DNA from: an uncultured Bacteroidales bacterium
Lineage (GTDB): Bacteria; Bacteroidota; Bacteroidia; Bacteroidales; Bacteroidaceae
Reading direction: 5' to 3'
Assembly (NCBI GenBank): GCA_902779845.1
Contig: CACZCZ010000003.1
Coordinates: 186,001 to 250,000 of the forward strand
Length of the DNA stretch: 64,000 nucleotides
The notes under the pieces were generated by a model. The model had not been told where the DNA came from. It worked only from the letters and a program-made list of their open reading frames with translations, and ran no database searches. The translations under genes were made by a program, and so were the position numbers. Numbering within the stretch: position 1 is the stretch's first letter; each line of letters begins with the position of its first letter. Of the stretch, positions 1 through 64,000 are shown piece after piece.

Positions 1-1862
1 AGGTTGAGTTCATCGCCGGGCGTGCGTGTCCAATGGTCGGTGAGGCGGCGGATGCGCTGCTTGACACCATTCCAGTCGATGTCCTGACTCTGCTCCTGAA
101 AGCAGAGGTGCACGACGGGTTCATCGGAGAAGATGCTCTTGGCGAGATAGGCGTTGGGCTTCGTGGTGAGGTCGATGTAGAAGACGCCCTGCGCCCAGCC
201 CTTGGCGGGCCAGCCCTGGCTCTCGCCGAGGTAGTCGATGGCTCCCCAGTAGGCGAGGCCGATGACCTTTGAGAGATCCATCTCGTAGTAGTTGGGTCCC
301 ATGGCGGCGGTGGTGGCCTCGCTCTGGTAGAACATCATCCAGGGGAACTTCTGGCCGTCGCCAGGGAAATACATATACCTATAATTATATGCGGCGATAT
401 CGGTCTCCATCACGAGGGGTGCCGGCAGGGAGTCGGTCTCGAGGGAACGGCCACGGGGGTGCATAGCAACGGTGATGAGGCGCGAATCGTCGTAACGCAG
501 CAGCAGCTGTTTCTGCATGCGGTAAGGCGTCACGCCCCAGTCGGCGTAGGGGATATTCCAATAGGTCTGCAGCTCGTTGCCGAGGCTCCAGAAGACGATG
601 CTGGGGTGGTTGCGGTCGCGCCGTATCCACTCTGGGATGTCGTGCTGCCAGAGCGCAGTCCACTCTGCACGGCCACCGCAGTACTGCGTCAGCCATTTGT
701 CGTAGAGCTCATCCACCACGAGGATGCCGAGGGAGTCGCAAAGGTCGAGGAGACTCTCGCTGTAGGGGTTGTGGGAGGTGCGGATATGGTTGAAGCCGAA
801 CTCCTTGAGCAGGCGCAGACGTTTCTCTATGGCACGCGGATAGGCGGCAGCGCCGAGGGCGCCGAGGGTGTGGTGGTTGGCGATGCCCTTGAGGATGACC
901 TTACGGCCGTTGAGTTTCATACCGAACTCGGGCGAGAACTCCAGCTGGCGGATGCCGAAGCGCGACGAAGTGACATCTATGACTGCACCGTCGGCGTTGA
1001 GAAGTTCCACGTGCAGCGTGTAGAGGAAGGGGTCGTCGATGTCCCAACGATGGGCGCCGGGCAGTACGATGGCAGGCAGATCATACTCGCGTGTCTTCTG
1101 GTTGCTGCGGAAACGCTGCTCGGAAGTCTGCTCCGCCACGCAGACACCTTTATTATCTGTCACACGCGCACGAAGGGTGACGGTCTTCAATCCCTTCTCG
1201 TTGGCTGTCAGTTCCACGCGAGCGAAGATGCTGTCTATACCGTTAGTAGTGATACGCAGGGGATGACGCGTGAAGAAGTTGACAGGGTCGGTGGTGATGA
1301 TGTGGACATCGCGGTAGAGGCCGGCACCGGTGTACCAACGGCTGTTGTTGGCGGCACGAGTGTCAGCGCGCACGGCAAGCACATTCTTCTCGCCCCACTT
1401 CAGGAGCCTCGTGATGTCGGCCTCGAAGCCCAGGTAACCATAGTCTGTTTTGCCGATGAAATGGCCGTTTAAGTAGGCATCACCCACATATAGGATGCCC
1501 TCGAAATCGATAAGCACACGACGGCCACGCCAAGATTCATCCGGTGTGAAAGTCTTGCGGTACCAGCCGATGCCCATCTCCTTGAAGCCACGGGGGGATA
1601 GGCGGCTCTTCACGTTGGCGCCGGGGTCGCTGGTATCAGGGCGCTCGTCCTCGCCGGGAGCTACCCATGGCTGCTCGATTTGGAAGTCATGGGGGAGGTC
1701 CACGGATCGCCAGCCGCTGTCGTCAAGGGTAAGGCTGGCCCCGTCGGCGATGTCGCCGGCATGGAAGCGCCAGCCAAAGTTCCATAGCAAGGATGTACGA
1801 GGTGCAGCCTGTACCACTACGGTCAGCATCAGCGCTGCAAGAAACAGTTTGAGCGTTCTCAT
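1..1862 (-). CDS. Glycoside hydrolase family 2 (beta-galactosidase-like), 3' end outside the window
   Basis: This is a secreted or periplasmic GH2 glycosidase, 620 residues visible, with the C-terminus cut by the window edge. Residues 1-20 form a signal peptide. The sugar-binding jelly roll covers about 25-190, the immunoglobulin-like domain about 195-310 and the TIM barrel starts near 315. The barrel holds the family signature [10 protein letters not shown] (359-368), the acid/base Glu430 in SLGNEL and the probable nucleophile Glu515 in YQSEAT. The ATG overlaps the ispD stop by 4 bp (ATGA), so it is probably translationally coupled as the last gene of the pdxJ-DJ-1-ispD operon. Beta-galactosidase is the best guess; other GH2 specificities (mannosidase, glucuronidase) cannot be excluded. 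Confidence 0.9.
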
Positions 1863-2584
1863 CGTTCTGAAAGTAATGCCTCTGCAATCTTTAAATCGAA
1901 AGGCGTGGTGATTTTAATGTTTTCGCGGTTGCCGTCCACGAGGGTGACAGGATGGCCGAGGGCTTCGACGACGGAGGCGTCATCGGTGAAGGCCTCGGTA
2001 TAGGGTTGTTCGTAGGCGCAGAGGAGTAAGGGGAGCTGGAAAGTCTGGGGGGTCTGCACGAGACGGTAGAGGGAACGATCCACGGTGAGACTCACCCCCG
2101 GCCCCTCTCTTTCAAAGAGGGGAGGATTGGGGATGGGAGAGATTTTCCGCAGGGTCTCCACGACGGGGATGACGGGGACGACGGCGCCATGCCGGCGGGC
2201 TGCGTCGAAGGTGCGACGGATGACCTCTTCACTCACAAAAGGTCGCACGCCATCGTGGACAGCCACTAAGCTCTCCTCCCTCACGGGGGAGGGGTCGGGG
2301 GAGAGGCTTCTAAGACCATTCTTCACGGAATGGAATCGTGTCTCGCCGCCATCGGCGATGGTGTGAGGCACGATGAAATGGTGCTTTTTGCAGAGGTCGT
2401 GCCAAAAAGCCTGCTGATCCTTGGGGAGCACCAGGATGAGGCGAATGCCAGGGATGGCACGCTCGAAGACTTCAAGCGTGTGCATCAGCACAGGGCGCCC
2501 GCCGATGGGAAGGAACTGCTTGGGCAGGTCACCACCCATGCGCAAGCCCTTGCCGCCAGCTACGATGATGACACACTCGCTCAT
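1859..2584 (-). CDS. ispD: 2-C-methyl-D-erythritol 4-phosphate cytidylyltransferase
   Basis: IspD transfers CMP from CTP to methylerythritol phosphate in the non-mevalonate isoprenoid pathway (cytosol). The nucleotide-binding start [17 protein letters not shown] and the core AVHDGVRP are intact. I chose ATG at 2584 (MSECV) because it overlaps the stop of the upstream DJ-1 gene by 4 bp (ATGA); an ATG 15 bp earlier is less likely. Two segments look foreign to the family: [13 protein letters not shown] (about residues 93-105) and [18 protein letters not shown] (about 149-166). Each is encoded by a GC-rich palindrome in frame (see repeats at 2271 and 2091). Both probably lie in surface loops, since the flanking motifs are undisturbed. 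The gene dxr of the same pathway lies at 28.2 kb. Confidence 0.95.
2091..2138 (-). repeat. GC-rich palindromic insertion element in ispD (copy 1)
   Basis: An imperfect palindrome whose core reads CCCCTCTTTGAAAGAGAGGGG on the coding strand, flanked by CCCCAATCC and CCGGGGG. It is translated in frame as [16 protein letters not shown], a segment not expected in IspD. It shares layout (CCCC-rich left flank, short GGGAGGGG hairpin) with the copies at 2271, 7101, 9095, 12347, 23788 and 28253. Confidence 0.75.
2271..2308 (-). repeat. GC-rich palindromic insertion element in ispD (copy 2)
   Basis: The coding strand reads CTCTCCCCCGACCCCTCCCC, then GTGAGGGAGGAGAG, forming a CCTCCC/GGGAGG hairpin. It is translated in frame as [13 protein letters not shown] between NGLR and [10 protein letters not shown], which normally lie only a few residues apart in IspD. 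Confidence 0.75.
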
Positions 2585-3132
2585 GCAACCTCCGACCACA
2601 GCATTCCCTGCCTCAATGCATCTGCCGTTGCCTTATCCTTGAGGCGCTCCACGATGGCATAGCCGAACTCGAAGACAGCAGCGGGGCCCTTGCCGGTGAT
2701 GAAGAGGCCGTCCTGTTCCACGAGAGCACCAGTGTAGGTGGCACCCCTAAGCTCGGTCTCGAAGCCGGGGTAGCAGGTGGCACGCTTGCCGTCAAGCAAG
2801 CCCAGACGCCCCAGCACCAGCGGCGCAGCGCAGATGGCGGCCGCTGGACGGCCGAGATGGACGTGGTCAATCAGGCGCTCATTCAGGTCGGCACAGGCGG
2901 CGAGGTTGGTAGCGCCGGGCAGTCCGCCGGGGAAGATGAGCATGTCGGCATCGAAGAAGTCAACCTCGCTGAGCAAGGCGTCGGTCTCCACGCGGATGCC
3001 GTGGGCGCCGGTGACGGTGCGTTGACCTGTGATAGAAACGATTTGCAGGTCGAGGCCTGCACGGCGGATGATGTCGGCGGTGCCGAGAGCCTCAATCTCT
3101 TCGGTGCCGGTAGCAAAGAATAAGTAGATCAT
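2581..3132 (-). CDS. DJ-1/PfpI (ThiJ/YajL) family protein
   Basis: A 183-residue single-domain flavodoxin-like protein of the DJ-1/PfpI superfamily. The nucleophile-elbow cysteine is Cys101 in AAICAAP, and the conserved acidic residue lies in the N-terminal GTEEIEA motif. Members act as glyoxalases, deglycase-like enzymes or redox chaperones; the sequence alone does not say which. The length and the IFPGGLPGA loop match the YajL/DJ-1 branch. It lies 51 bp downstream of pdxJ and overlaps ispD by 4 bp, so it is the second gene of the operon. Confidence 0.88.
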
Positions 3133-3133
3133 A

Positions 3134-3183
3134 GTTGAGGGGTGAGAGTTTATGGTTGAGAGGTGAGGGTTTATGGTTGAGGG
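3134..3183. repeat. Short tandem junction repeat between pdxJ and the DJ-1 gene
   Basis: About two and a half copies of a 22-nt unit, ATGGTTGAGAGGTGAGGGTT with small changes, fill almost the whole gap between the two operon genes. It is one of many degenerate tandem repeats at gene junctions in this window. Confidence 0.75.
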
Positions 3184-3900
3184 TTATTTAAGTTGGGCAA
3201 GATAGCGGTGAATAGTGTCTTCGAGGCCGAAGTAGAGGGCATCGCAGATGAGGGCGTGGCCGATGCTTACCTCGTCGAGCCAGGGGATCTGCTGATGGAA
3301 GTAGGCGAGGTTCTGGAGGCTGAGGTCATGGCCGGCGTTCAGGCCGAGGCCGAAGTCGCGGGCAGCCTCGGCGGCACGGACGAAGGGGGCGATGGCAGAG
3401 CCGGGGTCGGCGGCGTAAGCCGCAGCATAAGGCTCGGTGTAGAGCTCCACGCGGTCGGCACCTGCACGGGCGGCGTATTCCACCATCTCCTCTTCGGCAT
3501 TCACGAAGATGCTGACGCGGATGCCAGCCTCGCGGAAGCGGGCCGTGACATCGGTGAGGAAGTTCAGGTGGGTCTTCGTGTCCCAGCCGTGGTTGCTGGT
3601 GATCTGGTCGTGGCCGTCGGGCACGAGGGTGACCTGCGTGGGCCTGTTCTCCAGCACGAGGGCGATGAACTCCGAGATGGGGTTGCCCTCGATGTTGAAC
3701 TCCGTGGTGAGACGGGGCTTTAGGTCACGCACATCCTGATAGCGGATATGGCGCTCATCGGGACGGGGGTGCACGGTGATGCCCTGCGCGCCGAAGCGCT
3801 CGCAGTCGAGAGCTACCTGCAGCACATTGGGGTTGTTGCCGCCGCGTGCGTTGCGGATGGTGGCCACCTTATTGATATTGACGCTCAGTTTTGTGGACAT
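3184..3900 (-). CDS. pdxJ: Pyridoxine 5'-phosphate synthase
   Basis: PdxJ condenses 1-deoxyxylulose 5-phosphate with 3-amino-2-oxopropyl phosphate to give pyridoxine 5'-phosphate, the last ring-forming step of DXP-dependent vitamin B6 synthesis. The TIM-barrel landmarks are present: [16 protein letters not shown] at the start, [31 protein letters not shown] and [10 protein letters not shown] prefer the ATG at 3900 (MSTKL, 238 aa), the usual family length, over one three codons upstream. A TACCTTTG box lies 31 bp upstream. It is the first gene of the leftward operon and divergent from tRNA-Ala and nadK. Confidence 0.96.
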
Positions 3901-3930
3901 AGCTAACACTTAGTTTGTGAGTTCTTTCTG

Positions 3931-3938
3931 CAAAGGTA
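3931..3938 (-). promoter_or_regulatory. Bacteroidetes -7 box for the pdxJ operon
   Basis: TACCTTTG followed by CAG on the minus strand, 31 bp before the pdxJ ATG. It matches the TAnnTTTG consensus of the primary sigma factor in this phylum. A clear -33 TTTG was not seen. Confidence 0.7.
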
Positions 3939-4064
3939 GCACAAAAGCGTGGAAAAAGACTCATAAAAGCATGAAAAATGAATAAATAGGGCCAAAAAAC
4001 AAGAAAATGACCGCATAGAATAAAAAAACTTTTGGTTTCTGTACACTAACTCTCAACTTTTCAG

Positions 4065-4072
4065 TACCTTTG
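4065..4072 (+). promoter_or_regulatory. Bacteroidetes -7 box for tRNA-Ala and nadK
   Basis: GTACCTTTGCG on the plus strand, 27 bp before the 5' end of the tRNA. It is the only promoter-like motif between pdxJ and the tRNA in this direction, so nadK is probably co-transcribed with the tRNA. Confidence 0.7.
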
Positions 4073-4098
4073 CGCGCTCATTTAAACACGACGATTCA

Positions 4099-4175
4099 GG
4101 GGATATAGCTCAGCTGGCTAGAGCGCAGCGTTCGCAACGCTGAGGTCGCGGGTTCGATTCCCGTTGTCTCCACCA
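4099..4175 (+). tRNA. tRNA-Ala (anticodon CGC), CCA encoded
   Basis: A full cloverleaf can be drawn: acceptor GGGGATA/TGTCTCC, D arm GCTC..GAGC, anticodon stem CAGCG/CGCTG with loop TTCGCAA (anticodon CGC, reads GCG), T arm GCGGG-TTCGATT-CCCGT, discriminator A and encoded CCA. The acceptor carries the G3:U70 wobble pair, the alanine identity element, which supports the assignment. nadK starts 11 bp after the CCA. Confidence 0.95.
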
Positions 4176-4186
4176 ACATCTTACCT

Positions 4187-5068
4187 ATGCGAAAACTCCG
4201 TTTTGCCCTCTTTGGAAATGTCTTCCAGGCCAAGAAATCGGCTTCGGTACAGAAACTGCTCTGCTTGTTGGATGAACAACAGGCTGAGATACTGATTGAC
4301 GAGCCTTTCCACCATTACCTGCAGAACGAACTACAGATTCAGATTCCGGCTGTGCGGATGATTCGCGGCGACGACTTTGCTGCCGACTATGTTATCTCCA
4401 TGGGCGGCGACGGCACGTTCCTTGAGGCAGCGCGGCGTGTAGGCGACAAGCAGATCCCTATTCTGGGCGTGAACATGGGAAGGCTGGGCTTCCTGGCTGA
4501 CATCACCCCCGAGGAATTGCCTGTTGCGATACATCAGATCTACACCGGTGATGTCCACGTGGAGGAGCGCAGTGTCTTGCAGTTGGAGTATGACAAAGGA
4601 CAGCCCGAAGGTTATCCCTTTGCGCTCAATGAGGTGGCGGTGCTGAAACGTGATATGTCCTCCATGATTTCCATCCGCGTGTCAATTAACGGCGAATACC
4701 TGACGACTTACCAGGCCGATGGCCTCATCATCAACACCCCCACAGGCTCGACGGGTTATGCCCTCAGCGTGGGAGGCCCGATTATGCAACCAGGCAGCCA
4801 CACCCTGGGCATTGTCCCCGTGGCACCCCATTCCTTGACGGTACGTCCTGTGATGCTGACCGATGACTCTGTCATTACCCTTTCCGTGTCAGCGCGCACT
4901 CATCGTTTCCTCGTCGCACTCGATGGCCGTAGTGAGAAATGCACCGAGGGCATTCAGCTGACCATTCGTCGTGCGCCCTATCAAGTCAAAATACTGAAAC
5001 GCCCCGACCAGAGTTTCTTCCGCACGTTAAGGATGAAACTGATGTGGGGCACTGATGTGAGAGAATGA
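4187..5068 (+). CDS. nadK: NAD kinase
   Basis: Phosphorylates NAD+ to NADP+ with ATP (cytosol). The GGDGT motif at residues 73-77 and the second conserved block NTPTGSTGYALSVGGP are intact, and 293 residues is the usual length for Bacteroidetes enzymes. The ATG lies 11 bp after the tRNA 3' end, so the mRNA would be released by tRNA processing if co-transcribed. The stop overlaps the ABC transporter start by 4 bp (ATGA). Confidence 0.96.
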   Translation: MRKLRFALFGNVFQAKKSASVQKLLCLLDEQQAEILIDEPFHHYLQNELQIQIPAVRMIRGDDFAADYVISMGGDGTFLEAARRVGDKQIPILGVNMGRLGFLADITPEELPVAIHQIYTGDVHVEERSVLQLEYDKGQPEGYPFALNEVAVLKRDMSSMISIRVSINGEYLTTYQADGLIINTPTGSTGYALSVGGPIMQPGSHTLGIVPVAPHSLTVRPVMLTDDSVITLSVSARTHRFLVALDGRSEKCTEGIQLTIRRAPYQVKILKRPDQSFFRTLRMKLMWGTDVRE

Positions 5069-6774
5069 AAGGCGAGAAAGGATATAGTACACGGCAGGTG
5101 CTCATCTGGTTCTGGCAGATCTTCCAGCAGGTGAAGCTGCAGTCGCTCATCAACACGGTGAGCAGCATCGCACGTGTGTTGTTGGATTTCGCCTTTATTT
5201 GGGCTACGAAACACGCCATCGATATAGCTACGGGCAGTGCCTCGCCCTCGTTTTTTGGCCCCTCGACGCTCTTCCAAGCTGGTGTGGTGCTGGTCATCGT
5301 GATGGCCTTGCAGCTGGCATTGGGTTATACGAACCGCTGGATGTCTGCCCTCTTGGGTGTCGAAGCCAAGAAGCGCATGCAACGTCGTCTCTTCGAACAC
5401 TTGCTGCGTAGTGAGTGGCATGGCAGGGAGCAGCGCCACAGCGGTGATGTGCTGAACCGACTTGTGAGCGACAGCCAGACCGTGGTGGCTATCGTCACTG
5501 ACACGCTTCCCCAATTCATTGCCGTGCTGGTGCGCCTGTTCTGCGCCTTCTTCTTCCTCTTCACCATGGATTCGACGCTGGCCATCGGCGTGACCATCAT
5601 CTTGCCGGCCTTCATCCTCCTCAGCCGTGCATACATCAATCGAATGAGGGCCATCACGCGCGATGTGAGAAAGACCGATAGCCACATTCAGGCCACGCTG
5701 CAAGAGAGTATTCAGCACCGTGTGATCCTGAAGACACTGGGACGTGTCCAGCTGATGGTCAAGACGCTGATGCAGTTGCAGAACACCTTGCGTCAGCAGG
5801 TGCGTCATCGTACGCTTTTCTCATCTACTTCGAACTTGGTGCTGAATCTTGGCTTTGGTATGGCATATCTGTTCACGTTCCTTTGGAGTGCCAATCGTCT
5901 GCTCGAAGGCACGATTACCTTTGGTATGATGACGGCGTTTATTCAGCTGTGCGGTCAGATTCAAGGTCCCTTCCGTGAGTTAACACGTTTTATTCCCACC
6001 ATCATCAGCAGTTTCACTGCCGCCGAGCGTCTCATGGAGTTGGAGGAGATTCCTTTGGAGTCCGATGGCAAGCCAGTGTTCTTCACCAAGAGCGTAGGCC
6101 TGCGTATTTCCGATGTCTCCTTTGCTTACGACATCAAGAATCGTCAGATTATCAGCCATGCCAACTATCAATTCCCTCCGGGCTCGTCCACCGCAATTTT
6201 GGGTGAGACGGGTGCTGGAAAGACCACACTCATCAGAATGATTCTGGCGTTGCTGCAGCCTACTGAGGGTGAAATCGTGATGTACGAGGAGGGCAACGAG
6301 GAGCAGGGCGTCCGCGTCAGTCCCCGAACACGTTGCAATTTAGTCTATGTTCCTCAGGGTAACACCCTCTTCAGCGGCACACTGCGCTGGAACCTTCGGC
6401 TGGGTAATCCCGATGCCACCGAGGCAGAGATGCAGGAGGCACTGGAGCTGGCTTGCGCGGATTTCGTTCAGGGCCTCCCCGATGGTCTCGACACGGTCAT
6501 CGGTGAAGGTGGAGCCGGTCTTTCCGAGGGGCAGGCACAGCGTATCGCCATAGCACGTTCGTTGCTCAAGCACGGTGCCATCCTGTTGCTTGACGAGGCC
6601 ACCAGCGCCCTTGACCAAATCACCGAGCAGACCCTGTTGAACAATCTCATTGAACACTACAATCGCCGTGCCGTTAAGCCGACGCTCATCTTCATCACCC
6701 ACCGTCCGGCTGTCCTGCGACACTGTTCGCAGATCATCACCTTGGAAAGACAACCCTACGCTACGAAGGCGTGA
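5065..6774 (+). CDS. ABC exporter half-transporter (MsbA/MDR-like)
   Basis: A 569-residue fused permease-ATPase. The N-terminal exporter membrane domain has about six helices within residues 15-310, ending in the coupling region before residue 345. The nucleotide-binding domain has Walker A GETGAGKT (about 380-387), signature LSEGQ (about 485), Walker B ILLLDEATSALD (about 503-514) and the switch histidine in FITHRP. It presumably homodimerises in the inner membrane to export a lipid or hydrophobic compound; the substrate cannot be read. It is translationally coupled to nadK by an ATGA overlap. Confidence 0.92.
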   Translation: MKGEKGYSTRQVLIWFWQIFQQVKLQSLINTVSSIARVLLDFAFIWATKHAIDIATGSASPSFFGPSTLFQAGVVLVIVMALQLALGYTNRWMSALLGVEAKKRMQRRLFEHLLRSEWHGREQRHSGDVLNRLVSDSQTVVAIVTDTLPQFIAVLVRLFCAFFFLFTMDSTLAIGVTIILPAFILLSRAYINRMRAITRDVRKTDSHIQATLQESIQHRVILKTLGRVQLMVKTLMQLQNTLRQQVRHRTLFSSTSNLVLNLGFGMAYLFTFLWSANRLLEGTITFGMMTAFIQLCGQIQGPFRELTRFIPTIISSFTAAERLMELEEIPLESDGKPVFFTKSVGLRISDVSFAYDIKNRQIISHANYQFPPGSSTAILGETGAGKTTLIRMILALLQPTEGEIVMYEEGNEEQGVRVSPRTRCNLVYVPQGNTLFSGTLRWNLRLGNPDATEAEMQEALELACADFVQGLPDGLDTVIGEGGAGLSEGQAQRIAIARSLLKHGAILLLDEATSALDQITEQTLLNNLIEHYNRRAVKPTLIFITHRPAVLRHCSQIITLERQPYATKA

Positions 6775-6814
6775 CAGCTCTGTCCGCTCGGCTTGCCGTT
6801 TTGCTATTTGACGA

Positions 6815-7831
6815 ATGTTCCACTATTCCCCTCTTTCCTTTATCAAGAACTGGACACTGCCTGTCGCTATTGCTGTAGGCGCTTCGTCCTATCTGCTCTT
6901 TGCCTACATCCCTGCTCTCGACGGAGCTGCCGACAGCCTTTTCCCCATTTTCGAGACGTTGTTGCCCATCACCATCTTCTTCACGCTGTTCATCACCTTC
7001 TCGAAGGTCGATTTCCACCTGATGCGCCTCCGCCCCTGGCACTTATACATCCTCGCCGTCCAGCTATTATTAGTAGGTGTACTCGTCCTCGCCTCATTCT
7101 TCCCTCTTCCCTCCCTGATGGGAGGGGTCGGGGGTAGTTCTTCCAAACTCCTCATCGAAGCCGTCCTCATGTGTGTCATCGCTCCCTGTGCCTCGGCTTC
7201 GCCTGTCGTGACGGCCAAATTGGGCGGCGACCTTACCCAGATGACTACCTTCGTGCTGCTGTCGTCGCTGGCGGCCTCGCTGCTCATTCCAGCGATCTTC
7301 CCGCTGTTGGAGCCCCATCCCGGGGGTACGTTCCTGGTGGTCTTTTGGCTCATCCTTCGTCGGCTGGCATCCGTCCTGCTGTTGCCGTTGCTTCTGGGCG
7401 CCATCGTGCGCCATTGGGTCAAGCCTTTATATAAATGGTTGGTGCGCACGCCCGATCTGGGTTTCTATTGCTGGAGTCTCTCGCTGGCCATCACCACGGG
7501 AATCACCGTCCGGAATATTGTCCACAGCCATGCCGGTGGCTTGTTGTTGGTGGCCATTGCTGTGCTGACCTTTTTCACCGCCATCTTTCAGTTTGCCATA
7601 GGGCGTTTCGTCGGACGTGTCGTAGGTGAAAAGGTTTGCACGGGTCAAGGGATGTTCCAAAAGAATACGGGGCTGGCCATCTGGATAGCTTATGTCTATC
7701 TCACACCCGTGGCTTCCATCGGTGCCGGTTGCTATGTGTTGTGGCAGAATATCATCAACTTCTACGAACTCTGGCAGCACCGACGTAGCGTCTCTCCAGA
7801 CCCTGGCACAGCAACAGTGTCCACAGCATAG
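6815..7831 (+). CDS. Predicted bile acid:sodium symporter-type (BASS-like) transporter
   Basis: A 338-residue inner-membrane protein with about nine to ten hydrophobic helices. The segment GQGMFQKNTGLAIWIAYVYL resembles the Gln/Asn-rich helix of the BASS fold, and APCASASPVVTAKLGG resembles its first crossover region. The substrate is unknown. Residues about 95-108 (PLPSLMGGVGGSS) come from a GC-rich palindrome inserted in frame. The last 77 bp overlap the 3' end of the convergent gene at 7755. Confidence 0.65.
   Translation: MFHYSPLSFIKNWTLPVAIAVGASSYLLFAYIPALDGAADSLFPIFETLLPITIFFTLFITFSKVDFHLMRLRPWHLYILAVQLLLVGVLVLASFFPLPSLMGGVGGSSSKLLIEAVLMCVIAPCASASPVVTAKLGGDLTQMTTFVLLSSLAASLLIPAIFPLLEPHPGGTFLVVFWLILRRLASVLLLPLLLGAIVRHWVKPLYKWLVRTPDLGFYCWSLSLAITTGITVRNIVHSHAGGLLLVAIAVLTFFTAIFQFAIGRFVGRVVGEKVCTGQGMFQKNTGLAIWIAYVYLTPVASIGAGCYVLWQNIINFYELWQHRRSVSPDPGTATVSTA
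7101..7134 (+). repeat. GC-rich palindromic insertion element in the BASS-like gene
   Basis: The core CCCTCCCTGATGGGAGGGG followed by TCGGGGG is the same design as the elements in ispD and recG. It is read in frame as PLPSLMGGVGG in a loop between predicted membrane helices. Confidence 0.7.
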
Positions 7832-8615
7832 AGAAAAAACAGACGCCCGTGACGGCACTCTCGATGCCCAGTGGCGCAAAGGGGACACAGGACAGGGAAA
7901 ACAGCAGACTGTAGGTTATCAGACGCTGGCGGCGGAATGTTCTCAGGAGATCTTTACGTCCCCAAGAAGTCGTTGACAGCCAGAAGGTGAGACCTAAAGC
8001 CAGCATGAAAATCTTCGTGTCCCACAGCAGGCCGAGCACCATCGTAGTGCGGTTCGTCAGCACCTGCAAATCGGGTGTCAGAATGGGGAACTGGTCGCGC
8101 GTTGTAAATTTCAGCACTGTACCTATGAGCCAGCCAATCACCATGGGCCAGCATGCCAGGCGGAAGAACTCGTTGCGGCGCTGCCAGGCCAGCAGCAGGA
8201 AAGCCAGACACAGCGGCAGTGTGATACCGTCGTGTGTGAAGCTGCAGAAAATTCCCATGAGCAGCATGAGCGCGTAGGCTAGCTTGAAGTTCTTGCGGCT
8301 GATTCGTTTGTATTGCGTCAGGAAAAATGGAACGATGCACTGCGACCCAAGTTCAATCAAGGCATCTTCATCGCGGGAGAAGTATAGATGTGAACCCGGG
8401 GAAAACAGCAAAATGAATCCTGCCGTCACCACCAGCTCCATCGCTGTACGGTCTGTGCCCAGGAACCGCGCTATCAGCCACACCAGCAACGTGAACAAAA
8501 GTGCTGTGGCGGGGATGATAATCCTCGGGTCCCAGATGTAGCCGTCTGCTTTTGGAATCAGCCACAGTGACAGGCACACGAGCAGATAGATGGAGAGGTA
8601 TGTGAGTCTTTTCAT
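7755..8615 (-). CDS. Integral membrane protein of unknown function
   Basis: A 286-residue protein with about eight hydrophobic helices and no soluble domain. Visible landmarks are RDEDALIELG near residue 81 and FTHDGITLPL near 128, the second being the kind of polar motif found at a catalytic or binding loop. I do not recognise the family. It has its own TACCTTTG box 13 bp upstream of the ATG and runs convergently into the BASS-like gene, overlapping its end by 77 bp. Confidence 0.7.
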   Translation of the reverse strand: MKRLTYLSIYLLVCLSLWLIPKADGYIWDPRIIIPATALLFTLLVWLIARFLGTDRTAMELVVTAGFILLFSPGSHLYFSRDEDALIELGSQCIVPFFLTQYKRISRKNFKLAYALMLLMGIFCSFTHDGITLPLCLAFLLLAWQRRNEFFRLACWPMVIGWLIGTVLKFTTRDQFPILTPDLQVLTNRTTMVLGLLWDTKIFMLALGLTFWLSTTSWGRKDLLRTFRRQRLITYSLLFSLSCVPFAPLGIESAVTGVCFFSMLWTLLLCQGLERRYVGAARVRRS

Positions 8616-8628
8616 ACGTTTTGCGGTG

Positions 8629-8636
8629 CAAAGGTA
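8629..8636 (-). promoter_or_regulatory. -7 box for the membrane protein gene at 7755
   Basis: TACCTTTGC on the minus strand, 13 bp before the ATG, implying a very short leader. Confidence 0.65.
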
Positions 8637-8640
8637 CGAA

Positions 8641-8692
8641 AAAGTTGAAAGCTGAAAGCTGAAAGTTGAAAGTTTAAGGTTGAAAGGTGATA
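8641..8692. repeat. Heptad-like tandem repeat upstream of groESL
   Basis: Seven-nucleotide steps of GTTGAAA, GCTGAAA, GCTGAAA, GTTGAAA, GTTTAAG, GTTGAAA, GGTGATA form a degenerate array between the divergent promoters. Confidence 0.75.
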
Positions 8693-8756
8693 GTTTTTCT
8701 ACTTAAATGTCTTGTTTTGCCGTTTCCAACTGACAAGATGGCAGAATGTCGCACTT

Positions 8757-8772
8757 TGGCACGCCTTTCGCT
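8757..8772 (+). promoter_or_regulatory. Sigma54-like promoter of groESL (candidate)
   Basis: TGGCACGCCTTTCGCT has the sigma54 -24/-12 layout GG-N10-GC, and its GC lies 49 bp before the groES ATG. No TAnnTTTG box is seen between the upstream gene and groES. The sequence CACTTTGGCAC recurs upstream of hsp20 in the matching position. Confidence 0.5.
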
Positions 8773-8820
8773 CATGTAGGAGTGCAAGTAATTCACTCAA
8801 TTCAATAAAAACAAATCATT

Positions 8821-9093
8821 ATGAAGATTCAACCCCTTGCAGACCGAGTGCTCATTGAGCCCGCTGCAGCAGAAGAAAAGACCATCGGCGGCATCATCAT
8901 CCCCGACACCGCCAAAGAGAAACCCCTTCAGGGTAAAGTAGTTGCCGTTGGCAAAGGCACCAAGGATGAAGAGATGGTGCTGAAGGCTGGCGACACCGTA
9001 CTGTATGGCAAGTATGCCGGCACAGAGCTGGAGTTCGAGGGCCAGAAGTACCTCGTGATGCGCCAGAGCGACGTGGTGGCCGTTATTGCCTAA
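8821..9093 (+). CDS. groES: Co-chaperonin GroES (Hsp10)
   Basis: A 90-residue Hsp10 that caps the GroEL folding chamber. The start [19 protein letters not shown], the mobile loop around [17 protein letters not shown] and the C-terminal hydrophobic strand are typical. groEL follows after 163 bp, an unusually long gap that contains two facing copies of a GC-rich repeat. Confidence 0.98.
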
Positions 9094-9094
9094 A

Positions 9095-10888
<1,794 letters not shown>

Positions 10889-10934
10889 TCATCCCATTCC
10901 AAAATAATTCAATTTTTCAAGGAAGAATGAATCC

Positions 10935-10970
10935 GTGAGGGCACTCTTATGAGCGCTCTCACTTTTTTTT
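10935..10970 (+). terminator. Rho-independent terminator of groESL
   Basis: The stem GTGAGGGCACTC / GAGCGCTCTCAC (one wobble, one mismatch) with loop TTAT is followed by eight T, 46 bp after the groEL stop. Confidence 0.85.
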
Positions 10971-13241
10971 GTGTCTTCGTGCCGTGGTTCACGAAATTTT
11001 TATTACCTTTGCAACGCAAATCACGAAACAATCAGCCTTCAACTTTCATCTTTCAACTATAAACTTTCATCTACATACCGTACCCCCAAAAAAGCCATCG
11101 ACCTCTCAACTCCCATCACCTATCTGCCCGGCGTAGGCCCGCAACGTGCCAAGCTGCTGGAATCGGAACTGAATATCATCACGTTCCGAGACCTACTGTA
11201 TTATTTCCCTTACAAGCACATCGACCGTTCGCGTTTATACTATGTCCATGAGCTGACTCCCGAGATGCCCTTCGTGCAGGTCAAGGGTGAGATTCTCAGC
11301 TTCGAGGAAGAGGGACAAGGGCGTAAGCGACGTCTTATTGCCCATTTCACCGATGGAATGGGGCTTATAGATCTGGTGTGGTTCCAGGCGGGGACTTTCC
11401 GCTGGATCAAGAAGAGCTACCTCATTGGGAAACAGTATATTGTCTTCGGGCGCCCCGGTGTCTTCAAGGACCGAATCAACATCCCGCACCCGGACATCGA
11501 TTCCGCTGACAGTTTGCAGCTGGGCACGATGGGGCTGCAGCCCTACTACAACACCACGGAGCGGATGAAGAAGGGCGGTCTCAACAGTCGCAGCATCGAG
11601 CGCTTCACAGGGACGTTGTTTGAGCGTCTGTCAGCCTTACCCCTCAATGACCCTGACCCCCTCCCCGCCGCGCTCCGCCAACAGCTCAACCTCATCCCCT
11701 TGTGGCAGTCGCTTCACGACCTGCATTATCCTCCTTCGGCCGAGGCGCTGCGTCGGGCCACCTACCGTCAGAAGTTCGAGGAGCTGTTCTTCATTCAATT
11801 AGGTCTTTTGCGCTTCGCCCGCCTGCGTCAGCAGCAGGTCTCGGGGTATGTCTTTGCTCATGTCGGTGAGCGCTTCAACACCTTCTATCGCGATTATCTC
11901 CCCTTTGAACTGACCAATGCGCAGAAGCGTGTCATCCGCGAGATGCGGCATGACATGGGCAGCGGCAAGCAGATGAACCGCCTGCTGCAAGGCGATGTCG
12001 GCAGCGGCAAGACGCTGGTGGCACTGATGACGATGCTCATCGCTCTTGACAACGGCTATCAGGCCTGTCTCATGGCACCCACCGAGATTCTGGCCGAGCA
12101 GCATTATGCCACCTTCAAGGAGTTCCTAGGCGATATGCCCGTGCGTGTGGAACTGCTCACAGGATCTGTGAAGGGGAAACGTCGCAGGGAACCTATATTA
12201 AAAGGTACGCGCGCGGGCGAGGTAGATATCCTCATTGGCACTCATGCGGTGTTAGAAGATACGGTGGCGTTCAACCGCCTTGGCCTTGTAGTCATCGATG
12301 AGCAGCATCGCTTCGGCGTGGCACAAAGGGCTAAGCTGTGGAAAAGACCAGCCCCCAACCCCTCCTGTCAGGGAGGGGAGGCGGTGGAGAGGCCACCCCA
12401 TGTCCTTGTGATGACCGCCACGCCTATTCCCCGCACCTTGGCGATGACCCTATACGGCGACCTCGACGTTAGCGTCATCGATGAGCTGCCACCTGGCCGC
12501 AAACCCATTGAGACACGCCACTTCTGGGAGGAGCGCACGGAAAGCCTTTATCGAGGTATTCGTACGGAAATCTCCAAGGGACGGCAGGTCTATGTCGTCT
12601 ATCCCCTTATCAAAGAGAGCGAGAAGATGGATATTCAAGACTTGGAGAACGGCTACGCTGACTTGTGTCATGCCTTCCCCGACTTGCGTATCTCCAAGGT
12701 CCACGGCCAGATGAAATCGGCTGAGAAGGACGATGAAATGGATCGTTTTGTACGTGGCGAGACACAGATTCTCGTGGCCACCACCGTGATAGAAGTTGGC
12801 GTCAATGTGCCCAATGCCTCGGTGATGGTCATTCAGAACGCCGAGCGCTTCGGCCTGGCGCAGCTCCATCAGTTGCGCGGTCGCGTGGGTCGCGGTGCCG
12901 AACAGAGCTATTGTATTTTAGTTACCAAATACCAGATTTCTCCTGAGACAAAGAAACGCATTGAGATTATGTGCGAGACCAACGACGGCTTCGAGATTGC
13001 CGAGGCAGACCTAAAGTTCCGTGGCCCCGGCGACCTTGAGGGGACACAGCAGAGCGGAATGGCCTTCGACCTGCACATCGCCAATCTTGCACGCGACGGA
13101 CAGTTGGTGCAGCTGGCTCGGGACACCGCCAATCATATTCTGGACGAAGACCCGCAGCAATGCAAGCCCGAGTATGCATCGATGTGGCAGCACCTTCGCG
13201 ACCTCGGCAAATCAGCCATAGACTGGAGTAATATATCCTAA
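10971..13241 (+). CDS. recG: ATP-dependent DNA helicase RecG (start uncertain)
   Basis: RecG reverses stalled forks and branch-migrates Holliday junctions. The N-terminal wedge starts near TPITYLPGVGPQRAKLL. Walker A is QGDVGSGKT (about 339-347), the DEAH-type box is VVIDEQHRFG, then MTATPIPRT, and the C-terminal helicase lobe ends in the TRG region. The only possible standard start is GTG at 10971, inside the groEL terminator T-run and upstream of a TACCTTTG box at 11004. No ATG, GTG or TTG lies in frame between that box and the conserved domain. PAPNPSCQGGEAVER (about 458-474), just before PPHVLVMTATP, is a palindromic insertion. Confidence 0.92.
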   Translation: MSSCRGSRNFYYLCNANHETISLQLSSFNYKLSSTYRTPKKAIDLSTPITYLPGVGPQRAKLLESELNIITFRDLLYYFPYKHIDRSRLYYVHELTPEMPFVQVKGEILSFEEEGQGRKRRLIAHFTDGMGLIDLVWFQAGTFRWIKKSYLIGKQYIVFGRPGVFKDRINIPHPDIDSADSLQLGTMGLQPYYNTTERMKKGGLNSRSIERFTGTLFERLSALPLNDPDPLPAALRQQLNLIPLWQSLHDLHYPPSAEALRRATYRQKFEELFFIQLGLLRFARLRQQQVSGYVFAHVGERFNTFYRDYLPFELTNAQKRVIREMRHDMGSGKQMNRLLQGDVGSGKTLVALMTMLIALDNGYQACLMAPTEILAEQHYATFKEFLGDMPVRVELLTGSVKGKRRREPILKGTRAGEVDILIGTHAVLEDTVAFNRLGLVVIDEQHRFGVAQRAKLWKRPAPNPSCQGGEAVERPPHVLVMTATPIPRTLAMTLYGDLDVSVIDELPPGRKPIETRHFWEERTESLYRGIRTEISKGRQVYVVYPLIKESEKMDIQDLENGYADLCHAFPDLRISKVHGQMKSAEKDDEMDRFVRGETQILVATTVIEVGVNVPNASVMVIQNAERFGLAQLHQLRGRVGRGAEQSYCILVTKYQISPETKKRIEIMCETNDGFEIAEADLKFRGPGDLEGTQQSGMAFDLHIANLARDGQLVQLARDTANHILDEDPQQCKPEYASMWQHLRDLGKSAIDWSNIS
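11004..11011 (+). promoter_or_regulatory. -7 box near the recG start
   Basis: TACCTTTG followed by CAACG matches the phylum consensus. It lies inside the longest possible recG reading frame, about 85 bp before the conserved N-terminus, so the frame upstream of it is probably not translated. Confidence 0.55.
12347..12392 (+). repeat. GC-rich palindromic insertion element in recG
   Basis: CCAGCCCCCAACCCCTCC, then TGTCAGGGAGGGGAGGCGG: the same CCCC-flank plus CCCTCC/GGGAGGGG hairpin as in ispD. It is read in frame as PAPNPSCQGGEAVE between the DEAH box and motif III of the helicase. Confidence 0.8.
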
Positions 13242-13256
13242 TGAAAACAGAATATC

Positions 13257-14816
13257 ATGTTATCCAAGACCCATAGCGCAACCGTTGATGGCATCACCGC
13301 CATCCCTGTGACCATTGAGGTTCACCTCTCTTCCCTTTCCAAAGATTCCTCCAAGAATCACATGGTCATTGTCGGATTGCCCGATAATAGTGTAAAAGAG
13401 AGCCAGAGCCGTATTGAGGCGGCTTTGGCCAACAGCGGTTTCATTCTTCCTGCTCAGAACATCACCGTCAACTTGGCACCTGGCGATATCCGCAAGGAGG
13501 GTACGGGCTTCGACCTGCCCATCGCCCTTGGCGTGATGGCCTCTAATGGTTTTGTGAGGCAGGGGAACCTGATGCACTATATGGTGTTGGGAGAGCTCAG
13601 TCTCGACGGCAGTCTGCAGCCCATCCGCGGCGCGCTGCCTATAGCCATCAAGGCGCGTGAACTGGGCTATGAGGGCCTTATCGTCCCTGAACAGAATGTT
13701 CATGAGGCAGCTGTCGTCAATCGTCTAAAAGTCTATGGTGCACAGTCCTTACAGCAGGTAATGGATTTCTTCAATGGCAAAACCAACGCACTCGCACCTA
13801 CTGTTATCGATACACGTGCGGAGTTCTACGCCCATCAAGGAGATTATGACCTCGACTTCGCTGATGTTAAGGGGCAGGAGAGTGTGAAACGCGCGTTTGA
13901 GGTGGCAGCTGCTGGCGGGCATAATCTGATTATGGTAGGCCCTCCGGGTGCCGGCAAGAGCATGATGGCACGCCGTCTGCCCAGCATCCTGCCGCCGCTG
14001 TCGCTGGCTGAGAGTTTGGAAACGACGCAGATACACAGCGTGGCCGGTCAGGTCAAAGGTGGCACGGGGCTCATCACCGAACGTCCTTTCCGCTCGCCCC
14101 ATCACACAGTGTCGCAGGTAGCCCTCGTAGGCGGTGGTGCCAACCCCATGCCCGGCGAGATATCTTTGGCACATAATGGAGTGCTGTTCCTCGACGAACT
14201 GCCGGAGTTCCAGCGTTCCACACTTGAGGTGTTGCGCCAGCCGCTAGAAGACCGTAAGATTACGGTCACACGTGCCAAATACAGTATTGAGTACCCATGT
14301 AACTTCATGTTTGTGGCTTCCATGAACCCCTGTCCCTGTGGCTACTACAACCATCCCACAAAGGCTTGTCAGTGTACACCCGGACAGATACACAAGTACT
14401 TAAACAAGATCAGTGGTCCGCTGCTGGACCGCATAGACATTCAAATAGAGATTACTCCCCTCTCCTTCCAGGAACTCAGCCGCACGCGCCCCGGCGAATC
14501 ATCTGCCGCTATCCGCGAAAGAGTCATTAAGGCGAGGAAAATCCAGGAGGAGCGCTACAGCGACTACCCTGGCATCCATTGCAACGCCCAGATGACATCG
14601 GCCCTGATGCGCCAATATGCCACACCAGCGCCAGAGGATATGTCGATGCTGCGCGAAATCATCAACCGCCTGCAGCTGTCGGCCCGAGCCTACGACCGCA
14701 TCCTACGCCTTGCGCGCACCATAGCCGATCTGGAAGCCTCTCCCACTATCCAGACCCACCACCTCGCCGAAGCCGTCAGCTACCGCAACCTCGACCGCGA
14801 AACGTGGGGAGAGTGA
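13257..14816 (+). CDS. YifB/ComM family Mg-chelatase-like AAA+ ATPase
   Basis: A 519-residue protein with an N-terminal Lon-protease-like S5 domain (about 1-170), an AAA+ domain with Walker A GPPGAGKSMMARRLP (about 228-242) and Walker B VLFLDELPEF, and a C-terminal Mg-chelatase domain. A cysteine-rich loop NPCPCGYYNH..CQCTP is present. ComM homologues are hexameric helicases that promote branch migration during natural transformation; other YifB proteins are uncharacterised. It starts 15 bp after recG, so the two recombination ATPases probably share a transcript. Confidence 0.9.
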   Translation: MLSKTHSATVDGITAIPVTIEVHLSSLSKDSSKNHMVIVGLPDNSVKESQSRIEAALANSGFILPAQNITVNLAPGDIRKEGTGFDLPIALGVMASNGFVRQGNLMHYMVLGELSLDGSLQPIRGALPIAIKARELGYEGLIVPEQNVHEAAVVNRLKVYGAQSLQQVMDFFNGKTNALAPTVIDTRAEFYAHQGDYDLDFADVKGQESVKRAFEVAAAGGHNLIMVGPPGAGKSMMARRLPSILPPLSLAESLETTQIHSVAGQVKGGTGLITERPFRSPHHTVSQVALVGGGANPMPGEISLAHNGVLFLDELPEFQRSTLEVLRQPLEDRKITVTRAKYSIEYPCNFMFVASMNPCPCGYYNHPTKACQCTPGQIHKYLNKISGPLLDRIDIQIEITPLSFQELSRTRPGESSAAIRERVIKARKIQEERYSDYPGIHCNAQMTSALMRQYATPAPEDMSMLREIINRLQLSARAYDRILRLARTIADLEASPTIQTHHLAEAVSYRNLDRETWGE

Positions 14817-14895
14817 CAATAAACGGTAAATGATAAATCGTCAGATGGCAAATAGACAAGCGAAAATTTAATAACTCAACCAATAAGTTACAACT

Positions 14896-17460
14896 ATGAA
14901 AAAAACCTTAACTACACTGATGTTGCTCATCTGCGGCATCGTTCTCTCATGGGCCGACGGTCCATTCCGCACTGCACGCTATGACGGCTTCAAGGTGTTA
15001 TCTCCTAAGGCCGGCAGTATCCTGATGATCGGTAACAGCATCACCGACATGCACATCTGGCAGGAGGTATTCCGGGATGCCAACGGCAACTACCTACCCA
15101 TCTGCAACCGCGGTAACTCGGGTTCCTACTCCACGGAGCAGAGCGAGAACATTGAGAGCTACATTGCCAACGGACCATCCAAGGTGTTCCTGATGATAGG
15201 CACAAACGACATCGCCACCAGCGGCGGCCTCAACTTCACCCCCGAGCAGGTGCTCAGCTATGTCAAGAGCATGGTGACTCGCATTCACCGGCGTTCGCCA
15301 AGCACACATATCTACCTGTACCCGATTCTGAACAACAACACTGGTAATCGTGTTCGGGCAACGTGGCTGCACTACAACGAGATCCTGAAGGACTACATCA
15401 ACACATCGAACGATGCCCTCCTCACTTTCGTAGATATCTACGACGCACTGCAGAATCTGGCTAACGGCGGAGCCTGGAGCAATGACAACCTCCACCCCAA
15501 TGCCGCCGCCTATAAGATATGGTGTCATGCCATCCTACCCTATTTGGGCGATAATGTCACCAGCGTGTACGACGATGTCAACGGAGACCTCACCACCGTT
15601 CAGCGTCAGGACGGCCTCACCAGTATGCACGGAGGACGTGCCACCATGTTCTCGGTTATGCCCATCAGCAACAATGACATCATGTTTTTCGGTGATGGTG
15701 AAATCAAGACGGCCGAATGGTGGGAACTGCTGGGGAACCCCAACGTTAAGAACCGCGGCACGGGCTGGAACAACAGTGGCGACATCGCTACCACGAGCAA
15801 GGAGGTGGATGCCACATGGGCTGCCACCGGCGCCGGCAAGTCTGGTTGTCCGAAAGCCATCTTCGTATATACAGGAACGAGCGATGTCACAGGCTCTACC
15901 GCCATGGCAACGGTGCAGTCGAACTACACAGCGCTCATCAACAAGCTGAAGGCGAAAGCCCCGACAGCCAATATCTACGTGATGGCCATCCATCCTCGCT
16001 ACAACAATGCCTCTCTGAATACAGGCCGCATCACCACCTTCAACAACTGGTTAAAAAACACGCTCGCTGCCGGCGACGCGAATGTCAAGTTCGTAGATAC
16101 TTACACCCCGTTGCTCAATGGTGACAATGCGGATGGCAACTACGTCAACAGCAACCAATACCTCCTCGGAAAAGGCAGTGTAGTCTTTGCCAATGCGATG
16201 GCTGCCGCCTACAATGCCGATTTTGACACCAACCAGCTGGTTCCCGTATCCGTTGAGACAGGCAACACCAACTATGCCATGGCCACACGCCGCAACACCA
16301 TCGGAACAGCCATCACTGCTGGTCGTGACATAGTGGCCGGGACGAAAGTCGGCGACTACACCGAAGCCGGCGTCAGCGCCTTCAGGACTGCCGAGGATGC
16401 CGCATTTAGCGTGCTAGCCCAGCAGACCATCACCGATGCCGAGGTGACGAATGCCGTCAATGCGCTTAAGGCCGGTCTCGAGGTGATTGCCCCCACAAGT
16501 GCGAACACAGCAGGCAAGTACTTCCGCCTCTACACTCCCAACCGCGGTTCCCGCTATCTGACAAACAACGGCAGCGGCACAACCATGTCTGGTCTGCCAC
16601 TAACCACCTTCGACAGTCAAGTATGGCAGTTGGAGGGACGCACCGACGGCTCCTTCGACATCAAGAGCGTCTATGACGGCTCTTACATGGCCATGACCTC
16701 TCCCATTTCCACGACAACGGCCAAACCCACCAGCGGCTGGTCGTTTGTCGAGAGCAACACCCCTGGGCTGTTTATCATCAAGAGCGGCACGAACCAGCTC
16801 AACCAGCAGAACAACACCCCCTACAACATTCTGAACTGGGGCGGCGGCAGCAATTTGAGCGACGACGGCTGTAAGTACAAGATTGAAGAGGTGGACGCTT
16901 CCGATTTCGACCGCCTACAAGTTCAGGACGGCCAGCTATATACCATCGCGGGATATGTTGCCCGCAATGGCGGCACCACCAACTACGTTTACTACGATGG
17001 TACAACCCGTTCGATGAGCACAACCGTGCCCACCAACAGTGACGGCGGATGGAGGGCCGTGAAGGTGGATGGCGGCTGGAAGTTTGAATCCGAGAAGATA
17101 AAAGGACGCTACTTGACCTACGAAGGCGTGGATGCCACTGGGGCCGTCTATACCATCGAGCCTGGCGTTGCCGCCGGTTGCCTGTCCATGCGCATCAATG
17201 GTGTGTGGTCAGCCTCTTCCGAGAATGGTGATATGGGCGGTAAATACAAGGCATCAAACAACACCGTACAGTCTGACCAATATAACTGGTCTACCGACTG
17301 GAAGATCACGGTCTATGATGTTATCGAGACAGGAGCGAACCGCATCACCGAAGCGAAGCCCCAGGCGCAGCCTATCTACCACCTCAGCGGCGTGCGTGTC
17401 AACAAGGTGGAGAAGGGTGGCGTTTACATCCAGGGCGGGAACAAGATTGTTGCCAAATAA
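14896..17460 (+). CDS. Secreted protein with two SGNH-hydrolase domains and a possible T9SS-type tail
   Basis: 854 residues. A signal peptide (1-20) precedes an SGNH hydrolase (about 30-215) with Ser48 in MIGNSIT, the glycine block NRGNSGS, GTNDI and the DNLHP Asp/His pair. A second SGNH-like domain (about 250-430) has GDGE where the nucleophile serine should be (Gly268), so it is probably not catalytic. A helical FIVAR-like segment (about 450-535) and a ricin- or lectin-like part (about 540-800) follow. The tail ends IYHLSGVRVNKVEKGGVYI, resembling short C-terminal sorting sequences of Bacteroidetes secreted proteins; with sprA in the window, T9SS export is plausible. Acyl-esterase activity is inferred, substrate unknown. 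Confidence 0.8.
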   Translation: MKKTLTTLMLLICGIVLSWADGPFRTARYDGFKVLSPKAGSILMIGNSITDMHIWQEVFRDANGNYLPICNRGNSGSYSTEQSENIESYIANGPSKVFLMIGTNDIATSGGLNFTPEQVLSYVKSMVTRIHRRSPSTHIYLYPILNNNTGNRVRATWLHYNEILKDYINTSNDALLTFVDIYDALQNLANGGAWSNDNLHPNAAAYKIWCHAILPYLGDNVTSVYDDVNGDLTTVQRQDGLTSMHGGRATMFSVMPISNNDIMFFGDGEIKTAEWWELLGNPNVKNRGTGWNNSGDIATTSKEVDATWAATGAGKSGCPKAIFVYTGTSDVTGSTAMATVQSNYTALINKLKAKAPTANIYVMAIHPRYNNASLNTGRITTFNNWLKNTLAAGDANVKFVDTYTPLLNGDNADGNYVNSNQYLLGKGSVVFANAMAAAYNADFDTNQLVPVSVETGNTNYAMATRRNTIGTAITAGRDIVAGTKVGDYTEAGVSAFRTAEDAAFSVLAQQTITDAEVTNAVNALKAGLEVIAPTSANTAGKYFRLYTPNRGSRYLTNNGSGTTMSGLPLTTFDSQVWQLEGRTDGSFDIKSVYDGSYMAMTSPISTTTAKPTSGWSFVESNTPGLFIIKSGTNQLNQQNNTPYNILNWGGGSNLSDDGCKYKIEEVDASDFDRLQVQDGQLYTIAGYVARNGGTTNYVYYDGTTRSMSTTVPTNSDGGWRAVKVDGGWKFESEKIKGRYLTYEGVDATGAVYTIEPGVAAGCLSMRINGVWSASSENGDMGGKYKASNNTVQSDQYNWSTDWKITVYDVIETGANRITEAKPQAQPIYHLSGVRVNKVEKGGVYIQGGNKIVAK

Positions 17461-17496
17461 CCCAAAGGCCACCCCATCATCTTCGTGCTGAGGCAG

Positions 17497-17522
17497 TTCG
17501 CCATCTGAACCTGAATGGCGAA
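17497..17522 (+). terminator. Possible weak terminator hairpin after the SGNH protein
   Basis: The stem TTCGCCAT / ATGGCGAA with a 10-nt loop lies 37 bp after the stop. No T-run follows directly, so it may be an mRNA 3' stem rather than a true terminator. Confidence 0.35.
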
Positions 17523-17610
17523 TTCTGGGGAGAGTGTGTATGAAAAAAATTTTTTTAGAAAAAATAAAAAAAAAGAGGTAGATTATGTAGTGAGTATCGG
17601 AAAAAAGTTA

Positions 17611-17618
17611 TACCTTTG
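17611..17618 (+). promoter_or_regulatory. -7 box for nrdD-nrdG
   Basis: TATACCTTTGCAG lies 122 bp before the nrdD ATG, giving a long leader of about 115 nt that contains the direct repeat at 17636. Confidence 0.7.
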
Positions 17619-17635
17619 CAGCGGTTTCGGGTTTA

Positions 17636-17695
17636 CCAAAACGGACAACTTTTTTGAAAGGTTTCCGAAAAAAGTTTCCCAAAACGGATAACTTT
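17636..17695 (+). repeat. Direct repeat in the nrdD leader
   Basis: CCAAAACGGACAACTTT (17636-17652) recurs as CCAAAACGGATAACTTT (17679-17695), 43 bp apart (about four helical turns). Between them lies CTTTTTTGAAAGG/TTTCCGAAAAAAG, itself partly self-complementary. It sits downstream of the -7 box in the 5' leader. Confidence 0.7.
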
Positions 17696-17739
17696 CTGCT
17701 AATCAGTCTGACTCACCCAAAAAGAAAACATACTACCAA

Positions 17740-19833
17740 ATGGAAATCAAAAACTTCACAATCACGAAGCGCGACGGCTCCAAGGACAGCTTCTCGCTTG
17801 ACAAGATTATGCACGCCATTGTCAAAGCCTTCGAGAGTGTCAACGAGCCTTCCGATTTAGCATCTATCTCTAAGATTATCAGTCGTCTGAATATCAAGGA
17901 CGACATCACCGTGGAAGACATCCAGAATCAGGTTGAGGAGGCCTTGATGAGCGAAGGATTCTTCAAGGTTGCCAAGTCATTCATCCTCTATCGTCAGGAA
18001 CACAGCGAGGATCGCGAGACACTTGCCAAGCTGCAGTTTCTTTCCGATTATTGTGAATCCGTGAATGCGGCAACTGGTTCAAAGTATGACGCCAACGCCA
18101 ACGTCGAGCACAAAAATATTGCAACTTTGATTGGCGAACTGCCCAAGTCGAACTTCATCCGTCTGAACCGTCGTCTGCTCACCGACCGCATCAAGAAGAT
18201 GTACGGCAAGGAGCTTGCCGATGAGTACATCGACATGCTGACACACCACTTTATATATAAGAACGACGAGACCAGCCTGGCCAACTACTGTGCCTCCATC
18301 ACCATGTACCCTTGGCTCATCGGCGGCACCCTCGACATCGGTGGCAACAGCACGGCCCCCACGAACCTCAAGTCCTTCTGCGGCGGCTTTGTGAACATGG
18401 TCTTCATGGTTTCCAGTATGCTGAGCGGAGCTTGTGCTACGCCCGAGTTCCTGATGTACATGAACTATTTTATCGGACTGGAGTACGGTAAGGACTACTG
18501 GCAGCGAGCCGACGAGCAGGCCGACCTGAGCCTGAAGAAGCGCACGATTGACAAGGTCATCACCGACTACTTTGAGCAGATTGTCTATACCCTCAACCAG
18601 CCCACCGGAGCCCGCAACTATCAGGCTGTGTTCTGGAATGTCGCCTACTACGACAAGTACTATTTCCAGAGCATCTTCGGCGAGTTCTTCTTCCCCGACG
18701 GCTCTAAGCCCGACTGGGACGGCCTCTCCTGGCTGCAGAAGCGTTTCATGAAGTGGTTCAACAAGGAGCGCACGAAGACCCTGCTGACCTTCCCCGTGGA
18801 GACCATGGCTCTGCTCGTTGACGAGAAAGGCGAGTGCAAGGACAAGGAATGGGGCGAGTTCACGGCCGAGATGTACGCCGAGGGTCACTCCTTCTTCACC
18901 TACATGAGCGACAATGCTGACTCACTCTCCAGTTGCTGCCGTCTGCGCAACGAGATCACCGACAATGGCTTCAGCTACACATTGGGTGCAGGCGGTGTCT
19001 CCACAGGTTCCAAGAGTGTGCTCACCATCAACCTCAACCGTTGTATTCAGTATGCCGTCAACCACAAGATGGACTACAAGGAGTACCTCAGCCATATCAT
19101 CGACCTATGCCACAAGGTGCAGCTGGCCTACAACGAGAACCTCAAGGACCTGCAGGCCCATGGGATGCTACCTCTCTTCGATGCCGGCTACATCAACATC
19201 GGCCGTCAGTACCTGACCATCGGCATCAACGGCCTCGTGGAGGCTGCCGAGTTCATGGGCCTGAAGATTACGCCCAACGACGACTACCTCCACTTTGTGC
19301 AGGGCATCCTTGGCCTCATCGAGCAGTACAACAAGAAGTACCGCACGAAGGAAGTGATGTTCAACTGCGAGATGATTCCCGCCGAGAACGTTGGTGTGAA
19401 GCACGCCAAATGGGATCGCGAGGACGGCTACTTCGTGCCGCGTGACTGCTACAACAGCTACTTCTATGTCGTCGAGGACGACTCGCTGTCCATCATCGAC
19501 AAGTTCAAGCTCCACGGTGCGCCCTATATCGAGCACCTCACCGGCGGCTCCGCCCTGCACATGAACCTCGAGGAGCACCTCAGCAAGCAGCAGTACTTGC
19601 AGCTGTTGAAGGTCGCTGCCAAGGAAGGCTGCAATTACTTCACGTTCAACATCCCTAACACCGTGTGCAACGACTGCGGGCACATCGACAAGCGCTACCT
19701 GAAAGAGTGTCCCCACTGCCACTCTAAGAACGTCGATTACATGACCCGTATCATCGGCTACCTCAAGCGCGTCAGCAACTTCTCCCAGGCACGTCAGGAA
19801 GAGGCCGCACGACGCTACTATGCTACGGCGTAA
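17740..19833 (+). CDS. nrdD: Anaerobic (class III) ribonucleoside-triphosphate reductase
   Basis: Glycyl-radical enzyme reducing NTPs to dNTPs without oxygen. Residues about 3-95 are an ATP-cone (ITKRDGSKDSFSLDKIMHA), the allosteric overall-activity switch. The barrel core follows, with cysteines in SFCGGF and SLSSCCRL. The C-terminus has a zinc site CNDCGH..CPHCHS and the glycyl-radical motif RIIGYL with Gly673, 24 residues from the end, corresponding to Gly681 of E. coli NrdD. At 697 aa it is full length. It is followed 54 bp later by its activase nrdG, as expected for strict or facultative anaerobes. Confidence 0.97.
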   Translation: MEIKNFTITKRDGSKDSFSLDKIMHAIVKAFESVNEPSDLASISKIISRLNIKDDITVEDIQNQVEEALMSEGFFKVAKSFILYRQEHSEDRETLAKLQFLSDYCESVNAATGSKYDANANVEHKNIATLIGELPKSNFIRLNRRLLTDRIKKMYGKELADEYIDMLTHHFIYKNDETSLANYCASITMYPWLIGGTLDIGGNSTAPTNLKSFCGGFVNMVFMVSSMLSGACATPEFLMYMNYFIGLEYGKDYWQRADEQADLSLKKRTIDKVITDYFEQIVYTLNQPTGARNYQAVFWNVAYYDKYYFQSIFGEFFFPDGSKPDWDGLSWLQKRFMKWFNKERTKTLLTFPVETMALLVDEKGECKDKEWGEFTAEMYAEGHSFFTYMSDNADSLSSCCRLRNEITDNGFSYTLGAGGVSTGSKSVLTINLNRCIQYAVNHKMDYKEYLSHIIDLCHKVQLAYNENLKDLQAHGMLPLFDAGYINIGRQYLTIGINGLVEAAEFMGLKITPNDDYLHFVQGILGLIEQYNKKYRTKEVMFNCEMIPAENVGVKHAKWDREDGYFVPRDCYNSYFYVVEDDSLSIIDKFKLHGAPYIEHLTGGSALHMNLEEHLSKQQYLQLLKVAAKEGCNYFTFNIPNTVCNDCGHIDKRYLKECPHCHSKNVDYMTRIIGYLKRVSNFSQARQEEAARRYYATA

Positions 19834-19887
19834 TGAAAAGCAAAAACTGAAAAGTGAAAATAAATAATTGGTCACTTATCAACTAAC

Positions 19888-20364
19888 ATGTTGAAGTACG
19901 TCAACACTGGAATTGTTTTTCAGGAAATACCCGACGAGGTCACGTTGGCCATCAACATCTCCAACTGCCCCTGCCGCTGTCCCGGTTGCCACAGCCACTA
20001 TCTGTGGGAGGACATCGGCCTGCCGTTGAACACCGATGCCATCGATGCATTCGTCGAGCGCTATGGTCATGACATCACCTGCATCGCCATGATGGGCGGT
20101 GACAACGACCCCGTCGCTGTGCAGCAACTGGCGCAGTATATCCACGAGAACCATCCGCAGTACCACGTAGCGTGGTACAGCGGGCGGCTCCGGATTCCGG
20201 TGGGCATCGACAAGACCGATTTCGACTACATCAAGATCGGTCCCTACATCCGCCATCTCGGTCCCCTGAACAGTCCCACCACCAACCAGCGCCTCTACCG
20301 CCAGTCCCCCGATGGCACCTTCGAGGACATCACCCCCCGCTTCTGGCGCACTGCCACAGCCTAG
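19888..20364 (+). CDS. nrdG: Anaerobic ribonucleotide reductase activating protein
   Basis: A 158-residue radical SAM enzyme that installs the glycyl radical on NrdD. The cluster motif CxxxCxxC is Cys27, Cys31 and Cys34 in NCPCRCPGCHS. The short length, lacking a full radical-SAM barrel, is normal for NrdG. It lies 54 bp after nrdD with a strong terminator just downstream. Confidence 0.96.
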   Translation: MLKYVNTGIVFQEIPDEVTLAINISNCPCRCPGCHSHYLWEDIGLPLNTDAIDAFVERYGHDITCIAMMGGDNDPVAVQQLAQYIHENHPQYHVAWYSGRLRIPVGIDKTDFDYIKIGPYIRHLGPLNSPTTNQRLYRQSPDGTFEDITPRFWRTATA

Positions 20365-20381
20365 CGTTAGAATATAGCTTT

Positions 20382-20422
20382 ATCACGCCCCTCAGCTCCA
20401 ACGAGAGCATGAGGGGCGTGAT
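20382..20422 (+). terminator. Terminator of nrdDG
   Basis: A perfect 13-bp stem ATCACGCCCCTCA / TGAGGGGCGTGAT with a 15-nt loop, followed by TTTG, begins 17 bp after the nrdG stop. Confidence 0.8.
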
Positions 20423-20424
20423 TT

Positions 20425-20660
20425 GTTGAGTTCTTCCTTCATTTTGTCAAAATTTGCGAAGCCCATAACAAACCATGGTGGTGGGTTTCTTTCTAACTTC
20501 TTTCTTATTTCTTTCTTTTTTGCTTCTTTTTTCTTTCGTTTTCTTTCTTCATTCTTTCTAAAATCGCGGTTTTTGTGAGGGAAATAATTATGAGAAAAAA
20601 ATATAAACCCGCTATTGCATTTCTGTGGCAAAATATTCGAAAACCGCAATGGCGATGTCG
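20425..20660. other. Non-coding gap with a polypyrimidine tract (20486-20559)
   Basis: The plus strand from 20486 to 20559 is nearly pure C/T, built on TTTCTTTC-like steps. The only reading frame across it (minus strand) is a Lys/Arg/Glu-rich low-complexity string I regard as an artefact. No RNA gene was recognised here. Confidence 0.6.
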
Positions 20661-20668
20661 TACCTTTG
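20661..20668 (+). promoter_or_regulatory. -7 box facing the hsp20 3' end
   Basis: GTCGTACCTTTGCAGC is a textbook phylum -7 box, yet no normal-sized gene follows on this strand; it would transcribe the two tiny reading frames below and the hairpin at 20801. Confidence 0.55.
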
Positions 20669-20705
20669 CAGCATCAAAAAACAACACACCAAGCATCGAA
20701 GCGCG

Positions 20706-20762
20706 ATGCACCAAGGTGCAAACGCCAACGCACCAAGGTGCATAAAAAAGGTAGTCGAATGA
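20706..20762 (+). CDS. Candidate 18-residue leader peptide
   Basis: The frame starts with the first ATG after the -7 box at 20661 and encodes MHQGANANAPRCIKKVVE. It is overlaid by two copies of the hairpin-forming GCACCAAGGTGC (20708-20719 and 20730-20741). Its stop overlaps the next ATG as ATGA. This is too short for a family assignment; it could equally be a non-coding leader or small RNA. Confidence 0.25.
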   Translation: MHQGANANAPRCIKKVVE

Positions 20763-20878
20763 GTTTTGTAGTTAAAGAGTCAGGTAGCATGAAAAAGAGA
20801 AGTCCCGAGCGTAGGGAAACGCTCGGGACTACTAACTTATTAGCGGCTGTCCGCTTAGGCGATGTCGATGTGGCGTGA
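20759..20878 (+). CDS. Candidate 39-residue small protein antisense to the hsp20 3' end
   Basis: ATG at 20759 overlaps the stop of the preceding tiny frame (ATGA). The peptide (MSFVVKESGSMKKRSPERRE...) runs through the hsp20 terminator hairpin and the last 24 bp of hsp20 in antisense. Its translation across a hairpin argues against it, and the coupling plus promoter argue for it. Confidence 0.2.
   Translation: MSFVVKESGSMKKRSPERRETLGTTNLLAAVRLGDVDVA
20801..20830 (-). terminator. Terminator of hsp20 (possibly bidirectional)
   Basis: The perfect 11-bp stem AGTCCCGAGCG / CGCTCGGGACT with an 8-nt loop lies 24 bp beyond the hsp20 stop. On the minus strand it is followed by TCTCTTTTTC. Confidence 0.8.
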
Positions 20879-21280
20879 GACCTTGACTTCCTCCTTCTTC
20901 ATCTTCGGGAGTACGATGGTGAGTACGCCGTCCTCGACCTTGGCTGAGATGCCGTCCTTCTGCACATCCTCAGGCAGCGTGTAGGTCTGCTGGTAGTTGG
21001 TGTAGGAGAACTCGCGGCGCAGATAGTGCTCTTTCTTGTCCTCCTCCTTGTGCTCGAACTTGTTCTCGATGGCGATGTTCAGGTTTCCTTCGTCGTTGAT
21101 GCTGATGCGGCAGAACTCCTTCTTCAGACCAGGAGCAGCAACCTCCATGGTGTAGGCGTTCTCATCAACTTTGACATTGACTGCGGGTGCTGTGCGCGGT
21201 GCGCTTGCTACGATATCGGTGTTGAAGAAATCATCGAATACTGTGGGGAACCAACTGTTCTTAAACATAACGGGTAACAT
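20855..21280 (-). CDS. Small heat-shock protein (Hsp20/alpha-crystallin)
   Basis: A 141-residue holdase chaperone with the alpha-crystallin domain at about 33-135 (VNVKVDENAYTMEVAAPGLKK...), the DGVLTIVLPK strand near the C-terminus and the short tail PK..VKVSRHIDI. I chose ATG at 21280 because AGGAGG stands 9 nt upstream, an unusually clear Shine-Dalgarno sequence for this phylum; an internal Met four codons later lacks one. A sigma54-like motif lies 87 bp upstream and shares its surroundings with the groESL promoter. Confidence 0.95.
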   Translation of the reverse strand: MLPVMFKNSWFPTVFDDFFNTDIVASAPRTAPAVNVKVDENAYTMEVAAPGLKKEFCRISINDEGNLNIAIENKFEHKEEDKKEHYLRREFSYTNYQQTYTLPEDVQKDGISAKVEDGVLTIVLPKMKKEEVKVSRHIDIA

Positions 21281-21366
21281 AATTAAAAACCTCCTATTGT
21301 TTAATGGTTAAACTTAAATTTCTTTTGTGTGCCTCGGCTTTCGCTTCGGCGTTACACCTATGATAA

Positions 21367-21382
21367 GGCAATGAGTGTGCCA
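21367..21382 (-). promoter_or_regulatory. Sigma54-like promoter of hsp20 (candidate)
   Basis: On the minus strand TGGCACACTCATTGCC matches the -24/-12 consensus TGGCAC-N5-TTGC exactly, with GG-N10-GC spacing. It is preceded by CCACTTTGGCAC, as at groES (GCACTTTGGCAC). No TAnnTTTG box lies between it and the gene. Confidence 0.55.
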
Positions 21383-21427
21383 AAGTGGAAAATGTGCCAA
21401 AAGAATAAGCTAACCGCCTCATTATCA

Positions 21428-21520
21428 CGACAAATTGTCGCCAAAGTGGACATTTTGTCGCGGCAGTGGAGTCATTTTGTCGCAAAGGGGAGAGGCTGTT
21501 GTCGCAAGGGGAGGGTAGGG
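21428..21520. repeat. 22-nt-period tandem array upstream of hsp20
   Basis: TTGTCGC recurs at 21435, 21455, 21477 and 21499 (steps 20, 22, 22), each followed by a purine-rich stretch such as CAAAGTGGACATT, GGCAGTGGAGTCATT or AAAGGGGAGAGGCTG. The first unit is part of a perfect palindrome CGACAAATTGTCG (21428-21440). A related GCCAAAGTGG occurs at 21379. Confidence 0.7.
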
Positions 21521-21527
21521 CGGGGCA

Positions 21528-22568
21528 TCAGACGTAGAAGTCGGGGAAGGCCACGGGCGCGAAGCCGCGTGCGATGCTCTCCTGGGACAGCGGGATGGCG
21601 GCGCACCAGGTGCCCATGTCGTAGATGCTGATGGCGAGCGGCGTGCCGTGGCGCAAGCTATCGATGAGGTGCTGGTTCATGGTCTGTGTCATCGTTTCGT
21701 GTGTGGAGTGCCCTTGATCGTGGAGCTCGATGCGGCCCTGTGTGCCGATGAACGTGAACTGCCGTTCGTAGGGCTGCTGGGTGAGCACATCGTGTTTTAA
21801 AAGGATTGTGCGCCCGCGCGAGGTGCGGATAAGCGTTGTGGTGTGGTCGGCGTTCTGGAAGTCCTCGGCAGTCTGTCCCATGAGCTGCTGATAGATTTGC
21901 GAACCCGTGAGGGCCTGGGAGTCCATGCTGACGAGTGTCTGCAGGCGGTCTTCTGTGCCGATGCCTAAAGCCTGGCAGATGGGGCCCAACTCGTGAGTGG
22001 GGTAGAGGTCGCCGCGCTTCTGGCGGTTGATGTTCAGGCGCCAGGGCGACCAGCGGTCTCCGAGGCGGTGGTAGTAGCAGCCCTCGGCGTGCACCACCTC
22101 GCCGATTTCGCCCCTGCGGATGGCCGCTATGGCCTCCATGACCTGCTGTTCGAAGCAGGCGTTCTCGAGCATGAAACACTGGCGCCCAGTCTGCTCGGCG
22201 GTGGCGATGAGCAGGCGGATGTCCTGCATGGTCATCGCTGCCGGCACCTCGATGGCCACATGTTTGCCGCCACGCATGGCCTCCACGGCAATGGGCGTGT
22301 GGGAGGTCCAGTCGCTGCAGATATATACAAGGTCAATGCCTTCGGCCTGACAGACTTGCTTGTAGGCCTCGCGGCCGTCGCAGAGCAGCAGCGGAGCGCG
22401 GTCGGCCACCAGCTGCCACGCATCCTCGACATTGGCTTGGGCGAGGTCGCAGAGGGCAACCACCTGAACACCTTCTTGTGGGAGCATCAGTCGCAGGGCT
22501 TGGCGGCCCCGCTCGCCGAGTCCAACAAAGGCGATGCGCAAGGGAGGGATGATCTTGGGACTATGCAT
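21528..22568 (-). CDS. Gfo/Idh/MocA-type NAD-dependent protein, GH109-like
   Basis: 346 residues from ATG 22568 (MHSPK). The N-terminal Rossmann fold has FVGLGERGRQAL. The middle has the typical EVPAAM segment. The C-terminal part has GDLYPTHELGPICQ, close to the catalytic-histidine motif YPTHxLGP of GH109 enzymes, which remove N-acetylgalactosamine by an NAD-dependent redox mechanism. Activity as a glycosidase is inferred from that motif; a plain oxidoreductase remains possible. The start overlaps the nadD stop by 8 bp; an ATG at 22583 is the alternative. The long frame further upstream is antisense-type noise through nadD. Confidence 0.8.
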   Translation of the reverse strand: MHSPKIIPPLRIAFVGLGERGRQALRLMLPQEGVQVVALCDLAQANVEDAWQLVADRAPLLLCDGREAYKQVCQAEGIDLVYICSDWTSHTPIAVEAMRGGKHVAIEVPAAMTMQDIRLLIATAEQTGRQCFMLENACFEQQVMEAIAAIRRGEIGEVVHAEGCYYHRLGDRWSPWRLNINRQKRGDLYPTHELGPICQALGIGTEDRLQTLVSMDSQALTGSQIYQQLMGQTAEDFQNADHTTTLIRTSRGRTILLKHDVLTQQPYERQFTFIGTQGRIELHDQGHSTHETMTQTMNQHLIDSLRHGTPLAISIYDMGTWCAAIPLSQESIARGFAPVAFPDFYV

Positions 22569-23163
22569 GGCTGTGGATGTCATTGAGGTCGCGATAGTAG
22601 CCACATGCCTTGATTTCTTCCCATACGCGGGGATGCAGGCCGTAGCCGTCGTAAGCAGGGTCGTGGGCGATGGCCTCGCGGATCTGTGTGGATGAGATGT
22701 CGTGGAGGGGCGTCTGGATGAGGGTGACACCTGCGGGCAGCGCCGCTTCGTCGATGGGGGAGCCGGGTCGTGGATAGACGAGGAGGCGGTGGTGGCGCAG
22801 GATTTCATCGGACTGGTACCATTGCGGGAAACGATGCCAGTTGTCAGCGCCAATGACGAGTACGAAGTCGCGGTCGGGGTAGGCGCTGCGAAGAGCTTCC
22901 AGCGTGTGGACCATGTAGGAGGGTCGGGGCATGTGGCACTCAAAGTCGCTGACGTGCAGTTTGTGCTTGCGTCCTACGGCAAAGCGTGCCAGCTGCAAGC
23001 GGGCGTCATCATCCAAGAGACCTGATGCGGGCTTCAGCGGGTTCTGCGGTGACACCAGAAACCACAACTCATCCACCAAGTGGTGAGCCACCAGCCACTG
23101 CCCGAGGGCTGTGTGGCCATTGTGGATGGGGTTGTAGCTGCCGCCGAAGAGACCGATTGTCAT
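22561..23163 (-). CDS. nadD: Nicotinate-nucleotide adenylyltransferase
   Basis: Adenylates nicotinate mononucleotide in NAD synthesis (cytosol). The nucleotidyltransferase signature GGSYNPIHNGH is at residues 7-17 and the ISSTQIR motif is near 158-164. At 200 aa it is the usual size. It follows gmk after a 65-bp gap filled with a tandem junction repeat and overlaps the GH109-like gene. Confidence 0.96.
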   Translation of the reverse strand: MTIGLFGGSYNPIHNGHTALGQWLVAHHLVDELWFLVSPQNPLKPASGLLDDDARLQLARFAVGRKHKLHVSDFECHMPRPSYMVHTLEALRSAYPDRDFVLVIGADNWHRFPQWYQSDEILRHHRLLVYPRPGSPIDEAALPAGVTLIQTPLHDISSTQIREAIAHDPAYDGYGLHPRVWEEIKACGYYRDLNDIHSHA

Positions 23164-23195
23164 GTGAGGGGGTGCGCTGTCGCGCGGAAAAGGGG

Positions 23196-23235
23196 TAAGA
23201 AGTTTAAGAGTTTAAGGAGTTTAAGGGTTTAAGGA
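23196..23235. repeat. Tandem junction repeat between nadD and gmk
   Basis: AAGTTTAAGAGTTTAAGGAG and continuing copies of GTTTAAG(G/A) in seven- to eight-nucleotide steps run up to and include the gmk stop codon. Confidence 0.75.
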
Positions 23236-23858
23236 TTCAGGAAATTGTGGATGGCAGTATAGGCTTCGGTCTTGGCGGCTTCGAGGTCGTCGTTGACCAC
23301 CACCTTGTCGAAATAAGGGGCGAAGGAGAGTTCGTACTCGGCGCGGTCGAGGCGCTGCTGGATGACCTCCGGGCTGTCGGTGCCGCGGCCTTCGAGTCGC
23401 TGGCGCAGCACCTCGATGCTGGGCGGCTGTATGAAGAGGCTGAGGGCACGGCTGCCGAAGCACTCTTTGAGGCGCATGCCACCATGTACGTCAACATCGA
23501 AGACCACGTTCTGCCCGGCGGCCAGCTGGTTGTCCACCTGCGAGGTGAGGGTGCCGTAGAAACGGTCGGTATAGACTTCCTCGTACTCGATGAAGTCGTT
23601 GGCGGCGATGTGCTTGCGGAACTCTTCGGGCGACATGAAGAGGTACTCCACGCCATTACGCTCCTGCCCGCGGGGCGGACGTGTGGTGGCGGAGACGGAG
23701 AAGAAGAGGTTCAGCTCCTGACATGGCATCAGACTGCTGATGATGGTGCTCTTGCCGCTGCCGCTGGGGGCACAGAAGATAATGACGGACCCTCCCCCTT
23801 GCCCCTCCCTTGCAGGGCGGGGAGTAGAATGTTTTTGGCTATTGTTGTCTTTTAGCAT
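23229..23858 (-). CDS. gmk: Guanylate kinase
   Basis: Phosphorylates GMP to GDP. The P-loop APSGSGKST (about 30-38) and the GMP-binding TTRPPRGQERNGVEYLF are intact. The N-terminus is longer than usual: residues about 11-25 (STPRPAREGQGGGS) are encoded by a GC-rich palindromic element, so the enzyme proper begins at VIIFCAPSG. It lies 3 bp after yicC, the standard Bacteroidetes order yicC-gmk-nadD. Confidence 0.96.
   Translation of the reverse strand: MLKDNNSQKHSTPRPAREGQGGGSVIIFCAPSGSGKSTIISSLMPCQELNLFFSVSATTRPPRGQERNGVEYLFMSPEEFRKHIAANDFIEYEEVYTDRFYGTLTSQVDNQLAAGQNVVFDVDVHGGMRLKECFGSRALSLFIQPPSIEVLRQRLEGRGTDSPEVIQQRLDRAEYELSFAPYFDKVVVNDDLEAAKTEAYTAIHNFLNP
23788..23827 (-). repeat. GC-rich palindromic insertion element in the gmk N-terminus
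   Basis: The coding strand reads CTACTCCCCGCCCTGCAAGG then GAGGGGCAAGGGGGAGGGT: hairpin CTCCCCGCCCTGCAAGGGAGGGG, read in frame as STPRPAREGQGGG. Confidence 0.75.
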
Positions 23859-23861
23859 ATC

Positions 23862-24740
23862 CTACATCACATTTAAGACCTGTTCCTTGATTTGTTCCAG
23901 TTCATCCTTCATCTTCACCACGATGTTCTGCATCTCGGCGATGTTGGATTTGCTGCCGGTGGTGTTAATCTCGCGCCCCATCTCCTGTGCGATGAAGCCG
24001 AGCTTCTTGCCCTGCCCATGGCCATTCTCCATGGTTTCGGTGAAGTAGCGGAGGTGGTTGGCTAGGCGCTGTTTCTCTTCGCTGATGTCGAGTTTCTCGA
24101 TATAGTAGATCATCTCCTGCTCGAGGCGGTTACGGTCCACCTGCACCTCGGGGATGGAGTTGAGTCCTTCCACGATGCGGCTGCGTATTTTCTCCACGCG
24201 AGCGCTTTCGAAAGGTTCGATTTGTGCAAGCAATACGCCGATATTGGTTATCTTCTCCTCGAACTTCCTTTGGAGGGCGGCACCCTCCTGGCGGCGGAAT
24301 GCCATGAGGGCGTCGATGGACTGCTTGGCAACAGCGAGAGCCACCTCCCATTCCTCGTCGGAGAGTTCCACCGCCTCGCTGCGCGTGAGCACATCGGGCA
24401 GTCGCAGGAGCGTGGGCATCCAATGCTCCTCGGGTTCCTCGAGACCATAGTCGCTGACGATGCTGCGGATTTGGTCGATATAGGATTTCAGGATTGGACG
24501 GTTGATGGGTGCGGCGGCGTTGCTGTCGTCGCGCTCGATGTAGAGGCTGAAATCTACTTTGCCGCGTTCGAGGGCGGCACTGATGAGGCTTCGCAGTTCC
24601 ATCTCCTTCTCGCGGTAGATGGGTGCGATGCGGGTCTGCAAGTCCATGGCTTTACTGTTCACGGACTTGATTTCTGCAGTGATTTTCTTGCCACGGAATT
24701 CGGCCGAAGCCTTGCCGTAGCCGGTCATGGATAAGATCAT
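23862..24740 (-). CDS. yicC: YicC/YloC family endoribonuclease-type protein
   Basis: 292 residues. The N-terminal signature MILSMTGYGKA and the C-terminal DUF1732 segment (NTTGSKSNIAEMQNIVVKMKDELEQIKEQV) define the family; E. coli YicC has been described as an endoribonuclease acting on small RNAs. It is the first gene of the leftward yicC-gmk-nadD-GH109 operon, with its own TACCTTTG box 28 bp upstream of the ATG. Confidence 0.93.
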   Translation of the reverse strand: MILSMTGYGKASAEFRGKKITAEIKSVNSKAMDLQTRIAPIYREKEMELRSLISAALERGKVDFSLYIERDDSNAAAPINRPILKSYIDQIRSIVSDYGLEEPEEHWMPTLLRLPDVLTRSEAVELSDEEWEVALAVAKQSIDALMAFRRQEGAALQRKFEEKITNIGVLLAQIEPFESARVEKIRSRIVEGLNSIPEVQVDRNRLEQEMIYYIEKLDISEEKQRLANHLRYFTETMENGHGQGKKLGFIAQEMGREINTTGSKSNIAEMQNIVVKMKDELEQIKEQVLNVM

Positions 24741-24768
24741 ATTTCAACTTTCAACTTAATTTCCGCCG

Positions 24769-24776
24769 CAAAGGTA
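24769..24776 (-). promoter_or_regulatory. -7 box for the yicC operon
   Basis: CTACCTTTGCGG on the minus strand, back to back with the tsaB promoter 50 bp away. Confidence 0.7.
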
Positions 24777-24818
24777 GTAAAAAAACGTAAAACAGAAGTT
24801 TTAATCATAAATAATGTG

Positions 24819-24826
24819 TACCTTTG
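24819..24826 (+). promoter_or_regulatory. -7 box for the tsaB operon
   Basis: TGTACCTTTGCGG on the plus strand, 53 bp before the tsaB GTG. The leader holds a tandem TAAATTGT/CAAATTGT repeat. Confidence 0.7.
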
Positions 24827-24879
24827 CGGCCTAAAATTGATAAATTGTATATTATAAATCGTCAAATTGTCCAATTAAA

Positions 24880-25578
24880 GTGGCTTGCATATTACATATT
24901 GAAACCAGCACAAAGGTGTGTTCCGTGGCTGTAACAGAAGATGCTCATGTCATCTTTGAGCAGACTGATGCCGAGGGCCCGAACCACGCCACGAAATGCG
25001 GTGTCTTCGTGGAGGAGGCTCTGAGCTTCGCTGAGAGTCATGCTATCCCCCTGGATGCTGTGGCTGTCTCGGAGGGTCCTGGCAGCTACACGGGCTTGCG
25101 TATCGGTGTGTCGATGGCCAAGGGCGTGGCCTACGGTCGCGGTGTCTCCCTCGTGGCGGTGCCAACGCTGGAGCTGCTATGTGTGCCCGTGCTCCTCTAT
25201 CGCGAGGACATCCCTGACGAGGCTCTGTTTGTGCCCATGATAGATGCCCGCCGGATGGAGGTTTATGCCGCTGTCTATGACCGTGCGCTGAAGGCGCTGC
25301 GCCCTGTGCAGGCGGACATCGTGGATGCCGACACCTACAAGGAATGGCTTGACCGTGCCCCCGTCTATTTCTTTGGCGACGGCTCTGCCAAGTGCAAGGA
25401 GGTCATCACTCACCCCAATGCCCATTTTATCGACGGCATTCAGCCCTTGGCCAAGCACATGTACCCGCTGGCAGCCCGCGCCCTCTCGCGCGGTGAGCTG
25501 GCCGATGTCGCATATTTCGAACCCTTCTACTTCAAGGACTTCGTGGCCACCAAACCAAAAGATCTTTTACACTCATAG
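24880..25578 (+). CDS. tsaB: tRNA threonylcarbamoyladenosine biosynthesis protein TsaB
   Basis: TsaB is the scaffold partner of TsaD in making t6A37 of ANN-decoding tRNAs. The ASKHA fold start (A)CILHIETSTKVCSVAV and the conserved SEGPGSYTGLRIGVSMAKG block are diagnostic. Start is GTG (24880); 232 aa is normal. It heads the rightward run tsaB-DUF4290-murA-rimM-dxr-rseP. Confidence 0.95.
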   Translation: MACILHIETSTKVCSVAVTEDAHVIFEQTDAEGPNHATKCGVFVEEALSFAESHAIPLDAVAVSEGPGSYTGLRIGVSMAKGVAYGRGVSLVAVPTLELLCVPVLLYREDIPDEALFVPMIDARRMEVYAAVYDRALKALRPVQADIVDADTYKEWLDRAPVYFFGDGSAKCKEVITHPNAHFIDGIQPLAKHMYPLAARALSRGELADVAYFEPFYFKDFVATKPKDLLHS

Positions 25579-25595
25579 ACCACAGGTCCCGTCAA

Positions 25596-25628
25596 TCATA
25601 AAATTGTAAATTGTAAAATTGTCAAATA
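25596..25628. repeat. Tandem junction repeat after tsaB
   Basis: TAAAATTGTAAATTGTAAAA followed by TTGTCAAAT: seven- to eight-nucleotide AAATTGT steps directly before the next ATG. Confidence 0.7.
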
Positions 25629-25631
25629 CCA

Positions 25632-26222
25632 ATGACATACAACACCCAACGCGAGAAGCTCATCCTGCCCGAATACGGGCGCACAATCCAGGAAATGGTG
25701 GATATCTGCATGAGCATCGAAGACCGCAAAGAGCGCCAGCAGTGCGCCGAGAGCATCATTGAAATCATGCAGACCATGAACCCCAATGTGCGTCAACAGC
25801 CTGATTATGAACACAAGTTGTGGGATCAGCTGGCCATCCTTTCCAACTATAAGCTTGATATTGACTATCCCTTTGAGGTCGTGAAGGAAGAGGAGATAGC
25901 TGCCAAACCCAAGCCCCTCAAATACCCGATGCAACGCATCCGCTATCGCCACTACGGCCACCTCACCGAGGCATTCCTCAAGGAACTTAAGGAGATGCCG
26001 GAGAGCGAAGACCGTGAGCGGCTCACCAGCATGATAGCTAACTTCATGAAGCGCAGCCTCTACAACTGGAATCGCGATGCCATGGACGAACGTAAGGTGA
26101 GCGCCGACATGACAGCCTACACCGACGGCTCCGTCAATATTCCCGCGGATTTCCATTATGTCTCCGTCAGCAATGGCCATCTGCCCGGCAGCAACGCCAG
26201 CAAGAAGAAGAAAAGGCGCTAA
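25632..26222 (+). CDS. DUF4290 domain protein
   Basis: A 196-residue soluble protein recognised by its conserved start (TYNTQREKLILPEYGRTIQ) and the MNP..RQ..DYEHKLWDQL segment. DUF4290 is essentially confined to Bacteroidetes and regularly precedes murA; no function is known. The C-terminus is a lysine-rich tail (KKKKRR). There is no signal peptide or membrane helix. Confidence 0.9.
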   Translation: MTYNTQREKLILPEYGRTIQEMVDICMSIEDRKERQQCAESIIEIMQTMNPNVRQQPDYEHKLWDQLAILSNYKLDIDYPFEVVKEEEIAAKPKPLKYPMQRIRYRHYGHLTEAFLKELKEMPESEDRERLTSMIANFMKRSLYNWNRDAMDERKVSADMTAYTDGSVNIPADFHYVSVSNGHLPGSNASKKKKRR

Positions 26223-26229
26223 GAGGCGT

Positions 26230-26280
26230 AATGATCTCTAGAAAATCGAGATGCTCTAGACTCTCTAGAACTATCTAATT
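26230..26280. repeat. Junction repeat before murA
   Basis: CTCTAGA-type units recur (ATCTCTAGAAA, GCTCTAGACT, CTCTAGAACT) as degenerate, partly palindromic steps in the 99-bp gap before the murA ATG. Confidence 0.6.
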
Positions 26281-26321
26281 CCGTTTTCTTGAACTTTCAA
26301 CCCCTTAATCGTTCATCGGAA

Positions 26322-27629
26322 ATGAGCTCATTCCAAATCGAAGGAGGCCATCGCCTCTCAGGAGAGATTGTCCCGCAGGGCGCTAAGAACGAAGCCTTGC
26401 AAGTGCTGTGCGCCGTGCTGTTGACCGATCAGCCCGTGCGCATTCATAATATACCCGATATTGCCGATGTCAACAACCAGATTCAGCTGTTGCGTGATGT
26501 TGGCGTGAAGGTGGCGCAGAACGGTAAGGGCGACTACACCTTCCAGGCCGATGACGTGAACCTGGACTTTCTGGAGAGCGATGAATTTCTGGAGCGGTCG
26601 GCACGTCTGCGTGGCAGCATTATGCTCGTGGGCCCACTTTTGGCTCGTTATGGGCGGGCCGTGGTGTCAAAGCCTGGCGGCGACAAGATTGGCCGCCGCC
26701 GTGTTGACACTCACTTCCTGGGCATGGAGAAGCTTGGTGCACACTTCAGCTACGATGTGGAGCGCAGCCTCTTCCGCATTACCGCCGACAAGTTGAAGGG
26801 CACATATATGCTCCTTGACGAGGCCTCGGTGACCGGCACCGCCAACATCATTCTGGCGGCCGTGCTGGCAGAGGGAACCACGACCATCTACAACGCCGCC
26901 TGCGAGCCTTACGTGCAGCAACTCTGCCGGATGCTCAACGCAATGGGCGCGCGCATTGAAGGTATCGCCTCGAACCTACTGACTATCCATGGCGTAGCTT
27001 CGCTCCACGGCACCGACCACCGCATCCTTCCCGACATGATTGAGGTAGGCTCATTCATCGGCATGGCTGCCATGTGCGGCGACGGCATCCGCATCAAGGA
27101 TGTCAGCTACGACGACCTCGGCATCATCCCCTACACCTTCCGCCGCATGGGCATCAGTGTGCAGCGACAGGGCGATGACATCTATGTTCCCTGTCACGAC
27201 CACTACGAGATAGAATCCTTCATCGATGGCTCCTTCATGACCTTCAGCGATGCCCCCTGGCCGGGACTCACCCCCGACCTGCTGAGCGTACTGCTGGTGG
27301 TGGCTACTCAGGCCAAGGGCTCGGTGCTCATTCATCAGAAGATGTTCGAGAGCCGCCTGTTCTTTGTGGATAAGCTCATCGACATGGGCGCTCAGATTAT
27401 CCTGTGTGATCCCCACCGCGCTGTCGTCGTGGGGCACGACCACCAGTTGCGCCTGCGAGCCGGCCGAATGACATCACCCGATATCCGTGCCGGCATCGCC
27501 CTGCTCATCGCTGCCATGAGCGCCGAGGGCACCAGCACCATCAGCAATATCCAGCAAATCGACCGCGGCTACGAGGCCATCGACCAACGTCTGAATGCTT
27601 TGGGAGCGGTGATTAAGAGAATAGAATAA
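26322..27629 (+). CDS. murA: UDP-N-acetylglucosamine 1-carboxyvinyltransferase, Asp-type active site
   Basis: MurA makes UDP-GlcNAc-enolpyruvate, the first committed step of peptidoglycan. I chose ATG 26322 (MSSFQIEGG, 435 aa), the usual length; an in-frame TTG 33 bp earlier is unlikely. The loop that normally holds the catalytic cysteine reads PGGDKIGRRRVD, so the cysteine is replaced by Asp121. Known Asp-type MurA enzymes are active but resist fosfomycin, because there is no thiol to alkylate. The substrate motif QGAKNE and the C-terminal SNIQQIDRGYE are intact. Confidence 0.96.
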   Translation: MSSFQIEGGHRLSGEIVPQGAKNEALQVLCAVLLTDQPVRIHNIPDIADVNNQIQLLRDVGVKVAQNGKGDYTFQADDVNLDFLESDEFLERSARLRGSIMLVGPLLARYGRAVVSKPGGDKIGRRRVDTHFLGMEKLGAHFSYDVERSLFRITADKLKGTYMLLDEASVTGTANIILAAVLAEGTTTIYNAACEPYVQQLCRMLNAMGARIEGIASNLLTIHGVASLHGTDHRILPDMIEVGSFIGMAAMCGDGIRIKDVSYDDLGIIPYTFRRMGISVQRQGDDIYVPCHDHYEIESFIDGSFMTFSDAPWPGLTPDLLSVLLVVATQAKGSVLIHQKMFESRLFFVDKLIDMGAQIILCDPHRAVVVGHDHQLRLRAGRMTSPDIRAGIALLIAAMSAEGTSTISNIQQIDRGYEAIDQRLNALGAVIKRIE

Positions 27630-27671
27630 GCCCCATAGGTCCAATAAGCCCCAATATGTCTCGATAGTCCC

Positions 27672-28217
27672 ATGATTACAGAATCCGAGGTTTATAAAAT
27701 AGGTACGCTCACGCGCACACATGGCGTGCGAGGGGAACTGGCGTTCCAGTTCACCGACGATGTCTGGGATCGCGTGGATGCCGACTACCTCTTCCTGCGT
27801 CTGGACGGTTTGCTTGTACCCTTCTTCCTTGAGGAATGGCGCTTCCGCTCGGACAGCGTGGCGCTCGTGAAGTTCGAGGATATCGACAGCGCTGATGCTG
27901 CAGGTCAGCTCGTGGGCGCAGAGGTCCTCTTCCCCAAGGCTCTCACGCCCGAGGACATCGACGATGAAGACCTCACGTGGCAGCACTTTATAGGCTTTGA
28001 AGTCATGAACTCTCCCGAGGGCTCTCCCGAGGGTGTTCTTCTCGGCACTGTCAGCGCCGTATATGACCAGACGGCTAACATCCTCTTGGAGGTGACCGCG
28101 CCAGAGGGCGGCAGCGTCCTCATCCCAGCTCACGAGGATTTCGTCCTCCGCGCCGACCACCACGATCGCCGTCTCTATGTTGATGTCCCAGAAGAACTAC
28201 TGAATTTGAATAGCTAA
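27672..28217 (+). CDS. rimM: 16S rRNA processing protein RimM
   Basis: RimM binds ribosomal protein S19 and assists 30S head maturation. The N-terminal beta barrel (KIGTLTRTHGVRGELAFQF) and the C-terminal PRC barrel (about 95-180, ending LIPAHEDFVLRADHHDRRL) are present. A 12-bp tandem duplication at about 28010-28034 gives the repeat SPEGSPEG in the hinge or barrel loop. Confidence 0.95.
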   Translation: MITESEVYKIGTLTRTHGVRGELAFQFTDDVWDRVDADYLFLRLDGLLVPFFLEEWRFRSDSVALVKFEDIDSADAAGQLVGAEVLFPKALTPEDIDDEDLTWQHFIGFEVMNSPEGSPEGVLLGTVSAVYDQTANILLEVTAPEGGSVLIPAHEDFVLRADHHDRRLYVDVPEELLNLNS

Positions 28218-28223
28218 TCAAAT

Positions 28224-29438
28224 ATGAAATATACTCCACACTCAAAGGATCAAACTCCGTTCTCCCCAAGAGAGGGGCAGAGGAGTGAGCCTAAACAAAT
28301 CGCCATCCTCGGTTCCACCGGTAGCATTGGCACCCAAGCCCTGCAGGTTATCGCGGCTCACCCCGACCGCTTTGCAGCCCGCGTCCTCACGGCCAACAAC
28401 CGTTGGGAACTGTTGGCAGAGCAGGCGCGACAGTTTATGCCCGCTGCCGTGGTCATCGCCAACGAGAACTACTACCCCGCCTTGCGCGATTCGTTGGCCG
28501 ACCTCCCCATCGCCGTCTATGCCGGTGCCGATGCACTCTGTCAGGTGGTAGAGGGTACGGAGGTGGATATTGTGCTCACGGCAATGGTGGGCTTTGCCGG
28601 TCTGCCGCCCACGATAGCGGCCATCAAGGCAGGCAAGCCGATAGCTTTGGCCAACAAGGAGACAATGGTTGTGGCCGGTGAGCTCATCAACGGTCTCTGC
28701 CGCAAATACCAGGTTCCCATCCTGCCTGTCGATAGCGAACATAGTGCCATCTTCCAAAGCATCATGGGGGAGGTGTCGCCCATCGAGAGGATCATCCTCA
28801 CAGCCTCCGGAGGACCCTTCCGCACATTCACCCGTGAGCAGCTGGAGACCGTCACACCTGCCATGGCCCTCAAACACCCGAACTGGGATATGGGCGCCAA
28901 GATCACCATCGACTCGGCTTCCATGATGAACAAAGGTTTTGAGGTCATCGAGGCCAAGTGGCTCTTTGGCGTGGAACCCGACCGCATTCAGGTGGTGGTG
29001 CACCCGCAGAGCGTGGTTCACAGTGCCGTGCAGTTCGCTGACGGTGCCGTGAAGGCGCAGCTCGGTGTGCCCGACATGCGTGTGCCCATTCAGTTGGCCT
29101 TCTCGTTCCCCGAGCGCCTGCATAGCGACTTCGATCGCCTTGACTGGTTCACGATGCATGACCTGACCTTTGAGCGCCCCGACACCGAGCGCTTCCGCTG
29201 CCTGGCCCTCGCCTATGAGAGCTTGCAGCAAGGCGGTAATATGCCCTGTATTGTCAACGCCGCCAACGAAATCGTCAACCGTGCCTTCCTCGAAGGCCGC
29301 TGCCGCTTCCTGGAGATGGCCGATATCATCGAGCGAACCATGCAGCGCGCCACCTTCATCAAACAGCCCTCCTATGAGGACTACCTTGAAACGGATAAGG
29401 AGGCGAGGAGGATTGCTGCGCAACTCCTACAATCGTAA
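28224..29438 (+). CDS. dxr: 1-deoxy-D-xylulose 5-phosphate reductoisomerase
   Basis: Converts DXP to methylerythritol phosphate with NADPH, the step before IspD. The NADPH loop GSTGSIGTQAL, ANKETMV, the metal-site region PVDSEHSAIFQ and TASGGPFR are present. The enzyme proper starts at KQIAILGSTG; the preceding 24 residues include TPFSPREGQRSEP, encoded by a GC-rich palindromic element. The ATG lies 6 bp after rimM. Confidence 0.97.
   Translation: MKYTPHSKDQTPFSPREGQRSEPKQIAILGSTGSIGTQALQVIAAHPDRFAARVLTANNRWELLAEQARQFMPAAVVIANENYYPALRDSLADLPIAVYAGADALCQVVEGTEVDIVLTAMVGFAGLPPTIAAIKAGKPIALANKETMVVAGELINGLCRKYQVPILPVDSEHSAIFQSIMGEVSPIERIILTASGGPFRTFTREQLETVTPAMALKHPNWDMGAKITIDSASMMNKGFEVIEAKWLFGVEPDRIQVVVHPQSVVHSAVQFADGAVKAQLGVPDMRVPIQLAFSFPERLHSDFDRLDWFTMHDLTFERPDTERFRCLALAYESLQQGGNMPCIVNAANEIVNRAFLEGRCRFLEMADIIERTMQRATFIKQPSYEDYLETDKEARRIAAQLLQS
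28253..28290 (+). repeat. GC-rich palindromic insertion element in the dxr N-terminus
   Basis: ACTCCGTTCTCCCCAAGAGA then GGGGCAGAGGAGT: hairpin CTCCCCAAGAGAGGGG flanked by complementary ACTCC and GGAGT, read in frame as TPFSPREGQRSE. Confidence 0.7.
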
Positions 29439-29468
29439 AATTGTAAATTGTCAAATAGTGAAATTAGT
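29433..29468. repeat. Tandem junction repeat between dxr and rseP
   Basis: TCGTAAAATTGTAAATTGTC followed by AAATAGTGAAATT: the same AAATTGT steps as after tsaB, overlapping the dxr stop codon. Confidence 0.7.
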
Positions 29469-29470
29469 AT

Positions 29471-30880
29471 ATGAGCGTTTTCTGGATTAAAGCTTTTCAA
29501 CTGATTCTGTGCTTCGCCCTCCTCATCGTATTGCACGAGGGCGGACACTTCTTCTTCTCCAAGCTCTTCAAGGTGCGTGTGGAGAAGTTTTTTATGTTCT
29601 TCGACTACAAGTTCCACCTCTTCTCCACTAAGGACAAGTGGTTCACCCGCCTCTTCCCCAAGATGAAGGACAACGAGACGGAATACGGTATCGGCTGGAT
29701 ACCCCTTGGCGGCTACGTGAAAATTGCCGGCATGATTGACGAGAGTCTCGACACCGAGCAGATGAAGCAGCCCGTACAGCCCGATGAGTTCCGCGCGAAG
29801 CCCATCTATCAGCGCTTCTTGATTATGGTCGGCGGTGTGCTGGTGAACTTCCTGCTGGCCTTGTTCATCTATGCGATGATTCTTTTCACGTGGGGCAGTG
29901 ACACGCTACCCATGCGTAACATCACCGACGGCTTTTCCTACAATGAGATGGCCGAGGAGCTTGGCTTCCGCGATGGCGACATCCCCGTGAAAGTCGATGG
30001 TGAGGATATCAAAGGATGGGAAGGTGCCGTATATCGTGCCATCTCTGAGGCCAAGACCGTGACCGTTCTGCGTGGTGGCCGTGAGGTGACGCTCACGATG
30101 CCCGACGACGGCATCAATATGTTGGAGATGTTGGAGCAGAATCCCCGCTTTCTCACCATCAATGTCCCCTCGCGTGTTGACAGTGTTCTGCCCGCCTCTG
30201 CCGCTGCCAAAGCCGGCATGACCAAGGGCGCCCGCATCCTTGCCATTGATGGTCAGCCCGTGGAATGGTGGAATGACTTCGATCAGATCATGGGACGCAA
30301 GGCCGATGTCCTCGCTGCCGGTTGCAGCCATGTGGACAGTGTGCGGCTGCGCGACCTCACAGTCGTCTTCGCCAACGCCGACAGTGCCGTGCCTGACACC
30401 GCTGTCCTCCATCTCGATGAGAAGTATATGCTGGGAGTCACAAGGCTGTTCTACGGCGACTACTACCGCGAGGCCTTCGTGCACCACGACTACGGTTTCT
30501 GGGAGAGCATCCCCGCAGGCATCGCCTACGGCTGGGAGACGCTGAAGGGCTATGTCAGCGACCTGAAGTACGTCTTCACCAAGAAGGGCGCTCAGAGCGT
30601 AGGCTCCTTTGGCACCATCGGTAACCTCTTCCCCGCAGTGTGGCAGTGGCATGCCTTCTGGGAGATTACAGCCTTCATCTCTATCATCCTGGCTGTGATG
30701 AACATCCTGCCCATCCCCGGTCTCGACGGCGGCCACATCTTCTTCCTCCTTGTGGAAGCCATCACGCGCCGTCCGCCCTCCGAGAAGTTCATGGAACGTG
30801 CGCAGTATGTCGGCATGGCGTTGCTGCTGGCCCTCATGGCCTTGGCGCTATTCAATGATGCCGTGAGGTTTCTATTCTAA
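29471..30880 (+). CDS. rseP: Site-2 intramembrane metalloprotease RseP
   Basis: A 469-residue inner-membrane protease. The zinc motif HEGGH is residues 22-26 in the first helix, and the second metal motif PIPGLDGGH is in the third helix near residue 415. Two PDZ-like regions lie between about 155 and 350. RseP-type proteases cleave anti-sigma factors in regulated intramembrane proteolysis; Bacteroidetes have many ECF sigma/anti-sigma pairs. It ends the tsaB-to-rseP run. Confidence 0.95.
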   Translation: MSVFWIKAFQLILCFALLIVLHEGGHFFFSKLFKVRVEKFFMFFDYKFHLFSTKDKWFTRLFPKMKDNETEYGIGWIPLGGYVKIAGMIDESLDTEQMKQPVQPDEFRAKPIYQRFLIMVGGVLVNFLLALFIYAMILFTWGSDTLPMRNITDGFSYNEMAEELGFRDGDIPVKVDGEDIKGWEGAVYRAISEAKTVTVLRGGREVTLTMPDDGINMLEMLEQNPRFLTINVPSRVDSVLPASAAAKAGMTKGARILAIDGQPVEWWNDFDQIMGRKADVLAAGCSHVDSVRLRDLTVVFANADSAVPDTAVLHLDEKYMLGVTRLFYGDYYREAFVHHDYGFWESIPAGIAYGWETLKGYVSDLKYVFTKKGAQSVGSFGTIGNLFPAVWQWHAFWEITAFISIILAVMNILPIPGLDGGHIFFLLVEAITRRPPSEKFMERAQYVGMALLLALMALALFNDAVRFLF

Positions 30881-30929
30881 TTTAATAATGGCTTTGTTGT
30901 TTGTTCACGCAGGAATATAATAACACAGC

Positions 30930-32009
30930 ATGATGAAATACTTGATTCAATGGGCGCACTTCGCCATCCGGCCGTTGTTGCTGGCAGTGGCGTTCTGTGG
31001 TGCCATGACCATCATGGTTTCCTGCTCTGACGACGACGAGAAGTCTGGGCCGCATGGTGACGACACGCGTGTGCCCCTTATCATTTTGGACACCGACATC
31101 GGGTCATCGACAGATGACCTCTTCACCATGATGATGCTCTACCGCTATCAGGATCTGAAGAGAAGCCGTCTGCTCGGTGTGGTGATAGATCGCGAGGGCG
31201 AGGACTGTGCGGCCTGTGCTGACGTGATGAACACTTATTACGGCTATGGCGACATTCCCATCGGGCTGATTCGTGATGGTGTCAAGAATCCTAAGGTGTG
31301 GATCAACTACAAGGCGCTCCCCACGCATAAGAACATTGACGGGTCACCCATGTTCCAGCGTTCGGTCACCGACTATTCATCGCTGCCCGACGGGTGGCAA
31401 CTGTACCGCCAGTTGCTGGCGGCGCAGCCGGATCATAGCGTGAACATCCTCTCCATCGGCTTTGTCACTTGTCTGGCGCAGTTGCTGTTGTCCGAGCCCG
31501 ACATCTATTCGCCACTCGATGGCGTGGAGCTGGTGCAACGCAAGGTGAAACGCATTTATCTGATGGGCGGCGTTTTTGATAGTGCCAAAGAACCTATAGA
31601 GTATAATTTCGCGCAAAGCGTGTATTTTGCCCAGGCATTCTTCAACCTATGGCCCGACAACGTGGAAATCATCATGTCGCCAGGAGAGGTCGGCGACCGC
31701 GTTGAATATGTTCCGAAGCACGTCATTGCGGACATCGACTGGACTGACAGACATCCCATCAAACAAGTCTATATGCATTACGACTGCAACACCGGACAGA
31801 AGATGTGGGACCCGATGACACTGATCAATGCTGTGGAGGGTGATGTTCTGTTCAAGTATTCTCCACGCGGCTTTGTAACTGTCACAGATAAAGGCGAGAC
31901 ATATTTCCATCCAACGGAATCAGGAAACATTCGCTACCAGTTGTCCCAAGATGCGGCCTGGGGTGCTGATATGTTAGAGCGCATCAGAACTCTTAATAAG
32001 ATGAGGTAG
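30930..32009 (+). CDS. Nucleoside-hydrolase-like lipoprotein
   Basis: 359 residues with a lipoprotein signal: hydrophobic stretch then IMVSCSDDD, cysteine near 32. The mature part starts LIILDTDIGSSTDDLFTMMM, the Asp cluster of inosine-uridine nucleoside hydrolases, though with two extra residues against the classic DxDxGxDD spacing. YLMGGVF and an MWDPMTLINAV segment match later family blocks. It probably hydrolyses a nucleoside or related riboside at the cell surface; the substrate is inferred. It is followed by a clear terminator. Confidence 0.8.
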   Translation: MMKYLIQWAHFAIRPLLLAVAFCGAMTIMVSCSDDDEKSGPHGDDTRVPLIILDTDIGSSTDDLFTMMMLYRYQDLKRSRLLGVVIDREGEDCAACADVMNTYYGYGDIPIGLIRDGVKNPKVWINYKALPTHKNIDGSPMFQRSVTDYSSLPDGWQLYRQLLAAQPDHSVNILSIGFVTCLAQLLLSEPDIYSPLDGVELVQRKVKRIYLMGGVFDSAKEPIEYNFAQSVYFAQAFFNLWPDNVEIIMSPGEVGDRVEYVPKHVIADIDWTDRHPIKQVYMHYDCNTGQKMWDPMTLINAVEGDVLFKYSPRGFVTVTDKGETYFHPTESGNIRYQLSQDAAWGADMLERIRTLNKMR

Positions 32010-32019
32010 CCTTAAAAAG

Positions 32020-32055
32020 AAGCATCGCCCGCAGAACCAGCGGGCGATGCTTTTG
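32020..32055. terminator. Bidirectional terminator between convergent lipoprotein genes
   Basis: The stem AGCATCGCCCGC / GCGGGCGATGCT with a 7-nt loop has TTTT on the plus strand and TTCTTTTTAAG on the minus strand. Confidence 0.85.
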
Positions 32056-32082
32056 ATTGTCAGAGATATTTATAGGTTACAT

Positions 32083-32538
32083 TTAATTGCTTGGTTGTTT
32101 GTCGATGTCTATCTTGCGGAGGTAGAACTTCACCTTCGCACAGAGCTCATCGAACTCCTGTTCCATGGCCATCACGCGACGCTGCTGGGTGTAGTAGGCA
32201 TCGTTGGTTTGGCCGTTGAGACGTGGTGGCATCTGTTGGAAACTGTCACGGGCTGCATTGAGGCGTAGCTCATAGGTGGCTACGCTGTCACGTGCTTCCA
32301 GGAGTTCCACGCTGTCCAGCGTCAGGATGGCGGCACGGCGAGTCTGCAAAGCTTGTGGATGCTGTTTGCGCAGGCTGAGGATGGTGTCGCGTGCGGCGCT
32401 GTAGTCTTTCTGTTCCAACAATGTCCGGGCCTCTGAAAGCATAGCGGAGGCCTCCACTTCGGGATCGGCAGGTGCACTGGCGCAGGAGCAGGCCAATGCG
32501 GTGCTCAGAACGAGGTATAATATGTCTTTCTTCTTCAT
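32083..32538 (-). CDS. Small lipoprotein of unknown function
   Basis: A 151-residue protein from ATG 32538 (MKKKDILYLVLS). The signal ends in ALACSCAS, a lipobox-like site. The mature part is helical: ASAMLSEARTLLEQKDYSAARDTILSLRKQHP looks like a tetratricopeptide-type helix pair, and the rest is coiled-coil-like. A longer frame upstream runs antisense through cca and was discarded. A TACATTTG box (32547-32554) lies only 8 bp before the ATG. Confidence 0.75.
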   Translation of the reverse strand: MKKKDILYLVLSTALACSCASAPADPEVEASAMLSEARTLLEQKDYSAARDTILSLRKQHPQALQTRRAAILTLDSVELLEARDSVATYELRLNAARDSFQQMPPRLNGQTNDAYYTQQRRVMAMEQEFDELCAKVKFYLRKIDIDKQPSN

Positions 32539-32607
32539 TGCAACCGCAAATGTAGGCTTTTTATGCAAAAACTGTGCACTTTCATCGCCAAACTTTAAAC
32601 TTTTTAT

Positions 32608-32615
32608 TACCTTTG
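32608..32615 (+). promoter_or_regulatory. -7 box for cca
   Basis: TTATTACCTTTGCGG lies 28 bp before the cca ATG. Confidence 0.7.
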
Positions 32616-32643
32616 CGGCTGTTTTAACAACGATTAAAGAAAA

Positions 32644-34098
32644 ATGAGACATCTCGACCGCGCTCAACTCGCCGCAATCCTCGATCAGCCCATCTTCCAC
32701 ACTGTCGGCAACACAGCCGATGAAATGGGAGTGGAGTGCTATGTCGTGGGCGGCTATGTCCGCGACCTCTTTTTGGAACGTCCGTCGAAGGACATTGATG
32801 TGGTTTGCGTGGGCAGCGGTATTGAGTTGGCCAAGGCCGTAGCCAAATGCCTGGGGCGCGGCACACATCTCTCGGTGTTCAAAAATTTTGGCACAGCGCA
32901 GGTGAAGTCTGGGCCTGTTGAGGTAGAGTTCGTCGGTGCCCGTAAGGAGAGCTACAGCCACGATTCCCGTAAGCCCATCGTGGAGGACGGCACTCTGGAA
33001 GACGACCAGCAGCGTCGTGACTTCACCATCAACGCGATGGCTATCTGTCTCAATGCTGACCGCTTTGGCGAACTGGTAGATCCCTTCGATGGCATTTGGG
33101 ACCTGGAAGACCGCCTTATCGCCACCCCCCTCGACCCCGACATCACTTTTTCCGACGATCCGCTGCGCATGATGCGATGTATCCGCTTTGCCACGCAGCT
33201 GAACTTCGAGATAGAGCCAGAGACTTTTGAGGCATTGGAACGCAACCGTGAGCGCATCAAAATCATCTCCGGCGAACGCATCATTGATGAGCTGCAGAAA
33301 ATCATGGCTTCCGACAGCCCTGCCCGTGGCTTTGAGCTTCTCTTCCAGTGCGGTCTCCTTGAGATCATCTTCCCTGAGCTCTATGCCCTGCACGGCGTGG
33401 AGACAGTGGGAGGTCGCGCTCACAAGGACAACCTATGGCACACGCTGGAGGTGCTGACGAATGTTGTCCGTTCTCTCCGCGCTGACTGCGCGGAGAGAAC
33501 GGACAACGGGCTTTGGTTGCGCTGGGCTGCGCTGCTCCATGACATCGGCAAGCCGAAGTCGAAGCGGTGGGATGCACAGCTGGGCTGGACTTTCCACAAC
33601 CATAATTATATAGGTGAGAAGATGGTTCCGCAAATCTTCCGTCGGATGAAGCTGCCGATGGACGAGCGGATGAAATATGTGCAGAAGCTCGTGTCGCTGC
33701 ACATGCGTCCCATCGCCATCGCCGATGACGAGGTCACGGACAGTGCTGTGCGCCGTCTTCTTTTCGAGGCCGGTGATGATATCGATGACCTGATGCTGCT
33801 CTGTGAAGCTGACATCACCAGCAAGAACGAGCAGCGCAAGCAGCGTTTCTTGGATAACTTCAAGCTTGTGCGCCAGAAGCTCATCGACCTGGAGGAGCGC
33901 GACCGTATTCGCAATTTCCAGCCGCCCGTGAGCGGCGAGGAAATCATGGAACGTTTCCACCTGTCGCCTTGCCGTGAAGTCGGTGTTCTCAAGACCGCTG
34001 TCAAGGATGCCATTCTCGACGGAGTCATCCCCAATGAACATGACGCGGCTCTGGCCTTCGTCATTGAGAAGGCTCAGAAGCTGGGCATCGCGAAATGA
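32644..34098 (+). CDS. cca: tRNA nucleotidyltransferase (CCA-adding type) with HD domain
   Basis: A class II nucleotidyltransferase that builds or repairs the tRNA 3' CCA. The head has GGYVRDLFLERPSKDIDVV (G..RD and the DxD metal pair), followed by RRDFTINAMA and the DPLRMMRCIRFA motif. An HD phosphohydrolase domain follows with LLHDIGKPKSKRW near 300. VRSLRADCAERTDNG, about 15 residues before the HD motif, is encoded by a perfect 19-bp inverted repeat and looks inserted. The alternative assignment is poly(A) polymerase. Confidence 0.94.
   Translation: MRHLDRAQLAAILDQPIFHTVGNTADEMGVECYVVGGYVRDLFLERPSKDIDVVCVGSGIELAKAVAKCLGRGTHLSVFKNFGTAQVKSGPVEVEFVGARKESYSHDSRKPIVEDGTLEDDQQRRDFTINAMAICLNADRFGELVDPFDGIWDLEDRLIATPLDPDITFSDDPLRMMRCIRFATQLNFEIEPETFEALERNRERIKIISGERIIDELQKIMASDSPARGFELLFQCGLLEIIFPELYALHGVETVGGRAHKDNLWHTLEVLTNVVRSLRADCAERTDNGLWLRWAALLHDIGKPKSKRWDAQLGWTFHNHNYIGEKMVPQIFRRMKLPMDERMKYVQKLVSLHMRPIAIADDEVTDSAVRRLLFEAGDDIDDLMLLCEADITSKNEQRKQRFLDNFKLVRQKLIDLEERDRIRNFQPPVSGEEIMERFHLSPCREVGVLKTAVKDAILDGVIPNEHDAALAFVIEKAQKLGIAK
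33463..33507 (+). repeat. Perfect 19-bp inverted repeat inside cca
   Basis: GTTGTCCGTTCTCTCCGCG (33463-33481), loop CTGACTG, then the exact reverse complement (33489-33507). It is read in frame as VVRSLRADCAERTDN. The sequence is unrelated to the CCCTCC family. Confidence 0.95.
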
Positions 34099-34128
34099 CG
34101 AATGACGAGTGACGAATGACGAATTAAA
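34093..34128. repeat. Tandem junction repeat after cca
   Basis: ATGACGAATGACGAGTGACG then AATGACGAAT: seven-nucleotide (A/G)TGACGA steps that overlap the cca stop codon. Confidence 0.8.
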
Positions 34129-34151
34129 ACATAAAGAATAACAACGACCCT

Positions 34152-35798
34152 ATGAAACGGTATCTTACTTTACTGCTGTGGAGCGCATGTGTCATGACCC
34201 TGAGCGCCCAACCGGACTATAAACCAATGGAAGATGTAAACAAAGTTGTGGATCTGACATTGGATAGCTTGGAGAAGGTGAAGACGGCGCGTCCGCAGGC
34301 TGGCAGCAGCCGTGTTGACAACCATCCGGTGCTGTTCCTCGTGGGTAATTCCACGATGCGTACAGGCACGAAGGGTAATGGTGATAATGGTCAGTGGGGC
34401 TGGGGCTTCTATGCGCACCACTATTTCGATGAAGGACGCATCACCGTTGAGAACCAGGCGCTGGGTGGCACCAGTTCCCGCACCTTCTATACCCAGTTGT
34501 GGCCAGATGTGAAGAAGGGCATTCGCCCCGGTGACTGGGTCATCATCGAACTGGGGCACAACGACAACGGCCCCTTTGACAGTGGACGTTGCCGCGCAAC
34601 CATCAAGGGCACCTCTGCCACCGATTCACTGGTGGTGACGCTGAAGGAAGGACCGCACAAGGGTGAGGTGGAGACCGTCTATAGCTACGGCGAATACATG
34701 CGCCGCTTTGTGCGCGAGGCGCGTGCTCTGGGCGCTCATCCGATTCTGATGAGCCTAACGCCGCGGAAGAGACAGACAGGCGATACCGCCGCATGGGCGC
34801 CTGTCCGTGTTGCTGACAGCTTCGGCGGCTGGGCACGTCAGATTGCAGAGGAACTGAATGTGCCGTTCGTGGATTTGAACGAAATCTCGGCCTCGAAATA
34901 CGATGCAATGTCGTCGTGGAAACTCAACTATCACTTCTATCTCGATAATATTCACACCAGCAAATTCGGCGCAGAGCTGAATGCCAGAAGTGCTGCTGAA
35001 GGCATTATGGCGTGCCAGCATCCTGAATTAAAACCCTTGCAGGCGATGATGAAGAATGTCGCGCTGCCGACGACCGGCGTGAAGCGTGAGAAGGGCAAGC
35101 CCGTGGTCTTCATCACGGGTGATAGTACTGTAAAGAATACTGACAGAGACAGCACCGGGATGTGGGGTTGGGGGTCACAGGCCGACCGCATCTTTGATGC
35201 CGACAAAATCACTTGGATTAACTGCGCTCAGGCGGGTCGCAGCTGTCGCACTTACCTGCGTGAAGGACGCTGGGAGAAGGTGTACAACGACCTGCAGCCC
35301 GGCGACTTCGTACTCATCCAGTTTGGGCATAACGACATCGGCGAACTGCATCGCGGCAAGCATCGTGGCGAGATTCCCAGAGTGGCTGACACAAGTTGCG
35401 TCAGTCGTGTGGTTCTCAAGGATGAAGCCTACAATGAGGTGGTTTATAGCTTCGGATGGTACCTGAAGAAAATGATTGATGACTGCCGTCAGAAAGGTGC
35501 CACGCCAATCATCGTCAGCCTGACACCTCGCAACGAGTGGAAGGATGGCCGCATCGAGCGTCGCAATGACAGCTACGGACGTTGGTACCGCGAGGTGGCA
35601 GCAGAGACGGGTTGTGACTTCGTAGACCTGCACAACATCACAGCCGATGCGTTAGAGAGTATAGGTCAGGAAGCTGCGAAAAGCTATTACAACAATGACC
35701 ATACACACACCTCGCTCTACGGTGCCCAACTCAATGCGCTGGGTATTGCCATCGGACTTCGGAGAGCCAACAGCAAGCTTGCACAATATTTATATTGA
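34152..35798 (+). CDS. Secreted tandem SGNH esterase (rhamnogalacturonan acetylesterase-like, CE12)
   Basis: 548 residues: a signal peptide (1-19, ending SAQ) and two SGNH domains of the rhamnogalacturonan acetylesterase type. Domain 1 (about 58-285) has LFLVGNSTMR (Ser67), IELGHNDNGP and DNIHTSKFGAELNA. Domain 2 (about 315-540) has VFITGDSTVK, IQFGHNDIGE and NDHTHTSLYGAQLNA. Both keep Ser, Asn and Asp/His, so both may be active. The likely role is deacetylating pectin side chains; exact substrate inferred. It stands between cca and ruvA with no sign of a dedicated polysaccharide locus. Confidence 0.85.
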   Translation: MKRYLTLLLWSACVMTLSAQPDYKPMEDVNKVVDLTLDSLEKVKTARPQAGSSRVDNHPVLFLVGNSTMRTGTKGNGDNGQWGWGFYAHHYFDEGRITVENQALGGTSSRTFYTQLWPDVKKGIRPGDWVIIELGHNDNGPFDSGRCRATIKGTSATDSLVVTLKEGPHKGEVETVYSYGEYMRRFVREARALGAHPILMSLTPRKRQTGDTAAWAPVRVADSFGGWARQIAEELNVPFVDLNEISASKYDAMSSWKLNYHFYLDNIHTSKFGAELNARSAAEGIMACQHPELKPLQAMMKNVALPTTGVKREKGKPVVFITGDSTVKNTDRDSTGMWGWGSQADRIFDADKITWINCAQAGRSCRTYLREGRWEKVYNDLQPGDFVLIQFGHNDIGELHRGKHRGEIPRVADTSCVSRVVLKDEAYNEVVYSFGWYLKKMIDDCRQKGATPIIVSLTPRNEWKDGRIERRNDSYGRWYREVAAETGCDFVDLHNITADALESIGQEAAKSYYNNDHTHTSLYGAQLNALGIAIGLRRANSKLAQYLY

Positions 35799-35864
35799 GC
35801 CACCTCAAACACAATAAAATCAAGTCTCGCGCGTTTATCTATAAGTTTATGTGCGCACAAGACT

Positions 35865-36476
35865 ATGATTGAATACATCCGTGGCTCCATCGCAGAGCTC
35901 TCTCCCACAATGGCCGTATTGGACGCCAATGGCGTCGGCTACGGTCTTAGCATCAGTTTAAACACCTTCACCGCCATTCAGGGTTTGAGTGGCGATGTGA
36001 AGTTGTACGTCTATGAGTCCATCCGCGAGGATGCGTTCCAACTTTGGGGCTTTGCCACCAAGGTGGAGCGCGAGCTGTTCTTGCTGCTGACGTCGGTCAG
36101 CGGTGTTGGTCCTGCGAGTGCCCGCGTCATCTTGAGTTCAATGACCACGCGAGAGCTGTGTGATGCCATCAGCCGCAGCGACGAGCGTCTGCTGAAGTCC
36201 GCCAAGGGCATTGGCGGCAAGACGGCCCAGCGCATCATCGTGGAACTGAAGGATAAGATTGTGGCCTTGGGCATCGATGCCGCCGCGGCAGGTCCTTCCG
36301 GAGCTCCCACCGGTACCATCGTCGCTAACAAGGAGGTGATGGATGAGGCTGTTGCCGCACTGACCATGCTTGGCTTCTCGCCCGCGCCCTCCCAGAAAGC
36401 CGTCCTTGGAATTCTGCGAGCAGAGCCCGAGGCTAACGTGGAAAGGGTCATCAAGCTGGCATTGAAGATGCTTTGA
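35865..36476 (+). CDS. ruvA: Holliday junction branch migration protein RuvA
   Basis: RuvA binds four-way junctions and loads RuvB. The OB fold ([20 protein letters not shown]), the two helix-hairpin-helix motifs ([32 protein letters not shown]) and the C-terminal RuvB-binding domain (about 155-203) are present. sprA follows, a conserved adjacency in Bacteroidetes. Confidence 0.98.
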
Positions 36477-36520
36477 AGAGTGAAGAGTGAAAAGTGAAGA
36501 GTGAAAGAGTGAAAAATCAG
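36474..36520. repeat. Tandem junction repeat between ruvA and sprA
   Basis: TGAAGAGTGAAGAGTGAAAA then GTGAAGAGTGAAAGAGTGAAA: GTGAA(A/G)A steps of seven to eight nucleotides overlapping the ruvA stop. Confidence 0.8.
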
Positions 36521-36538
36521 TTTTTCCTTTTAGAAGAT

Positions 36539-39500
36539 ATGTTCCGCAGGCATAACAGCTTGCGAAGGATTCTTTTATTTTTCACGCTTTCATTTTTCAC
36601 CTTCCATTTTGCTGCTTTTGCCCAAAAGGATTCCCTCCGTGTCCGTCCCCAGCACACCATTCCTGAGACTTACGAGGATCTGGACACCGTAGCCGTTTCT
36701 CTTCACACACCCGACAACCTGAAACAGGTGGCTGAGCTGGATTCGCTGACCGGCAACTACCGTGTCGGCATGAAGCTGGGCACGGGCGGTTACCTGAACA
36801 CGCCTATTCTGATGACGCCGGAGGAGTACCAGCAGTGGACGCTGCGCCAGTCTATGGGCGCCTACTACCGCCAGAAGAACCGCGAGGCTTTCGAGAGCTC
36901 GGGCAAAAGCAAGTTTGACTTCACCGACATGCATTTCAACCTGGGGCCGGCGGAGAAGATCTTCGGTCCTGGCGGCGTGAGCATCAAGACACAGGGTTCT
37001 GCCGAGATCAAGGTGGGCGGCAACATGAAGAAGCAGGACAACCCGTCGCTGGCTGCCAACCGCCGCAAGACCTTCGGCTTCGACTTCGACGAGAAGATTA
37101 ACCTCAGCGTAACGGGTAAGGTCGGTGATAAAATCAACATGAACATCAACTACAACACCGACGCTACGTTCAACTTCGACGCCCAGCAGCTGAAACTGAA
37201 GTACGACGGCAAGGAGGATGAAATCATCAAGTTGGTGGAGGCCGGTAATGTCTCGATGCCCTCGAACTCCACGCTCATCAGCGGCGTCAGCAGCCTCTTC
37301 GGTCTGCGCACCGATGTGCAGTTCGGTAAGTTGAAGTTGCAGGCCGTGGTGAGTCAGAAGAACTCAGCCTCGAAGAGCGCCAGCTCCAAGGGCGGTGCCC
37401 AGACGCAGAACTATGAGTTCTCGGCTGTTGACTACGAAGAGAACCGCCACTACTGGCTCTCCCACTTCTTCCGTGACAACTACGACCGCTGGATGAAGAC
37501 GCTGCCGACCATTGCCAGCGGTGTCAACATCAAGCGCATCGAGGTGTGGGTGACCAACAAGCGTGCTGCCTCGACGCAGAACAACCGCAACCTCATCGCC
37601 TTCACCGACCTGGCCGAGACCACCCACATCTGCAATCCCATCTGGAAGAGCACCGGAACCAGCGTGTTGCCGCAGAACCGTTCCAACACACTCTACGACG
37701 ACATCATTAACAACTACCCCGATGCCCGCGACATCAGTATGGCCACAACCGTTCTCGACGGCATCGAAGATTTCAAGGGCGGCAATGACTACGAGAAGTT
37801 GCAGAGCGCCCGTCTGCTTAGTTCCAATGAGTACACCCTCAACAGCGCCCTCGGTTACATCTCGCTGACGGCACAGCTGGAGCCCGACGAGGTGCTGGCC
37901 GTAGCCTTTGAATACACCTATGGCGGTCAGACCTATCAGGTCGGTGAGTTCTCTTCTGATCTCACGGATTCCGGCCAGAGCCTCTACGTGAAGGCCTTGA
38001 AGAGCACCACCAGCTCGCCGCGCTTCGGCAACTGGCCGCTGATGATGAAGAACATCTATCCGCTGGGTGCCACTTCGACGCAGCGCGAGAAGTTCCGCCT
38101 CGACATCAAGTACCTGAGTGACTCCACTGGTGTCTATCTGACCTACCTGCCTGAGCCCAACCTGAAAAGCACGCCGCTGCTGCGCGCGATGAATCTGGAC
38201 CGTTTGGACAACAACAACCGTGCCAACCCCGACGGCCAGTTCGACTATGTCGAGGGCTACACCATTTCCAACGGTCGCATCATCTTCCCTGTGGCCGAGC
38301 CTTTCGGCGCTTATCTGCGCGCATGGATTGGCAACGACGACGTCGCCAACAAATATTGTTTCGAAGCACTCTATGACAGCACCAAGACTGTGGCCAAGCA
38401 GGTGGCAGAGAAGAACAAGTTCCTGCTCACAGGCCGCTACAAAGGCACGAACGGGGCCGAGATAGACCTGGGCGCCACGAACATCGCGCCGGGTTCTGTG
38501 AAGGTGACGGCGGGCGGCGTGGAGCTGACCGAGAATGTGGATTACCGCGTCGATTATTCCATGGGTACGGTCTATATCCTCAACCAGAGCCTCATCGATG
38601 CGGGCACGAAGATCAATGCCAGCGTGGAGAGCAACGATGTCTATGGGATGCAGCGCAAGACGTTCCTGGGTGTGAACTGGGATTATGAGTTCTCCAAGAA
38701 CTTCGTCATCGGCGGTACGCTGCAGTTCCTCAACGAGCAACCCATGACCACGAAGGTGAACATGGGCACAGAGCCCCTGAAGAATACGCTGTGGGGCCTG
38801 CACATGGACTGGAAGCACGAAGCGCAGTGGCTCACCAACGCCCTCAACGCCATCCCATTCCTGAATTTCACGCAGCCCTCGCAGATCTCCTTCAGCGGCG
38901 ACTTCGCCCAGCTCATTGCCGGGCAGAACCACAAGGTGCAGGGCAGCGCGTCGTACATGGATGACTTCGAGAACACCAAGAACCGCATGAGCATCTCCTC
39001 GCCCACGGCGTGGATGATGTCTTCTGTGCCTTACCCCTTCGAGGGCGCCCGTTTCACCGACGATGTGCGCAGCGGCTACCAGCGTGCCCTGCTGGCCTGG
39101 TACTATATCGACCCCATCTTCACACGCCGCAGCAGTTCCCTGACACCCTCGCACATCAAGAGCGACCTGGAGCAGCTCTCCAACCACTATGTCCGTGAGG
39201 TCTATGAGCGCGAGCTCTATCCCAATAAGTCGCAGACCAGCTACAGCGAGGCCGCTTCGCTCAACGTGCTTAACTTGGCTTACTACCCCAATGAGCGTGG
39301 CGCCTACAACCTCAACCCCGATGTCGATGAGCGTGGCCGTCTGCGCAACCCCACCGAGATGTGGGGCGGCATGATGCGAAGGCTGGACAACCCCGACTTC
39401 GAAGCTCAGAACATCGAGTACATGGAGTTCTGGATGCTCGATCCCTTCATATATACGGGTGGTGACACCAGCTACGGCGGCGAACTCTATATTAACTTAG

Positions 39501-42500
39501 GCGAGGTCAGCGAGGACGTGCTCAAGGACGGCAAGAAGTTCTATGAGAGCGGTCTGCCCCTGGATGACAACCCCGGCTATTTCACCGAGACGGTCTGGGG
39601 ACGCGTACCTGTTGGCACGAGCGTCACCTATGCCTTCAATAATGAAAGCGGAGCGCGCACGAAACAGGACGTGGGTCTCAACGGCCTCAGCTCCGAACAG
39701 GAACGCACCTATGGTGTCTATGCCCAATATCTGGCCGATATCCAAGGAAAAGTGTCTCCTGAAGTTTTCGACAGTCTCCTCATCGACCCTGCAGGCGACG
39801 ACTACCACTACTACCGCGGAACGGACTTCGACCAGCAGCAGAAGAGCATCCTCGACCGCTACAAGCGCATCAACATGCCCGAGGGCAACTCGCCCGCCAC
39901 GGAGAACTCTCCCGAGAGCTACGAGACGGCCTACAAGACCACGCCTGATGTGGAGGACATCAATCAGGACTACACCCTCAACGAGTACGAGAAATACTTC
40001 CAGTACCACATCAGCCTGCACCCGGGTGACACCCTCGTCGGGCGCAACTACATTACCGATGTGCGCCACGCCAGCGTGAAGCTGCGCAACGGCGACACGC
40101 AGACCGTGAAGTGGTTCCAGTTCCGTGTGCCGCTGCAGGAGTTTGAGCGTGCCGTGAACGGCATCAGCGACTTCACCAGCATCCGCTTCATCCGCATGTA
40201 CCTCACCGGCTTCCAGAAGCCCATCGTCCTGCGTTTTGCCACCCTCGACCTGGTGCAGGCCGACTGGCGTAACTACACGCAGAGCCTCTACGTGGGCCAG
40301 AACGAGGCCGCCAATGCCACGATGGAGGTGAGCGCTGTCAACATCGAGGAGAACAACGACAAGCAGCCCGTCAACTACGTGCTGCCGCCGGGCGTCAGCC
40401 GCGTCACCGACCCCTCGCAGACACAGCTCGTGGAGAGCAACGAGCAGGCCCTCTCCATCATCGTCAAGAACCTGTCGCCCGGCGACGCCAAGGCGGTGTT
40501 CAAGAACTGCAACTATGACATGCGCCAGTACAAGCACCTGCAGATGTTCGTCCACGCCAACGCCCTTTTGCAGGACGTCACCGACCTGCAGAACGGCGAG
40601 ACGTCGCTCTTCATCCGTCTGGGTTCCGACTACCGCAGCAACTTCTACGAGTATGAGATCCCGTTGCACCTGACGCCCGCCGGCCACTACGACACATACA
40701 ACGTAGATGGCTGCATGGCTGTCTGGCCCGAGGAGAATATGGTTGATGTGGATTTGAGCAAGCTCACCAATGTGAAGAAGAACCGCAACCACGAGAAGAG
40801 CCTGGGCAACGCCAGCTTCAGCCGCGAGTTCTATGAGTTCGACAGCGACCGTCCCAGCAACCGCATCACAGTGATGGGTAATCCCACGCTCGGCGAGGTG
40901 AAGGTCATCATGATTGGTGTCCGCAACAACGGCCGCTCGGTGAAGAGTGTCGAGGTGTGGGCCAATGAGCTGCGCCTGCAGGAGTTCTCCAACGAAGGCG
41001 GTTGGGCAGCCCAGGCGGCGCTGAACATCCAGCTCTCAGACCTCGGTAGCGTCAACTTCACAGGACACATCGAGAAGGCCGGCTTCGGCGGTATCGAACA
41101 GACGGTGGCAGAGCGCACCAACGAGGACACCTATGAGTACAACATCACCACGCAGGTGGACCTGGGCAAGCTCCTGCCGCCCAAGGCCAAGCTCAGCGCA
41201 CCCCTCTACTACAGCTACGCCAAGGAGATCGTCAAACCCAAGTACAACCCCTTGGACACCGACATGCTCCTGAGCGATGCCCTCGACGCTGTCACCACGC
41301 AGCACGAGAAGGACAGCATCACCAGCCTCACCACACGCAAGCAGACCTCCCAGAACCTCTCGCTCACCGGCGTCAAGCTGAACATACAGTCGCGCAAGCA
41401 TCCCATGCCGTGGGACCCCGCCAACTTCACCTTCAACTACAGCTGGCAGCACACGTACAACACGGGTGAGACCACCGTCTATGAGCACGAGAAGAACTGG
41501 CGAGGAGGCCTCAACTACAGCTGGACGCCCAACTGGAAGGCCTGGGAGCCTTTCAAGAAGATGAAGTCCAAGAGCAAGTGGCTGCAGCTCATCAAGGACC
41601 TGAACTTCAACTATGCGCCGCAGAGCCTGACCTTCAACACCGACATCGTCCGCAGCTACTACGAGATTCAAGAGCGCGACATGGACAACCTCGAGTCGCC
41701 CAACTCCATTCCCGTGCGCTGGACACCCACGTTCCTGTGGAACCGCGAGTTCAACCTGCGATGGGACCTCACCAAGTCGTTGCACTTCAGCTTCCAGAGC
41801 GGCACTCATGCCGAGATAGAGGAACCCTACACACCCGTGAACAAAGACCTCTACCCCGACCGCTATACCGCGTGGAAAGACAGCGTCTGGCAGAGCATCC
41901 GCGGCTTCGGCACACCCCTCGACTATCAGCAGAGCGTGCAGGCCAGCTATAAAGTGCCTTTCGAGAAGATCCCCGCCACAGACTGGATTAGCGTTGACGG
42001 AACTTATCAGGCCACCTATGGCTGGAAGCGCGGAGCCGAATATGAGGACGGATCCTCGCTCGGCAACAACATCAACAACCAGCGCAGCATCAATGTCAAC
42101 GGCAAGCTCAACATGGAGACCCTCTACAACCACTCCACCTTCCTGAAGGAGGCCAACAAGCGCTTCTCCACCTCCACCATCAAGAGCGAGGGCAAGAAGA
42201 AAGACCAGGCCAAGCAGAAGGAGAAGGAAGCCAAGAAGAAGGAGCAAGCCGCTGCGGCCAAGGCACGTGCCGATGCCGAGAAGAAGGCTGCCGCAGGCGA
42301 CAGCACAGCCCTCAAGGCGCTCAACGACCCCTCCAAGGTGAAGGCACAGACCAACGCCCGTGGCACCAGCCAGCAGAAGGAGAAACAGTTCAAGGGCTTC
42401 GCCGGTGAGGTGACGCTGGTGGCCGACAGCGCCATCGACGTGAAGCACGGGCAGAAGAGCAAGCGCATCCGCGTTACCGCTAAGGACGAGAAGGGCAAGA

Positions 42501-44380
42501 GCTACGACATCCACTACACCCGCGTCGATGAAAACACCATCCGCATCAAGCCGCCGCGCGAACTCGTAGAGGAGGCCCGCAAGGCACGCCGCCTGCAGGA
42601 GCAGGCACAAGCCGAGGCCAAGCGCCTGCGAGAGAACGAAATCAAGGCTGCCCGCAAAGCCCTGAAGCAGGCGAAGAAGGCGGGCATCGCCGACAGCATC
42701 GCTGCCATCGAAGCCTACCTGGCAGCCCTCGACACACTGCCCATCACGCCCGTGGTGCAGACCGACTCCGCCGGCTCGCAACCCGTTGACGACCTGGCTT
42801 CGCTGACCAAGAAGCTGCGCGTCAATGTCATCGCCAAGCCGAAGCTGGAGGACGAGAAATGGTACCAGTGGGTGCAGGCTGGCGCCCGCTTCCTGATGAT
42901 GCTGCGCAACGTCAGCGTCAGCTACCGCAACACCTATGCCCTCGCGCTGCCCGGCTTCATGCCCAGCGTGGGCGACATGCTCGGCCAGAAGAAAGTGGGT
43001 GGCGTCTTCGCGCCAGGTCTGGACTACGCCTTCGGCTTCGTCGGCGACGGCTACATCGAGCGTGCCCAGGAGCGCGGCTGGCTGCTCAACGCCGACAGCG
43101 TGGCTACGCCCGCCACCACCAATGCTACCGAGGACCTGCAGATCAAGGCCACCCTTGAACCCTTCCCCGACTTCAAGATCGACCTCAACGCCAGCCGCAC
43201 CATGAACCGCAACAAGAGTGTGCAGTTCATGTATGCGGGCAGTCCCACCACGCAGACCGGCTCCTTCAACATGACCACGATTAGCATCGCCTCTGCCTTC
43301 AGCAGCCGCGGCAATGCCGACAACGGCTACAGCAGCGAGCCCTTCCGCCGCTTCATCGACTACCTCGATGTCATCCAGCAGCGCGTGGAGAACCGCTATG
43401 TGGGCACCAGCTACCCCGAGGGCGTAGGCCACAGCGGCCGCTTCGACCCCGCCAACGGCACCGTCAACAAGTACAGTGCCGACGTGATGGTGCCGGCCTT
43501 CCTCACGGCCTACACCGGCGGCCGTGCCAACACCACGCCCCTCGACCTCTTCCCCTCCATCCTGCGCATACTGCCCAACTGGAGCCTCTCCTACAAAGGC
43601 CTCTCCAACCTGCCTTGGATTCGCGACCACTTCAAGAGCGTCACCCTCAACCACGCCTACAAGAGCGTCTATGCCATCGGCTCCTACAACAGCTATTCCT
43701 CATGGGTCTCCTGCATGAACGGCTCTGACATGGGCTACGTCATGAACACCACCACGGGCGACTTCCAGCCTTCCTCCATGTACGACATCTCCACCGTCAG
43801 CATCAACGAGGCCTTCTCGCCGCTCATCGGTCTCAATGTCACCATGGAGAACAACATGACCTTCAAGCTGGAGTACCGCAAGACGCGTGTCCTCACCCTC
43901 TCCATGACAGCCGCACAGATTAACGAAGCCAGCAGTGCCGACATCGTCTTCGGGTGGGGCTACAAGATCAACGACCTCAAGATCGGCTCCCTCTTCAAGC
44001 GCAAGAGCAGCAGCCAGAAAGCATCAGCCAGGAACCGCAGCCGCAACAGCAAGAAAAACGAGGACGAGAAGAGCACCAACAGCCGCAACAGCAGTAGCAG
44101 CAGCCGCAGCACCTTTGCCCACTCGCTGAACCTGCGCTTCGACTTCTCCTACCGCAACCAGGATGCCCTCACGCGCAACATCCAGACCGGGCTCTCCGAG
44201 GCCACCAGCGGCAACCGTGCCATCAAAGCCAGCTTCGCCGCCGACTACGCCATCAGCCGCTACGTCACCCTCTCCCTTTTCTACGACCGCCAGCGCAACC
44301 AGCCCCTCCTCTCCTCCAACGCCTATCCCACCATCACCCAGGACTTCGGCTTCAACCTCAAGCTGACGTTGACCCGCTAA
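36539..44380 (+). CDS. sprA: Cell-surface protein SprA, T9SS outer-membrane translocon
   Basis: A giant protein of 2,613 residues from ATG 36539 (MFRRHNSLRR, signal peptide ending FAAFAQ). An earlier GTG at 36494 lies within the junction repeat and is unlikely. SprA homologues form a very large single-chain beta barrel that is the type IX secretion pore. Family landmarks include DFDEKINLSVTGKVGDKI near 200 and the repeated Asn/Tyr-rich strands through to the final FGFNLKLTLTR, a typical outer-membrane C-terminus. Alanine/lysine-rich helical stretches (about 1881-1925, 2007-2060) and a Ser/Arg/Asn-rich stretch (about 2486-2524) look like low-complexity expansions, consistent with a length somewhat above the usual about 2,400. 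Confidence 0.95.
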   Translation: MFRRHNSLRRILLFFTLSFFTFHFAAFAQKDSLRVRPQHTIPETYEDLDTVAVSLHTPDNLKQVAELDSLTGNYRVGMKLGTGGYLNTPILMTPEEYQQWTLRQSMGAYYRQKNREAFESSGKSKFDFTDMHFNLGPAEKIFGPGGVSIKTQGSAEIKVGGNMKKQDNPSLAANRRKTFGFDFDEKINLSVTGKVGDKINMNINYNTDATFNFDAQQLKLKYDGKEDEIIKLVEAGNVSMPSNSTLISGVSSLFGLRTDVQFGKLKLQAVVSQKNSASKSASSKGGAQTQNYEFSAVDYEENRHYWLSHFFRDNYDRWMKTLPTIASGVNIKRIEVWVTNKRAASTQNNRNLIAFTDLAETTHICNPIWKSTGTSVLPQNRSNTLYDDIINNYPDARDISMATTVLDGIEDFKGGNDYEKLQSARLLSSNEYTLNSALGYISLTAQLEPDEVLAVAFEYTYGGQTYQVGEFSSDLTDSGQSLYVKALKSTTSSPRFGNWPLMMKNIYPLGATSTQREKFRLDIKYLSDSTGVYLTYLPEPNLKSTPLLRAMNLDRLDNNNRANPDGQFDYVEGYTISNGRIIFPVAEPFGAYLRAWIGNDDVANKYCFEALYDSTKTVAKQVAEKNKFLLTGRYKGTNGAEIDLGATNIAPGSVKVTAGGVELTENVDYRVDYSMGTVYILNQSLIDAGTKINASVESNDVYGMQRKTFLGVNWDYEFSKNFVIGGTLQFLNEQPMTTKVNMGTEPLKNTLWGLHMDWKHEAQWLTNALNAIPFLNFTQPSQISFSGDFAQLIAGQNHKVQGSASYMDDFENTKNRMSISSPTAWMMSSVPYPFEGARFTDDVRSGYQRALLAWYYIDPIFTRRSSSLTPSHIKSDLEQLSNHYVREVYERELYPNKSQTSYSEAASLNVLNLAYYPNERGAYNLNPDVDERGRLRNPTEMWGGMMRRLDNPDFEAQNIEYMEFWMLDPFIYTGGDTSYGGELYINLGEVSEDVLKDGKKFYESGLPLDDNPGYFTETVWGRVPVGTSVTYAFNNESGARTKQDVGLNGLSSEQERTYGVYAQYLADIQGKVSPEVFDSLLIDPAGDDYHYYRGTDFDQQQKSILDRYKRINMPEGNSPATENSPESYETAYKTTPDVEDINQDYTLNEYEKYFQYHISLHPGDTLVGRNYITDVRHASVKLRNGDTQTVKWFQFRVPLQEFERAVNGISDFTSIRFIRMYLTGFQKPIVLRFATLDLVQADWRNYTQSLYVGQNEAANATMEVSAVNIEENNDKQPVNYVLPPGVSRVTDPSQTQLVESNEQALSIIVKNLSPGDAKAVFKNCNYDMRQYKHLQMFVHANALLQDVTDLQNGETSLFIRLGSDYRSNFYEYEIPLHLTPAGHYDTYNVDGCMAVWPEENMVDVDLSKLTNVKKNRNHEKSLGNASFSREFYEFDSDRPSNRITVMGNPTLGEVKVIMIGVRNNGRSVKSVEVWANELRLQEFSNEGGWAAQAALNIQLSDLGSVNFTGHIEKAGFGGIEQTVAERTNEDTYEYNITTQVDLGKLLPPKAKLSAPLYYSYAKEIVKPKYNPLDTDMLLSDALDAVTTQHEKDSITSLTTRKQTSQNLSLTGVKLNIQSRKHPMPWDPANFTFNYSWQHTYNTGETTVYEHEKNWRGGLNYSWTPNWKAWEPFKKMKSKSKWLQLIKDLNFNYAPQSLTFNTDIVRSYYEIQERDMDNLESPNSIPVRWTPTFLWNREFNLRWDLTKSLHFSFQSGTHAEIEEPYTPVNKDLYPDRYTAWKDSVWQSIRGFGTPLDYQQSVQASYKVPFEKIPATDWISVDGTYQATYGWKRGAEYEDGSSLGNNINNQRSINVNGKLNMETLYNHSTFLKEANKRFSTSTIKSEGKKKDQAKQKEKEAKKKEQAAAAKARADAEKKAAAGDSTALKALNDPSKVKAQTNARGTSQQKEKQFKGFAGEVTLVADSAIDVKHGQKSKRIRVTAKDEKGKSYDIHYTRVDENTIRIKPPRELVEEARKARRLQEQAQAEAKRLRENEIKAARKALKQAKKAGIADSIAAIEAYLAALDTLPITPVVQTDSAGSQPVDDLASLTKKLRVNVIAKPKLEDEKWYQWVQAGARFLMMLRNVSVSYRNTYALALPGFMPSVGDMLGQKKVGGVFAPGLDYAFGFVGDGYIERAQERGWLLNADSVATPATTNATEDLQIKATLEPFPDFKIDLNASRTMNRNKSVQFMYAGSPTTQTGSFNMTTISIASAFSSRGNADNGYSSEPFRRFIDYLDVIQQRVENRYVGTSYPEGVGHSGRFDPANGTVNKYSADVMVPAFLTAYTGGRANTTPLDLFPSILRILPNWSLSYKGLSNLPWIRDHFKSVTLNHAYKSVYAIGSYNSYSSWVSCMNGSDMGYVMNTTTGDFQPSSMYDISTVSINEAFSPLIGLNVTMENNMTFKLEYRKTRVLTLSMTAAQINEASSADIVFGWGYKINDLKIGSLFKRKSSSQKASARNRSRNSKKNEDEKSTNSRNSSSSSRSTFAHSLNLRFDFSYRNQDALTRNIQTGLSEATSGNRAIKASFAADYAISRYVTLSLFYDRQRNQPLLSSNAYPTITQDFGFNLKLTLTR

Positions 44381-44450
44381 CTCCCATTCCTGCCTTTCTC
44401 CTCCTCCCTGCCTCCCCCTCCACGCAGAGAAGCCCTCGCTTTTCCCTCAT

Positions 44451-44538
44451 GAAGACCTAGGCCTTACGCCCATAAGACCATGGTCCTATCGCGTGAAGAC
44501 CTTGCTCTTCTTGTCATAAGACCAAGGTCTTCACGCGT
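44451..44538. repeat. Array of four palindromes with an exact 22-nt period
   Basis: Sixteen-nucleotide palindrome-like units start at 44451 (GAAGACCTAGGCCTTA), 44473 (TAAGACCATGGTCCTA), 44495 (GAAGACCTTGCTCTTC) and 44517 (TAAGACCAAGGTCTTC), separated by 6-nt spacers CGCCCA, TCGCGT, TTGTCA and ACGCGT. Directly after it lies the short hairpin TTTCTCACCAGTGAGAAA (44538-44555). Confidence 0.85.
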
Positions 44539-44598
44539 TTCTCACCAGTGAGAAAACCATTCACACTAGGCTGCACAGAGCCCCTTCCTTCTCTCCCC

Positions 44599-44678
44599 AA
44601 AAAAAGTTTTGCGGAAAACCCTACGAACCCTCCGAAATGTGGGGGAGGGTTCGTAGGGTTTTCCGCAAAACTTTTTTT
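44599..44678. terminator. Perfect 35-bp inverted repeat, bidirectional terminator or mobile hairpin
   Basis: AAAAAAAGTTTTGCGGAAAA continuing CCCTACGAACCCTCC (44599-44633), loop GAAATGTGGG, then the exact reverse complement (44644-44678). Both strands end the stem in seven T, as for a bidirectional terminator between the convergent sprA and the gene at 44763. The length and perfection exceed what termination needs. The remainder of 44381-44762 holds no gene. Confidence 0.85.
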
Positions 44679-44762
44679 CATTTAGACTCACAGATCACAG
44701 ATTCACCTCTGAAGTTTCCCTATGACAATATGAGTTGCTGGTTCTATGATGGCTAAGTCTTC

Positions 44763-46298
44763 TTATTGTTTCTTGCGCCACTGCCGTGTCCGTACGGCGA
44801 AGTTCTTGCGGAGGCATTCGCTGTAGAGCCAGGGCTCGCAGCTGTGGATGTCGCCCACGTTGATGAGGTCGCCGTAGGGGTGATACTCGGCACCGCTGTA
44901 GCCTGTGACCACAAGGACGTGGTAGTCGGGGTCGAGGCGTACGGTGATGGTGTCGTGGAGCGTGGCGGGGGTGTCGTCGGTGCGCCAGTTGACGGGGTTG
45001 ATGCCGAAACAGGTGGCGGCGATGACGGGTTTGACATATTTCACATCCTTCACGGTGTTATAGCAGATGGTGACGCCGGTGTCGCCTTCGCCCTCAGCGG
45101 GAAGAATGCGGTGGCAGGCGGCGGTGTCCTCGGGTGTCACCTTGTAGCCCAGGACATAGGCGGCAGCAAGCTGACGGTAGGTCTCGTCGCTCATGTGCTT
45201 CAGCAACTCCACCACGGCCAGGCCGCCTTGGCTGAAGCCGGCGACGATGAGGGGGCGTGAGGCATCGCGCTGTTGCAGGAAGTGGTCGAAGGCAGCGCAG
45301 ACATCGCCCATAGCGAGGCGTGTGCGGGCGCGGATGGTGTCTTCGTTCTGTGTCATGAAGGCGTCGATGGTGGTGTGGCGGTAGTAGGGGGCGTAGAAGC
45401 GGTTGCCGGGTGCCATGTAGGCTGCCACACCGTTGATCTCGGTGGCCATGTGCTCGCGGTGTACGGCGTTATAGACATCGGCGTAGTGGCACACGGTGCT
45501 GTCGGCCGTCCACCAGTCCTTCTCCCAGGTGGAGACGACGTAGAAGACGTCGGCGCCGGTGCCGTCAGCATCGCTGTCCTGCGTAATCCACAATGCGGGG
45601 TCTGTGTAGTCGGGAGCCTCGGGGCATTGCAGGAGGAAGCGCTCGGCAACGGGAAGGAAGAGGTCGTGGCCGGCGGCATTCAGGTGGGCGCGGTCGCTGC
45701 CGTTGCCACCTTGGAAGTAGGTCTTGCGGAACTGCTCGTCGGCGGCAAAGATGTTACTGCGGCGCGCGGCATCGAACACAGGGATGCCGTGGGCACTGCA
45801 CACCTCCAGCATGGCATCTACAACCTGCTGTCGCAGACTGCCCTCAAAGTTTTCGCAGGTCCAAGGCGTAAAGAAGAAAATCTTGGCATGTGGGTACTTG
45901 GCGATGAGTCCTTTGCAGAGGATGCCGAGTCGCTCCTTGAAGACATCCACGCCGATGGAATCGATGCGCCCGGGCACGCCGTCGTTGTGGCCGGCGATGA
46001 CGACGACATAGTCCAGCGAGTCCTTCATCTCGGTGTAGCGTTTGTACATCGCCGGTCCCCACACCTTCAGGTCGAGGGAGATGCTGTTGCCGTTGCGACC
46101 GTAGTTGAAGTACTGCATCCCGTGCTTCTTGGCGAACTTGTAGTGCCAGGTGTTCTCGACGGGTTCGCGGTGGTTGCGCACATAGCTGTCGCCGATGATG
46201 CCAATCTGCTTTCCCTGAAGCGGGTCGCTCTGTGCCCGACCCGCTGTCGGGAGCATCAACAGCGTTGCCAGCACAGCGGTGAATAGAAACTTCTTCAT
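44763..46298 (-). CDS. Secreted fusion of an SGNH hydrolase and a DUF3089 alpha/beta-hydrolase
   Basis: 511 residues from ATG 46298 (MKKFLFTAVL). Signal peptide to about residue 23. SGNH domain about 30-245: QIGIIGDSYV with Ser38, YGRNGNS, IAGHNDG and DRAHLNAAGHD. A second domain about 258-505 resembles DUF3089: ADVFYVVSTWEKD, NRFYAPYYRHTT, AFDHFLQQRDASRPLIVAGFSQGG with the serine elbow near 355, and a GDIHSCE histidine region. Both hydrolase active sites look intact, suggesting two successive ester cleavages; substrate unknown. The longer upstream frame crosses the promoter and was discarded. Confidence 0.8.
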   Translation of the reverse strand: MKKFLFTAVLATLLMLPTAGRAQSDPLQGKQIGIIGDSYVRNHREPVENTWHYKFAKKHGMQYFNYGRNGNSISLDLKVWGPAMYKRYTEMKDSLDYVVVIAGHNDGVPGRIDSIGVDVFKERLGILCKGLIAKYPHAKIFFFTPWTCENFEGSLRQQVVDAMLEVCSAHGIPVFDAARRSNIFAADEQFRKTYFQGGNGSDRAHLNAAGHDLFLPVAERFLLQCPEAPDYTDPALWITQDSDADGTGADVFYVVSTWEKDWWTADSTVCHYADVYNAVHREHMATEINGVAAYMAPGNRFYAPYYRHTTIDAFMTQNEDTIRARTRLAMGDVCAAFDHFLQQRDASRPLIVAGFSQGGLAVVELLKHMSDETYRQLAAAYVLGYKVTPEDTAACHRILPAEGEGDTGVTICYNTVKDVKYVKPVIAATCFGINPVNWRTDDTPATLHDTITVRLDPDYHVLVVTGYSGAEYHPYGDLINVGDIHSCEPWLYSECLRKNFAVRTRQWRKKQ

Positions 46299-46327
46299 GT
46301 CGTAAGTATTTGCTGTTTTCTTGTGGG

Positions 46328-46335
46328 CAAAGATA
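46328..46335 (-). promoter_or_regulatory. -7 box for the SGNH-DUF3089 gene
   Basis: TATCTTTGCC on the minus strand, 30 bp before the ATG. Confidence 0.65.
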
Positions 46336-46488
46336 GATATAATCTTCGAGATTATAAGCCCGCCGAGATAAAAATGTAAGCAAATTGCCTCGAAAAAGTT
46401 AGAAATAGAGAACGAAGGCAACCGTCTCATTCTTTCTGCACACTTTTCTGCGTTTTTGTGGATAAACGTGAAATTCATGCAATTTTCT

Positions 46489-46519
46489 TTTGCCGAATCA
46501 GAGAAACTCCTTACTTTTG
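46489..46519 (+). promoter_or_regulatory. Promoter of the degenerate higB gene (copy 1)
   Basis: TTTG (46489-46492), 19-nt spacer, TACTTTTG (46512-46519): an ideal -33/-7 pair for this phylum. Confidence 0.75.
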
Positions 46520-46551
46520 CCCCGGCTCTTGAAGGTTGTGCTGAATTAGGC

Positions 46552-46706
46552 ATGGTAAACATGCTCTTCGAAGCCTTAATAAGAACCCGCAGGCAAAGAC
46601 CGCCCTGGAGGATTGGTACGAAAAAACTAAGCAAGCAGAGTGGACATGTTTTGCAGACATAAAAAAGACCTTCAACAGCGTTGCAAACGAATTAAGAAAG
46701 CTATAA
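46552..46706 (+). pseudogene. Broken HigB-type toxin gene remnant
   Basis: From 46584 the frame reads NPQAKTALEDWYEKTKQAEW, then TCFADIKKTFNSVANELRKL and a stop. This matches the N-terminal half of HigB-family RNA toxins (xxxPxAxxxLxxWYxxxxxADW...DIKxxFNSVD), but the second half, with the catalytic RNase core, is missing. A plausible start ATG at 46552 (MVNMLFEAL) is in another frame, so there is also a frameshift. No antitoxin gene follows. Confidence 0.65.
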
Positions 46707-46779
46707 CAGCATAGATACGAATGTTTTGCACATTATATGAGAAAGATCTGAGTGACTAAGCTTTCTGATATAAGGAATA

Positions 46780-46823
46780 AACGATGAGCGTTGCCAACTT
46801 CGGCATCGCTCATCGTTTTTTTG
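46780..46823 (+). terminator. Terminator after the higB remnant
   Basis: The stem AACGATGAGCG / CGCTCATCGTT with a 16-nt loop is followed by TTTTTTG. Confidence 0.85.
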
Positions 46824-46852
46824 TCCCTTTCCACATTTTTTCTTTATTTTTC

Positions 46853-46883
46853 TTTGCTGATTCCTAACAAATCCTTACTTTTG
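46853..46883 (+). promoter_or_regulatory. Second copy of the higB-type promoter
   Basis: TTTG (46853-46856), 19-nt spacer, TACTTTTG (46876-46883), the same spacing and box as at 46489. The following 60-70 nt (CTCCTGAAGTTTTGTGC...) align with the start of the higB remnant (CTCTTGAAGGTTGTGC...), so this is probably a diverged duplicate. Confidence 0.65.
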
Positions 46884-47374
46884 CGGCGACTCCTGAAGTT
46901 TTGTGCAGATTTTGGCACCGTGAACGTGTTCACAAAGCCTTACAGCCAAGACGCCTACGCCGATCGGGTGGGGTATGAGAGTCGCTATATATTGAAAGGC
47001 GTTACTTGACGCTTTGTTCTTGACACATGGGAATCTGGCAGTTCCACAACAGTAGTCAAACAACAAGGCAACAATGACGTCCATGGGTATGTAATATCCG
47101 TGTACCTATTCCGTTAGCCACCATTGGCTTCTTGCGAATAGTGTACTTGTTTACATATCGGCGTGGGCTTCGGCGTTGTTCGTTTCGACTACTAAGCCAT
47201 GCCAGAGCTTCCATGTGTGAGACGGGCAACAAGTCTGATTCTCACGCTTTTTCTTTGTATATGCTGTTGATAAAATGATTCGCTCTGTCAGGAGAGTCGC
47301 AGAGCAACTTATAATCCACAGATTTACATAGTGGAAAAGAACGTATTTTATTAACCATTAATCATATTACAAAG
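46884..47374. other. About 490 bp without a convincing gene
   Basis: After the second promoter a GTG frame (VNVFTKPYSQDAYADRVGYE..., 46920-47009) is short and unsupported. From 47010 to 47374 reading frames on both strands are interrupted and I recognise no RNA gene. A TTTG at 47254-47257 has no matching -7 box. This stretch is the leader region of the gene cluster beginning at 47375. Confidence 0.5.
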
Positions 47375-48010
47375 ATGAAAAAGAATTTGTTTCTCATGGT
47401 GGCTTTTATTGCCGGCGTTTGTGTAATAACAAGTTGTGGTTCAAAGAAAGCTGCTGTTTCACCTGCTGTTGAATCAAAAATTAAATCACAAACAAGTTTA
47501 GAAGGTGACAAAGTGATGGTAGAAACCACTAAATTGCAGGGTATTGACATGGTGGACGACCTAAGTGAAGACGGACTTTCAATGCGCAAGGTGGCTTATA
47601 AATGGTATGCTGGCATTGGTAAGGCCAATGACAAGCAGACCGCAGTTGAATTCGCAGAACGTGAGGCGCGTACAACAATTTCTCGTATTGTAGAGACAAT
47701 GGTATTAGATCAAGCCGAACGAGGCTCCTTAACCAATAACGGCGAGACACAGAAAGCACTAACCTCTCATTGGAAACAAGTGAGTCGTAGCATACAAAAT
47801 GCATGTGAGCCATTTGGTGAAACGAAGATTGAATATAGCCCCTCCACGAAGATGTACACTGCTACAGCCAAAGTAGGAATGCGCGGTGACAAGTTCCAAC
47901 AATTGCTCAACAATGCGGGTAACTTCAAACCCACAAACCTCAGCGGTAAGGAGTTGGATGATTTCATCAACGTGAATAAAGCCATCATGGAGGCCGCCCA
48001 AGGCAAATAA
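47375..48010 (+). CDS. LPP20-like lipoprotein (cluster gene 1)
   Basis: 211 residues with a lipoprotein signal, Cys21 in ITSCGSKK. The mature protein has the LPP20-type core: WYAGIGKANDKQTAVEFAEREARTTISRIVE, then a C-terminal strand region YTATAKVGMRGDKF. It is clearly paralogous to cluster gene 3 (shared KLQGI, W(Y/F)AG, SHW, CEPFG(E/D)T, AKVG(M/I)RGD). Lipid anchoring probably places it in the outer membrane facing the periplasm or the surface. Base composition is AT-richer than the housekeeping genes. Confidence 0.7.
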   Translation: MKKNLFLMVAFIAGVCVITSCGSKKAAVSPAVESKIKSQTSLEGDKVMVETTKLQGIDMVDDLSEDGLSMRKVAYKWYAGIGKANDKQTAVEFAEREARTTISRIVETMVLDQAERGSLTNNGETQKALTSHWKQVSRSIQNACEPFGETKIEYSPSTKMYTATAKVGMRGDKFQQLLNNAGNFKPTNLSGKELDDFINVNKAIMEAAQGK

Positions 48011-48013
48011 AAC

Positions 48014-49006
48014 ATGAAACGTCTTGCATTTCTGATGCTGTTGGCATCCGTATGTCATTTTATCTCCGCCCAGAACTATCCGTCGGAGTGGATAAGATAC
48101 ACTTCAGATGCATATTTCCACGACATCGAGAGTGCCCCTACTAAGCAGGGAGCTCTCGATTTGGCTCGTAAGAATCTCGCTCGCCAGATACAGGTGAAGG
48201 TTGAGGAGGTCAGCCGTATGGACAAACAGGCGGTCAATGGCCGCTCCAGCATTCTCTATCGTTCGTCTTCCAGCTTCTCTACCAATGTAGATATGAGTTT
48301 GGCCGAATCCAAGAATTACTATAATGAGGAATCTGGGAAGCATTATGCACTTGTCTATATAGACAAGGCGGCCACATGCACTTATTATGAGAATGAGGTG
48401 AAAATGCTCGTCAGCAAATCAGGCAACGCGCTCACTATTGCTGACAACTATATCAATAGTGGCTTCAAGCAGAAAGCTAAAGCAGAGTTGCAGAAGTCAT
48501 TGTCGTTGTTTGATGATGTAGCAAAAGATTTCTTCTGGCTCAATGTGTTTGGTCTTGACGAGTATCGGATTCAGAACTATCTGAATCAGGTGAACGACCG
48601 CGAGCAGGCCATCAAGCAAAGGCTTGCGGACCTGGAATATGGAACGACATATTGTGTAGTCGGGAGCGCCGACCTTTTTGGTAAGCGTTATGTTAAACTC
48701 GTGAATGAGGTGAAGGGCGAGTTGGCAGCCTCTGGCTGTAATTTTGTGGACACTCCCTCTGAGGCTGATATCGTAATCAACATTCAGGCATCGGCGCGCA
48801 AGTACAATGAGTTCCAGGGAGCCTTCTACACATACGTGGATGCTGCTGTTTCCATTGATAAGAATGCCACAGGTCAGCGTATTTTTGAGGATGAGGTTTC
48901 AGTGAAGGGTGCACACACGCTCAGTTACGACGAGGCAGCGCGTGACGGCTACAAGCAAGTGAAGAAGGAAATTGTAAAATTATTAAAGGAGAATATCAAA
49001 CTATGA
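48014..49006 (+). CDS. LPP20/FlgT-like secreted protein (cluster gene 2)
   Basis: 330 residues with a signal peptide (1-20, ending ISAQ). The N-terminal half carries the ALDLARKNLARQIQVKVEEV motif typical of LPP20 and FlgT N-domains. The middle is helical (ADNYINSGFKQKAKAELQKS). The C-terminal part from about 205 (YCVVGSADLFGKRYVKLVNEV) is an alpha/beta domain with conserved-looking SEADIVINIQA. FlgT-type proteins build periplasmic rings in Vibrio; no flagellar genes are seen here, so the role is unknown. It starts 3 bp after gene 1 and overlaps gene 3 by 4 bp. Confidence 0.6.
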   Translation: MKRLAFLMLLASVCHFISAQNYPSEWIRYTSDAYFHDIESAPTKQGALDLARKNLARQIQVKVEEVSRMDKQAVNGRSSILYRSSSSFSTNVDMSLAESKNYYNEESGKHYALVYIDKAATCTYYENEVKMLVSKSGNALTIADNYINSGFKQKAKAELQKSLSLFDDVAKDFFWLNVFGLDEYRIQNYLNQVNDREQAIKQRLADLEYGTTYCVVGSADLFGKRYVKLVNEVKGELAASGCNFVDTPSEADIVINIQASARKYNEFQGAFYTYVDAAVSIDKNATGQRIFEDEVSVKGAHTLSYDEAARDGYKQVKKEIVKLLKENIKL

Positions 49007-49566
49007 AAAAGCAGGTTTTGATAATAATAGCATTGTTGTTTGGTGCAGCACTGGGAACTATGGCCCAAAACATCACAAAGACCACCCTAAAGTTGCAAGG
49101 GATTGAAATGAAAGAGTGTATGAACGATGAGGGAACAGCCCTGATTCAGCGCCCTTATCGTTGGTTCGCTGGTATGGCAACAGCTGACAATCAAGGCGTA
49201 GCTGTAGAGATGGCACAGTTGGAAGCTTTTGCTACGATATCCCGTGTTCTTGAGAATGTGGTCACAGCCAAGGCCGAGCGCGGTACTATCGTCGTCAATG
49301 GCAAGGTACAGCAGGCCCTTAAGTCGCATTGGGAGCAGATGAGCATGAGCATTCAGAAAGCGTGCGAGCCGTTTGGTGACACCGAGGTTTCTTTCAATGA
49401 GCAGACGGGAATGTATGAAGCCATTGCCAAGGTAGGCATACGCGGCGACCGCTATGTAAAACTGCTTGACGGAGCCAAGGATACGAAGCCAGAGGGTTTG
49501 ACTGGTAATGAACTGAAGCAGTTTAATGAGGCCAACGATGCTATTATTGATGCTGCAAAGGAATAA
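49003..49566 (+). CDS. LPP20-like secreted protein (cluster gene 3), paralogue of gene 1
   Basis: 187 residues with an ordinary signal peptide ending TMAQ (no lipobox cysteine, unlike gene 1). Core: RWFAGMATADNQGVAVEMAQLEAFATISRVLE and YEAIAKVGIRGDRY. It looks like a tandem duplication with gene 2 between the copies: one lipidated, one not. Coupled to gene 2 by an ATGA overlap. Confidence 0.7.
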   Translation: MKKQVLIIIALLFGAALGTMAQNITKTTLKLQGIEMKECMNDEGTALIQRPYRWFAGMATADNQGVAVEMAQLEAFATISRVLENVVTAKAERGTIVVNGKVQQALKSHWEQMSMSIQKACEPFGDTEVSFNEQTGMYEAIAKVGIRGDRYVKLLDGAKDTKPEGLTGNELKQFNEANDAIIDAAKE

Positions 49567-49587
49567 TAAGATTTTAGATAATTTCAG

Positions 49588-50502
49588 ATGAAAAGGATTT
49601 TCTTTTTAATAATGTCCATGTTGATGCTACCCTCATTTCTGTTGGCTCAGAACAAGAAGGTTGCATTGCTGGAAACCCTTAATGGCGACAAGTCGATACA
49701 AGTCAAGGGAATAGAAATGAATATGGTTCGTGGCGAGTTGCGTAAAGCGATAAGTAATCAATCTGGTTTCCAGGCTTTCACGCGTACGGACATTGACCAG
49801 TTGATGAAAGAACATGGATTCCAAAACTCAGGAATGGTATCTGATGCCCAACGAAAAAGGCTGGGAGAGATGTCTGGGGCGGACTATATCTGTGTGTCAA
49901 CGTTGACAAAAAGTGATTCTCAGTTCTATTTGGAGGCTTATCTGATAGAAGTGGAAACGGGAGAAATATCCAATCCGGCATCACAGTATGGCATGTTGGA
50001 AGGTAACACTTACGCCAACTTGTTCCAACTGTGTCAGGACTTGTCAAAGGAACTAACTAGTTATGTCGGAGGTTCAAGCAGTGCTTCTCCTACACAGAGT
50101 CCGACGCCAAAAGGTTACGTAGATTTAGGCTTGCCCAGCGGAACACTTTGGAAGGCCATCAATGAAGGGATGTACGACTGGGATACAGCCATGAGAATGT
50201 ACGGCGATAAGATTCCTTCTCAGGGGCAATGGGAAGAGTTAAAGGACTATTGCAAGTGGACATGGAACGGAAACGGCTATAAAGTTGCAGGACCTAATGG
50301 TAATTCAATTGTTCTGCCCGCTGCGGGCTTCCGCAATTGCGATGGCGATGTGAGCAGCGTGGGTTCCTACGGCTACTATTGGTCGTCCACGCCGAGTGGC
50401 GCAAAGGAAGCGTGGAGCCTGGAGTTCAGTTCGGGCAACGTGGGCATGTACAGCGACCTCCGTTGCCGCGGGTTTTCCGTCCGTCTCGTTCAAGCCCCGT
50501 AA
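49588..50502 (+). CDS. CsgG/LpoB-like N-domain fused to a FISUMP domain (cluster gene 4)
   Basis: 304 residues; signal peptide ends LLAQ (residue 21). Residues about 23-155 form a CsgG/TolB-N-like alpha/beta domain (KKVALLETL, FTRTDIDQLMKEHGFQNSG, LGEMSGADYICVSTLTK). After a Ser/Pro linker (SSSASPTQSPTPK) residues about 170-302 are a FISUMP domain: GYVDLGLPSGTLWK, PSQGQWEEL, GYYWSSTP, RGFSVRLVQAP. The fusion couples a likely outer-membrane ring or sensor domain to a presumed surface-exposed recognition domain. Confidence 0.7.
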   Translation: MKRIFFLIMSMLMLPSFLLAQNKKVALLETLNGDKSIQVKGIEMNMVRGELRKAISNQSGFQAFTRTDIDQLMKEHGFQNSGMVSDAQRKRLGEMSGADYICVSTLTKSDSQFYLEAYLIEVETGEISNPASQYGMLEGNTYANLFQLCQDLSKELTSYVGGSSSASPTQSPTPKGYVDLGLPSGTLWKAINEGMYDWDTAMRMYGDKIPSQGQWEELKDYCKWTWNGNGYKVAGPNGNSIVLPAAGFRNCDGDVSSVGSYGYYWSSTPSGAKEAWSLEFSSGNVGMYSDLRCRGFSVRLVQAP

Positions 50503-50566
50503 TCATGAAGGGAAATTCGATTGTGGTGTCCCATAAAGTAATATAAACAATGTATAGGTATATTTT

Positions 50567-51157
50567 ATGAAAATAGGACTTAAGAATTTAGTCAGATTGT
50601 ATTACACGGCGTTAATGACATTTTTAGTGTTTACTTTTGCCGACAAACTATTGCAAGGATTGATTCATAGTCCATGCGTGGATTTGTTACTATATACCAT
50701 GATGTGGGTCTTTTTGATTATACAGGCCACATTCGCGTATGTACATATAGAAGAAATAAAACAGGAAGATTACACTCTTATGGCCTTTATTTCCGATAGC
50801 ATAGATATTGTGATAGCAATATATGTATGTGCTGCAATTGGTAGTACATATAATGAAAATACATATACGGAGTTAGCCCATTACCAGCATCTATCTATTC
50901 CATTCATAATCTTAGCCATCAACCAATTCTCTTGGTCTGTGATGGTCAAGGAATTCAATGCTCCTGCTATATTCCGAGTAAATATCTTATTTTGGGGAAT
51001 GTTGGCTGTGACCATATCGGAAAGCTTATATCATAGCTCATGGAATCTGTTTGCTATAGTTCTATTAATCGTTCTGTTAGGCATATTAAGAGCATTAGAT
51101 AAAGCGCCAAGCTCATTTGATTCGATGGCCAAAAGGTTATGGGGAGATGTAGAATGA
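50567..51157 (+). CDS. Polytopic membrane protein of unknown function (cluster gene 5)
   Basis: 196 residues with about five to six hydrophobic helices (around 12-30, 38-58, 75-95, 110-128, 135-152, 160-178) and a charged C-terminus (RLWGDVE). No family recognised. This gene and the next are the most AT-rich in the window, suggesting recent acquisition or relaxed composition. It starts 64 bp after gene 4. Confidence 0.65.
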   Translation: MKIGLKNLVRLYYTALMTFLVFTFADKLLQGLIHSPCVDLLLYTMMWVFLIIQATFAYVHIEEIKQEDYTLMAFISDSIDIVIAIYVCAAIGSTYNENTYTELAHYQHLSIPFIILAINQFSWSVMVKEFNAPAIFRVNILFWGMLAVTISESLYHSSWNLFAIVLLIVLLGILRALDKAPSSFDSMAKRLWGDVE

Positions 51158-51214
51158 GATATCTCCAAGTATGTAGTTATGTAAAAATTGATAAGCTTTA
51201 AAATTGATACAAAA

Positions 51215-52090
51215 ATGAGACAGTTAATGATTATTCTTTTTTCAGCGTTTTCGTTGACAGTATTTCCCCAACAAAAAAAAGTTGCTGTGTATATGACGGG
51301 GGCTTCTTCAGGTATATCCAAAGTCCTAGGTGATCAGCTTGTTGCAGCATTTTCCAAAAGTGACAAATATATTGCCGTAGAAAGAACGTCTAGCTTTTTG
51401 GCAGAAATTGGGAAGGAGCAAAGTTACCAACGTACTGGAGCTGTCAGCGATAATGACATTTCTCAGTTAGGAAGACAATTTGGTGTACAATTAGTATGTG
51501 TTGTTGATATTTCCGATGTTTTTTCAAAAAAATATGTTTCAGCAAGACTTATTGATGTTGAAAAAGTCGAGGTCATTAATACAGCCAATGCTACTTCCTC
51601 CCTGGATTCCATGGAAGAACTGATGAACGTATGCAACACACTTAGGGGGCAGCTCTTTAGTGAAATGTTAGAGGACTCTAATATACCACAAGGATTCGTT
51701 GATTTAGGTCTTCCAAGTGGTACATTATGGCAGAAAAAATCTGCTCCTGGAGAGATCTTATATTCAACAGCTTTGGAAACTTGTCATAACAATAACGCAG
51801 AAATCCCAAGCATTGATGACTGGGCAGAATTGTTAAATGAGTGTACTTGGAATGTTGTTAATAATGGATATGAGGTTGTAGGGCCTAATGGAAATAAGTT
51901 ATTATTACGTTATACAGATAACTACAGACGTGGAAAGTATTGGACTTCAACCTGTCGTGCTAAGAAAAAGGATGGAAATTGCAGTGCAAATTACTATTTC
52001 TTTTTCGACACTGAAGAGCAGAAGGTTTCCAATGGAGGAGGCTTCTTGGCTCTTGGAACACACGGCTTAATTTACATAAGGAAAGAATGA
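51215..52090 (+). CDS. Second CsgG-like + FISUMP fusion (cluster gene 6)
   Basis: 291 residues from ATG 51215 (MRQLM; an upstream in-frame TTG is unlikely). Signal peptide, then a CsgG/TolB-N-like domain (KKVAVYMTGASSG, VERTSSFLAEIGKEQSYQRTG, LGRQFGVQLVCVVDIS) and a FISUMP domain (GFVDLGLPSGTLWQ, PSIDDWAELLNEC, GKYWTSTC). It has the same architecture as gene 4 but is much diverged, so this is not a recent duplicate. The FISUMP end departs from gene 4 (GLIYIRKE). It overlaps gene 7 by 4 bp. Confidence 0.7.
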   Translation: MRQLMIILFSAFSLTVFPQQKKVAVYMTGASSGISKVLGDQLVAAFSKSDKYIAVERTSSFLAEIGKEQSYQRTGAVSDNDISQLGRQFGVQLVCVVDISDVFSKKYVSARLIDVEKVEVINTANATSSLDSMEELMNVCNTLRGQLFSEMLEDSNIPQGFVDLGLPSGTLWQKKSAPGEILYSTALETCHNNNAEIPSIDDWAELLNECTWNVVNNGYEVVGPNGNKLLLRYTDNYRRGKYWTSTCRAKKKDGNCSANYYFFFDTEEQKVSNGGGFLALGTHGLIYIRKE

Positions 52091-53727
52091 TTGCATATAT
52101 CAGAACAAAAGCGCCTCGTATCTCTGCATTATGTATTACGCTATGTTTGCTAATCACTGGAATCTCAGCTCAATCCTATGAGGAATACAAACGCCAACAA
52201 CAGGCGAAGTACAATAGCTTTGTCAACAAGGCGAAGGAAGATTACAGGGCCTACCGCGACCGCGTGAATGCGGAGTATGCAGATTTTATGCGGCGGGCAT
52301 GGACACGGGAGGAGGCGCAGCCGGCTAAGCCGTTGCCCAAGCGGCCGGAACCGCCGCAGCCTATAGTACGTGATTCCTTGAACATCCCTAAGTTCGATGC
52401 TATTCCTTTCGGCGAGGTGAAGGACCTGAAGAAGCCGGATATCCCAAAGCCTCAACCTGTAGTTCCGATAGACGAACTGGAGGCGCTGGTGATAACAGCA
52501 CCTGATAATAACCTTAACGATAACTCTAACGATAATGAAAAACCGCAAGAGGATGCAAGGCCGAAGGATGAGAAGCCCAAGGACGAGGCACCCAAGGACA
52601 AGAAGCCGAAGGAACAGGTGCCCCCTGTGACCAAGCCGCGTATGCCGAAAGCGGAAGGCTTTAGCTTTCAATGGTGCCGGCAGACGTGGAACGTGCCATT
52701 GGAGCAACAACATCGTTTCCGACTGAAGAGTGTCAGCGAGAATGATGTGGCGGATGCTTGGCAGGTGTTGTCGGGGGCAAAGTATGCAGGCGTAGTGGCG
52801 GCGTGTCTGAAGATAAGAAACAAATATCAACTGCCAGATTGGGGCTATCTGCGTTTTCTGGAGGCTATGTCTGAGGCTTTCATGCCGGGACAACAGAATG
52901 AGGCACGTCTGTTGGAGATATTTATACTTACGCAATCAGGTTATCGGGTCCGCATCGCACGATGCGACGGGCGACTGTTCTTGCTGGTGCCCTCCACGGG
53001 GGATATCTATGAATACTCATACATTAGGTTTGGCGGGCAGCAATACTATGTTGCCGACAAAAAATCAAGGAGTGGGTCATTCTATGTCATGGAGCGGGAT
53101 TTCCCTCGTGCACAGCCTTTTGTGTGGCAGATGGACAAATTGCCAATCCTCACTTCTGAGGGTAAGGCACGTGAACTGCGGGCGCAACGATTCCCTGATG
53201 TGCGCGTAACGGCGGAAACAAGTAGGAGCTTGGTGTCACTCTTGAGTGATTATCCACGATGTGGCGACTGGGACTCCTATGCGCAGGCATCATTGAGCGA
53301 ACAGGCGAAGGAGAGGCTATACCCTGCATTGCGTCAATATATAGAGAGCAAGAATAAAACCGAGGCTGTCGAAATGTTGCTTGATTTCGTGCAGTCTGCT
53401 TTTGACTACAAGACGGATGATCAGCAATTTGGAGAAGAACGTCCGCTGTTTGGTGATGAAACTCTGTATTATCCCTTCTGCGACTGTGAGGACCGTTCCA
53501 TCCTATTCTCCATTCTCGTGCGCGAGCTTTTGGGGCTGAAGGTCGTACTGTTGCATTATCCCGAACATTTGGCAACAGCTGTTTGCATAGGTGATGATGT
53601 GAAAGGCGACTATGTGATATTGGATGGCCGTCGCTATGTGGTTTGTGACCCGACATTCATTGGAGGACATGTGGGCGAAGCGATGACAAGCTACAAAAAG
53701 ATAAAAGCTACCATCATCAAACTGTAA
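52087..53727 (+). CDS. Secreted transglutaminase-like cysteine protein (cluster gene 7)
   Basis: 546 residues. Signal peptide ends ISAQ (about 28). A charged coiled-coil follows (YEEYKRQQQAKYNSFVNKAK). A long Pro/Lys/Glu-rich spacer spans about 75-200, with KPKDEAPKDKKPKEQ-type repeats. The C-terminal domain has a transglutaminase-type triad: Cys465 (or Cys467) in YPFCDCEDRS, His494 in PEHLATAV and Asp521 in VCDPTFIGG. Such folds are proteases, transglutaminases or peptide amidases; which one cannot be said. The spacer could span peptidoglycan. Its ATG overlaps the previous stop (ATGA). Confidence 0.75.
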   Translation: MIAYIRTKAPRISALCITLCLLITGISAQSYEEYKRQQQAKYNSFVNKAKEDYRAYRDRVNAEYADFMRRAWTREEAQPAKPLPKRPEPPQPIVRDSLNIPKFDAIPFGEVKDLKKPDIPKPQPVVPIDELEALVITAPDNNLNDNSNDNEKPQEDARPKDEKPKDEAPKDKKPKEQVPPVTKPRMPKAEGFSFQWCRQTWNVPLEQQHRFRLKSVSENDVADAWQVLSGAKYAGVVAACLKIRNKYQLPDWGYLRFLEAMSEAFMPGQQNEARLLEIFILTQSGYRVRIARCDGRLFLLVPSTGDIYEYSYIRFGGQQYYVADKKSRSGSFYVMERDFPRAQPFVWQMDKLPILTSEGKARELRAQRFPDVRVTAETSRSLVSLLSDYPRCGDWDSYAQASLSEQAKERLYPALRQYIESKNKTEAVEMLLDFVQSAFDYKTDDQQFGEERPLFGDETLYYPFCDCEDRSILFSILVRELLGLKVVLLHYPEHLATAVCIGDDVKGDYVILDGRRYVVCDPTFIGGHVGEAMTSYKKIKATIIKL

Positions 53728-53803
53728 AGGCATCATGGTTTGATGACGTGCAGGCTCATGTACTCAGTGATATGTGCTAACTATTTTGAAAAAAAATTTC
53801 TTT

Positions 53804-53837
53804 TTTGCTTGGCGTAAAGAAATATTCACTATCTTTG
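53804..53837 (+). promoter_or_regulatory. Promoter of the AAA ATPase gene
   Basis: TTTG (53804-53807) and TATCTTTG (53830-53837), spacer 22 nt. Between it and the ATG, CGTGACG, CGTGACG and CGTGATA (53850-53886) form a direct-repeat series that could be an operator or part of the leader. Confidence 0.6.
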
Positions 53838-53902
53838 CAGCGTGTAAGTCGCGTGACGGACTTTTCGTGACGTAAATTACGTGATAAAAATCAGGTAAGA
53901 GT

Positions 53903-55045
53903 ATGGCAAAGAAGAAAGGATTGGAAATCAAGAACCCCTTTATTTATCAGGGGTATGTGAGCCCCGACTATTTCTGTGACCGCACTGAAGAGACGGAAGA
54001 ATTGATAGCAAATCTTCAAAATGGGCGCAATACTACGCTGATTTCTCCGCGAAGAATAGGCAAAACAGGGCTTATAAAGAACGCTTTTTACTATATTAAA
54101 GAGGCAGAGAAGGACGCCATCTGCATCTACATTGACATCTTTGCCACGAAGAACCAGCACGACTTCGTGCAGGTGCTCGGTACGGCGATTGCCCAACACG
54201 TGATGACATATCAGCAAAAGGCCTTCAAACGTTTGTTGGAGTTCTTCGGTTCATGGCGTCCCGTGTTCAGTGCCGACCCGCTGACAGGTGTACCTACCAT
54301 TTCGGTGAGTATTGAACCATCGCAGTCAACCGTGTCCCTCAAGAGTATTTTCGACTTTCTCAACCAAAGCCGTAGTAATGTTTATATTGCCATTGATGAG
54401 TTCCAACAGATTACGTACTACCCGGAGCAGGGATTAGAGGCGCTGCTGCGTTCTTATATCCAGTTCGCTCCCAACGTCCATTTCATCTTCTCTGGCAGTA
54501 AGCAGCATCTGATGGCTCAGATGTTCCAGTCGCCCGACCGCCCTTTCTATCAAAGCACTGCTTCTATGGGACTCCTACCGCTTCATGAGGAGATCTACTA
54601 TGATTTTGCCAGTCGGTTCTTCGAATCCAAGCGTGGAAGTATTTCCAGAGAGGTCTTTGCGGCCATCTACCAACGATTCAGCGGTATTACACAAAACATA
54701 CAGCAGATACTGAACCGCCTCTATGAAGTAGAGCGGCAAGTAGAAAACGAGCGACAAGTGAACGAGGCCATTCTGCACATTGTCAACAGAAACAGTATGC
54801 AGTACGAAACATTGGTGGGTTTCCTGACAGATAACCAGTTGTCACTCCTGAAAGCCATCGCTAAAAGAGGCCGCATAGAGAGTCCGCAGTCAAATGACTT
54901 TATCAAACAATACGACCTGCCCAGCGCCAGCAGTGTGAAGGCTGCACTAACCGTGTTGCTCGATAAAGACCTCGTCTATCACGACAATATGGGTTACTGG
55001 GTCTATGACCGTTTCTTCGACCTCTGGCTTAAACAGCAGGTGTAA
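53903..55045 (+). CDS. AAA-type ATPase (archaeal-ATPase/MNS STAND-like) with winged-helix tail
   Basis: 380 residues, cytosolic. Walker A is TLISPRRIGKTGLI (about 46-59), Walker B NVYIAIDEFQQI (about 162-173), sensor-like FIFSGSKQHLM. The C-terminal about 80 residues (LLKAIAKRGRIESPQSNDF...YHDNMGYWVYDRFFDLWL) form a winged-helix domain ending in the DRFFxxWL motif typical of these single-gene ATPases. Their role is unknown; they are frequent in accessory regions and sometimes in defence. It sits alone with its own promoter and terminator after the envelope cluster. Confidence 0.8.
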   Translation: MAKKKGLEIKNPFIYQGYVSPDYFCDRTEETEELIANLQNGRNTTLISPRRIGKTGLIKNAFYYIKEAEKDAICIYIDIFATKNQHDFVQVLGTAIAQHVMTYQQKAFKRLLEFFGSWRPVFSADPLTGVPTISVSIEPSQSTVSLKSIFDFLNQSRSNVYIAIDEFQQITYYPEQGLEALLRSYIQFAPNVHFIFSGSKQHLMAQMFQSPDRPFYQSTASMGLLPLHEEIYYDFASRFFESKRGSISREVFAAIYQRFSGITQNIQQILNRLYEVERQVENERQVNEAILHIVNRNSMQYETLVGFLTDNQLSLLKAIAKRGRIESPQSNDFIKQYDLPSASSVKAALTVLLDKDLVYHDNMGYWVYDRFFDLWLKQQV

Positions 55046-55109
55046 GCCTTTTGTAATTCGCTGTTCGGCCGCAGGTCTCCGGTTGGGAGTCTAAGGGCAT
55101 TGCAGAAGG

Positions 55110-55157
55110 AAGCGCACCCCGAAAGTTATTGCTGACTTTCGGGGTGCGCTTTATTTT
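55110..55157 (+). terminator. Terminator of the AAA ATPase gene
   Basis: The perfect 17-bp stem AAGCGCACCCCGAAAGT / ACTTTCGGGGTGCGCTT with an 8-nt loop is followed by TATTTTAT, between two convergent genes. Confidence 0.9.
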
Positions 55158-55168
55158 ATATGAGAACT

Positions 55169-57853
55169 TTATTCGAGGGTGATTTCGAAGCGGTAGAGGT
55201 CTTCGGGGCGGGAGCTGGTGCCGTAGGAGATCTCGTAACGGCCGGCATGGGTGCAGACGGTGTTGGTGGCGGGGTTCCACAACTCGAAGGTCTTGGAGTT
55301 GATGGGAATCACGGCGTTGACGGTCTGTCCGGCTTTCACCTCAACGCGCTGGAAGCCACGGAGGGAGCGGCGTGGGCCGTCGGTGTCGGCGAGGTCGCGG
55401 ACATAGAGCTGGATGACTTCGGTGCCGTCGCAGTCTCCGATGTTGCTCACGGGAATCTCCAGGTTAAAGTGGAAGGTGGGCAGCTTGAAGCTGTCCTTCT
55501 TCTCCAGTACTTCGCCCACGACGAAGGTGGTGTAGCTGAGGCCGTAGCCGAAGTCGAAGAGGGCATCGTCGAAGTAACGGTAGGTGCGGCCCTTCATGCT
55601 GTAGTCCTCGTAGTCGGGCAGCTGGTCGGTGGAGCGGTAGAAGGTGATGGGGAGCTTGCCGCTGGGGTTGACATCGCCGAAGAGGACGTCGGCAACGGCG
55701 GTGCCGCCTTCCTGACCAGGGTACCAAGCTTGGAGGATGGCGTCGCAGGTCTCCATCTCGGGTGTCAGGGCGATGGCAGAGCCAGAGCAGTTCACGAAGA
55801 TGACGGTCTTGCCGGCCTTCTTCAGCGCCATGAGGAAGTCGCGCTGCACGCTGGGCAGCTCGATGTTTGTGCGGTCGCCGCCGCGGAAGCCGTCGATGTG
55901 CACGGGCATCTCCTCACCCTCGAGGGCTGGCGAGATACCGCCCACGAAGATCACGGTCTGTATATCCTTGAGCTGTGCGATGAGGGCGTCGTAGTCGATG
56001 GGCTGTTCCTGGGCGATGTCAATCTTCATGTTGGCACCCCATGTCTTCACGAACTGATAGCGAATCTCGATGTCGAAGCGCTGTCCGGCAGCGGCCTGCA
56101 GAGCGGTGCGTGTGGGGGTGGTGCGCCAGGAGTGGACGCGCTGTTTGCGTTCGCCGTTGACATAGACCTCATAGTGGCCGCAGCCCTCGACATTGATGAC
56201 ATATTCGCCGGCGGTCTTGGGCGTGAAGGCCGTCTCATACTTGGCCGAGAAATCCTCGATGGCCACGCCGGGGGCGAAGTTGTGCATACCGGCTGTGGTC
56301 ACGGCAACGGGCGTGGTGTAGAGTTGTGTCGTCACGGCCTTGCCCTGCATCTCGGTGTTGTTCCAGAAGGTGCCGCGCAGGCCCTGCTTGCCGTCGATGT
56401 TGCACTCGGTGGCCAGACGGCTGTCCATGACCAGCGGATTCGTCAGGTCGCAGCCGGGGAAGTAACGTAATTTACTATTTAACGATTTACTATTTACAAC
56501 TTTTTCTCTTTTCACTTTCAGCTTCTCACAGATGCCGTCGAGGATGGTGATGGTGTGGTTGGGCGTTCCGTTGTAGTTGCCCCACATCATAGGTGCGTTG
56601 TCGGCATTGGGACCGATGACGGCGATGGCCTCTTTCGCGTTGCGGTCCAGGGGCAGCGTCAGGCGCGGCTCGCCGCCTCTGAAGCTTTGCCCTCTGCGGA
56701 AGGGACGGCGCCCGTTCTTCAGCAGCACGAGGGTCTGGCGTGCCATCTCCAATGACTTTTGTGCGCTCTCCTTGGTGGACATGGCGGAGTAGGGGATCTT
56801 GGACCATTCCACGAGTGCGGGGTCGTCCATCTCGCCCAGATCGAAGCGCCCTTCGAGGAGGCGGCAGACGTGCTTGTCCACTTCGGCCTCGGTGATGAGA
56901 CCGCGTTGCACGGCCTCGGGGATGGTGCGGTAGGGGTAGCCGTAGCCACACTCCACATCGGTGCCGGCCAGCACGGCCTTGGCAGCAGCGTGGGGGGCGT
57001 CAGAGGAACTCTTGTGCGAGGTGTAGAAGTCGCTGACGGCGCCGCAGTCGCTGACGACGAGATACTGGAAGCCCCACTCATCGCGCAGGATCTGCTGCAG
57101 CAGACGTGTGCTGCCGCAGCAGGGGTCGTCGTCGAGGCGCTGGTAGGCGCACATCACTTCGCGCACCTTAGCATCCTCCACGAGGGTCTTGAAGGCGGGG
57201 AGGTAGGTCTCATACATATCGCGCAGGCTGACGTTGTTCAGGTTGGCGGAGTGGCGCGTGTATTCTGGGCCGCTGTGGACGGCATAGTGCTTGGCGCAGG
57301 CCCACAGCTTGCGGTACTTGGCGCTCTCGGGGCCCTGCAGGCCGCGCACGACCTGTTCGCCCATGACGGAGGTCAGGTAGGGGTCCTCGCCATAGGTCTC
57401 CTGGCCGCGTCCCCAGCGAGGGTCGCGGAAGATGTTTACGTTGGGGGTCCACACGCTGAGGCTGTGGAACTTCTCGTCCTCGCCGCCCAGGTCGTGCATA
57501 CGGTGGTTGTACTGTGCGCGGAACTCGGTGCTGGCAACGTCAAACACCTTATATAATAATGTGGGGTTGAAGCTGGCGGCCATGGCCACGGGTTCGGGGA
57601 AGACCGTGACATTTCCCATATTGGCAGCGCCGTGCAGCGCCTCGCTCCACCAGAAGAACTTCTTGATGCCGAGGCGTGGAATGGCCGGTGACTCGTCGAG
57701 CATCAGCTGCGCTTTCTCCTCAAGGGTGAGGCGCTGGCAGAGGTCGGCTGCGCGCTCCTTGGCGCTGAGGGCCGGATTTTGATAGGGATAGGTCTGCGCA
57801 AGGGTGCACAGGCTGACGGCAAGGCCGCAGGCGAAGATGAGCGTTCTTTTCAT
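55169..57853 (-). CDS. Glycoside hydrolase family 3 beta-xylosidase/beta-glucosidase with PA14 domain
   Basis: 894 residues. Signal peptide to about 20. GH3 barrel (25-330) with WWSEALHG, RDPRWGRGQETYGEDP and the nucleophile Asp269 in VVSDCGAVSD. The second alpha/beta domain is split by a PA14-type carbohydrate-binding insert (about 475-610, RGTFWNNTE...YVNGERK). A fibronectin-III-like C-terminal domain follows (about 800-894). The early motifs resemble Prevotella beta-xylosidases more than cellobiases. It is divergent from a GH51 arabinofuranosidase, so a role in arabinoxylan breakdown is likely. Residues about 444-463 (KLKVKREKVVNSKSLNSKLR) are encoded by a tandem junction-type repeat. Confidence 0.92.
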   Translation of the reverse strand: MKRTLIFACGLAVSLCTLAQTYPYQNPALSAKERAADLCQRLTLEEKAQLMLDESPAIPRLGIKKFFWWSEALHGAANMGNVTVFPEPVAMAASFNPTLLYKVFDVASTEFRAQYNHRMHDLGGEDEKFHSLSVWTPNVNIFRDPRWGRGQETYGEDPYLTSVMGEQVVRGLQGPESAKYRKLWACAKHYAVHSGPEYTRHSANLNNVSLRDMYETYLPAFKTLVEDAKVREVMCAYQRLDDDPCCGSTRLLQQILRDEWGFQYLVVSDCGAVSDFYTSHKSSSDAPHAAAKAVLAGTDVECGYGYPYRTIPEAVQRGLITEAEVDKHVCRLLEGRFDLGEMDDPALVEWSKIPYSAMSTKESAQKSLEMARQTLVLLKNGRRPFRRGQSFRGGEPRLTLPLDRNAKEAIAVIGPNADNAPMMWGNYNGTPNHTITILDGICEKLKVKREKVVNSKSLNSKLRYFPGCDLTNPLVMDSRLATECNIDGKQGLRGTFWNNTEMQGKAVTTQLYTTPVAVTTAGMHNFAPGVAIEDFSAKYETAFTPKTAGEYVINVEGCGHYEVYVNGERKQRVHSWRTTPTRTALQAAAGQRFDIEIRYQFVKTWGANMKIDIAQEQPIDYDALIAQLKDIQTVIFVGGISPALEGEEMPVHIDGFRGGDRTNIELPSVQRDFLMALKKAGKTVIFVNCSGSAIALTPEMETCDAILQAWYPGQEGGTAVADVLFGDVNPSGKLPITFYRSTDQLPDYEDYSMKGRTYRYFDDALFDFGYGLSYTTFVVGEVLEKKDSFKLPTFHFNLEIPVSNIGDCDGTEVIQLYVRDLADTDGPRRSLRGFQRVEVKAGQTVNAVIPINSKTFELWNPATNTVCTHAGRYEISYGTSSRPEDLYRFEITLE
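56464..56520 (-). repeat. Junction-type tandem repeat inserted in frame within the GH3 gene
   Basis: The coding strand runs CTGAAAGTGAAAAGAGAAAA, then AGTTGTAAATAGTAAATCG and TTAAATAGTAAATTACG: GTGAAAA and TAGTAAAT steps like those found between genes elsewhere. It is translated as LKVKREKVVNSKSLNSKLRY just before the PA14 insert. Confidence 0.75.
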
Positions 57854-57907
57854 ATATAAAAGAGTGTTTATGGGTTACTTCAACCTTGAAAAGAGGTATT
57901 TCGTCGG

Positions 57908-57915
57908 CAAAAATA
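57908..57915 (-). promoter_or_regulatory. -7 box for the GH3 gene
   Basis: CGTATTTTTGCC on the minus strand, 54 bp before the ATG. Confidence 0.55.
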
Positions 57916-57989
57916 CGATAAAGGGTTGAAATAAGTGTAAAAAAAACAATTTTTCTTGAGGGAAGGGGATAAAAATAGCGAATCTTTTG

Positions 57990-57997
57990 TATCTTTG
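57990..57997 (+). promoter_or_regulatory. -7 box for the GH51 gene
   Basis: TGTATCTTTGCACG on the plus strand, 40 bp before the ATG at 58038 and 75 bp from the opposing GH3 box: a compact divergent control region. Confidence 0.7.
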
Positions 57998-58037
57998 CAC
58001 GCGAAATCATTCACAAAACATCTTATCCTATCTAACA

Positions 58038-60047
58038 ATGAACAAGTACACGACTTGCTTGGCTGTCCTCCTGACAGCATCCCTGAGCCTGATGGCCCAG
58101 AAGCCAATGAAAGCCCCGAAAGGCGGCAAGGCTATCAGTGATGAACTCCTCGGTATCTTCTTCGAGGATATCAGTTATGCTGCCGACGGCGGCCTCTATG
58201 CCGAGCTGGTGCAGAACGGAGCCTTCGAGTACAACCTGACAGAGCGTGATGGCTGGGGAGCCGGCACCGCATGGCGCTTCATTCGTCCCGGCCACTCGCT
58301 CGGACGTGTTGTTCCGCGAATGGACAATCCGCTGAACGAGAACAACCCCAACTATATGCGAATCCATGTCGAGCGTGCCAAGGAATTCTATGACCACGAA
58401 GGCTGGCTTGGCGTGGGCCTGCAGAACGACGGCTTCGACGGCATCAGCGTGAAGTCCGGTGCGAAGTATATCTTCTCCGCCTTCCTGCGCAATGTCGAGG
58501 GAGATGCCAAGCAGGTGCGGGTAGCACTCGTGCAGCCGCAGGGCTGGGGCAAGAACCCTAAACTGCTGGCTGATGTCACGATGGCTGTGGGCACTGCCGA
58601 CTGGCAGAAGTACCAGGTTGTGCTCACGCCTGCTGAGGACGTCAAGAACGCCGCTCTGCAGATCCTGGTGCTCAATCAGGGCTCGCTGGACATTGATCAG
58701 GTGTCACTTATGCCAGAGGATACCTACAAAGGCCACGGTATGCGTAAAGATCTGGCTCAGGCGCTTGCCGACCTGCAGCCTAAGTTCATGCGTTTCCCCG
58801 GCGGCTGTGTCGTACACGGTGGTGGCGACGGCTTCTGGGATACCTATCGTTGGAAGACGACCATCGGCCCGAAGGAGCAGCGTCTGCCGCTGAAGAACAC
58901 CTGGGGCTACCATCAGTCCATGGGGCTTGGCTACTATGAGTACTTCCAGTTCTGCGAGGATCTGAACATGGAGCCGCTGCCCATCCTGCCCTGCGGCGTG
59001 AACTGCCAGGGCTCCAATGGCGGCTGGGGCATGAAAGGTCAGGCACAGGATGCAGTACTCATGAGCGAGATGGATGAATGGGTGGAGGACGCCCTTGACC
59101 TGATAGAGTGGGCCAATGGCAATCCCGCCACCTCGAAGTGGGCCAGAATGCGTGCTGAGGCCGGTCACCCGAAGCCTTTCAACTTGAAGTATCTGGGTCT
59201 GGGCAACGAGGAGAAGATCTCTCCTGAGTTCGAGGAGCGCTTCAAATATATCTACGAGCGTGTGAGGAAGGCTCATCCCGAAATCGTCATTGTCGGTACT
59301 GCCGGTCCCGGCTCCCATAAGGGTAACCCCGACTTCGACAACGGTTGGCGAATCGCCGAGGAACTGGGTATGCCCATCATCGATGAGCACTACTATGAGC
59401 CCAATTCCTATTTCCTCAAGAGCCGTCAGTATGACAGCTACCCGCGCAATCGCAAGACGAAGGTCTATCTCGGCGAGTACGCCGCCAAGGACAAGAAACT
59501 CATCGACGCGCTGGCCGAGGGCCTCTATCTGCTCCATGTCGAGCGCAACGGCGATGTCGTGGCGATGACCAGCTACGCTCCGCTCTTTGCTCGCAAGGGT
59601 AATACCAACTGGAACCCCGACCTCATCTACTTCGACAACGAACGTCCCTACCTGACCTGCAGCTACTATGTGCAGCAGATGTTCGGTCAGAGCGCTGGAC
59701 AGTACTTCTATGGTGACTGTGTCCGCTTCGCAGGCGATGCCGCCGGCGTCATCCAGCCTGTGGAGGACAGCCGCTACGGCCAGAGCGTTGTGCTCAATGC
59801 CAAGACGCGCCGTCTCTACGTGAAGCTCTGCAATGCCGGAGACAAGGCCAAGAAAGCCAACATCGACCTCAGCCGCTTCGGTCTGAAGAAAACGGCCGTG
59901 AAGACTGTGCTCACGGGCAATGCTGAGGACGAGAACAACTATGATGCACAGCCCATCGCACCCCGGAAGGAGACGGTTAAGGCCCAGAAGAAGTTCACCC
60001 TTGAGCTGGCTCCCTACAGCTTCGTGATGCTGGAGTACGAACTCTAA
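58038..60047 (+). CDS. Glycoside hydrolase family 51 alpha-L-arabinofuranosidase
   Basis: 669 residues from ATG 58038 (MNKYTTCLAV), with signal peptide ending LMAQ. An upstream frame extension crosses the promoter and is rejected. A carbohydrate-binding-type beta domain (about 65-215) follows the conserved GIFFEDISYAADGGLYAELVQNGAFE. The TIM barrel has RFPGGCVVHGG, the acid/base Glu in LGLGNEEKI (about 391) and the nucleophile Glu in VYLGEYAA (about 478). It removes arabinose side chains from arabinoxylan or arabinan, complementing the divergent GH3 enzyme. rmuC follows after 6 bp. Confidence 0.94.
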   Translation: MNKYTTCLAVLLTASLSLMAQKPMKAPKGGKAISDELLGIFFEDISYAADGGLYAELVQNGAFEYNLTERDGWGAGTAWRFIRPGHSLGRVVPRMDNPLNENNPNYMRIHVERAKEFYDHEGWLGVGLQNDGFDGISVKSGAKYIFSAFLRNVEGDAKQVRVALVQPQGWGKNPKLLADVTMAVGTADWQKYQVVLTPAEDVKNAALQILVLNQGSLDIDQVSLMPEDTYKGHGMRKDLAQALADLQPKFMRFPGGCVVHGGGDGFWDTYRWKTTIGPKEQRLPLKNTWGYHQSMGLGYYEYFQFCEDLNMEPLPILPCGVNCQGSNGGWGMKGQAQDAVLMSEMDEWVEDALDLIEWANGNPATSKWARMRAEAGHPKPFNLKYLGLGNEEKISPEFEERFKYIYERVRKAHPEIVIVGTAGPGSHKGNPDFDNGWRIAEELGMPIIDEHYYEPNSYFLKSRQYDSYPRNRKTKVYLGEYAAKDKKLIDALAEGLYLLHVERNGDVVAMTSYAPLFARKGNTNWNPDLIYFDNERPYLTCSYYVQQMFGQSAGQYFYGDCVRFAGDAAGVIQPVEDSRYGQSVVLNAKTRRLYVKLCNAGDKAKKANIDLSRFGLKKTAVKTVLTGNAEDENNYDAQPIAPRKETVKAQKKFTLELAPYSFVMLEYEL

Positions 60048-60053
60048 ACGAAT

Positions 60054-61523
60054 ATGGAAATCATCTTAGGCATAGTCCTTGGCGCTGCTGTCGGCGCAGT
60101 CATCGCGTGGCTGGTCATGCGGGGGCAGCTGAATGTGGCCCGCACAGTCCTCGACGAGCGCACGGCCGAGGGGCAGGCGCTGCAGCAGACGCTCCGCGAA
60201 CGAGAACAAACGCTGGCAGAACAGACGCAGGCGCGCCAGGAACTGGCCGTGAAGGCAGAAGTGCTGGCATCCCAGCTGGCCGAACAGGAGCGCCGCCATG
60301 CCGAAGCTGTAGCTGCTCAGCAGGCCCGTTTCGACGAGACCATCGCCAAGGTGGCGGCCCAGATGAAGGATGCCACGGGCGAGATGCTACGGCAACGTCA
60401 GAAGGAGTTCCAGGAGACGTCGGCAGGCAGCATCGGGCAGCTCGTGAACCCGCTGCGCGAGACCATCGACAAGATGCAGAAGGCGATGTCCGAGACGCAG
60501 AACCGCCAGAGCGCCGACAGCGGGGCGCTGAAGACCATCATCCAGCAGATGATGCAGCAGAGTGAAGCAGCGCGCAAGAGCACCGATGAACTCACCCGCG
60601 TCTTCCGCCACAGCAACACCGTGCAAGGCAGCTGGGGCGAGACCGTGCTCGACGAACTCCTGGAGGCACAGGGCCTCACGCGCGGCGTTCACTACGATGT
60701 GCAGCCCACCATCCGCGATGCTGCCGGAACTGCCGTTCTCAATGAAGAGGGGGCGCGTCTGCGACCCGATGTCATCCTGCACCTCGACCAGCGCCGCGAA
60801 GTCATCATCGACTCCAAGGTGTCGCTAGCGGCTTATATGGACTATGTCAATGCCACGGACGACGGTGAGCGCCAGCGTTATCTGGCCGCCCACGTCGCCA
60901 GCATCCGTGACCAGGTGAGCCGCCTCGCCACCAAGGACTACAGCGCCTACATTCAGCCGCCGAAGGTGAAGATGGACTATGTCATCATGTTCGTCCCCAA
61001 TACGGGGGCACTATGGACAGCCCTTAGCGCGCAGCCCGACCTGTGGCGCCGTTCGATGGAGCGTGGCGTCTATATCGCCGACGAGCAGACCCTCTTCGCC
61101 GCCCTCCGCATCATCAGCCTTACCTGGACGCAGATCGCACAGGCGCAGAACCACGAGAAGGTCTATGCGCTGGCCTCGGAGATGATGGACCGCGTGGGGC
61201 AGTTCATGAAGAAATACCAGGCCATCGGTGCCGCCCTCGGCAAGGCCCAGCAGGCCTACGAGGATGCCGAGCGTAAGCTGCAGCCTACAGGACAGAGCAT
61301 CCTGCAGACGTGTGCGAAACTCCAGAAGTTAGGTGCTAAAGCCTCCGACAAGAATCCGTTGCCGCAACTCACCGACATCGACGACATCCCCGCCATCGAG
61401 TCAGCGCCTGCGCAGTTCCCAGAAAGCGACGGCGGAGGCAGCGGCGACGTTGAGGCTATCGACGCCGTGGGCCATCGGAATCCGCACGACATAGTCGGCG
61501 GCAGCGATGGTGGAGTGGGGTAG
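60054..61523 (+). CDS. rmuC: DNA recombination protein RmuC
   Basis: 489 residues: an N-terminal membrane anchor (IILGIVLGAAVGAVIAWLVM), a long coiled coil (about 25-170), then the PD-(D/E)XK-like nuclease domain with GSWGETVLDELLEAQGL, RPDVILHL, EVIIDSKVSL and VIMFVPN. RmuC limits inversions and rearrangements. The conserved part ends near residue 440; the last about 41 residues (PAQFPESDGGGSG...) are Gly/Ser-rich and encoded opposite the 3' end of the SPOUT methylase gene (123-bp convergent overlap). Confidence 0.92.
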   Translation: MEIILGIVLGAAVGAVIAWLVMRGQLNVARTVLDERTAEGQALQQTLREREQTLAEQTQARQELAVKAEVLASQLAEQERRHAEAVAAQQARFDETIAKVAAQMKDATGEMLRQRQKEFQETSAGSIGQLVNPLRETIDKMQKAMSETQNRQSADSGALKTIIQQMMQQSEAARKSTDELTRVFRHSNTVQGSWGETVLDELLEAQGLTRGVHYDVQPTIRDAAGTAVLNEEGARLRPDVILHLDQRREVIIDSKVSLAAYMDYVNATDDGERQRYLAAHVASIRDQVSRLATKDYSAYIQPPKVKMDYVIMFVPNTGALWTALSAQPDLWRRSMERGVYIADEQTLFAALRIISLTWTQIAQAQNHEKVYALASEMMDRVGQFMKKYQAIGAALGKAQQAYEDAERKLQPTGQSILQTCAKLQKLGAKASDKNPLPQLTDIDDIPAIESAPAQFPESDGGGSGDVEAIDAVGHRNPHDIVGGSDGGVG

Positions 61524-62222
61524 GCCGTCGCCCTCGGTGCCCATCATCAGGGCCAGACGCGGCTCGGCAGCGAGGGCTGGGTCATCCAGACTCACGGAAT
61601 CATCCGTCAGCGCCATGGCAGCGGTCTTGAAGCCCAAATCATGCAGACTATCCATAAGGCCCGTCGCGTCAGCGGCGGGCTTTTCTGTCCATGTCCAAGG
61701 CACTAAGAAGACGCTTCCCATCGATACCCTCACGGCCCTGCGGTTCAGCGGGTCGCAGGAGTCGGGCGTCAGCAGCACGGCATCGATGCCCAAGGCTGCT
61801 GCCGAGCGGAAGATGGCGCCGATGTTCGTGGTATCTACCACACCGTCGATGACCACGATGCGTCTGGCCCCGCGGCACACCTCCTCCATGCTCTTTGGCT
61901 GTGGCCTGCGTAGCGCGCAGAGCACCCCGCGCGTCAGCGTATAGCCCGTCAGCGCAGCCAGCAACTCGCGCTCTCCAGTATAAATAGGTATATCGCCCAC
62001 GCGTGCAATGATGTCTGCCGCGTCGCCCTCGATGTGGCGTTGCTCGCAGAGCAGTGCCACCGGCTCGTAGCCGGCATCCAAGGCTACGCGAATCACCTTG
62101 GGACTCTCCGCAATGAATACGCCTTTCTCCGGCTCCAGACGGTTGCGCAGCTGGGCTTCGGTGAGCGTGGCGAAGACCTCCACGCCAGGCTGAGTTAATG
62201 ATGTGATATGAATGATGGACAT
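61401..62222 (-). CDS. SPOUT (TrmH/SpoU) family RNA 2'-O-methyltransferase
   Basis: 273 residues from ATG 62222 (MSIIHITSL). The N-terminal substrate-binding domain (about 15-95) has FIAESPKVIRVALDAG. The knotted SPOUT domain has VVIDGVVDTTNIGAIFRSAAALG (about 125-147), MMGTEGDGL and the C-terminal VDSLNVAAASAVAFWE. It methylates a ribose in rRNA or tRNA with S-adenosylmethionine; the exact target is not readable. A TATCTTTG box at 62280 with TTTG 20 nt upstream is a good promoter. Confidence 0.93.
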   Translation of the reverse strand: MSIIHITSLTQPGVEVFATLTEAQLRNRLEPEKGVFIAESPKVIRVALDAGYEPVALLCEQRHIEGDAADIIARVGDIPIYTGERELLAALTGYTLTRGVLCALRRPQPKSMEEVCRGARRIVVIDGVVDTTNIGAIFRSAAALGIDAVLLTPDSCDPLNRRAVRVSMGSVFLVPWTWTEKPAADATGLMDSLHDLGFKTAAMALTDDSVSLDDPALAAEPRLALMMGTEGDGLPHSTIAAADYVVRIPMAHGVDSLNVAAASAVAFWELRRR

Positions 62223-62279
62223 GGGAAAAGGGGGTGTCTTGTGTGGTCTTGCCCTGTGGCCGTTCCTCAAGTTGTGGCA

Positions 62280-62287
62280 CAAAGATA
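62280..62287 (-). promoter_or_regulatory. -7 box for the SPOUT methylase gene
   Basis: TATCTTTG on the minus strand preceded by TTTG with a 20-nt spacer, 57 bp before the ATG. Confidence 0.7.
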
Positions 62288-62401
62288 TGCACTTTCCTCC
62301 GTTCGGGCAAACAAAGACGGAAAAAAAGGCGATTCCGGCTGATTTTGCCCTCATTTGTTGAAAATCTGGTCTCAAATGTCATCATATTTGAAAAATATGA
62401 C

Positions 62402-62409
62402 TACTTTTG
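62402..62409 (+). promoter_or_regulatory. -7 box for the partial gene at 62469
   Basis: ACTACTTTTGCAGC, 59 bp before the ATG; -33 not clear. Confidence 0.6.
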
Positions 62410-62468
62410 CAGCGCATTTGCCATACGAATCACGTTATTCTATGCACTAAATCCTCTAAAAAATTTAT

Positions 62469-64000
62469 ATGAGAAAAATTCTACTTCTTAGTGTGCTGTC
62501 ATTCCTGACAAGTAGCGCCATGAATGCCCAGCGCGTTGCACCTCGTTACGAAGGTGAAACCGTGCCTGTCACAGAAGGCGACACGCTCTATCTGTTGCAC
62601 ACAGCCACGAACCTGTTCTACACCGCAGGCAACGATTGGGGAACCCATGCCACACTCGGCACCGAGGGCGTGATGGTGGTGTTCCAAGCCACCGACGAGC
62701 CCAACGATGACAGCCGCACCGCTTATGAAATCAGCAACTATGTGCCGTCGAAGAACGCCTGGTACTACAGTTTTATGACCACCAACGACTACGACGAGGG
62801 TGAGGTGAAGACCATCCACTGGTATCTCGACGGCTCGTTGGATAAACCCGACCACATCTTCTGCCTGGAACCCACAGAGGACAATGCTTTCCGCATTTAT
62901 GCCGCTGAGACCAATGCCGAAGTATCCCATTCGGGCGATTACGCTGACTACTACATGACGCTCGATCCGGAATACTATGACGGCAAGAATATGGTCTTGA
63001 CCGGCACCGGCATCGTCTATGCCTCGGCTGCCAAGCTGCCGCAGAACGAGTGGAAGGCAGTGGCCAAGGCTGACTATCTTGCTTACCAGGAGCAGTGCCG
63101 CATCTATGCTCATGCCGAGGAACTGCAGGCCCTCATCGCCGAGGCCGAGGAGCTGGGCATCGAAGACCTGGATGCTGCCAGGGCTGCCTATGCGGATCTG
63201 GATCTCTCCTACGATGGCATCAGCGCTGCCATCAGCGACCTGATGGCGCTCTTCACCAAGTTCTACGAGGAGAACGTCACCCCCGACTCCCCGATTGACA
63301 TGACACGCTATGTCGTGAATCCGGGCTTCGAGGGCACGCTGGAAGGTTGGACCGACGGCATCGGCCTGAATACGTTTGAACTGGGCTCCTGGACTGCCAT
63401 GATTGACGGCGATGCCTACACCGGTTCCAACTATCTCAATATGTGGAACTCCAAGGGCGTTGCGGGCAATGTCTCTCAGGTGGTAGAGGGGCTGCCCAAT
63501 GGCGTCTATGGTGTCACCATCGGTGCACATAGCGATGCCGAGGGTGGCTTCATCTTTGCTGGTGGCGTGAAGACCGCTGTCCTCAAAGGCTACGTCGATG
63601 AGGCTGCAGGAAAGCGTGGTCAGAACTACTCCGTTGTGACCCTCGTCACCGACGGAACACTCGAACTCGGCTATCACAGCGAACACGAGGGCGAGTTCTG
63701 GAGCACCATGGACAACATCCGTCTGCAGTACTATGGCGCAGGCGAGGATGCCTACAAGACATGGGTAGATAAGAGCGTGGAGCAGGCGCCCAGCTTCGAT
63801 GGAGCACGCTGTCAGGCGGAACTCATCACGGCCTACGATACAGCGCTGAAGGCTTTGCAGGCGGCAGAGCTGGATGAGCACCTCATGGACTACGTCAATG
63901 CCTTCCTGGCTGCCATCAACGATGTCAACGAGAACATCCAGGCCTACGACCAGCTGGAGGCCGCTATCAATACTTCTACAGAGCTCCTTCCCGACCTGTT
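62469..64000 (+). CDS. Large secreted protein with helical FIVAR-like and carbohydrate-binding-like segments, 3' end outside the window
   Basis: 511 codons visible and open to the edge. Signal peptide MRKILLLSVLSFLTSSAMNA. Residues about 25-195 form a beta-rich domain with many Asp/Tyr. Residues about 200-265 are helical (EEL..LIAEAEELG..DLDAARAAYADL), like FIVAR or spectrin-type spacers. From about 280, YVVNPGFEGTLEGWTDG begins a galactose-binding-like (CBM-type) domain. A second helical run starts about 445. The style fits Bacteroidetes surface proteins such as those exported by T9SS; no catalytic domain is seen in the visible part. Confidence 0.75.
   Translation, partial: MRKILLLSVLSFLTSSAMNAQRVAPRYEGETVPVTEGDTLYLLHTATNLFYTAGNDWGTHATLGTEGVMVVFQATDEPNDDSRTAYEISNYVPSKNAWYYSFMTTNDYDEGEVKTIHWYLDGSLDKPDHIFCLEPTEDNAFRIYAAETNAEVSHSGDYADYYMTLDPEYYDGKNMVLTGTGIVYASAAKLPQNEWKAVAKADYLAYQEQCRIYAHAEELQALIAEAEELGIEDLDAARAAYADLDLSYDGISAAISDLMALFTKFYEENVTPDSPIDMTRYVVNPGFEGTLEGWTDGIGLNTFELGSWTAMIDGDAYTGSNYLNMWNSKGVAGNVSQVVEGLPNGVYGVTIGAHSDAEGGFIFAGGVKTAVLKGYVDEAAGKRGQNYSVVTLVTDGTLELGYHSEHEGEFWSTMDNIRLQYYGAGEDAYKTWVDKSVEQAPSFDGARCQAELITAYDTALKALQAAELDEHLMDYVNAFLAAINDVNENIQAYDQLEAAINTSTELLPDL

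Follow-up and report, generated by a model that had tools for sequence, protein, structure and literature searches.

Candidate triplex-type palindromic repeats retained in frame within genes of an uncultured Bacteroidales bacterium

Copies of the element in the 64-kb window

Short palindromes of one design, lying within unrelated genes, raise the question of what kind of element they represent and how it can persist inside coding sequences. The original prediction described a family of hairpins within genes of the window (the whole 64-kb stretch of DNA that was analysed). A covariance model, R1, trained on 20 copies and used with its filters switched off, recovers seven good copies at E ≤8.4e-5, in agreement with that description. 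Single copies lie in the SBF/BASS-like gene, recG and gmk; ispD has two, and another two form a facing pair between groES and groEL. The training set included two of the seven (recG and BASS). The match at rank 8, 27264-27299, has an E of 0.064.

1862..2599, minus strand: ispD reading frame with two in-frame elements (Pfam PF01128, E 1.4e-48; orthologue alignment)
2088..2124, plus strand: element in the second loop of ispD, within a 17-residue peptide of the opposite strand (R1 39.5 bits, E 7.4e-7)
2271..2308, minus strand: element in the first loop of ispD, read as a 13-residue peptide (R1 35.2 bits, E 6.2e-6)
6815-7831, plus strand: SBF/BASS-like gene (Pfam PF01758)
7106..7141, minus strand: element within the SBF/BASS-like gene, peptide LPSLMGGVGGSS (R1 46.8 bits, E 2e-8; training copy)
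8821-9093: groES (named from its translation alone)
9094..9132, plus strand: element immediately 3' of the groES stop, first of a facing pair (R1 29.9 bits, E 8.4e-5)
9211..9246, minus strand: element 10 nt upstream of the groEL start at 9257, second of the facing pair (R1 34.7 bits, E 7.7e-6)
10971-13241, plus strand: recG (Pfam RecG)
12345..12380, plus strand: element in recG between the DEQH and TATP motifs, peptide RPAPNPSCQGGE (R1 50.4 bits, E 3.4e-9; training copy; 1gm5 alignment)
23229-23858, minus strand: gmk (Pfam guanylate kinase domain begins at residue 25)
23788..23824, plus strand: element in the N-terminal extension of gmk, peptide STPRPAREGQGGGS (R1 30.9 bits, E 5.1e-5)
28224-29438, plus strand: dxr (Pfam DXP reductoisomerase)
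28255..28291, minus strand: weak, degenerate element-like stretch in the N-terminal extension of dxr (R1 7.9 bits, E 4.1; not significant alone)

A Pfam search of the window genes confirmed IspD, SBF (BASS-like), Cpn60, RecG, guanylate kinase and DXP reductoisomerase. The copies in ispD (two), recG and the BASS-like gene are internal, and those of gmk and dxr precede the Pfam domain. Since groEL starts at 9257, the facing pair sits between groES and groEL, inside neither. A copy in dxr had also been predicted; a stretch is present at that place, but it is degenerate and, because of its low R1 score, at best a decayed copy. The sole match in the Rfam search is a tRNA. In single-strand DNA folding, one of eight window stretches is clearly better than its shuffles (z -3.0), the others ranging from -1.3 to +0.4.

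Abundance in the genome and in the family

Searching by covariance model, as had been suggested along with the original prediction, reveals further copies: at least 151 in the source genome (G000), a lower bound, with 150 of 1507 first-look candidates scored. The pattern CCCCNRMCCCTCN{2,24}GAGGG has 67 + 66 matches in this genome (133, some overlapping) against 0 + 0 for the reversed pattern. At least one match occurs in 103 of 301 genomes of the family and in 13 of 30 genera, and at least ten in 52 of the 301 sampled genomes, with a maximum of 204. These counts take in overlapping matches, and single matches mean little because the reversed control itself yields 0 or 1 per strand per genome. 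The predicted dispersed family is thus found both in the source genome and in its relatives. Beyond the family, a hairpin-pattern scan gave at least 117 stretches, which by title belong to many phyla.

Architecture of the element

The consensus of the element is AGACCCACCCCCAACCCCTCCCGTnAGGGAGGGGAG. The C-rich flank can be matched to the hairpin as a third strand: all eight of eight triplets (G.GC, A.AT, T.AT) fit in 116 of 151 copies, two of the 153 places being left out of this analysis. The mean is 7.65 triplets of 8, compared with 4.92 for shuffled and 6.42 for reversed tails, the offset being picked to maximise matches. At position 7, an A in the arm goes with A or T in the tail in 43 of 43 copies, and a G in the arm with G in the tail in 93 of 108. 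When tails are swapped among the copies, which are related, the mean drops only from 8.07 to 7.57 of 9 (a loss of 0.5); most of the match therefore comes from the shared design, with little covariation.

A plain hairpin or terminator is an incomplete account, as the C-rich flank is conserved to the same degree as the arms, to which it fits as a third strand. The word hairpin, as a full description, did not survive the analysis. Judged from its sequence, the element goes beyond a hairpin and follows the three-strand plan of the BoxC/PIT/TM repeats. These repeats are a class II purine motif, with a CCCTCTCC..GGAGAGGG-type hairpin and, after it, a GGGGTGAGG-type purine tail (Holder et al. 2015, PMC4666352). 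Both have a hairpin with a third-strand tail, a length of about 36 nt, dispersed copies, two subtypes and inverted neighbours. The 23 TM copies of E. coli MG1655 are always intergenic (PMC4666352), whereas the element, with at least 151 copies and many of them in frame inside genes, does not share this location.

Our preferred reading, to which we give a probability of about 0.75, is that of a non-autonomous family of BoxC/PIT/TM-type triplex repeats, which persist in genes when the frame is open and the site tolerant. Each element would consist of a G/C-rich hairpin, with arms of about 8-9 bp, and an 8-9-nt purine-rich tail, which may fold back as a third strand and form a triplex. The dispersed copies would often lie in convergent, tail-outward pairs, some of them resembling REPIN cassettes of fixed spacer length and others consisting of two copies on either side of host coding DNA. 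Movement would most likely proceed by copying via a single-stranded intermediate, with a RAYT/HUH-like or other protein acting in trans; no strain-level empty site was found, which leaves the ends, any target duplication and the movement itself as inferences. Inside genes, the element would persist only where the frame stays open, in tolerant loops, linkers or termini, read as segments of 12-14 residues (longer for a pair). Their retention would be due to purifying selection acting on the host gene, and the peptide itself would be a tolerated passenger.

Reading frames through the element

Frames that contain the element stay open through it, in the manner of Rickettsia-type in-frame insertion, as the original prediction held. 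In the codon-score test of 153 places in the source genome, 27 in-frame open copies have coding on both sides and none is frameshifted or stopped. In G246, which belongs to another genus, six are in frame and none is disruptive (61 places, taken from 141 listed). The frame calls are a codon-score heuristic, and one of them, an N-terminal call at 9094-9132, is wrong, groES being encoded on the opposite strand. Of 24 ORFs with strict internal copies, 21 were run on Pfam, and all 21 gave a family match. In-frame retention inside genes is well supported. The further claim that the element is selected to be translatable goes beyond this: purifying selection on the host genes would leave just such numbers (27 and 6 copies in frame, 0 and 0 disruptive), so selection for translatability is more than is needed.

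Usage of the codon registers is uneven. Among 97 coding calls it amounts to 29/5/4 on the same strand and 30/11/18 on the opposite strand, although the other registers are often open (116/124/100 and 131/104/103 among 150 copies, three of 153 places lacking a clear anchor). The hydropathy of the peptide also tracks that of its flanks (rho 0.33, p 0.001). Both observations would suit useful peptides, i.e., insertions kept for the function of the encoded loop, but we regard such an explanation as very improbable. The hydropathy effect vanishes against the unused open registers (rho 0.16, p 0.14), the ispD orthologues do without the segments, and a register bias is also expected from the tolerance of Pro/Gly/Ser-rich loops. 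A register set by hydrophobic context, as in signal peptides, was hinted at on inspection and by the uncorrected correlation; it is not significant against the alternatives (p = 0.14 and 0.11) and is not claimed here.

Comparison with orthologous proteins

The alignment with orthologues, another suggested check, shows that 26 orthologues from the same genus either lack the two ispD segments or have dissimilar loops in their place. For this comparison, 30 ispD loci were retrieved and 26 used besides the source's own; L199, L205 and L206 were left out for stops within their matches, and the ispD of G379, G235 and G309 was read separately. IspD has 7 and 11 extra residues relative to 5ddt, RecG has 13 relative to 1gm5, and PyrG has 16 at one site relative to 9kao. 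In the predicted structure of IspD, both element segments are coil. They are not the least certain part of the model, with a mean pLDDT of 74 for the inserts versus 60 for block 11-20.

It is scarcely credible that the segments are no insertions at all, but ordinary variable loops or assembly artefacts. Both ispD loops are indeed of variable length among the orthologues anyway, and the source assembly comprises 47 contigs at 85.9% completeness. However, copies of one design, at least 151 of them, are spread over unrelated loci, and the design is also present in genomes given as 99-100% complete, e.g., G246, G192 and G149.

In the carA-carB frame, the element linker is missing in most relatives found. 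Creation of the carA-carB fusion by the element is not supported: among the 12 of 15 genomes with a match, several relatives likewise join the two parts in a single long frame, through a linker that is shorter.

Pairing and spacers

Neighbouring copies within 400 bp in the source genome are convergent in 32 cases, same-direction in six and divergent in none. The pairs are tail-outward, with gaps of about 30-185 bp. The four E. coli TM pairs compared, of five, differ in having their tails inward, with gaps of 16-27 bp by our own reckoning (PMC4666352). In G246, neighbours within 300 bp comprise 37 convergent (one of them two readings of one hairpin), five same-direction and no divergent pairs. 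A matrix scan with 54 convergent and no divergent neighbours within 240 bp is supporting only, as it used the same training copies and gave 26 matches on reversed sequence. For 80 of the at least 117 stretches from other phyla, neighbours within 250 bp are convergent in eight cases, divergent in three and same-direction in five; the three divergent ones indicate that the strict polarity of G000 and G246 is not universal.

The spacers in the source genome are variable, and 13 of 48 share sequence with another spacer. One of the two spacer-sharing groups is a simple intergenic tract. In G246, exactly 43 bp lie between the copies in 14 of the 37 convergent pairs, at scattered places. The stretch between the two elements of ispD, and likewise of PyrG, is conserved host coding DNA, and for this reason a simple cassette fails to explain these pairs.

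Pairs bracketing host coding DNA would be understandable if the element spread without a transposase, its structure stalling replication and template-switch repair copying the motif to nearby single-stranded DNA. Clusters and inverted neighbours would result, and nine copies are clustered from C20:26937 to C20:35831 among the matches listed. The TM sites are described in PMC4666352 as unstable, with no transposon link found there. We nevertheless consider this mode of spread unlikely. The exact 43-bp spacing at scattered places fits a copied unit (spacing only, sequences uncompared), and the strict tail-outward polarity requires an extra assumption.

Association with RAYT-like proteins

A search for a RAYT had been suggested as well, and the source genome has eight RAYT-like loci. 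In a REP/RAYT system, the repeat would be a REP copied by the long RAYT-like HUH protein of these genomes, a possibility that we hold to be rather doubtful after examining it by Pfam, protein, profile, flank scan and counts. Proteins like the RAYT of the source genome occur in 27 of 52 genomes with at least ten matches versus 53 of 249 with fewer (OR 4.0, p 2e-5), and in 14 of 20 genomes with at least 40 (OR 7.6). PF01797 is weakly associated with any match or at least five (OR 1.9; p 0.014 and 0.037), all these associations being uncorrected for kinship, but its association is not significant at thresholds of 10, 20 and 40 or more (p 0.15, 0.11 and 0.62). Moreover, eight genomes with 29-76 pattern matches (G089, G100, G115, G148, G178, G185, G221 and G258) have no match to PF01797 or the RAYT profile, and G178 and G258 are 99% complete.

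The positions of the copies give mixed evidence. In G017, a RAYT gene has three copies no more than about 500 bp away, and 8 of 50 RAYT-bearing loci scanned have a copy (13 matches), the scan model being trained on source-genome copies and able to miss other subtypes. Among the copies listed in the source genome, none is within 2.5 kb of its eight RAYT loci, the nearest being 2.6 kb away (C7:47711); this is weak evidence, since two or three would be expected by chance. Another repeat, GTTCGTAGGGTTTTCC, is found just downstream of the C7 RAYT. The consensus of the element has neither GTAG nor CGTC at the hairpin foot; in those copies that do contain GTAG, it lies 3' of the hairpin. The RAYT-like loci are thus there, and the evidence for a partnership is divided.

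Relation to other palindromic repeats

In-frame palindromic repeats within genes are already known outside Rickettsia, as are the BoxC/PIT/TM triplex repeats. Di Nocera et al. (2013, PMC3733652) treat Rickettsia palindromic elements and GTAG/CGTC REPs within ORFs. Like the element, these occur in ORFs of many functions, in frame, as single copies or dimers, and N-terminal cases are often doubtful in them as well as here. The element consensus differs from the GTAG/CGTC REPs in being without either tag and in having a third-strand-like tail. CGTC repeats are given for the phylum Bacteroidetes (PMC3733652); the main text of that paper contains no match for Prevotella, and the main text of PMC4666352 none for 'bacteroid'. 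Our literature search, limited to open-licence papers and therefore weak evidence of absence, gave no recognisable description of in-frame triplex repeats and no recognisable account of this family in Prevotella.

Paired inverted hairpins and frame-keeping repeats within genes are common to the element, REPINs (PMC3116915) and the TnpA-Y1 subclasses 2.4 and 2.6 of Bacteroidetes (PMC6006769). Unlike these systems, the element has no consistent gene partner and no foot tag, and its spacers in the source genome are variable. Tentatively, and at rather long odds, the element may be a mobile intrastrand-triplex repeat that acts as a REPIN-like unit and supplies essential enzymes of several genera with in-frame loops, its tail-outward pairs, some bracketing host DNA, hinting at an undescribed two-ended insertion without a known transposase. 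Two separate literatures are joined here, on triplex-type repeats (reportedly intergenic and unstable in E. coli) and on palindromic repeats read in frame in proteins. If right, there would be dozens of natural tests of where enzymes tolerate a defined extra peptide, a segment that annotators and structural biologists should expect, and a concrete system for asking how such DNA gets copied around a genome.

The same hairpin core is found in Enterobacter sp. 638, in 100 copies of the repeat CCCTCTCCCXX(X)GGGAGAGGG (PMC2869309). Those repeats are often located at the 3' ends of genes and are presumed terminators; they are not described there as in-frame segments.

Design of the Element and Its Copies in the Window

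The element, about 36 nt long and made up of a G/C-rich hairpin and a purine-rich tail, is of an already known kind, the triplex-type repeat. New relative to the literature found are its in-frame copies in many housekeeping genes and its tail-outward pairs. A covariance model of the repeat recovered seven of the predicted window copies, two of them training sequences, each at E ≤8.4e-5.

Copies of the element in the window recovered by the covariance model
2088-2124, plus strand, in ispD
2271-2308, minus strand, in ispD
7106-7141, minus strand, in the SBF/BASS-like gene
9094-9132, plus strand, between groES and groEL
9211-9246, minus strand, between groES and groEL
12345-12380, plus strand, in recG
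23788-23824, plus strand, in the gmk N-terminal extension

The stretch predicted as a dxr copy (28255-28291, minus strand) is present, but it reaches only 7.9 bits (E 4.1). The identities of the element-bearing window genes are supported by Pfam, and groES was identified from its own translation.

Three subtypes are separable by eye: A (AGACCCACCCCCAACCCCTCCC-GTTA-GGGAGGGGAG), B (containing CCCCCCTGCCCCTCCC) and C (AGCCTCACCCCCGACCCCTCTCC..GGCGAGGGGAG). Read on the G-rich strand, the purine arm is matched by the tail as an antiparallel third strand, with all eight triplets allowed in 116 of 151 copies, seven in 25 and fewer in 10. The mean of 7.65 triplets, which falls to 4.92 with shuffled tails and to 6.42 with reversed ones, was obtained from copies related to each other and at the offset that maximises the match. 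At position 7, an arm A is paired with a tail A or T (43/43) and an arm G with a tail G (93/108). Against triplet matching counts that swapping tails between copies lowers the mean just from 8.07 to 7.57 of nine triplets. The plan of the element, among our best supported results, is also that of an E. coli motif, such as CCCTCTCCCTTGAGGGAGAGGGTTAGGGTGAGGGT in Table 1 of PMC4666352. That paper reports in vitro triplex formation, 23 copies in MG1655, all intergenic, and five inverted pairs, with no link to transposons. The copies described here may likewise form triplexes.

Abundance in the Genome and the Family

The source genome, a 2.92-Mb assembly in 47 contigs that is 85.9% complete, contains 133 pattern matches, some overlapping, versus none with the reversed pattern. 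The covariance model finds no fewer than 151 matches after scoring of 150 among 1507 candidates. At least one pattern match occurs in 103 of 301 sampled family genomes, spanning 13 of 30 genera, and at least ten in 52 of the 301 (maximum 204). Counts within its own genus range from 0 to 133, an unevenness compatible with an element that spreads and gets lost.

In-Frame Copies inside Genes

Frames were judged by codon score over 150 nt on either side of the element. By this test, 27 of 153 places in the source genome are coding on both sides in a single frame with the element open, and none of the 153 is frameshifted or stop-containing; random frame change on insertion would leave about one third in frame. 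In G246, a genome of another genus, six in-frame and no disruptive copies were found (61 of 141 listed places tested). The lack of disruptive copies is likewise best supported, while translation of the in-frame copies, and any use of their peptides, we infer.

Strict ORF classification places 26 internal copies in 24 ORFs, and all 21 of these ORFs that were scanned match a Pfam family. By domain, the hosts include glycine dehydrogenase, glutamate synthase (two copies), diaminopimelate epimerase, Mfd, MutS2, MetH, Tex, carbamoyl-phosphate synthase and CobU; other in-frame copies, such as those in recG, PyrG and TsaD, fall outside the strict class. The 48 N-terminal and 23 C-terminal copies are upper bounds, and the N-terminal call for 9094-9132 is a definite error, since groES is encoded on the opposite strand.

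carA and carB form one reading frame whose linker contains element peptides (locus L101, 1197-4130). A single long carA-carB frame, with a shorter linker, is likewise present in several relatives of the same genus.

Comparison with Orthologues and Structures

The predicted absence of the ispD segments from orthologues was borne out by alignment: 26 same-genus IspD proteins have shorter or unlike loops at both segment sites. This absence from orthologues is also among the best supported results. Element-like peptides occur in two relatives, in G379 as two in a row in loop 1 and in G334 at the N-terminus, so IspD has been struck more than once. A single ispD match was found in the incomplete source assembly; the two-insert enzyme is therefore presumably the working one.

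The extra residues number 7 and 11 in IspD (versus 5ddt) and 13 in RecG (versus 1gm5), there between the DEQH and TATP motifs. Versus 9kao, PyrG has 16 extra residues at its second element and a divergent loop at its first. The AlphaFold model of IspD, built on 27 sequences, has a mean pLDDT of 90.7 and shows the two segments as coil; their blocks average 74, above the block of residues 11-20 (60).

The second ispD loop of G379 (L209) is a long Ser/Pro-rich tract. Other repeat-like peptides in IspD orthologues (L181, L198, L200, L207) are STPLLYREGQGGES (one N-terminus), SLPSGRVRGRG (two N-termini) and SSPFGGSEGG (a third loop); perhaps they represent further repeat families.

Pairing of Elements

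In the source genome, neighbouring model matches separated by under 400 bp form 32 convergent pairs (inverted, tails outward), six same-direction pairs and no divergent ones. Within 300 bp, G246 has 37 convergent pairs, one being a single hairpin read twice, five same-direction and no divergent pairs; the spacing is exactly 43 bp in 14 pairs. This pairing is similar to that of REPINs. By our own reckoning, the tails point inward in the four E. coli pairs of PMC4666352 that were examined, and directions are mixed at the 80 loci examined from other phyla.

Between the two ispD elements, however, lies conserved host sequence (the VHDGVRPF block), and between those of PyrG lies DNA including the GGTMRLGA block. 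Such host sequence would imply that two separate insertions kept a fixed polarity, or else that some process sets two copies around DNA already in place.

Eight of 48 spacers in the source genome form one group with a common short-period GGAATAACGGAATAACG tract (e.g., contig C1, 15017-15167).

RAYT Genes and Other Repeats

The source genome has eight loci resembling RAYT (REP-associated HUH transposase). Among the matches listed, no element copy lies within 2.5 kb of them, with two or three expected. Across genomes, a RAYT of the source-genome type accompanies many matches, with odds ratios, uncorrected for phylogeny, of 4.0 at ≥10 and 7.6 at ≥40 matches; PF01797 overall, equally uncorrected, shows a weak association at low thresholds alone. 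Neither was detected in eight match-rich genomes. An element copy is present in eight of 50 RAYT loci scanned, and in G017, another family genome, three copies lie near a RAYT gene. The element presumably moves, and a RAYT is one possible mobiliser.

A perfect inverted repeat at window 44599-44678 (35-nt arms, 10-nt loop) contains the 16-mer GTTCGTAGGGTTTTCC. With ≤2 mismatches, this 16-mer is found at 20 genome places (control: two), frequently arranged in close inverted pairs. One copy lies immediately downstream of the RAYT gene on contig C7, which makes the repeat a candidate cognate for the RAYT encoded there. The C7 gene carries 30-bp and 21-bp in-frame tandem repeats between the HUH and Y motifs (L031, 1667-1869), reminiscent of the in-gene repeats that PMC6006769 describes in subclass 2.4.

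Two more perfect hairpins, at window 33463-33507 (20-nt arms) and 55110-55151 (17-nt arms), are by eye unlike the element. A 2628-aa open frame occupies window 36494-44380 on the plus strand.
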